Part shown: in pieces, positions 1 through 21,491 of the stretch
How positions within the stretch are numbered: the first letter of the stretch is position 1
How the letters are laid out: each line of letters begins with the position of its first letter
Virus record (IMG/VR): IMGVR_UViG_3300042868_003635
Location: 1-21,491 of that record
Strand: one strand, 5' to 3'
Length of the DNA: 21,491 bases
From: a virus
Notes under the pieces: model-generated
What the model was told of the DNA's origin: nothing
What the model saw: only the letters and a program-made list of their open reading frames with translations
Databases searched by the model: none
Translations under genes and position numbers: made by a program

Positions 1-1110
1 TGTCACAGTTGTATTTGCATCAAGAAGTCTATTCCATACAGCATTGTGAGCAAAATACATTGATCCGTCAGCATGGCTGTGAGCCAATGAACCATGATTA
101 GCAGCCGCAGATGGGAAAGAAGCTTGGTCTGGATAATATGTAGGAATCACCGACGACGCAATTGTGATTGCACCACTTGCATTCGTAACCGTTATGCCAG
201 TACCCGCAGTCAATGTTGCTCTGGAGAAGCCCGATCCATTACCAATATCTAATGCACCATTTGCGGGAGTTGTTGTTAAGCCTGTACCGCCCGAAGTCAC
301 AGCAACAGTGCCAGTCACGTTTGCGGCAGTGCCAGTTGTGTTCTGGTTCAAAGTTGGGAAGTTAGTCAGACCGGACGCATTTCCGGTTGGCGCAAGATAA
401 TCTGTGCCAGCGACAAAATTAGCTAATCGGTAATCACTGGCATAGGTGGTGTTTACGGCGTTGTCGCCCGTGTTTGAACCAGTCACGGCATCTAGTTTGG
501 TCTTGTCTCCCAAACTCATAGCGCCATCTGCCAAGGTTGTTGCCGCAGCAATGGTAATAACCACTGGCGCACTTGCGATCACAGTAGGACTGCCTGATAC
601 CGATACTGGCAAAGTCGCAGTCATCGTTACCTTGTTTGCAATGGTTAAGGAGGTAGAACCCGTGACATCACCTGTGTGATTGGCATTGCTCACCAGTGAA
701 CTATAGGTGCTGTTAACGGCGTTGTCGCCACTGTTTGTTCCAGTGGTAGCGTCTAGCTTGGTCTTGTCAAGCCCCAAGAGTAAACCGGCCTGACCACTTG
801 CAACTGCTGCAACCAAGCTTCCACTGGTCAGACGGGACTCTGCTTTAGCGCCTGAAGCCCAGACTGCTGCTGCGGTTCCTTCTTGGGCGCGAACCACCGT
901 CAACGTGTCTGTTGATCGCGCTGTAACCCTCACAATTTCCCAGCTTGATTCGGGGCCGCTTCCTTGAGTTAATGTCAGAAGAAACCAATCACCCGTAGGA
1001 CTTGGAAAGAGAGCGCCTTCTCCGGCTGCAACAGAAATCGATGTCGAAACAGCTGAGATACCGGAAGCCAGCGAACTGGTAGCGTTATTTGCAAATATCT
1101 GCGTAGCCAT
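1..1110 (-). CDS. tail fibre protein, N-terminal part (runs off left edge)
   Basis: The reading frame is open for 370 codons from ATG 1110 to the window edge, so the C-terminus is missing. Residues 1-100 look like a virion-attachment domain. The rest is Ser/Thr/Gly/Ala-rich and repetitive: DKTKLDATTG at 115-124 recurs as DKTKLDAVTG at 202-211, each followed by a GDNAVN-TY stretch, giving an 87-residue period. GDVTG (147-151) and VTSGGTGLTT (271-280) are shaft motifs common in phage tail fibres. The segment from about 331 (ADGSMYFAHNAVW) resembles the short Trp-containing domain of many phage structural proteins. The start is supported by AAGGA about 8 nt upstream and by a TAATG overlap with the stop of the preceding adaptor gene. 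Role: host-receptor binding appendage of the virion. The receptor-binding tip is not in the window. Confidence 0.85.
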   Translation of the reverse strand, partial: MATQIFANNATSSLASGISAVSTSISVAAGEGALFPSPTGDWFLLTLTQGSGPESSWEIVRVTARSTDTLTVVRAQEGTAAAVWASGAKAESRLTSGSLVAAVASGQAGLLLGLDKTKLDATTGTNSGDNAVNSTYSSLVSNANHTGDVTGSTSLTIANKVTMTATLPVSVSGSPTVIASAPVVITIAAATTLADGAMSLGDKTKLDAVTGSNTGDNAVNTTYASDYRLANFVAGTDYLAPTGNASGLTNFPTLNQNTTGTAANVTGTVAVTSGGTGLTTTPANGALDIGNGSGFSRATLTAGTGITVTNASGAITIASSVIPTYYPDQASFPSAAANHGSLAHSHADGSMYFAHNAVWNRLLDANTTVT

Positions 1111-1400
1111 TAGTATTCCTTCACTTTGATTTTTATTTCGGCTTGCTTAACTCGACTGCCGGTAGTGGTCAAAGTCGCAGTTATCTTGTAAGTCGTACCG
1201 TCAGTTCCTCCAGAGGTCCAAACTTTGACTACGCCGTTTGTCAATGTCGAGTACAGAATAGTTAATCCTGCTTCAACAGTAACTACGGAGCCATTCGGAC
1301 CTGGGGCTGTATCAGCCAAGTCAGAAAGCCATTCAGAAAAGTCGATGTCGTAATCTTGTATCTCAGCTGGTTGTTTTTGAAATCTAGCAAGGATGCTCAT
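1110..1400 (-). CDS. phage fibre-tail adaptor-like protein
   Basis: This 96-residue protein has the pattern of the small phage fibre-tail adaptor family. It begins with a KQPAEIQDYDIDFSEWL segment, then has an Ig-like beta domain with W81-SGG and YKITATLTT strands and a charged beta tail ending IKIKVKEY. In related phages such proteins join the tail fibre to the tail. It lies between the repeat-rich 704-residue structural gene (4-base ATGA overlap at its start) and the tail fibre gene (TAATG overlap at its stop), so the three are translationally coupled. AAGG lies about 11 nt before the ATG. The family assignment is from remembered sequence pattern and is moderately sure; the structural role is well supported by context. 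Confidence 0.75.
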   Translation of the reverse strand: MSILARFQKQPAEIQDYDIDFSEWLSDLADTAPGPNGSVVTVEAGLTILYSTLTNGVVKVWTSGGTDGTTYKITATLTTTGSRVKQAEIKIKVKEY

Positions 1401-3511
1401 ACTATTGCCTTATGTGTTTCTTCCGGTACGTAGGCGATATAAATTGAGGGTGAAGTTGAGAGTATCAAAACGGCCATCAATACAGTTTGTGTTTGCTGGC
1501 TTACTCCTGTAGGAGCAGTCAGGCTTCTGGCAGTTACTCCTAAAGCGCTTTGCGCTTGGGATGCTTCTGCAAATAATTCGATAGTTCGCATGTAGCCAGA
1601 TGTAACGACCCCTTGTCCTTGCGCAGAAGTAATAGAAGGTATTGACCTCGTTCTGGCAAACGTTCCAAGTGAAGACTGCGCTTGACTCGATGTAGTGGTA
1701 GATGCTCTGGTAGCGGCAAATTGACCTGAAGTGGTCTGAGTTATTCCATCTTGATTGGTAAAGGAGACGTTGAGCGAGGAGACAAAAGGCCCAGACGATT
1801 GACTCTGGGACGAGGCGCTGATAGCGTTAACATCACGTTCAGCTTGAAGATTAGCCTGACTGACTTGGGATGATGCGTTAGCTAAGTCTATAGCTTGTAC
1901 AACGCTACCGTTTGCTGCTTGCACCTGCGTAGATGCATTTGTCAAGAAACTTAATTGGTCAACTAGACCCAAACTGCTTTGAACCTGCTCTGTTGAAATA
2001 ACAGAAATCACTAGTCGAGCCACATTGCCATCACTAGACTGAACCTGACTTGCACCCATCGAGCAAGAGATACTTAGAAGTGAAGCGCCAACTGAAGACT
2101 GGACTTGCTCTACTAGCAAAGCACTTTGTACTAACCTCTCCATTGCTCCAACGGAAGACTGGGTTATTCCATCTTCGTTAGTGAAGTAGGCATTGCGCTC
2201 GAAGACACAAGGTCCAGACGATTGCGCTTGAAAAGCGGCAAACGATGATGATATATCGCGCTGTGTTTGAACAGTTGTCTGATTAACTTGTTCAGATGAG
2301 TTGGACGAGTCAACATTAAGCGCATAGACTGAGCCAGCACTTTGTGTCTGTGTCGATACGTGAGACAAGTACGACGTTACGTCCGCTTGAGACAAGTTAC
2401 TCTGCACTTGCTCTGTAGCAACTCCAAGATTAACCGTTGCAACCAATGAGCCAGCACTCGACTGAGTCTGATACGCATCTATGGAGCAAGTGATATTTCG
2501 AGCCAAATCTCCATTCGAAGTTTGCGATTGATTTGTATAAAACGAGGTCTGCGTTTGCTGATCAAGAATTCCAATGGTAGATTGAGTGATACCGTCTGAC
2601 GCAGCGAAATAAACTGTTGGCTGCAATGAACCTAGAATCGATTGGCTCTGCGCACTATCTGAATTTGAACTAATGGCAAGCTGTGTTTGCGCTCCCATTT
2701 CTTGGGTCTGACTAGAGTCAATCAATATTGATAGGCTGCGATCATTTGCGCCAATTACCGATTGAGCCTGACTAGCGTCAAGAGTGAGAAGAGCAGTTAT
2801 AGACGCTGCGCTTAAAGAACTTTGCGACTGCTCTGTCAATCCAGAACTAGCAATATTCAAATCAATAGATGATTGTGCGCTTTGAGTCTGGGTAGACTGG
2901 CTCGTCGCAACGACCTCACCCGCGAATGCACCAGAGGATGCTTGCGATTGAGAGGTGGATGCACCTTGATTAACTGTGAATGCTGCTACTGCCGTTTGAG
3001 ACTGACTTGAGTCCCATCCAGCGTTATATGTATTTGTACAGGAAATTACTGTACCCTGAGTCTGACTTGTATCAGACAGTAACGAAACTGTATTGTCTAA
3101 GAATGCAGCACTTGACTGAACCTGATCTACTGAAACACTAAGACCAATCAACGCACGAGAAGTAGCTCCATCTGCTACCTGCGCCTGGGACGAGGAGTTG
3201 ATGGACTCAGCCGTGCAGTCCAAAGCGCCAACTGCTCCCTGAGACTGAGAAGATACTAGGTCAGATGTGACTGTTCGATCAAGTAAGCCTGAAGCGGATT
3301 GAATAACGCTGTCAAAAATTGATACGATTTGAGAGCGCTCAAGCGCGGCGGTTGCAGACTGAACTTGTGATGAATCCAAAGAACAAGAAACTTCCCTTGC
3401 AAGGATTGCTTCCTGACTCTGCGTTTGTGAAACTGAACCCGAAAACGCAATGCTTATTCCCGACGAACCATTTAAGGCCGCTGAGTTAAGCGAAGACGAG
3501 TTCAGGCGCAT
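1397..3511 (-). CDS. repeat-rich virion appendage protein (about 33 x 20-residue repeats)
   Basis: This is a 704-residue protein of unknown function. The N-terminus (LNSSSLNSAALNG) matches the LNS-x-LN start seen on several phage appendage proteins. Residues 25 to about 675 are a strikingly regular repeat with a Q-x-Q core (consensus SSQxQSSxGxL) centred near 30, 50, 70, 90, 110, 131, 151 and so on to 673. The unit is 20 residues, occasionally 21. A higher-order period of about 140 residues (seven units) also shows: DGITQ occurs at 306-310, 447-451 and 588-592, and a QV-[N/S]-Q variant at about 408 and 549. Such rung-length repeats suggest a beta-solenoid stalk or fibre. The last 30 residues are hydrophobic and non-repetitive. 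No good SD is seen. It is probably a virion structural protein, given the tail-gene neighbours. Confidence 0.8.
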   Translation of the reverse strand: MRLNSSSLNSAALNGSSGISIAFSGSVSQTQSQEAILAREVSCSLDSSQVQSATAALERSQIVSIFDSVIQSASGLLDRTVTSDLVSSQSQGAVGALDCTAESINSSSQAQVADGATSRALIGLSVSVDQVQSSAAFLDNTVSLLSDTSQTQGTVISCTNTYNAGWDSSQSQTAVAAFTVNQGASTSQSQASSGAFAGEVVATSQSTQTQSAQSSIDLNIASSGLTEQSQSSLSAASITALLTLDASQAQSVIGANDRSLSILIDSSQTQEMGAQTQLAISSNSDSAQSQSILGSLQPTVYFAASDGITQSTIGILDQQTQTSFYTNQSQTSNGDLARNITCSIDAYQTQSSAGSLVATVNLGVATEQVQSNLSQADVTSYLSHVSTQTQSAGSVYALNVDSSNSSEQVNQTTVQTQRDISSSFAAFQAQSSGPCVFERNAYFTNEDGITQSSVGAMERLVQSALLVEQVQSSVGASLLSISCSMGASQVQSSDGNVARLVISVISTEQVQSSLGLVDQLSFLTNASTQVQAANGSVVQAIDLANASSQVSQANLQAERDVNAISASSQSQSSGPFVSSLNVSFTNQDGITQTTSGQFAATRASTTTSSQAQSSLGTFARTRSIPSITSAQGQGVVTSGYMRTIELFAEASQAQSALGVTARSLTAPTGVSQQTQTVLMAVLILSTSPSIYIAYVPEETHKAIV

Positions 3512-3530
3512 GATTCAATTTTTGCTCTAC

Positions 3531-3941
3531 TTAGAATCCAGAGGTAGAGTTTTTAACGTCGTGCGTGAAGCTCGTTGCCGAGACAATCGTACCGGCCGTA
3601 AACGCACCAATGGTCAAGTTGGCGCCAGATGCTCCAGCGCTGACATCCATCACTCTAGTTGTGCCGTCAGCCTTCATAATGCGCGCCCATGTAGGCGTGA
3701 TGGCGGCGACAGCTGTGCCTGATGTGATTGCGTTAGCAGTTAGCAAGCCGCTTACAGCAGCAGGGAAAGCTGTTGCGCCAAAAGTCAGGGTCACGCCCAA
3801 GACTTGTGAAACTATTGCTGTATCACCAGTTGCTGGCTGTGTGCCATCATAGATACGGATAGTGCCGCTGTTGCAAAGTGTAGCAAGTGCATCTGCCTGG
3901 ATGTTGACTGTTGCGTCAGCGATTTGTGTATTGAGTGCCAT
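3531..3941 (-). CDS. small phage structural protein, unknown function
   Basis: This 136-residue protein belongs to a widespread but uncharacterised type of phage structural protein. It starts MALNTQIADA, followed by a Leu/Ala helix, a TIRIYDGTQPATGD turn, and beta-rich segments of the form LTFGATAF-PAAVSGLLTANAI and WARIMKADGTTRVMDVSAG. The pattern is mostly beta with Ala/Thr-rich loops. It lies between the adaptor genes and the repeat-rich appendage gene, so a tail or decoration role is likely. A strong AGGAG lies 7 nt upstream of the ATG, the best SD in this part of the operon, which suggests high expression. The exact role is not known to me. Confidence 0.8.
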   Translation of the reverse strand: MALNTQIADATVNIQADALATLCNSGTIRIYDGTQPATGDTAIVSQVLGVTLTFGATAFPAAVSGLLTANAITSGTAVAAITPTWARIMKADGTTRVMDVSAGASGANLTIGAFTAGTIVSATSFTHDVKNSTSGF

Positions 3942-3966
3942 GAAATGCTCCTAGAAAATTAAAAAG

Positions 3967-4011
3967 AAAAAGAAAAAATAGACGCTTGTTAAGGCATCAC
4001 GGATACCAGCG
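3967..4011 (-). terminator. possible weak leftward terminator
   Basis: Read leftward, the gap between the 237-residue and 136-residue genes holds a 6-bp stem (GGUAUC-CGU-GAUGCC, one wobble pair) flanked by CGCU/AGCG and followed by U-rich runs (UUUUUUCUUUUUCUUUUU). The stem-to-U spacing is longer than ideal. A second 4-bp hairpin with a U6 tract lies just upstream (4012-4038). Any termination is probably partial. Confidence 0.35.
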
Positions 4012-4038
4012 AAAAAATTACCGCGACTTGTTCATCGC

Positions 4039-4752
4039 TTATGCCATTCCAGGTTTGACCTGAGGTTTCACCGCAAGAGTGGCGGCAATCTCCGCACCCA
4101 GCGAGGCAGTTACAACTGCAAGATATCCAGCCGCGCGAGCTTCGTTGCCAGCGTACTCTGCATCTTTGCTATAGCAGCGGTACATGATGAGGTTCAACAC
4201 ATCATCAGCATATATATCGGGAAGACTCATGTTGCCCGTCACTGCCGAATACAAGGCACCGTCTGCTGGCTCCGTAACATCTGTGGGGTACGCTGAGTAC
4301 ATGATCTCGAGCTGAGCAAGGGTTGTAGCGGGAGGGTATACGTAAAAGCTGCGGGGATCACGCGGATCAAACATGTAGTTGAGAATATCAACCACTGGAG
4401 TAACCGCGTGCCAACCTGGAGTCTGTGCGTCGAGCATTTCCCGTGCGATCAAACGAACAGCCTTTTTAGCGCTACTCGATGCCATGTTTCGGGTGATCTC
4501 GATCAACTTAGCCGGGGACGGTGTAAGCACCGCTGAGCCACCCGCAGCGGTCGCACTCAGCAAGCTTTGACGAGTACCCTGGACTAGCTGCATCGTAGCT
4601 GCCGTGTTCATAGCATCAGGTCTGACCTTAACAACTGAGCGCTGAGCGTCATTAAACCAGCGGACCAGCTCATTGACAGGCCATCGAACGGAAGTTTGAT
4701 CTTGCAGCAAGTCAGTGGCGCGGCGAATAACGGATTGAGCGGTGATAGTCAT
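4039..4752 (-). CDS. DUF6682-like phage adaptor/connector protein
   Basis: This 237-residue protein matches the pattern I associate with DUF6682, a phage family thought to act at the head-tail junction. It has an N-terminal helix with RRATDLLQD, the segment RWPVNELVRWFNDAQRSVVKVRPDA (about 23-47), a middle RxMLDAQTPGWHAV-x-YMFDPRDPRSFYVYPPA stretch (about 104-141) and a C-terminal helical region with LPDIYADDVLNLIMYRCYSKDAEYAGN. The final segment is Ala-rich and helical. AAGGA about 6 nt upstream supports the start. It follows the 217-residue adaptor-like gene with a 9-base gap, so both come from one transcript. The function as a neck or adaptor ring is inferred from family and position. Confidence 0.8.
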   Translation of the reverse strand: MTITAQSVIRRATDLLQDQTSVRWPVNELVRWFNDAQRSVVKVRPDAMNTAATMQLVQGTRQSLLSATAAGGSAVLTPSPAKLIEITRNMASSSAKKAVRLIAREMLDAQTPGWHAVTPVVDILNYMFDPRDPRSFYVYPPATTLAQLEIMYSAYPTDVTEPADGALYSAVTGNMSLPDIYADDVLNLIMYRCYSKDAEYAGNEARAAGYLAVVTASLGAEIAATLAVKPQVKPGMA

Positions 4753-4761
4753 GGATAGTCC

Positions 4762-5415
4762 TTATGCAAGGGCACGAGCCCGAATGTTGAGTGAGCCCCG
4801 AATGCGCCCACGTAGCGCCTCCGTGCGGGCTAAGTTAACTGCAAGCCGAAAAGCTGATCGGCTAAAGTCAGAATGGGTATCAGAGAAAAAGTTAGTATCT
4901 GGAATTGCATGAAGGCGAGCTTTTGCACCATAGACAATGCCCTCGACCCAATCTTCAAGAAGAATATCGTCGACTTGTGTTGCCACTCGAGACGGCTTGG
5001 TAGAAATCCGAAAGGTCAACATAGCTGCAGCAGAGATACTGGGAGCAGGATAGATAGCAACAACACCGGGAGATAGCTCAAAGAAGAACAAAGGATCGGA
5101 GCTACTTGGCGCAACGCCGCCTACAGAGCCGACGTAGGCCTGAACATTGGACATCATGGTGTGTGGGGCTGGGTCAAGTTCTTTAGTTCCGTACCACGCT
5201 TTGAGCACGCTACATACCTTCTGACCTGTCGGTACTTCCACGTCGTATTCAGTTACGCCTGCTTGAACACTTTGCGGATCAGGGGTGATCCGGACAATGC
5301 CGCTTGACTCACAAAATTCGATTGCGGAATCAAGTAACGCCTGACGTGCAAGGATATCTGGACACCCAGGTAAGGATGGCAATAGCCGAGACAGAAAGGC
5401 ATCTAAATTCTGCAT
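4762..5415 (-). CDS. putative head-tail adaptor / neck protein
   Basis: This is a 217-residue protein directly downstream of the capsid gene. The N-terminus is helical (FLSRLLPSLPGCPDILARQALLDSAIEFCESSG) and is followed by a beta-rich middle with YDVEVPTGQKVCSVLKAWYG and a VVAIYPAPS-x-LTFRIS segment. A C-terminal helical part (ILLEDWVEGIVYGAKARLHAI and SAFRLAVNLARTEALRGR) completes it. This helix-beta-helix layout is usual for podovirus adaptor proteins that dock under the portal. GGGGGA lies just before the ATG. A strong leftward terminator and an operator-like palindrome lie immediately upstream, so this gene probably opens a separate transcription unit running through the tail genes. Function is inferred from position and layout. 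Confidence 0.75.
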   Translation of the reverse strand: MQNLDAFLSRLLPSLPGCPDILARQALLDSAIEFCESSGIVRITPDPQSVQAGVTEYDVEVPTGQKVCSVLKAWYGTKELDPAPHTMMSNVQAYVGSVGGVAPSSSDPLFFFELSPGVVAIYPAPSISAAAMLTFRISTKPSRVATQVDDILLEDWVEGIVYGAKARLHAIPDTNFFSDTHSDFSRSAFRLAVNLARTEALRGRIRGSLNIRARALA

Positions 5416-5427
5416 GGTTCCCCCGTG

Positions 5428-5456
5428 AAAAAACCCCGGCCTTTGCGAGACCGAGG
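5428..5456 (-). terminator. rho-independent terminator after the capsid gene
   Basis: Read leftward, CCUCGGUC pairs with GGCCGGGG (8 bp, two G-U pairs) around the loop UCGCAAA, followed by six U. It lies 39 bases after the capsid stop codon and 13 bases before the next gene. A predicted promoter (5459-5486) would start transcription inside the 5' arm of this hairpin. Confidence 0.85.
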
Positions 5457-5458
5457 TC

Positions 5459-5486
5459 AGTTTATCACACTAACACGTTAGTGCAA
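5459..5486 (-). promoter_or_regulatory. predicted promoter with embedded palindrome, upstream of the adaptor/tail genes
   Basis: Read leftward: TTGCAC at 5486-5481, a 16-bp spacer, and TAAACT at 5464-5459 with an extended -10 (TGA before TAAACT). The spacer contains most of the CTAAC..GTTAG palindrome. The same TTGCAC precedes the palindrome at 7728-7745. The expected start site near 5452 falls in the 5' arm of the terminator, so this transcript would not form the hairpin. The -35 matches consensus at only 3 of 6. Confidence 0.5.
5468..5483. promoter_or_regulatory. operator-like palindrome CACTAAC-AC-GTTAGTG
   Basis: Seven-base arms flank a 2-base centre; the copy at 7728-7745 contains the same 16 bases. 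The 2-nt centre is too short for an RNA loop at full pairing, so a site for a dimeric DNA-binding protein is more likely than a hairpin. It is intergenic, between the capsid stop and its terminator. Confidence 0.7.
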
Positions 5487-5494
5487 ATAACTTT

Positions 5495-6493
5495 TTAGAC
5501 AACAACAAGAGTAGCCAAAGACTCAGGCTTCACTACTTTGTAGCCAAAAACATTCAGTGAACGGATGAAGTCACCAAAGTCGTTGGGGTTACGGACGGTT
5601 TCCATCTTCGTAATCTGCGAAGCAAACGTGATGGCCGACTTGTGACCGGCGATGATGGCGCGGCGTTTGACACCACCAGCAGCAGTGATGCTGTTCTCAG
5701 AACCATTACCCGATACCCAAGGAGCAGCGGAAGCGGCGCCTTTAGGCAACTGGTTGCTCACATAAACCGTGAAACGGTCGATGCTGCCGATTTTGCCGTT
5801 ACGAACCATGGAGGTTGGGTCACCCATGAACTGAGCCTGTGACAAGTTGGATTGCATCAACATGGCGCGGGTATAGGGGTCAAGCACCAACCAGCGACCG
5901 GCGTCAGGCACGTTCTGCTCGTCAAGCACAGAAGCCAGTTCCAGAATCTTCTGGAGAGCCAGGGCAGGTGTCAACGTGATAGGTGCAGCATCGGTACCCA
6001 AATTGTAAGAACCGCTGTTCTTGCCTGCAGTAGCACCTTTGTTAGTCGCGTCGCTACCAGCGAAGGTGTTGTAAATGACCGTAGAGTCAATCGCAATGCG
6101 CATCTGCTCAGCAGCGTCAGTACTGAACATGTCCAGCAAGTTTGGCTTGGCTTGGTACTCAAGAACATCATTGACGGTGAAGGCAAAGTATTTGCCCTTG
6201 TCAATGTTTAGGTCCAAGGTGCTTGGGGTTGGCACTTGATATGCCAAGGCCGTACCAGCAACGTAGTCAGAGACTGTAAGCGTAGGAGCCAAATTAATGG
6301 TTACCTTATCGCCCATACCGCTGATGTCGCCTTGCCAGTCGGTGTTAGCGATCTCGCCATAGACGGAAGCTGCGTAGAACTTCGCGTTCAGCTTGGCGGA
6401 CCAAACTGATGGGATAAATGTGCCGCTGTATGCGGGGGAAGTGGTGAAGTTCGTGTTACCACTAGAACCTGAAGAACTTACTGCGAATGCCAT
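5495..6493 (-). CDS. major capsid protein
   Basis: This 332-residue protein is close in size to short-tailed phage coat proteins and sits directly downstream of the scaffold. Features seen: a Ser/Gly-rich N-terminus, then SVWSAKLNAKFYAASVYGEIANTDWQGDI (about 29-57), which is the N-arm plus spine-like segment of coat proteins; YVAGTALAYQVPTPSTLDLNIDKGKYFAFTVNDVLEYQ (about 77-114); a helical AAEQMRIAIDSTVIYNTFAG; the P-domain-like ALQKILELASVLDEQNVPDAGRWLVLDPYTRAMLMQ; and a basic RRAIIAGHKSAITFASQITKMET. The order portal, scaffold, capsid is conserved in phages. A GGAG at about 8 nt supports the start. A strong terminator follows. The family call is firm; the exact HK97-fold subgroup is not resolved. 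Confidence 0.92.
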   Translation of the reverse strand: MAFAVSSSGSSGNTNFTTSPAYSGTFIPSVWSAKLNAKFYAASVYGEIANTDWQGDISGMGDKVTINLAPTLTVSDYVAGTALAYQVPTPSTLDLNIDKGKYFAFTVNDVLEYQAKPNLLDMFSTDAAEQMRIAIDSTVIYNTFAGSDATNKGATAGKNSGSYNLGTDAAPITLTPALALQKILELASVLDEQNVPDAGRWLVLDPYTRAMLMQSNLSQAQFMGDPTSMVRNGKIGSIDRFTVYVSNQLPKGAASAAPWVSGNGSENSITAAGGVKRRAIIAGHKSAITFASQITKMETVRNPNDFGDFIRSLNVFGYKVVKPESLATLVVV

Positions 6494-6533
6494 GGTGATA
6501 CTCCAAATATTTGCACCACCACGGCGACCCTAT

Positions 6534-7436
6534 CTATGTGATACGACCTTCTGCCATGGCGGCATTGATTTCAGACTCCATTTGCTGCTGCCTAGCTTCG
6601 TTGCCTCGGTACTTGCCTTGAGCTACATCTCTGTAAAACGCCGTAATAGCGCCTTGCGAAATAGTAGTCTGGGTGGGTACTTGGGCAGGTGCTGACGCAA
6701 CCGCTCGTGGAGCCACTTGTTTGTCCAGGGGGTTGACCTTCGGCGCGATCACCGGAGCAGCCAAACCTTTAAAAGCTTGGAAAATCCGTATAACTTGGCC
6801 TGCGTCTAAGTTGTCTTGAGCTACTTTCAGCGCGGATTGGCGGGGTACGCCGTACACTGGGTCTGCTTCTCCAAGCCATGCGCGAAACGCATCGTCCTCG
6901 TTTACTGCATCCCAATCCGGGACTGAGGCCTCGATTCGCGCAAAGAACTTGTCCTGCTCGCTCTGGGCCACAGCACCCGCTGTACCTTCCATTCGCTGCT
7001 CTAGCTGCTTGAACCGTTCGCCGTATGAGTCGGAAACATCGGCCAGCGTTTGCTGACTCATACGTTTCACCATCTCAACCAGGTCCGCACCAAACATCTC
7101 AACATCCTGGGGGTTGCTAGCTACCGGTTCAGGTTGCCTAGACGGCGCAGAACTCAATCGCTGCAGCTCCAGTTTGGTTTGCTCCAGCTCTTGCGAAATC
7201 TGCAAAATCTTCGCATCGCGGGACCGAATAACACCGTCTAAACTTTTGAACTTCTGTTGCCAGTCGTCCGCTGGTTTGGGTGCCGGTTCCACAACTACCT
7301 GCTCTACGGGGGCTACACCCGCATCTACTACCTGCTCTACCGCTGCTGGTTCTAAGCTGCCTGTAGGTGCATTCATTTGCTCCAAAAGGGCTTCTGCTTG
7401 TTCGAGCTGCTGCTGAACGTGGGTGGGCAATGCCAT
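6534..7436 (-). CDS. capsid scaffolding protein
   Basis: This 300-residue acidic, Gln/Ala/Glu-rich protein is encoded immediately before the capsid gene. The first 60 residues are low-complexity (EQVVVEPAPKPADD). A coiled coil follows at about 72-98 (SRDAKILQISQELEQTKLELQRL), then further helical stretches (MVKRMSQQTLADVSDSYGERFKQLEQRM) and a small basic C-terminal end (FYRDVAQGKYRGNEARQQQMESEINAAM). Such a composition and position are typical of internal scaffolds, which guide procapsid assembly through a short basic C-terminus that binds coat protein. AGGAG about 9 nt upstream supports the start. A small 4-bp GUGC/GCAC hairpin lies right next to this SD. Confidence 0.85.
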   Translation of the reverse strand: MALPTHVQQQLEQAEALLEQMNAPTGSLEPAAVEQVVDAGVAPVEQVVVEPAPKPADDWQQKFKSLDGVIRSRDAKILQISQELEQTKLELQRLSSAPSRQPEPVASNPQDVEMFGADLVEMVKRMSQQTLADVSDSYGERFKQLEQRMEGTAGAVAQSEQDKFFARIEASVPDWDAVNEDDAFRAWLGEADPVYGVPRQSALKVAQDNLDAGQVIRIFQAFKGLAAPVIAPKVNPLDKQVAPRAVASAPAQVPTQTTISQGAITAFYRDVAQGKYRGNEARQQQMESEINAAMAEGRIT

Positions 7437-7469
7437 ATCTACTTCTCCTGTGCTTTTTGCACGTCGGTC

Positions 7470-7496
7470 AAAAACCTTACAGCATCGCTGTTAAGG
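7470..7496 (-). terminator. rho-independent terminator between the 69-residue gene and scaffold
   Basis: Read leftward: CCUU-(bulged A)-ACAGC, loop GAU, GCUGU-AAGG, then UUUUU. The stem is 9 bp with one bulge. It would make the 69-residue gene largely monocistronic, with scaffold and capsid expressed by read-through or another promoter. Confidence 0.75.
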
Positions 7497-7504
7497 GGGA
7501 ACCG

Positions 7505-7714
7505 TCAGGGCTTACGCACCCTTGCCTCATCAAGTTTGGTAATGATGTTCTGGAGGGACTGTGCATACCCTTGGGCACGCCTCAGTTGCTCGACATCCAC
7601 CACCTTCATGAGGACCTCAATTTTTTGGTCAAGCTCAGCCTGCAGCCACTCTTTGAATCTAGGGTGGCCCGAGGCCATCATTTCAAACAACTGCAGTTCT
7701 TGTTTCTTGTCCAT
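7505..7714 (-). CDS. 69-residue helical protein between portal and scaffold
   Basis: This is a small charged protein predicted to be almost wholly helical (KKQELQLFEMMASGHPRFKEWLQAELDQKIEVLMKVVDVEQLRRAQGYAQSLQNIITKLDEARVRKP). Small helical proteins of this kind often lie between portal and scaffold in podovirus-like genomes, but I know no function for them. There is no SD in front of the ATG. A promoter predicted at 7723-7751 would start the mRNA only 0-4 nt before the ATG, suggesting a leaderless message. A rho-independent terminator begins 9 bases after its stop. An alternative start at Met12 also lacks an SD. Confidence 0.75.
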   Translation of the reverse strand: MDKKQELQLFEMMASGHPRFKEWLQAELDQKIEVLMKVVDVEQLRRAQGYAQSLQNIITKLDEARVRKP

Positions 7715-7722
7715 TAGCGGAA

Positions 7723-7751
7723 AATATACACTAACACGTTAGTGTGTGCAA
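7723..7751 (-). promoter_or_regulatory. predicted promoter with operator filling the -35/-10 spacer
   Basis: Read leftward: TTGCAC at 7751-7746, a 17-bp spacer, and TATATT at 7728-7723 (5 of 6 to consensus). The spacer is almost exactly the palindrome ACACTAAC..GTTAGTG. A bound dimer here would block RNA polymerase. The predicted start site lies 0-4 nt before the ATG of the 69-residue gene. Confidence 0.6.
7728..7745. promoter_or_regulatory. operator-like palindrome ACACTAAC-AC-GTTAGTGT
   Basis: This is the longest copy of the dispersed palindrome, with 8-base arms around a 2-base centre. It is intergenic, between the portal stop and the 69-residue gene, inside a predicted promoter. A separate perfect 12-bp palindrome (GTCATTAATGAC, 7762-7773) lies just beyond it. 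Confidence 0.75.
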
Positions 7752-7774
7752 GTTATAAACTGTCATTAATGACG

Positions 7775-9907
7775 TTAATTTGCAAAATTATTAGTTACTG
7801 GGGCTTGATTCATCAGTTCTTGGCCGTTTCCCGGCTCGGACGGCGCAACCTGCTGCTGATCCTGTGGGGGTAAGGCCTGACCTGCCTGTGCCAACTGAGC
7901 CTGCTGCGCCCGTTGCTTAATGACAGTAACGCTCGGAACTACTTTATCAACGTTAAGGTCTAACGCCTTGGCGGATGCCCGAAGCAATTCTGCTCGTCCG
8001 TCCATTCCAATAATCTGCATGTCAATCGGGTTAGCGGTAGCAGCCAAAAACTCGTTGCGGCGAACTTGAGCTGACTCTTTGACCGTGAGAGACAACGCAC
8101 CTCGGGCTTTAATAGAAATGTCTCCGTGGTAGTTGTACTTGTCATCATTCATAAGCTGAAACAAGTGCAGCCGGTCCACGCTTGCGCTGACCACCCGAAT
8201 ATCAATGCTGGAGACCAACTCTCGAATCTGCTTGCTGGCGTTACCAATCATCATGCTCATGCCTGACGCAGTACGCCCTGCCCCGCCGTCGCCTGGTGTG
8301 CCCGTCATGTACTTGGGAATACCGCTGTACTCGTCGGCCATCGCGGAGAACTTCTCGTACACACTCATTAGCTCACCGGAGTTACTGCCGGGCTGAAAGA
8401 ATGTGATTGGAGCTGCGCTAGAACCCATGGGGTCACTGACAGTCTGCCAAATTTTCCAAGGGTACATCTCTGTGATTTCTTCACCAGTTGCCAAGCGGTC
8501 GTTGTTCACAATCACCTGCGGACCCGATGAGATGCCCAAGTTGTTAGACAGTGCTCTTGCAGCAGAGTTGCACATATCTTGGCAGTCGGCCATTAGGTCA
8601 TAAAGAGAGTTATGCCAAAAGGCTCCGGGGGTGCGGCTATAGCCATCAGCGTAGTACGGACGACGCAGCAGCGGGTCTGGGTTGATGGTGGCTTTAATAA
8701 CCCAGCTACCAATCATCCAAGCTTCAACTTCGTACTCCTTGGCCTCGTCAGTAATTTCACCTTTATCCATGCCCCACTCGCGCAACATTTTGCCGCTTAC
8801 GCTGCCCCAGTACTGGAGCGCATCGATGAGGTCAGAGTTGACGGTCAAGTCACCGGATTGACGCCCCTCGGCTGTAGCTTTGCTAGCGTCTATCAAGAGC
8901 CACTCACGTAAGCCGCCTGTGCCGTGAGCATCAAGCACTGCACGGATTGCATCTTCGTTGTAACCTTCCACACCAATCATGGCGCTCAGTGAACCTCGGC
9001 TCAAACGGTGGCGCTCAATCAGGTACGAGTCGTTGACGTTCTTGGCCCATGGAGCTGGAAACATGTTGAACGGATCAACTCTCTCCCATTCCAGTTTCTT
9101 CTTAGTTATGCTTATCGGCTTGGTGCTGCCATCTGGCTGAGCCTGCCACTCCATAGCGGGGGCGTTACGAACAATCGGTCCTTTTAGAAACGCTGTCTTG
9201 AACACAGTTAAGTCATCGAGAAACTCGTCTAGGGCTTCCATCCAGCAGCCCTCAACCATCAAGTCCTCCAGATCACGTTCAGCACATTCGGCCTCCCGCT
9301 TAGCTGCTTCCATGATGGTGTTGTAAGCTTGCTCCTTAGCGGCAACCATCTGAGCACGGATGTCTTCGACGCTCATGGGAACCCCGCCCATCTCGGCTGC
9401 GGCAGCAAACTCATAAGCTGCCTGCATGATCCCATCTACTGTCTCGGGGGGCAGGTCGGGCTTGGGTGTCGGGTGGATCGTCCATGGTTTCTCAGTACCG
9501 GCTCCGATCAAAACGTCGGCCAGTAGTGCTTTTGCTTGGCGAGACTTTGTAGCAAACAGCATCATGTAAATCTCTGAGCCACCTTGCTTCTTAATCTGCT
9601 GCAATTTCTCTGGAGAGTATCGACCGCCGCGTGAAAAAACGGCTTCAAGCATGTCGATCTCGATCTGCAGCTTAGCCTCCTTGGCCAAAGTCCAGTGCCC
9701 GCGAATGTGAGATGCCAGCGCCTGAACGATGCCTTCTACTTGTTGCTCATTTGCGCGAGCAACGGCTGCGGCAGTCGCCTCCTCGGCAAGCAACGTGCGC
9801 AGGGGTTTAGCAGACATAATTCCGCCAATATTTAGCTGTTGTGGCTGTTGAGGGATGGTCAATCCAAGCGCTTGCATGGCGGTCCTTAGTATGTCGCGTT
9901 GCGACAT
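7775..9907 (-). CDS. portal protein
   Basis: The 710-residue length is typical of P22/T7-type portals. It forms the dodecameric ring at the capsid vertex through which DNA is packaged and released. Seen: an N-terminal helical region (TLLAEEATAAAVARANEQQVEGIVQALASHIRGHWTLAKEAKLQIEIDMLEA); KKKLEWERVDPFNMFPAPWAKNVNDSYLIERHRLSRGSL in the clip/wing region; the portal signature PYYADGYSRTPGAFWHNSLYDLMADCQDMCNSAARALSNNLG; and GIPKYMTGTPGDGGAGRTASGMSMMIGNASKQIRELV, the conserved stem/crown-proximal helix. The C-terminus is Gln/Ala/Pro-rich (QAQLAQAGQALPPQDQQQ). It is downstream of TerL with a 28-base gap that holds a CTAAC/GTTAG palindrome. No clear SD precedes the ATG, which is unusual for an essential virion gene. 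Confidence 0.93.
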   Translation of the reverse strand: MSQRDILRTAMQALGLTIPQQPQQLNIGGIMSAKPLRTLLAEEATAAAVARANEQQVEGIVQALASHIRGHWTLAKEAKLQIEIDMLEAVFSRGGRYSPEKLQQIKKQGGSEIYMMLFATKSRQAKALLADVLIGAGTEKPWTIHPTPKPDLPPETVDGIMQAAYEFAAAAEMGGVPMSVEDIRAQMVAAKEQAYNTIMEAAKREAECAERDLEDLMVEGCWMEALDEFLDDLTVFKTAFLKGPIVRNAPAMEWQAQPDGSTKPISITKKKLEWERVDPFNMFPAPWAKNVNDSYLIERHRLSRGSLSAMIGVEGYNEDAIRAVLDAHGTGGLREWLLIDASKATAEGRQSGDLTVNSDLIDALQYWGSVSGKMLREWGMDKGEITDEAKEYEVEAWMIGSWVIKATINPDPLLRRPYYADGYSRTPGAFWHNSLYDLMADCQDMCNSAARALSNNLGISSGPQVIVNNDRLATGEEITEMYPWKIWQTVSDPMGSSAAPITFFQPGSNSGELMSVYEKFSAMADEYSGIPKYMTGTPGDGGAGRTASGMSMMIGNASKQIRELVSSIDIRVVSASVDRLHLFQLMNDDKYNYHGDISIKARGALSLTVKESAQVRRNEFLAATANPIDMQIIGMDGRAELLRASAKALDLNVDKVVPSVTVIKQRAQQAQLAQAGQALPPQDQQQVAPSEPGNGQELMNQAPVTNNFAN

Positions 9908-9916
9908 GATAACTTA

Positions 9917-9930
9917 CTAACAGTTGTTAG
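9917..9930. promoter_or_regulatory. operator-like palindrome CTAACA-GT-TGTTAG
   Basis: Six-base arms; the CTAAC and GTTAG half-sites are 4 bases apart rather than 2. It fills half of the 28-base gap between the TerL stop and the portal start and ends 10 bases before the ATG, so it overlaps where an SD would lie. I found no convincing promoter with it. Confidence 0.5.
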
Positions 9931-9935
9931 CCTAT

Positions 9936-11372
9936 TTAACTGTAGGCGTAGCTATGCCTCACAATTAGCTTGGCTTTAGTGTTTCGACGGTACAAATTAC
10001 CCTCGACTTGGATGTTGTAATGCAGTGCCAAGTACTGAATGGCGTCCCCAATATGGCTCCAGTGGTTCTTTTCCACCGTGGACGCGACTAAACCGGCCGT
10101 GGTTTTCTTGTATCTGAAGCCCCATTCTAACGTGTTAGCTATGTGAGAGCAGGTAGGGTCCACTAGGAAGCCAGCAGAACCATCGATTTGACGGGTCAAA
10201 AGCCCCTCTACGGCACTAATTCGGCGTTCGGGGTCGTTTGTTGACGCTCTAACCACCTGATAACCACGCTGCATGATGGCTTGAGCGATAGTCTTCTCAT
10301 CCACCTGAGAGCGGGTAAAACAGGCCGGATCGACCACAAATACGATGTTTTCGGCCTTAAAAGCGGGAAATTTGCTCCTAAGGAGGGGAATTAGCAGCCG
10401 ATCTAGGTAAGTTTCCACGCCCATCGTCTCGCCCTCGGGCACATAGGCCTCACCCAAAATGTTAACTCGGCCTCTCATATCCATTTGACCGATGGCTGCA
10501 GCCGCCGTTAGCCCGTTGTCCATGCCCACAATCAGCGGATTTTGGCTCTGAGGGATAGCGTTAAGCGGTTTAGGACTAACATGGAACGACTTTTTAAACG
10601 TTCCTCGGTACACGGGCTGGCCTTGGTCGCCCGCGCCGTACTCATTCTTCAGGTAAACATTCACCCAGTCCTCGGACTTACCGGCAATCAGGTTGTCGTA
10701 GTAGTCGTCCGCTAGGTTATCTTTGTTTTCCCGCTCTGGATTGAGGGAGCCGTCCTCAAGAATAGCCGGAGGTTGCATAAAAATCTGCGAATTGGCGGGT
10801 GGCTCAGTCATCAACTTGTGCCAAAACCCACCTACAGGAGGCGGATTGGTGGAGCAAATCACACCGGCGTAGGTAACGCCGCCCGCTAGTCGGTTGGGAA
10901 ATCGGTTAACCCGTCCCTGCAGGCCAGAGAAAACTTCGGGGTCCACTTCTCGGGCTTCCTCCACCCAAGCGGCACTGGCTTCAAGAGACAGCAGCCGCCT
11001 TACGTCATCGGGCGTGTCCGCTGCCATCATGAAAAACTCGGAGTGGACTGTGGTGTCGTCGCCAAGGCGGAACTTCATCTCAAAAACGTTGTCCGTTAAG
11101 CGCCACCTTCCCATCGTGCCGCCCGTTAAGGTCTCAAACCACTGCGTTATCAGCGGGGCCACGGTGGCCTTGAGCTGCTGCATGGTGTTGCGCAGGATGA
11201 TGAACTTGGTTCGGCGTGTACCGTTAAATGGTTTTTGCTTGATGGCGCGGTCTAGCAAGTCGAATAGCGCCACTGTGGACTTACCCCCTCCCACCGGCCC
11301 CATGACGACCTTGATAAAGGAGCGGCTGTCCAGAAAGTCCTGCCCTACCGGAGTGGGGGTAAAACTTAACAT
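9936..11372 (-). CDS. terL: terminase large subunit (ATPase/nuclease)
   Basis: This 478-residue protein is the packaging motor that translocates DNA into the procapsid and cuts the concatemer. The Walker A loop is at 25-33 (GPVGGGKST). The Walker B strand with its catalytic glutamates is at about 131-139 (ASAAWVEE). The coupling motif is at 174-178 (STNPP). The C-terminal RNase H-like nuclease shows three acidic residues in the expected contexts: D285 (IVGMDNG), D348 (VFVVDPA) and D443 (HIGDAIQYL). Its start overlaps the preceding 115-residue gene by 7 bases; AGG abuts the ATG, with a second AGGA about 15 nt upstream. A copy of the CTAAC/GTTAG palindrome lies inside the gene at 10127-10138. 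Confidence 0.96.
   Translation of the reverse strand: MLSFTPTPVGQDFLDSRSFIKVVMGPVGGGKSTVALFDLLDRAIKQKPFNGTRRTKFIILRNTMQQLKATVAPLITQWFETLTGGTMGRWRLTDNVFEMKFRLGDDTTVHSEFFMMAADTPDDVRRLLSLEASAAWVEEAREVDPEVFSGLQGRVNRFPNRLAGGVTYAGVICSTNPPPVGGFWHKLMTEPPANSQIFMQPPAILEDGSLNPERENKDNLADDYYDNLIAGKSEDWVNVYLKNEYGAGDQGQPVYRGTFKKSFHVSPKPLNAIPQSQNPLIVGMDNGLTAAAAIGQMDMRGRVNILGEAYVPEGETMGVETYLDRLLIPLLRSKFPAFKAENIVFVVDPACFTRSQVDEKTIAQAIMQRGYQVVRASTNDPERRISAVEGLLTRQIDGSAGFLVDPTCSHIANTLEWGFRYKKTTAGLVASTVEKNHWSHIGDAIQYLALHYNIQVEGNLYRRNTKAKLIVRHSYAYS
10127..10138. promoter_or_regulatory. CTAAC-GT-GTTAG palindrome inside terL
   Basis: This exact copy of the dispersed palindrome lies within coding sequence near the 3' end of terL (codons for A-N-T-L). 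It may be a functional intragenic site, as with stoperators, or coincidental. Confidence 0.4.
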
Positions 11373-11713
11373 CCTGCCAAGTCCTGGTTAATGTTGGATG
11401 AGGCTAGCATGGCCGCACTGGGGGTCCAAGTGAACATCTCCAGCGTATCGTCCTGCTCGGCCTCGATGGTGATGACGGGCTCCATGCTCATGCGCCCACT
11501 GTTAAACGTGATGTTAAACACGGGCAGGCTGGACTTGTCATCCACCTTCTTCTCGGCATCTAGCCCCAGCATGGTGATCGACATTTGCACCAGCTTTCGG
11601 TAATCCTCGATGCTGCCGTCCTCGTCAACTTTGTCACGATAGGCTTTGTAGTCCTCTAGGTATTTAACCTGGACTACTTCGTGCACAGCAGCTTTGAACT
11701 CGGCGGGCAGCAT
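11366..11713 (-). CDS. TerL-linked protein, candidate terminase small subunit
   Basis: This 115-residue protein is encoded directly before terL and overlaps it by 7 bases. The N-terminal half is helical (EFKAAVHEVVQVKYLEDYKAYRDKVDEDGSIEDYRKLVQMSITMLGLDAEKK). The second half holds a LPVFNITFNSGRM beta segment and an acidic stretch. Small proteins with this DYRKLV-x-LPVF-x-F pattern lie upstream of TerL in several podovirus-like genomes. No clear helix-turn-helix is visible, which leaves the TerS assignment open; position is the main support. A terminase small subunit would bind the phage pac or cos site to start packaging. The gene starts 5 bases after the stop of the Lys-rich 50-residue gene, with only a poor SD (GAAG), so coupling is likely. 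Confidence 0.75.
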   Translation of the reverse strand: MLPAEFKAAVHEVVQVKYLEDYKAYRDKVDEDGSIEDYRKLVQMSITMLGLDAEKKVDDKSSLPVFNITFNSGRMSMEPVITIEAEQDDTLEMFTWTPSAAMLASSNINQDLAGC

Positions 11714-11718
11714 AGGGG

Positions 11719-11871
11719 TTACTTCTTTTTCATGAACGCAGGGAACTTGGCTTGCTTCTTGTCCATGGCTGAATCTTTCATCATCTTGCCGTCGGGCATC
11801 TTGTGCACGCCTTTTGACTCTTTGCCCTTAGCGGGTTTCTCGAACATTGGGAACTTGGGTTTGTTAGCCAT
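11719..11871 (-). CDS. small Lys-rich protein (50 aa), first gene of the leftward operon
   Basis: This short open frame encodes MANKPKFPMFEKPAKGKE... and ends KFPAFMKKK. About a third of residues are Lys or Arg, with two K-F-P-x-F segments (6-10 and 42-46) at opposite ends and a KMPDGKMMKDSAM centre. Small proteins with a MPDGxMMxxSAM motif occur near the terminase in other phages; the function is unknown to me. The start is well supported: AAGGA lies about 7 nt upstream. It is the first gene after the predicted leftward promoter at 11901-11929 and ends 5 bases before the TerS-position gene. The basic charge would suit a DNA- or RNA-binding or virion-internal role, but this is speculative. 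Confidence 0.75.
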   Translation of the reverse strand: MANKPKFPMFEKPAKGKESKGVHKMPDGKMMKDSAMDKKQAKFPAFMKKK

Positions 11872-11900
11872 GATATTTCCTTGGTTGTGTTAGCTTGAAT

Positions 11901-11929
11901 AGCCTAGCATGTTAGTGCGTTAACGTCAA
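11901..11929 (-). promoter_or_regulatory. predicted leftward promoter for the packaging/virion genes
   Basis: Read leftward: TTGACG (11929-11924, 5 of 6), a 17-bp spacer and TAGGCT (11906-11901, 3 of 6) with an extended -10 (TGC before it). The start site would be about 24-30 bases upstream of the ATG of the 50-residue gene, leaving room for its SD. A near-perfect CTAAC-AT-GCTAG palindrome overlaps the -10. Confidence 0.6.
11904..11915. promoter_or_regulatory. operator-like palindrome CTAGC-AT-GTTAG (one mismatch)
   Basis: It differs from the dispersed CTAAC-N2-GTTAG site at one base, and the mismatch falls where the site overlaps the -10 box of the predicted leftward promoter. A dimer bound here would block the main virion-gene promoter. 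Confidence 0.5.
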
Positions 11930-11980
11930 GGCACGGAGGGGGGTGTTTTCTGGCAATTAAATACGTGTGACTGGTAGCCG

Positions 11981-12002
11981 GTGTTAGCTATTTAACACTA
12001 AC
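11981..12002. promoter_or_regulatory. inverted repeat GTGTTA/TAACAC with everted GTTAG-CTAAC half-sites
   Basis: GTGTTA (11981-11986) and TAACAC (11993-11998) form a 6-bp inverted repeat with a 6-base centre, and TAACACTAAC continues into a further CTAAC. It lies 9 bases before the -35 of the predicted rightward promoter. It may be a variant operator. Confidence 0.35.
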
Positions 12003-12010
12003 TTTCAAAA

Positions 12011-12039
12011 TTGATATTTCGCTAAGAGCAGCATTTAAG
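12011..12039 (+). promoter_or_regulatory. possible rightward promoter
   Basis: TTGATA (12011-12016, 5 of 6), 17-bp spacer, TTTAAG (12034-12039, 4 of 6). It would produce a leader of over 600 nt before the 172-residue gene. A start closer to the boxA is equally possible, but I found no better promoter there. Confidence 0.35.
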
Positions 12040-12195
12040 CAGGGGGGGCGGGCTCGCTCGCTCGGGGTCCCGTGCCGGTGGGGTCTGACGCCGTTTACGA
12101 AGTGAAAAAGAAGCTGGGTTGACGCGATCCTATAGGTGGAAGGGTTGAAGTTTAGCCCCGACAAGGTGAAAAGGGTGATCGTACCCACACGAAAA

Positions 12196-12209
12196 GCTAA
12201 CGCGTTAGC
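12196..12209. promoter_or_regulatory. perfect palindrome GCTAAC-GC-GTTAGC
   Basis: This is a 14-bp fully symmetric copy of the dispersed palindrome, in the non-coding region 69 bases before the boxA. A different inverted repeat (TACCGG-CAA-CCGGTA, 12211-12225) starts two bases after it, so two dimeric sites may lie side by side. Confidence 0.6.
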
Positions 12210-12277
12210 GTACCGGCAACCGGTATGCGCTTCCTGCAATCGGAAGTTCAGCGCGAAAGTTTAGTAATGAACACCTA

Positions 12278-12290
12278 TGCTCTTTAAAAA
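12278..12290 (+). promoter_or_regulatory. rRNA-type boxA antitermination element
   Basis: TGCTCTTTAAAAA contains the exact TGCTCTTTA boxA of proteobacterial rRNA leaders, which binds NusB-NusE (S10) and makes RNA polymerase resistant to Rho. It lies about 400 nt upstream of the 172-residue gene in an untranslated leader with many hairpins, the context where it would be useful. In lambda-type nut sites a boxB hairpin follows boxA; here the first hairpin (CATGC/GCATG, 12314-12333) follows after about 24 nt. No N-like protein is recognised in the window. Confidence 0.6.
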
Positions 12291-12313
12291 TTCGAATCGA
12301 TCGATGTTGCTTT

Positions 12314-12659
12314 CATGCGCCTAGTTGAGCATGGATTCGTCCGATCAAAATTATCGTGACATTAGGTCACGCGACATAGTCATGTCGTGCGGAGGTTCGC
12401 AAGCCGAACTACGCTAGGGATAGCCAACGAAAAACGCGGCTTTGTCACCAATGACTCAATAAATTATCTGATTTTCAAAATAGTTGGTCGGTCAAGCCTT
12501 GCACCCTGTTTCATTGCAATCCCCTTGAATAGATTATTTGAAAGTTGGGCGTTCAATTCCCTAATGAAACACGTCTAAACCGCAAGGCATGACGAAGCGC
12601 GCATTTCAAAACGCGGCTTAGGGGGTTACGTCATGGGTATTCGTCCTGAGTACTCATGA
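12314..12659 (+). ncRNA. predicted structured leader RNA
   Basis: Hairpins readable by eye: CATGC/GCATG (12314-12333); CGTGAC-attag-GTCACG (12355-12371) directly abutting CGACAT-agtc-ATGTCG (12372-12387); GTTCG-caagc-CGAAC (12395-12409); a nested element with GTCAaGCCTTGC (12491-12502) pairing to GCAAGGCaTGAC (12582-12593, 11 of 12), GTTTCATT/AATGAAAC (12508-12515 with 12563-12570) and TTGAA/TTCAA (12525-12529 with 12552-12556); AAGCGCG/CGCG-g-CTT (12595-12619); and TCATGGGTA/TACTCATGA (12631-12659, one G-U). No known RNA family was recognised. It may act as a 5' leader of the 172-residue gene or be processed into a separate RNA. Confidence 0.5.
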
Positions 12660-12681
12660 TTTAACTAACTGAAAGAAAATC

Positions 12682-13200
12682 ATGTCTGATTCAATCAATT
12701 CCATCGTCTCATTCACACCCGCTAACATCGTTGCCGTGGGTAAAAACTCAAGCGAAAAACGCATGAGCATTGCAACCCAAGCCGGTACAGTTTCCACAAT
12801 GTACATTGCCGCCGGTAAGGGCAAAGCCGCCGTGCAAGCCCGTGATAACCTCGGCCGAGGTAGCGTCACCTTGATGGCCGGTGCATGCGCTAACGGCAAC
12901 TATATGCCCCTTGCTGAAGCCTTGGCCTTCACCATGGGCGAATCCGTCTCCGTCCTGAGACTCGCTGATTTGGATTCGTTAGTGTGGTCAATCACTCACC
13001 GCATTTCGAATTTGAAGGATGCCGGATATTCAAGCAAAACTGGCAAGGCCACTGCTACGTTAACCGCGCTGACCAATGCTAAGGCCTTGGCTGAGAACGT
13101 CACGGCCGCATCGGCTGAGATCATTGCAAAACGTGTCGAAGCACGTAACCAAGCCCGCATTGCCGTGGCTACTGCTCAAGAGTCTAGCGTGACTGCATAA
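12682..13200 (+). CDS. 172-residue protein of unknown function behind the long leader
   Basis: I do not recognise this protein. The N-terminal half is Ser/Ala/Gly-rich and likely beta-rich (IVSFTPANIVAVGKNSSEKRMSIATQAGTVSTMYIAAGKGKAAVQA). A middle segment SVLRLADLDSLVWSITHRISNLKDAGYSSKTGKATATLTALT follows, then an Ala-rich C-terminal helix (LAENVTAASAEIIAKRVEARNQARIAVATAQE). There is no signal peptide or membrane segment. It is the only gene between two non-coding blocks: upstream is the boxA-bearing leader, with a stem-loop ending 22 bases before the ATG, and downstream is a terminator near 13366. The SD is weak (GAAAG). This isolated arrangement suggests a strongly or specially controlled early product; the role is unknown. 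Confidence 0.8.
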   Translation: MSDSINSIVSFTPANIVAVGKNSSEKRMSIATQAGTVSTMYIAAGKGKAAVQARDNLGRGSVTLMAGACANGNYMPLAEALAFTMGESVSVLRLADLDSLVWSITHRISNLKDAGYSSKTGKATATLTALTNAKALAENVTAASAEIIAKRVEARNQARIAVATAQESSVTA

Positions 13201-13365
13201 GAGATCGAGCTTTCCGTGTAACCCAGTGACAGTGGGCTATGCAGTGCGCTTGGATAGCCGCGTCAGCGGCATCAAATCAAAAATGGGGAAAACTAAGAAA
13301 AGCTACTTTATATATATATTATTAGAATAACAACTAATACTAACTATACCTAGTCTTCTCACTAA

Positions 13366-13402
13366 TACAGGCTTTTTAAATAGAGCTGTACCTTTTTGTT
13401 TT
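13366..13402 (+). terminator. likely terminator of the 172-residue gene
   Basis: TACAG-(G)-CT pairs with AG-CTGTA (13366-13373 with 13384-13390, one bulged G) and is followed by CCTTTTTGTTTT. The stem is AT-rich, so it is of moderate strength. Confidence 0.45.
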
Positions 13403-13522
13403 CTGGTTAGACGGATTAAGTACCTCGAGACCAAATCGCGTATCCTGCTTCATCCTTCCGAACCATTGGTTCTCTTGTATCTCTAGGTTCTTCATTGAAA
13501 TTCGTAGTTATATTTTCGAGCC

Positions 13523-13763
13523 AATGTTGACCTGTAACTAATCTAAAAACCAACAAATGTTGAGTTGTTACTAATCTAAGATCAACTAGTTAACATTCTG
13601 CGAGGCTTCACGCCCTCTTCTAGGTTTTAGATTACTTAGACTTGAACATTTCTTATTGTTTTAACTAATAAGGATTTCGTTCGTTCGCACTCAAAACGCA
13701 CTAACACGTGTTAGATTATGTTAGCATGTATACACCTAACACCCAATCCTTGGTTTTAGATTA
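13523..13763. repeat. five-copy TAATCTAA/TTAGATTA repeat array
   Basis: TAATCTAA occurs at 13539-13546 and 13572-13579; its reverse complement TTAGATTA occurs at 13627-13634, 13711-13718 and 13756-13763. The first two lie in a 24-bp direct repeat (AATGTTGA..TGT.ACTAATCTAA, 13523-13546 and 13556-13579) with 33-bp period, about three helical turns. The third and fifth share GGTTTTAGATTA. Chance expectation for an 8-mer on both strands in 225 bp is below 0.01 with equal bases, though AT richness raises it. Confidence 0.6.
13701..13714. promoter_or_regulatory. operator-like palindrome CTAAC-ACGT-GTTAG upstream of the RHH gene
   Basis: This is a 14-bp perfect palindrome, 67 bases before the ATG of the ribbon-helix-helix gene. 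Further half-sites follow: GTTAG at 13720-13724 and CTAAC at 13736-13740. A weak -10 (TATGTT, 13717-13722) lies just after it, so it may lie in the promoter of the RHH gene and serve autoregulation. Confidence 0.55.
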
Positions 13764-13781
13764 ATAAGAACGGCGCACATC

Positions 13782-14345
13782 ATGAGCAATAGTCCCCCAA
13801 GAATGCGGACAATCTCCGCCTCCCTTCCCTACGATCAAGTGTCATTAATTACCTCAATGGCATTCGAGCGCCGTATTACTGTGAGCCGCTTTATACGCGA
13901 GGCTATAGAGGCCAAGCTTGATGGGTGTGCCGATCATGACCCTGTACATGACAAGACCCTGCCTTCGCCTAAGGTGTTAGCTGTGACTCAGATGGTCGAG
14001 CGCGTCATGCTCAGATGCGGCCAAGGTGAAGCACTAACCGATATCAAGGCACTTGATGGCGTGATTGCCGCACTGATTAAGTTCAAGCCCGAGTTCCAAG
14101 AAGCCGCCATGTTGGACTACTCCAAGGCTCGCGACCATCAGAGGCTTATCACCTCATGCCGCTCCAAGCTGATGCACACCAAGGTCAGAGCTGGACTGTT
14201 CGTGCCGCAGAGGCACTTAGATGCAGACGCAAGGCCACCACTGCCAGGCTTAGCCACGACGCAAGGTCCTACAACATTACCCGCCTCCGCTGACAAGGTG
14301 GAGCTCATCGACCCCGGCATGAGCCTAGAAGATTTGATTGGATGA
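13782..14345 (+). CDS. ribbon-helix-helix DNA-binding protein, candidate regulator
   Basis: This 187-residue protein has an Arc/CopG-like N-terminus: a short strand (RTISASLP, 9-16), helix A (YDQVSLITSMAFERR, 17-31), a turn and helix B (TVSRFIREAIEAKL, 33-46). That is the usual ribbon-helix-helix spacing; RHH dimers place their paired strand in the major groove of short repeated or palindromic operators. Residues 60-140 form a helical domain I do not recognise (VLAVTQMVERVMLRCGQGEALTDIKALDGVIAALIKF), and the tail is Pro/Ala-rich and acidic at the end. It is the first gene after the AT-rich repeat region. A CTAAC-ACGT-GTTAG palindrome and five TTAGATTA-type repeats lie upstream, so autoregulation is plausible. 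The SD is weak. Confidence 0.8.
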   Translation: MSNSPPRMRTISASLPYDQVSLITSMAFERRITVSRFIREAIEAKLDGCADHDPVHDKTLPSPKVLAVTQMVERVMLRCGQGEALTDIKALDGVIAALIKFKPEFQEAAMLDYSKARDHQRLITSCRSKLMHTKVRAGLFVPQRHLDADARPPLPGLATTQGPTTLPASADKVELIDPGMSLEDLIG

Positions 14346-14348
14346 ATC

Positions 14349-14441
14349 ATGAAATGGACTCCCTTCGAGCGGTTTGAGCGCATCGTCTACATGCTCGCAC
14401 TGATCGTGATTGCGCTTGACCTCCTCGTGTGGCGTCCTTAA
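14349..14441 (+). CDS. 30-residue single-pass membrane peptide
   Basis: This short frame encodes MKWTPFERFERIVYMLALIVIALDLLVWRP. Residues 12-28 form a clear hydrophobic helix with positive charge before it, as in small phage membrane peptides. The start lies 3 bases after the RHH stop codon, and GGATGA just upstream could serve as SD. A strong terminator follows 27 bases after the stop, so it looks like the last gene of the RHH transcript. The function is unknown; small phage membrane peptides can act in exclusion, lysis timing or membrane inhibition, but nothing here selects one of these. The size leaves some doubt that it is translated. Confidence 0.55.
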   Translation: MKWTPFERFERIVYMLALIVIALDLLVWRP

Positions 14442-14468
14442 GCACGAACTACTGTGAGTTTCTCCCTG

Positions 14469-14501
14469 CCGCATATGACTAGTCACCTGTGCGGTTTTCT
14501 T
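14469..14501 (+). terminator. rho-independent terminator after the RHH unit
   Basis: CCGCATA-TGA, loop CTAG, TCA-(CC)-TGTGCGG: a 10-bp stem with a 2-base bulge and one G-U pair, followed by TTTTCTT. The RHH gene and the membrane peptide gene thus form a separate unit. Confidence 0.8.
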
Positions 14502-14524
14502 AACTGACTAACTAAGGAAAATCT

Positions 14525-15013
14525 ATGGCAAAAGCCACTCTCCCCGCATCGCAAATCGCGTTGCTGATCTCTGCTCGTCACTTAGACGATGAAACTCGCT
14601 CGATTGTGAGGGCTCATGTGTTCACTACGGCGAAGGCGGCCAACGGCATCCCTGACGACCACAAGTTGTCGGTGGAGATCGATGACACGGCATCTCCCCT
14701 TTATGGGGTTTTGATTCGTAAGAAGACACGGGAAGCATACGATCCCGCCTTGAAGATTGCTCAAGCAGCAACTGAAGCCCTAGTCGCAGCAGCGGCCTTG
14801 GCTGCAATGCCGGCCAAGCGTTGGTTTCATGTGCCCATCCAGCAAGTAAGCGTTGGCCTAGCCGTGGAAAACATCTTGGACGACTGCACGTTCGATCAGG
14901 GCATGCTCGACTTCGGAGCTGAGCACCACGAGATCAGCACGTCTGACGACAACCATCAGGTTTGTCTGGCCGATAACGCCGTTTATGTTCGCCTCCCCGC
15001 GAACAATTTCTGA
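14525..15013 (+). CDS. 162-residue protein of unknown function
   Basis: I do not recognise this protein. The N-terminal part is helical (LPASQIALLISARHLDDETRSIVRAHVFTTAKAANGIPDDHK), followed by SVEIDDTASPLYGVLIRKKTREAYDP, an Ala-rich helix (ALKIAQAATEALVAAAALAAMPAK) and an acidic C-terminal part with no motif I can name. There is no signal peptide, and the Ala-rich helix is amphipathic rather than a membrane segment. An AAGGA about 8 nt upstream gives a good SD, and the strong terminator just before it implies its own promoter, which I could not place. A palindrome copy follows the stop codon. Confidence 0.8.
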   Translation: MAKATLPASQIALLISARHLDDETRSIVRAHVFTTAKAANGIPDDHKLSVEIDDTASPLYGVLIRKKTREAYDPALKIAQAATEALVAAAALAAMPAKRWFHVPIQQVSVGLAVENILDDCTFDQGMLDFGAEHHEISTSDDNHQVCLADNAVYVRLPANNF

Positions 15014-15043
15014 CCTTTGCGACCCCGTGAAAAGCCGCTAGCA

Positions 15044-15055
15044 CTAACCTGTTAG
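15044..15055. promoter_or_regulatory. operator-like palindrome CTAAC-CT-GTTAG
   Basis: This exact copy lies in the 107-base gap between the 162- and 706-residue genes. Overlapping pairings (CGCTA/TAGCG, GCAC/GTGC) followed by CCTTTT could alternatively form a weak terminator. A second stem, CTCTGC-ccaaaca-GCAGAG (15077-15095), lies in the leader of the next gene. Confidence 0.5.
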
Positions 15056-15120
15056 CGTGCCTTTTCCGCCAAAACCCTCTGCCCAAACAGCAGAGCCACT
15101 TACTTAATGAGACCTACAAC

Positions 15121-17241
15121 ATGACACGCAAACAAGCCCTTAGCGGCAAGATCGAGTCCGAGGAAGCCTTTAATCAGGCTATGCGAGGCTTCAACACCGG
15201 CACAGGCAATAGCTGGTGGAGGAGCACTACCCTCAACAATAGCGATGGAAACAGCGTCAACTGTCATCCTTGGTGGCAACAACGCGAGGTGCTACGCATC
15301 GAGGACGGCGTTTATACAACTACGCAGGTGCTGGACAGTATCAACCAGAGCTTCGCCGCTCAGTACGTGGTGCACATCAGCATAGAAGACCCCACACAAA
15401 TAGCGTACACCCGCTCCACGGAAGATGGATGCCGAGACAAGCGCACCCGAACAAGCCTAGGCAAGTTCCTGCGGCAGACGTTTATCCTGCTCAAGGATAG
15501 CCAAATTCAGCAGTTTGAGGCTGACCACCGAGCCGAGCTGACTGGCACATTCGAGCTGGCCACCACGGCAAGCGCCATCCGCCACACCTACCAAAACATG
15601 GAAGGCGACTCAGGCTGTATGCGCTACGGACCGGAGCACTTCAACATCACCAACGACCGACACCCGAGCGAGGCCTACGAGGCTCCTGGCATGGGCGTGG
15701 CGTACACCAAGGACTCACGAGGCCGCATCAAGAGCCGAGCCGTGGTCTGGGTAAACCCAAGCAATGCAGATGACAAGCGGTACGTGCGGATTTATGGTGA
15801 TCCCATACTGGGCAAGATTCTCATCCGCTCAGGCTACAAGCAGAGCAGCCTTAAGGGGGCAACGCTTGCGATTATTCCGAGGATCACACGTGAGCGCGCC
15901 GGTCACCAGAATGAGTATGTGATGCCTTACCTAGATGGTCCGGGCGGCAATCAGGGTAGCGGGGATGGCGCCTATGTCATGCTCGATAAGAATGTGATGA
16001 GGATCATTAGCCAAGAAGAGGCGCGGGAGATCAACGATAGCGTGGGCGTTGGGTTCACTGCTCAGGCCAAGACCACATCAGCTTACGTCACCTTGATGCC
16101 TGTACCTGCGGCCATCTTCACCAGTGAGAAGACGGGGCTTACCTACGAGGGCTACACCTACAAGCAAGTGCGTTACTGGGATGCGGCGTCCACGAGCACG
16201 AAGGTATGCGAGAAGTCCGAAACATCTCCGAATGACTGTGAGTATTACGGTGTCGTGCAAGGAAGCATGACTCGTGTTTATGCGGACTCGGACGACACCC
16301 CGACCTTTCGATGTGAGATTAGCGGGATGCGTGGCCGATGGATTGACACGTTTGAGAATCGTGAACATTGCCATATGAGACTGCTGTCAGAAGCCTACTA
16401 TGAGCCGAACACTTGGGGTAACGAGGGTGTCACCATGAGTAATGGTACGGGTCGATTCTTTATAGCCGATGCAGTGCAGATGCTGCCAGAGAACGGTGAT
16501 TCTTACTTCATTCACAAGTCGAAAGTTGCAGAGTTTCGCAAGCTTGGTTACATCAACGCTAGCCCCTTCAACGGCATGAAGATTCTTATGCACAGAGCAC
16601 GCCCTACCTTGGCGCGAACTGATGGTGGCTCGGTGTTTGACACGGCGATGCATGCAAGCAAGTTCGTCGAGTGCGATGGCACGTGGCACGCTAAGTCCTC
16701 GGTTCACCAAGGTGTCGAGTTCGGCGTTCATTACTGGTACGTAGCACAGGACGAGCCGTTGAGCCTAGCGCGGTCACTTGAGATGTTCCGTCAGAACGAC
16801 CCAGTGCAGAGTGCAGAGCGTGCCATGGTAGCCCTTGAGCCAAGTGCAAGCATCGAGACTCTTAACCTGATGGTGATGCTTGTTCAGAATACGGCCATGC
16901 GGATGCTACGTCAGTATGGACACGGCCAGTGGGCGGTTGGTACGAACGACCGAGGCGACTCAGTGCTGATCGGCAGATCGAACATGAGCTGGACTGATTA
17001 CGTTGGCGGTGCGCATCTCATCAAGAGCCTTGACTGCAACGATGCAGATGGCCGCAACATCCTAGAGCGTGACTACGACACATCTGGCAAGCGTATGCAA
17101 GCTAGGTACTACGACACCGTCAAGCCTTGGGTTACTGGCTACTGCGACACATTGCTGGGAATGATCCAGCAAAAAGAAATGGAAGCTGCCGGACAGCAGC
17201 GCCTTACATCGGTGGACGAGTTGTCCACTACAACCGCGTAA
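15121..17241 (+). CDS. large early-region phage protein, unknown function, Cys/His-rich centre
   Basis: This 706-residue protein resembles large hypothetical proteins of other podovirus-like phages. Recognisable blocks: HISIEDPTQIAYTRS (85-99); SGCMRYGPEHFN with HPSEAYEAPGMGVAYTKDSRGRIKSRAVVW (164-210), the usual C-M-R-Y ... HP-x-AY ... VAY-x-D-x-G-x-I-x-RA order; RYVRIYGD (220-227); and EYVMPYLDG (265-273). A central Cys/His cluster (C363, C373, C398, C417, H418) resembles the partly decayed zinc-ribbon-like repeats of relatives. The C-terminal 300 residues are not recognised. The location among early genes argues against a virion protein. It has no strong SD; its leader shares 18 identical bases around the ATG with the next gene. 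The biochemical role is unknown. Confidence 0.85.
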   Translation: MTRKQALSGKIESEEAFNQAMRGFNTGTGNSWWRSTTLNNSDGNSVNCHPWWQQREVLRIEDGVYTTTQVLDSINQSFAAQYVVHISIEDPTQIAYTRSTEDGCRDKRTRTSLGKFLRQTFILLKDSQIQQFEADHRAELTGTFELATTASAIRHTYQNMEGDSGCMRYGPEHFNITNDRHPSEAYEAPGMGVAYTKDSRGRIKSRAVVWVNPSNADDKRYVRIYGDPILGKILIRSGYKQSSLKGATLAIIPRITRERAGHQNEYVMPYLDGPGGNQGSGDGAYVMLDKNVMRIISQEEAREINDSVGVGFTAQAKTTSAYVTLMPVPAAIFTSEKTGLTYEGYTYKQVRYWDAASTSTKVCEKSETSPNDCEYYGVVQGSMTRVYADSDDTPTFRCEISGMRGRWIDTFENREHCHMRLLSEAYYEPNTWGNEGVTMSNGTGRFFIADAVQMLPENGDSYFIHKSKVAEFRKLGYINASPFNGMKILMHRARPTLARTDGGSVFDTAMHASKFVECDGTWHAKSSVHQGVEFGVHYWYVAQDEPLSLARSLEMFRQNDPVQSAERAMVALEPSASIETLNLMVMLVQNTAMRMLRQYGHGQWAVGTNDRGDSVLIGRSNMSWTDYVGGAHLIKSLDCNDADGRNILERDYDTSGKRMQARYYDTVKPWVTGYCDTLLGMIQQKEMEAAGQQRLTSVDELSTTTA

Positions 17242-17259
17242 CTAACTGAGACCTACAAC

Positions 17260-18576
17260 ATGACTACAACATTAACACCCGAGATGTTTGCCGCTCCCGC
17301 AGTAATCCCAAAGGCAGGGCCAAGCCTTCTTGGACCGCAGCACGAGATTCCTAAGGCGGTAGACCAGCTACTTGCAGACATCCTCTTCTGGCCTCGCCCT
17401 CATAAGTCAGCAGCCGAGTCGCTTTTCCGCAAGTGGTTAGATGAGAAGATCATCGCCTTCATGGGACCCAACGCAACGACTGCGGTCTACGCCGAAGGGG
17501 TGCGGTACGTTCACATACCGACCTCCGCTAACAAGCCAGCCACTACTCTCTTCTCGTGTCACATCGATACAGTCGATGCCGCCGCCGAGGGACTGCTCGT
17601 AGGTATGCCCGTGGATAAGAAAGCGAAGAAGGGGATCGCCCCAATGCTGACCCAAAAGCTCAAGTCGCTCAACTACGACCCAATCCTCGGCATCATTGCT
17701 CTGGATAAGGACTCCCCTGTTGGTACTTGTCTTGGGGCTGACGATGGAGTCGGCGTGTGGATGATGCTTCGCATGATCGAGGCTCAAGTACCTGGGGGCT
17801 ACATGTTCCACACTGGTGAGGAGGTCGGATGTGTTGGCTCCAAAGCCATGCTGGACAAGCACCGATCACTGCTCAGGCAGTTCGAGGTAGCAGTTGCCTT
17901 TGATCGTCCCCGAGACAACGAGGTCATCACCCATCAACGTGGACAGGAGTGCTGTAGCGATAAGTTTGCTGTAGCCCTTGCGGCCAGACTCAGTGAGAAC
18001 GGTATGGACTACGAGCCCAGTAACAGGGGTGTGTATACCGACACCGCAACGTATCGAGGTGTGATCGCCGAGTGCACTAACCTTGGAGTCGGCTACGAGT
18101 CACAACACGGCAAGTCAGAGACACAAGACTATGCCCATGCAGCAGCACTGCTCAAGGCGCTGATCGCAATCAATTGGGATAGCCTGCCCGTAGATCGTGA
18201 TCCTCTCAAGGCTGACCCCGTGCCGGTATATAGCCCAAGTACCTACAGGAATCCATACAGAGGCGGCGGCTACGGAGGCGGCACCTACGGAGGCGGATTA
18301 TTTGAGGACGACTATGAGAATTTTGGTCACCACAAAGCATCCAACGTAGCCCCGATAGGTAAGAAGCACAAGAAGCAAACCACGCCAGAGTACGTCCCCT
18401 TCCTTAGCGTGTTCGATGACCTGAATGAGTTAGGTGTCGATGACCTAGAGTTGTGGTGCATGGACGCACCGGATCAAGCAGCGCAAGGGGTAGCCGCACT
18501 GATACTTGAGATTGGTCGGCTGCGCTCTGACTGCGCGATTCTTCGCAAGATGAGTCGAATGGGAGAAGAGTTTTGA
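17260..18576 (+). CDS. M20/M28-like zinc metallopeptidase
   Basis: This 438-residue protein shows the di-zinc peptidase order of clan MH (PepT/M20/M28/M42): HIDTV with H101 and D103; GADDGVGV with bridging D161; TGEEVGCVGS with the catalytic E187 and zinc ligand E188; VAFDRP with D215; and a NLGVGYESQHGKSE segment with H283. All expected ligands are present, so it is probably active. After about 310 residues there is a Tyr/Gly linker (about 329-346), a basic patch (KKHKKQ, 368-373) and a C-terminal helical domain of about 60 residues that is not part of the family. It starts 18 bases after the previous stop with an identical leader. Such enzymes cut peptides or related amides; the substrate is unknown. 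It is unusual in a phage early region. Confidence 0.85.
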   Translation: MTTTLTPEMFAAPAVIPKAGPSLLGPQHEIPKAVDQLLADILFWPRPHKSAAESLFRKWLDEKIIAFMGPNATTAVYAEGVRYVHIPTSANKPATTLFSCHIDTVDAAAEGLLVGMPVDKKAKKGIAPMLTQKLKSLNYDPILGIIALDKDSPVGTCLGADDGVGVWMMLRMIEAQVPGGYMFHTGEEVGCVGSKAMLDKHRSLLRQFEVAVAFDRPRDNEVITHQRGQECCSDKFAVALAARLSENGMDYEPSNRGVYTDTATYRGVIAECTNLGVGYESQHGKSETQDYAHAAALLKALIAINWDSLPVDRDPLKADPVPVYSPSTYRNPYRGGGYGGGTYGGGLFEDDYENFGHHKASNVAPIGKKHKKQTTPEYVPFLSVFDDLNELGVDDLELWCMDAPDQAAQGVAALILEIGRLRSDCAILRKMSRMGEEF

Positions 18577-18624
18577 ACGCGTATCTGACTAGGAAATTTA
18601 ACGGCTTTACAACGAAAGAATCAA

Positions 18625-18999
18625 ATGGATAACACTGCATTCACTACGGCCTACAACGAGTATCGTAACGGGGCCAACGTTCTCATCCGCCATCCACTGG
18701 TACGTAACTTCGCCTTCTCAGATGGCGTGCGTGACTGCGCAGACGCAGGGTGCCACTGGCTCATCGACATCTTTGCTACTGAGCTACCCGCCATCCTGAA
18801 ATCCAAGGGTGAGTACATGGGCTGTGTGTCATCCGTAGTCAAGGACGGCAAGGCCGTGCTGACCATGACCGGCAGCGGAGATGTTGTCTTGTGGACTCGC
18901 AAGATCGACTACACCGACATGCCGCAAGGCAGTTGGATGTTCTATGTATGCGACAACGGGGACAACACGTTCACCTGCATACTACCTAGGGAGTATTGA
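18625..18999 (+). CDS. DUF6876 family protein
   Basis: This 124-residue protein carries the sequence pattern I associate with DUF6876: RHPLVRNFAFSDGVRDCADAGCHWLIDIFAT (22-52) with the typical Y/F-x-DGV-x-x-x-A-x-x-x-x-x-WL-x-D, then a beta stretch (CVSSVVKDGKAVLTMTGSGDVVLWTRKIDYTD) and a C-terminal ILPREY close to the family's LPSEY end. DUF6876 proteins are found in bacteria, plasmids and phages with no known function. The gene begins 48 bases after the peptidase gene; GAAAG is a weak SD. It is followed one base later by the next small gene. Confidence 0.85.
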   Translation: MDNTAFTTAYNEYRNGANVLIRHPLVRNFAFSDGVRDCADAGCHWLIDIFATELPAILKSKGEYMGCVSSVVKDGKAVLTMTGSGDVVLWTRKIDYTDMPQGSWMFYVCDNGDNTFTCILPREY

Positions 19000-19000
19000 G

Positions 19001-19186
19001 ATGACACCCAAGAAACTATACGAACTACTCGACAAGGCAAAGGTTGAATTCAAGATTGTGGAAAGCTTTGAAGGGTTGCGTACCCTTAGCTTTGTTGTGG
19101 ATGAAGACGATAAAGAGCATCACCCCGACTGCCCCGCAGTTGATGGGTTCGGGTGTTGTTGCGACGAACTTGGAGAACAACAATGA
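19001..19186 (+). CDS. 61-residue protein with Cys-rich end, unknown function
   Basis: The start at 19001 (MTPKKLYELLDKAKVEF...) is chosen over a longer upstream frame because AGGGAG lies about 9 nt before it and the previous gene stops at 18999. The protein has an N-terminal helix and a C-terminal HPDCPAVDGFGCCCDELGE block (41-59), with four Cys and His that may bind a metal. Similar short proteins with HPDCPAVDGFGC occur in other phages and plasmids; the function is unknown. The stop overlaps the next start (ATGA). Confidence 0.75.
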   Translation: MTPKKLYELLDKAKVEFKIVESFEGLRTLSFVVDEDDKEHHPDCPAVDGFGCCCDELGEQQ

Positions 19187-19389
19187 CATACGAAGTACAA
19201 ACCCTCTTTGTCTACGAAACATGGGAGAGCGTAGATTCGGTCAACGGCGAGCCCGTTCGGTTTAACACCCGTGCCGAGGCCGATGCAGACCTGAAGAAGC
19301 ATCTGCTCGAGTTAAAAGATGCAGTTGCGCTTGGCCACGTTACAGACTACGACCCCAAGGCCTACCGCATAAGGAAAATCGCATCATGA
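19183..19389 (+). CDS. 68-residue conserved small protein
   Basis: The start at 19183 (MTYEVQTLFVYETWESV...) gives an ATGA overlap with the previous stop, and GGAG lies about 8 nt upstream; a longer frame upstream is less likely. The sequence, with YEVQT-x-W-x-V and F-x-TRAEADADLKKHL-x-x-x-x-A-x-x-G-x-x-x-x-YDPKAYRI, is the pattern of a small protein common in phages and mobile elements, where an N-terminal strand and a helix make up a compact fold. The function is unknown. The stop overlaps the following gene by ATGA. Confidence 0.75.
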   Translation: MTYEVQTLFVYETWESVDSVNGEPVRFNTRAEADADLKKHLLELKDAVALGHVTDYDPKAYRIRKIAS

Positions 19390-19700
19390 CCTTCAAGGCC
19401 TACAACCACAACAACACATTACTGGGCGAGTTCAGCACCCATTGTGCAGCGCAGAAAGAAGCTAGGCTCTATACCGAGATGAGCGGCAACGCTGCCTATG
19501 TTTCGGGTGAGCCAAAAGAAAGTGTTAGTAAGATAGCTAACACTGATACACTAACATCGTTAGTTAAAGACCTACAACATTCGGCAGACAGTCAGAACAA
19601 GCGGATGGCTCGCATTGAGACCCGCCTAAGCAGGCTAATGCTGCACGTAGGGATGAAGACTGATGGTCGCAACGACTTCATAACGGAGAAAAAGCCATGA
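19386..19700 (+). CDS. 104-residue protein with C-terminal coiled coil
   Basis: This protein begins MTFKAYNHNNTLLGEF, has a middle segment rich in Ser/Ala and a C-terminal helical stretch (SLVKDLQHSADSQNKRMARIETRLSRLMLHVG, about 58-89) with heptad-like spacing, suggesting oligomerisation. I do not recognise it. It is joined to both neighbours by ATGA overlaps. The DNA contains a cluster of CTAAC/GTTAG half-sites (19521-19564) and a 13-base match to the leader of the 706- and 438-residue genes (AGACCTACAACAT, 19568-19580), which is unusual inside a coding sequence. Confidence 0.75.
   Translation: MTFKAYNHNNTLLGEFSTHCAAQKEARLYTEMSGNAAYVSGEPKESVSKIANTDTLTSLVKDLQHSADSQNKRMARIETRLSRLMLHVGMKTDGRNDFITEKKP
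19521..19564. promoter_or_regulatory. cluster of GTTAG/CTAAC sites inside a gene
   Basis: AGTGTTAG (19521-19528) and CTAACACT (19537-19544) form an 8-bp inverted repeat with an 8-base centre, and ACTAAC-ATC-GTTAGT (19550-19564) follows. Three elements occur within 44 bases of the 104-residue gene. This may be an intragenic operator. Confidence 0.45.
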
Positions 19701-19786
19701 CATTCTTCCGCCTTTATTACTTCTATCGCCGCTTCGGCATGACTTTCATTTACGCCTTTCGCAGGGCATGGAGACATAGCGCATGA
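19697..19786 (+). CDS. 29-residue basic aromatic peptide
   Basis: This frame encodes MTFFRLYYFYRRFGMTFIYAFRRAWRHSA. It is rich in Phe, Tyr and Arg and could lie at or across the membrane. It is supported mainly by context: it overlaps the previous stop by ATGA and its own stop overlaps the next start by ATGA, matching the chain of translationally coupled genes in this region. GGAG lies about 10 nt upstream (cggagaaaaagcc). The function is unknown. Confidence 0.6.
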   Translation: MTFFRLYYFYRRFGMTFIYAFRRAWRHSA

Positions 19787-20130
19787 GCCAAACCACAACT
19801 GCAATTTACCTGTTCATAGGCCTGAGCTCAGAGCGCGAGAGTACCCCACTAAGGCCGTGGCCCCATTCCAATGCAGGTTTCATGGGGGTAGTAGACAAGT
19901 GTGATGACATGGCCGTGCTTGTTGAGGCTTGGTACGCCAAGGCCGAGGAGTTACACCCAGACTTCGACTGCCCTGGTGTCTTTGACTACGAGATCACCGA
20001 AGAGATGGGGGGTTGGTTGTACAACAACTTCAACTGCACAAACGCTGAGTTTGTTGCTGAGCTTGATCTTCTCTTTGCTAGGTGGATAACTGGGTCGGTT
20101 ACCTACTGTGAGCAATTGGAGGCAAGATGA
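19783..20130 (+). CDS. 115-residue protein of unknown function
   Basis: I do not recognise this protein. It begins with a short hydrophobic strand (TAIYLFIGL), has an acidic central helix (DDMAVLVEAWYAKAEEL) and two aromatic/acidic segments (FDYEITEEMGGWLYNNF and FVAELDLLFARW). It is probably soluble and acidic. ATGA overlaps join it to the 29-residue peptide gene and the next gene, so it belongs to the coupled early cluster. Confidence 0.75.
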   Translation: MSQTTTAIYLFIGLSSERESTPLRPWPHSNAGFMGVVDKCDDMAVLVEAWYAKAEELHPDFDCPGVFDYEITEEMGGWLYNNFNCTNAEFVAELDLLFARWITGSVTYCEQLEAR

Positions 20131-20357
20131 ACACGACCATTAGCGGCATACCCTGCCAAGCTCACGTGGTGAGCTACCAGTCCGGTAGCCCCGCCCAGTT
20201 AGGTGGGGCGGCTGACTACTCTTATCCCGAAGAGTACCCAGAGATTGAGTTCTCTATCCACGACAGGCGCGGCCGTCTCGCTCCATGGCTTCGGTCAAAG
20301 ATGACAGATGCCGACTATTCCAGAATCGAAGCCGAACTACTTGAAGGATTAACATGA
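20127..20357 (+). CDS. 76-residue conserved phage protein
   Basis: The protein starts NTTISGIPCQAHVVSYQSGSPAQLGG and continues with EYPEIEFSIHDRRGRLAPWLRSKMTDADYSRIEAEL. The order I-x-GIPC-x-x-x-V-x-SY, then F-x-I-x-D/N-RRGR-x-x-PWL, is seen in small proteins of other phages and prophages with no assigned function. It likely has an N-terminal beta part and a C-terminal helix. SD GGAGG lies about 5 nt before the ATG, the best in the cluster. ATGA overlaps occur on both sides. Confidence 0.75.
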   Translation: MNTTISGIPCQAHVVSYQSGSPAQLGGAADYSYPEEYPEIEFSIHDRRGRLAPWLRSKMTDADYSRIEAELLEGLT

Positions 20358-20629
20358 AGTCGTTGCAGAAATACTTAGACAGAGAAAGAACGTCTGTCCA
20401 AGATATCAATGGTAGGTGGGCGCTTATAGGTCCATGTAGGTTTGAAATAAATACAGCACAGGGTAGACAAAAAGTTGCTGATTCGATTGACCTCCATTTA
20501 AGTCCAGAGAATCTCAGCTGTGATGGCGAGCTACCGATACGTGAGATCAATGCAAGGTATAAATATTTGATTGCTGCTGCAGCCGATCTGCGCAAGCTTG
20601 ACTCAACAGTCACGTTCTCGGAGATATGA
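20354..20629 (+). CDS. 91-residue protein of unknown function
   Basis: This protein is charged throughout, with segments QKYLDRERTSVQDINGRWALIGPCRFEINTAQGRQKVADSIDLHL and a C-terminal helix REINARYKYLIAAAADLRKLDS. I do not recognise it. The base composition around it (AT-richer, e.g. gaaataaatacagca) differs somewhat from its neighbours, which may hint at a different source. The start overlaps the preceding stop by ATGA, and AAGGA lies about 7 nt upstream. Confidence 0.7.
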   Translation: MKSLQKYLDRERTSVQDINGRWALIGPCRFEINTAQGRQKVADSIDLHLSPENLSCDGELPIREINARYKYLIAAAADLRKLDSTVTFSEI

Positions 20630-20630
20630 A

Positions 20631-20804
20631 ATGAGTTTTGCAACACACCAAATTGCCATGCCTCGCAGCTCTATCAACGGTCAGCCTTTTAAGTTGTGTC
20701 ACCTATGTGAAGAAAAGCGTGCCCCCGAAGGCGGCATTCAAACGTCATCACACAGGTGGTACTGTGCGGTTTGTTGGATAGACAAGATGAAAGCCATGCG
20801 ATGA
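20631..20804 (+). CDS. 57-residue zinc-finger protein
   Basis: The start at 20631 is chosen because GGAG lies 7 nt before it and the previous gene stops at 20629. The protein carries two CxxC pairs, C23-x2-C26 and C45-x2-C48, with an 18-residue spacer, a treble-clef or zinc-ribbon-like layout. The rest is short and basic. Such proteins are common in phage early regions, where some bind host polymerase or DNA; the target is not known here. The stop overlaps the next start by ATGA. Confidence 0.75.
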   Translation: MSFATHQIAMPRSSINGQPFKLCHLCEEKRAPEGGIQTSSHRWYCAVCWIDKMKAMR

Positions 20805-21052
20805 ACTCACACCACCAAAGAATCAGAGACGTTTTGACTGGCACTGACGGACTGACCGCTAAGCAGATTGAGATAGCTCTGCAAATTGACACAAGGGTTG
20901 TGCGCAAGTCGCTACAAACAATGGTTGATGTTTATGCGGACCGCTGGACTGGCCCGTACAGAGGCCAATGGGTTGCTGTCTACTGCGCTGTCGAAGTGCC
21001 CGCCGATTGCCCGCACCCTACTAAGGAAAGTAAATGGACATCATCACACTAG
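20801..21052 (+). CDS. small winged-helix-like DNA-binding protein
   Basis: This 83-residue protein begins at 20801, overlapping the previous stop by ATGA. Residues 5-45 fit a winged helix-turn-helix: HQRIRDVLTGTDGLTAKQIEIALQIDTRVVRKSLQTMVD, with TAKQIEIALQIDTRVVRKSLQ as the helix-turn-helix. The rest (DRWTGPYRGQWVAVYCAVEVPADCPHP) could be the wing and a tail. Similar small proteins occur beside phage DNA polymerase genes. It may regulate the replication genes; this is an inference. Its 3' end overlaps the DNA polymerase start by 19 bases. Confidence 0.7.
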   Translation: MNSHHQRIRDVLTGTDGLTAKQIEIALQIDTRVVRKSLQTMVDVYADRWTGPYRGQWVAVYCAVEVPADCPHPTKESKWTSSH

Positions 21053-21491
21053 ATTTCGAATCCTACTGGGCAAGCGACTATTCACTGACTAAGCTCAGCC
21101 CGCTTGAGTACGTCATGGGCGACAGGTTCGAGACTATCTCCTGTTCAATCAAGGTAAACGCGGGAGAGACTAACGTGTTATTTGGCGATGCCGATATTCG
21201 CCGAGCCTTCAAGTCACTCAACGCACAGATCAATAACGGCGCTCTACTTGGCCACAACATGCTTGGGTTTGACGCTTACATTGCGGCCTACAGGTTCGGC
21301 CTTACCCCGCGCATGTGGATGTGCACCGCAGCCATGGCTCGTCCCTTGCACGCAAAGACCTGCGGCGTCTCGCTTGCCAAGCTGGTTGAGCATTACAACT
21401 TAGGCGTGAAGAACAACGCTGTGCTTCTAGCAACAAAGGGCAAGTACTTGGCCGACTTCACCGAGGAGGAGCTGGAGCACATGCGGACCTA
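21034..21491 (+). CDS. family A DNA polymerase, N-terminal exonuclease part (runs off right edge)
   Basis: Only the first 152 codons are present. The 3'-5' exonuclease ExoI motif is at LDFES (D7, E9) and the ExoII motif at GHNMLGFDAYIAAYRFG (N75, D80), both intact. The start MDIITLDFESYW and the SLTKLSPLEYVMGDRFE segment are typical of phage DNA polymerase I-like proteins. AAGGA about 8 nt upstream supports the start. It should replicate the phage genome. The polymerase domain lies outside the window. Confidence 0.9.
   Translation, partial: MDIITLDFESYWASDYSLTKLSPLEYVMGDRFETISCSIKVNAGETNVLFGDADIRRAFKSLNAQINNGALLGHNMLGFDAYIAAYRFGLTPRMWMCTAAMARPLHAKTCGVSLAKLVEHYNLGVKNNAVLLATKGKYLADFTEEELEHMRT
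21170..21180. promoter_or_regulatory. degenerate CTAAC-GT-GTTA(t) site in the polymerase gene
   Basis: It matches the dispersed palindrome except for the last base. It lies within coding sequence (T-N-V-L), so its function is uncertain. Confidence 0.25.

Follow-up and report, generated by a model that had tools for sequence, protein, structure and literature searches.

A dispersed palindrome in a viral genome

The window, by which we mean the whole 21,491-bp stretch analyzed here (positions 1 to 21,491 of virus record IMGVR_UViG_3300042868_003635), encodes a podovirus-like capsid protein, portal, and terminase. Scattered among these and other genes are copies of an inverted repeat, CTAAC-N2..4-GTTAG (Table 1). 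A first-pass annotation of the same DNA had claimed eight exact copies, in large excess over expectation, and both the number and the excess hold: dinucleotide shuffles of the window contain a mean of 0.03 exact copies and a maximum of one. The sites are real, although the positions first given for them were off by 0–3 bases. Both of the one-mismatch copies reported earlier are present, and there is a third at position 13969. As had also been noted, the extended form CACTAAC..GTTAGTG occurs twice (5470 and 7731), and six of the eight exact copies are intergenic, vs 11.6% of the window sequence (binomial, 5.5e-5).

The repeat is unlikely to act as RNA. We rejected a hairpin or terminator, which needs a loop of at least 3 nt and a T tract, because the 2-bp spacer in most copies forms no loop and no T tract follows. 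Our literature searches returned no paper describing this motif. As a separate observation, the long non-coding divergent region between the late and early genes contains a boxA-like sequence, TGCTCTTTAAAAATT (window 12278–12292), resembling the antitermination element of betaproteobacterial rRNA operons.

Table 1. Palindromes and associated features of the window
Feature	Position	Strand	Context
Intrinsic terminator stem-loop (−16.7 kcal/mol) with T tract	5427..5458	−	5' arm overlaps inferred downstream promoter start
−10-like TAAACT, preceded by TG-n (extended −10)	5459..5464	−	5 bp from palindrome 5470..5481
Palindrome CTAACACGTTAG	5470..5481	none	13 bp 3' of capsid (MCP) stop, 54 bp 5' of next gene
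Major capsid protein	5495..6493	−	Query for relatives
Sigma-70-like promoter TTGCAC-N17-TATATT	7723..7751	−	Palindrome within spacer; read from sequence
Palindrome CTAACACGTTAG	7731..7742	none	Between portal stop and 69-aa gene
Palindrome CTAACAGTTGTTAG, spacing 4	9917..9930	none	Between terminase stop and portal start
Palindrome CTAACGTGTTAG	10127..10138	none	Within 3' part of terminase gene
One-mismatch copy CTAGCATGTTAG	11904..11915	none	
Palindrome CTAACGCGTTAG	12197..12208	none	Divergent region, late/early operons
Palindrome CTAACACGTGTTAG, spacing 4	13701..13714	none	67 bp 5' of RHH gene
RHH (CopG/Arc-like) protein, 187 aa	13782..14345	+	Profile match weak, below cut-off
Palindrome CTAACCTGTTAG	15044..15055	none	65 bp 5' of 706-aa gene
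Stretch shared with contig L263 at 100%	16640..21491	+	4852 bp, to the end of the window
Palindrome CTAACATCGTTAG, spacing 3	19551..19563	none	Within predicted 104-aa gene
One-mismatch copy CTAACGTGTTAT	21170..21181	none	

Extent and lifestyle of the phage

The end of the window is shared with contig L263, of which 8350 bp are in turn matched at 100% by contig G029 (L240/L241). The L263/G029 contigs contribute five further exact palindromes and a gene for an XRE protein (L241:9528-9809:-), which lies outside the window. With no site counted twice, the three joined contigs span about 58.7 kb and contain 13 exact copies, vs 0–1 copies for scrambled arms of equal composition; the excess thus extends into the rest of the same phage, a check that the first-pass annotation had proposed. 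The phage encodes a tyrosine integrase (PF00589, 5e-15) and is therefore probably temperate. No close relative was found among cultured phages, and a search of 399 genomes of the order found no prophage relative except G026 itself, a 63-kb phage contig binned in a 3.2-Mb Oxalobacteraceae metagenome-assembled genome (MAG).

The early operons of several contigs contain a pair of genes for amidoligase-like and class-II glutamine amidotransferase-like proteins (L089 3966-6853; L100 1-3010; L142 12105-14692); in place of this pair, the window encodes a 706-aa protein for which no match was found, together with an M28-type peptidase.

Conservation of the sites among related phages

Relatives were fetched by their capsid protein, as contigs that are fragments, and their genes were called with a custom codon-usage script. 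The motif recurs three to nine times in related phages with capsids 61–88% identical, and it is present in 15 of 25 whole relative contigs (up to nine copies per contig). In several of these relatives, no inverted pair ranks above CTAAC/GTTAG, which mostly has 2-bp spacing and an R-Y spacer. A broader pattern scan of viral_contigs with CTAACNNGTTAGTGTG returned 36 loci, many of them single chance hits.

The sites keep their positions at orthologous slots, which is the second check that the first-pass annotation had proposed. In relatives, the capsid slot lies between 4 bp before and 23 bp after the capsid stop codon; further sites are found 44–59 bp upstream of the 300-aa gene, on either side of the portal gene, and upstream of the replication operon. 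As a separate observation, a small AGTC-loop-GACT hairpin directly precedes the ribosome-binding site of the 318-aa gene (e.g., L089 15221-15277), with compensatory changes among relatives.

Overlap of the palindromes with promoter elements

Promoter elements were sought around 76 non-redundant spacing-2 sites from 30 contigs, with only the flanks shuffled as a control. A sigma-70-like score of at least 8 was reached at 47 of the 76 sites, vs 19.1 expected (maximum, 26). The distance from the palindrome to a TAnnnT hexamer peaks at 5 bp with a spread of 1–6 bp, and at 5-bp spacing 10 of 14 such hexamers are extended −10s. The distance to the −10 varies by several bp even within one orthologous slot. 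The −35 hexamer is poorly conserved: good −35s are a minority, with TTGACA directly abutting the palindrome in G012, and most late sites have an extended −10 without a good −35. Sites also lie on early and replication promoters, among them promoters whose TTGnnn and TATAAT are near consensus. When the window was scanned for plain consensus promoters, the one at 7731 alone came up, as an overlapping TGCACA-N16-TATATT, and there was no overall excess.

At the capsid slot, the −10 is immediately followed by an intrinsic terminator that is separate from the palindrome. In a transcript from the inferred start at this slot, the stem is weakened from −16.7 to −5.6 kcal/mol. Because a transcript starting within the 5' arm would lose most of the stem, we infer that the terminator stops capsid transcripts and spares the next gene's own transcript.

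The copy number, the slots kept in relatives, and the overlap with promoter elements together uphold the proposal of a genome-wide, palindromic, promoter-associated set of sites, and the palindromes are very probably operators located at promoters.

Candidate readers of the palindrome

The protein that best tracks the palindrome is a Cro/C2-like XRE helix-turn-helix protein of 85–93 aa, encoded between an SSB-like gene and primase. In a scan of the neighbors of SSB-like genes, an XRE gene was found in eight of eight contigs with at least three palindromes and in 0 of at least 25 other contigs (Fisher, 2e-6, with kinship ignored; the correlation is one of clades). A protein-family profile blind to function agrees: XRE is the only family present in all eight palindrome-bearing contigs and none of five palindrome-less ones. 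HTH_3 matches 10 of 11 members (best, 8e-9), and the predicted model (pLDDT 95) has a helix-turn-helix fold that superposes on P22 C2 at 1.2 Å over 47 residues; a conserved Leu-Pro linker leads to a C-terminal helix. The promoter of the XRE operon itself bears a palindrome in G012, G013, G019, and the phage of the window, about 30–40 bp before the first gene; in the last of these, the promoter reads TTGAAG-N17-TATAAT.

The correlation has exceptions. G023 and G060 encode XRE homologues yet lack the motif, and the recognition helix of the G019 protein is unlike those of the others while the motif is the same. We considered altered XRE specificity in G023 and G060, and rejected it since the enriched palindromes there are local early-region clusters rather than genome-wide sets. 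A family of 190–219 aa adjoining DNA polymerase also tracks GTTAG use; it was discarded as an alternative because it was not found in G019. Judged by these sequence comparisons, the XRE protein has a slightly better than even chance of being the reader.

Local repeats of other kinds were seen in some of these phages. G023 has six copies of a CTGAC-N6-GTCAG palindrome (L248 6937-13336), five of them between early genes and several extended to GCACAACCTGAC-N6-GTCAGGTTGTGC; in G041, seven TGTGTATACACA copies form a cluster in the early region (L258 3400-5268); and a single intergenic region of G060 contains four iteron-like TGTTAARCSRKTTAACA repeats (L251 9792-10174).

The first-pass annotation had nominated the RHH protein of the window, which has a palindrome upstream of its gene and syntenic counterparts in G001, G002, and G019. 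Proteins of this class can, as dimers, recognize short half-sites arranged in several ways. However, the distribution of RHH proteins does not follow that of the motif: the motif-less G051 has them too, as do G006 and G035, which have an asymmetric motif, whereas none was found in G026, which has a related one. Moreover, the likely reading strand of the protein differs among the window, G002, G001, and G019, while the motif is the same. We therefore regard the RHH protein as an improbable reader.

A host regulator could explain why the motif is constant while phage proteins diverge. Yet whether a phage has the motif varies among relatives and follows phage genes, and the variant motif of G026, GTAAGCAYGTTAGC, is confined to the phage contig: the MAG has seven matches with no more than one mismatch, all of them on that contig, and 23 with no more than two, of which 12 are there; CTAACNNGTTAG is absent from the whole MAG. 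A host reader is thus very improbable, and the confinement of the sister variant to the phage contig indicates that the reader is probably encoded by the phage.

The half-site in sister phages

Sister phages without the XRE gene still enrich one half of the palindrome. In G004 (L144-L147), G006 (L148-L150), and G035 (L254-L256), GTTAG occurs 5–8 times per kb between genes and 0.7–1.0 times per kb within genes, compared with about 0.9 per kb between genes in control phages. Here, it is part of an asymmetric intergenic motif, GTTAGNWNNT, which lacks a second arm and whose position +9 is T in 60 of 79 sites. The orientation of these sites (same:opposite) is 7:7, 8:5, and 5:15, and oriented stoperators like those of mycobacteriophage L5 were rejected for the sisters because there is no consistent orientation. 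In G026 (L140-L143), GTAAGCAYGTTAGC is a period-8 tandem of the half-site.

Because XRE-less sisters enrich GTTAG, the half-site is, by this distribution, older than its pairing with XRE in a palindrome. An integrase is encoded by 10 of 12 GTTAG-using phages and by none of four others, an association that fits a function in lysogeny. It is somewhat less likely than not that the operator network changed geometry by lineage, so that about a dozen promoters per genome were rewired at once as the reader changed. The geometries would then be inverted pairs with XRE, a tandem in G026, and single asymmetric sites in G004, G006, and G035.

Possible modes of action

The reading that we prefer, and rate at about even odds, is that the palindromes are the operators of one phage-encoded XRE regulator that acts, mainly by repression, on sigma-70-type promoters of a ~59-kb phage. 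An XRE dimer would read the CTAAC and GTTAG of the palindrome CTAACRYGTTAG with one half-site per monomer, and the Leu-Pro linker could tolerate a spacing of 2 or 4. From a position within the −35/−10 spacer or on top of the −10, it would obstruct RNA polymerase at promoters of the early, late, and replication genes, including that of its own operon. The lambda and P22 repressors work in much this way at OR1; here, the sites would number about 13. The P22 C2, 434, and lambda repressors share with the candidate the helix-turn-helix fold, an operator in the spacer, and a palindrome on the promoter of their own operon; the difference is that here there would be about 13 single operators genome-wide and not a tandem cluster at one switch.

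On balance, we favor repression over activation, because the register of the operator, within the spacer or on the −10 itself, is variable, because the operon of the candidate reader is included, and because the family carries integrases. The variable distance to the −10 suits steric repression better than activation. Two findings point the other way: a poorly conserved −35 is expected of activated promoters, and it is unusual for a lysogeny repressor to have its gene within a replication operon.

In phage P1, the inverted repeat of the late promoters sits near the missing −35. The main rival to repression is a phage activator that, like Lpa of P1, would switch on scattered late promoters by binding within the spacer and standing in for the −35 that they lack. 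Lpa binds a 9-bp inverted repeat at each of the 11 late promoters of P1 (PMC10695390); here too, dispersed late sites have an inverted repeat upstream of the −10, most of them with an extended −10 and without a good −35, and the center of the palindrome would fall near −23 where the −10 is 5 bp away. Unlike in P1, however, sites are also found at early and replication operons, where some promoters have TTGACA or TTGnnn −35s and TATAAT, and the spacing to the −10 varies by several bp even at one orthologous slot. We consider such an activator unlikely, although it is the strongest of the alternatives.

The first-pass annotation had likened the sites to L5 stoperators, roadblocks that halt elongation along the genome in a lysogen. 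The scatter is comparable: like those of the temperate L5 and its Cluster A relatives, the sites number more than a dozen, are related, lie in short intergenic gaps, and drift between relatives (PMC6550527, PMC9283540), and the phage here, probably temperate, has an integrase. The rest of the comparison fails, since an L5 stoperator is an asymmetric 13-mer whose orientation follows transcription (PMC9283540) and whose reader is a monomer of about 180 aa, whereas the sites here are palindromic, have no orientation, and mostly overlap promoter elements; even the asymmetric sister motif lacks a strong orientation bias. Roadblocks are accordingly an improbable explanation, well behind an activator.

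Two further systems resemble the repressor network that we favor. KorA and KorB of RK2 co-ordinate one plasmid replicon through short perfect palindromes at many promoters; that arrangement is shared, but the sequences are different and the host is a plasmid. The second comparison is with C1 of P1 and other multi-operator phage repressors. The operators of P1 C1 are asymmetric, whereas the site here is a short perfect palindrome and its candidate reader an 85–93 aa XRE protein in the replication operon. Like the operators of temperate P1, the probable operators here are many, dispersed over one phage genome, and overlap sigma-70 promoters; those of C1 have been mapped (PMC8201110).

Implications

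For a group of uncultured podoviruses, the palindromes amount to a compact promoter-operator code for which a candidate reader can be named, and they allow promoters to be located from the sequence. Should the shift in geometry be true, these phages would be a natural series for studying how a dozen operators and their reader change together, which would bear on how immunity specificity evolves.
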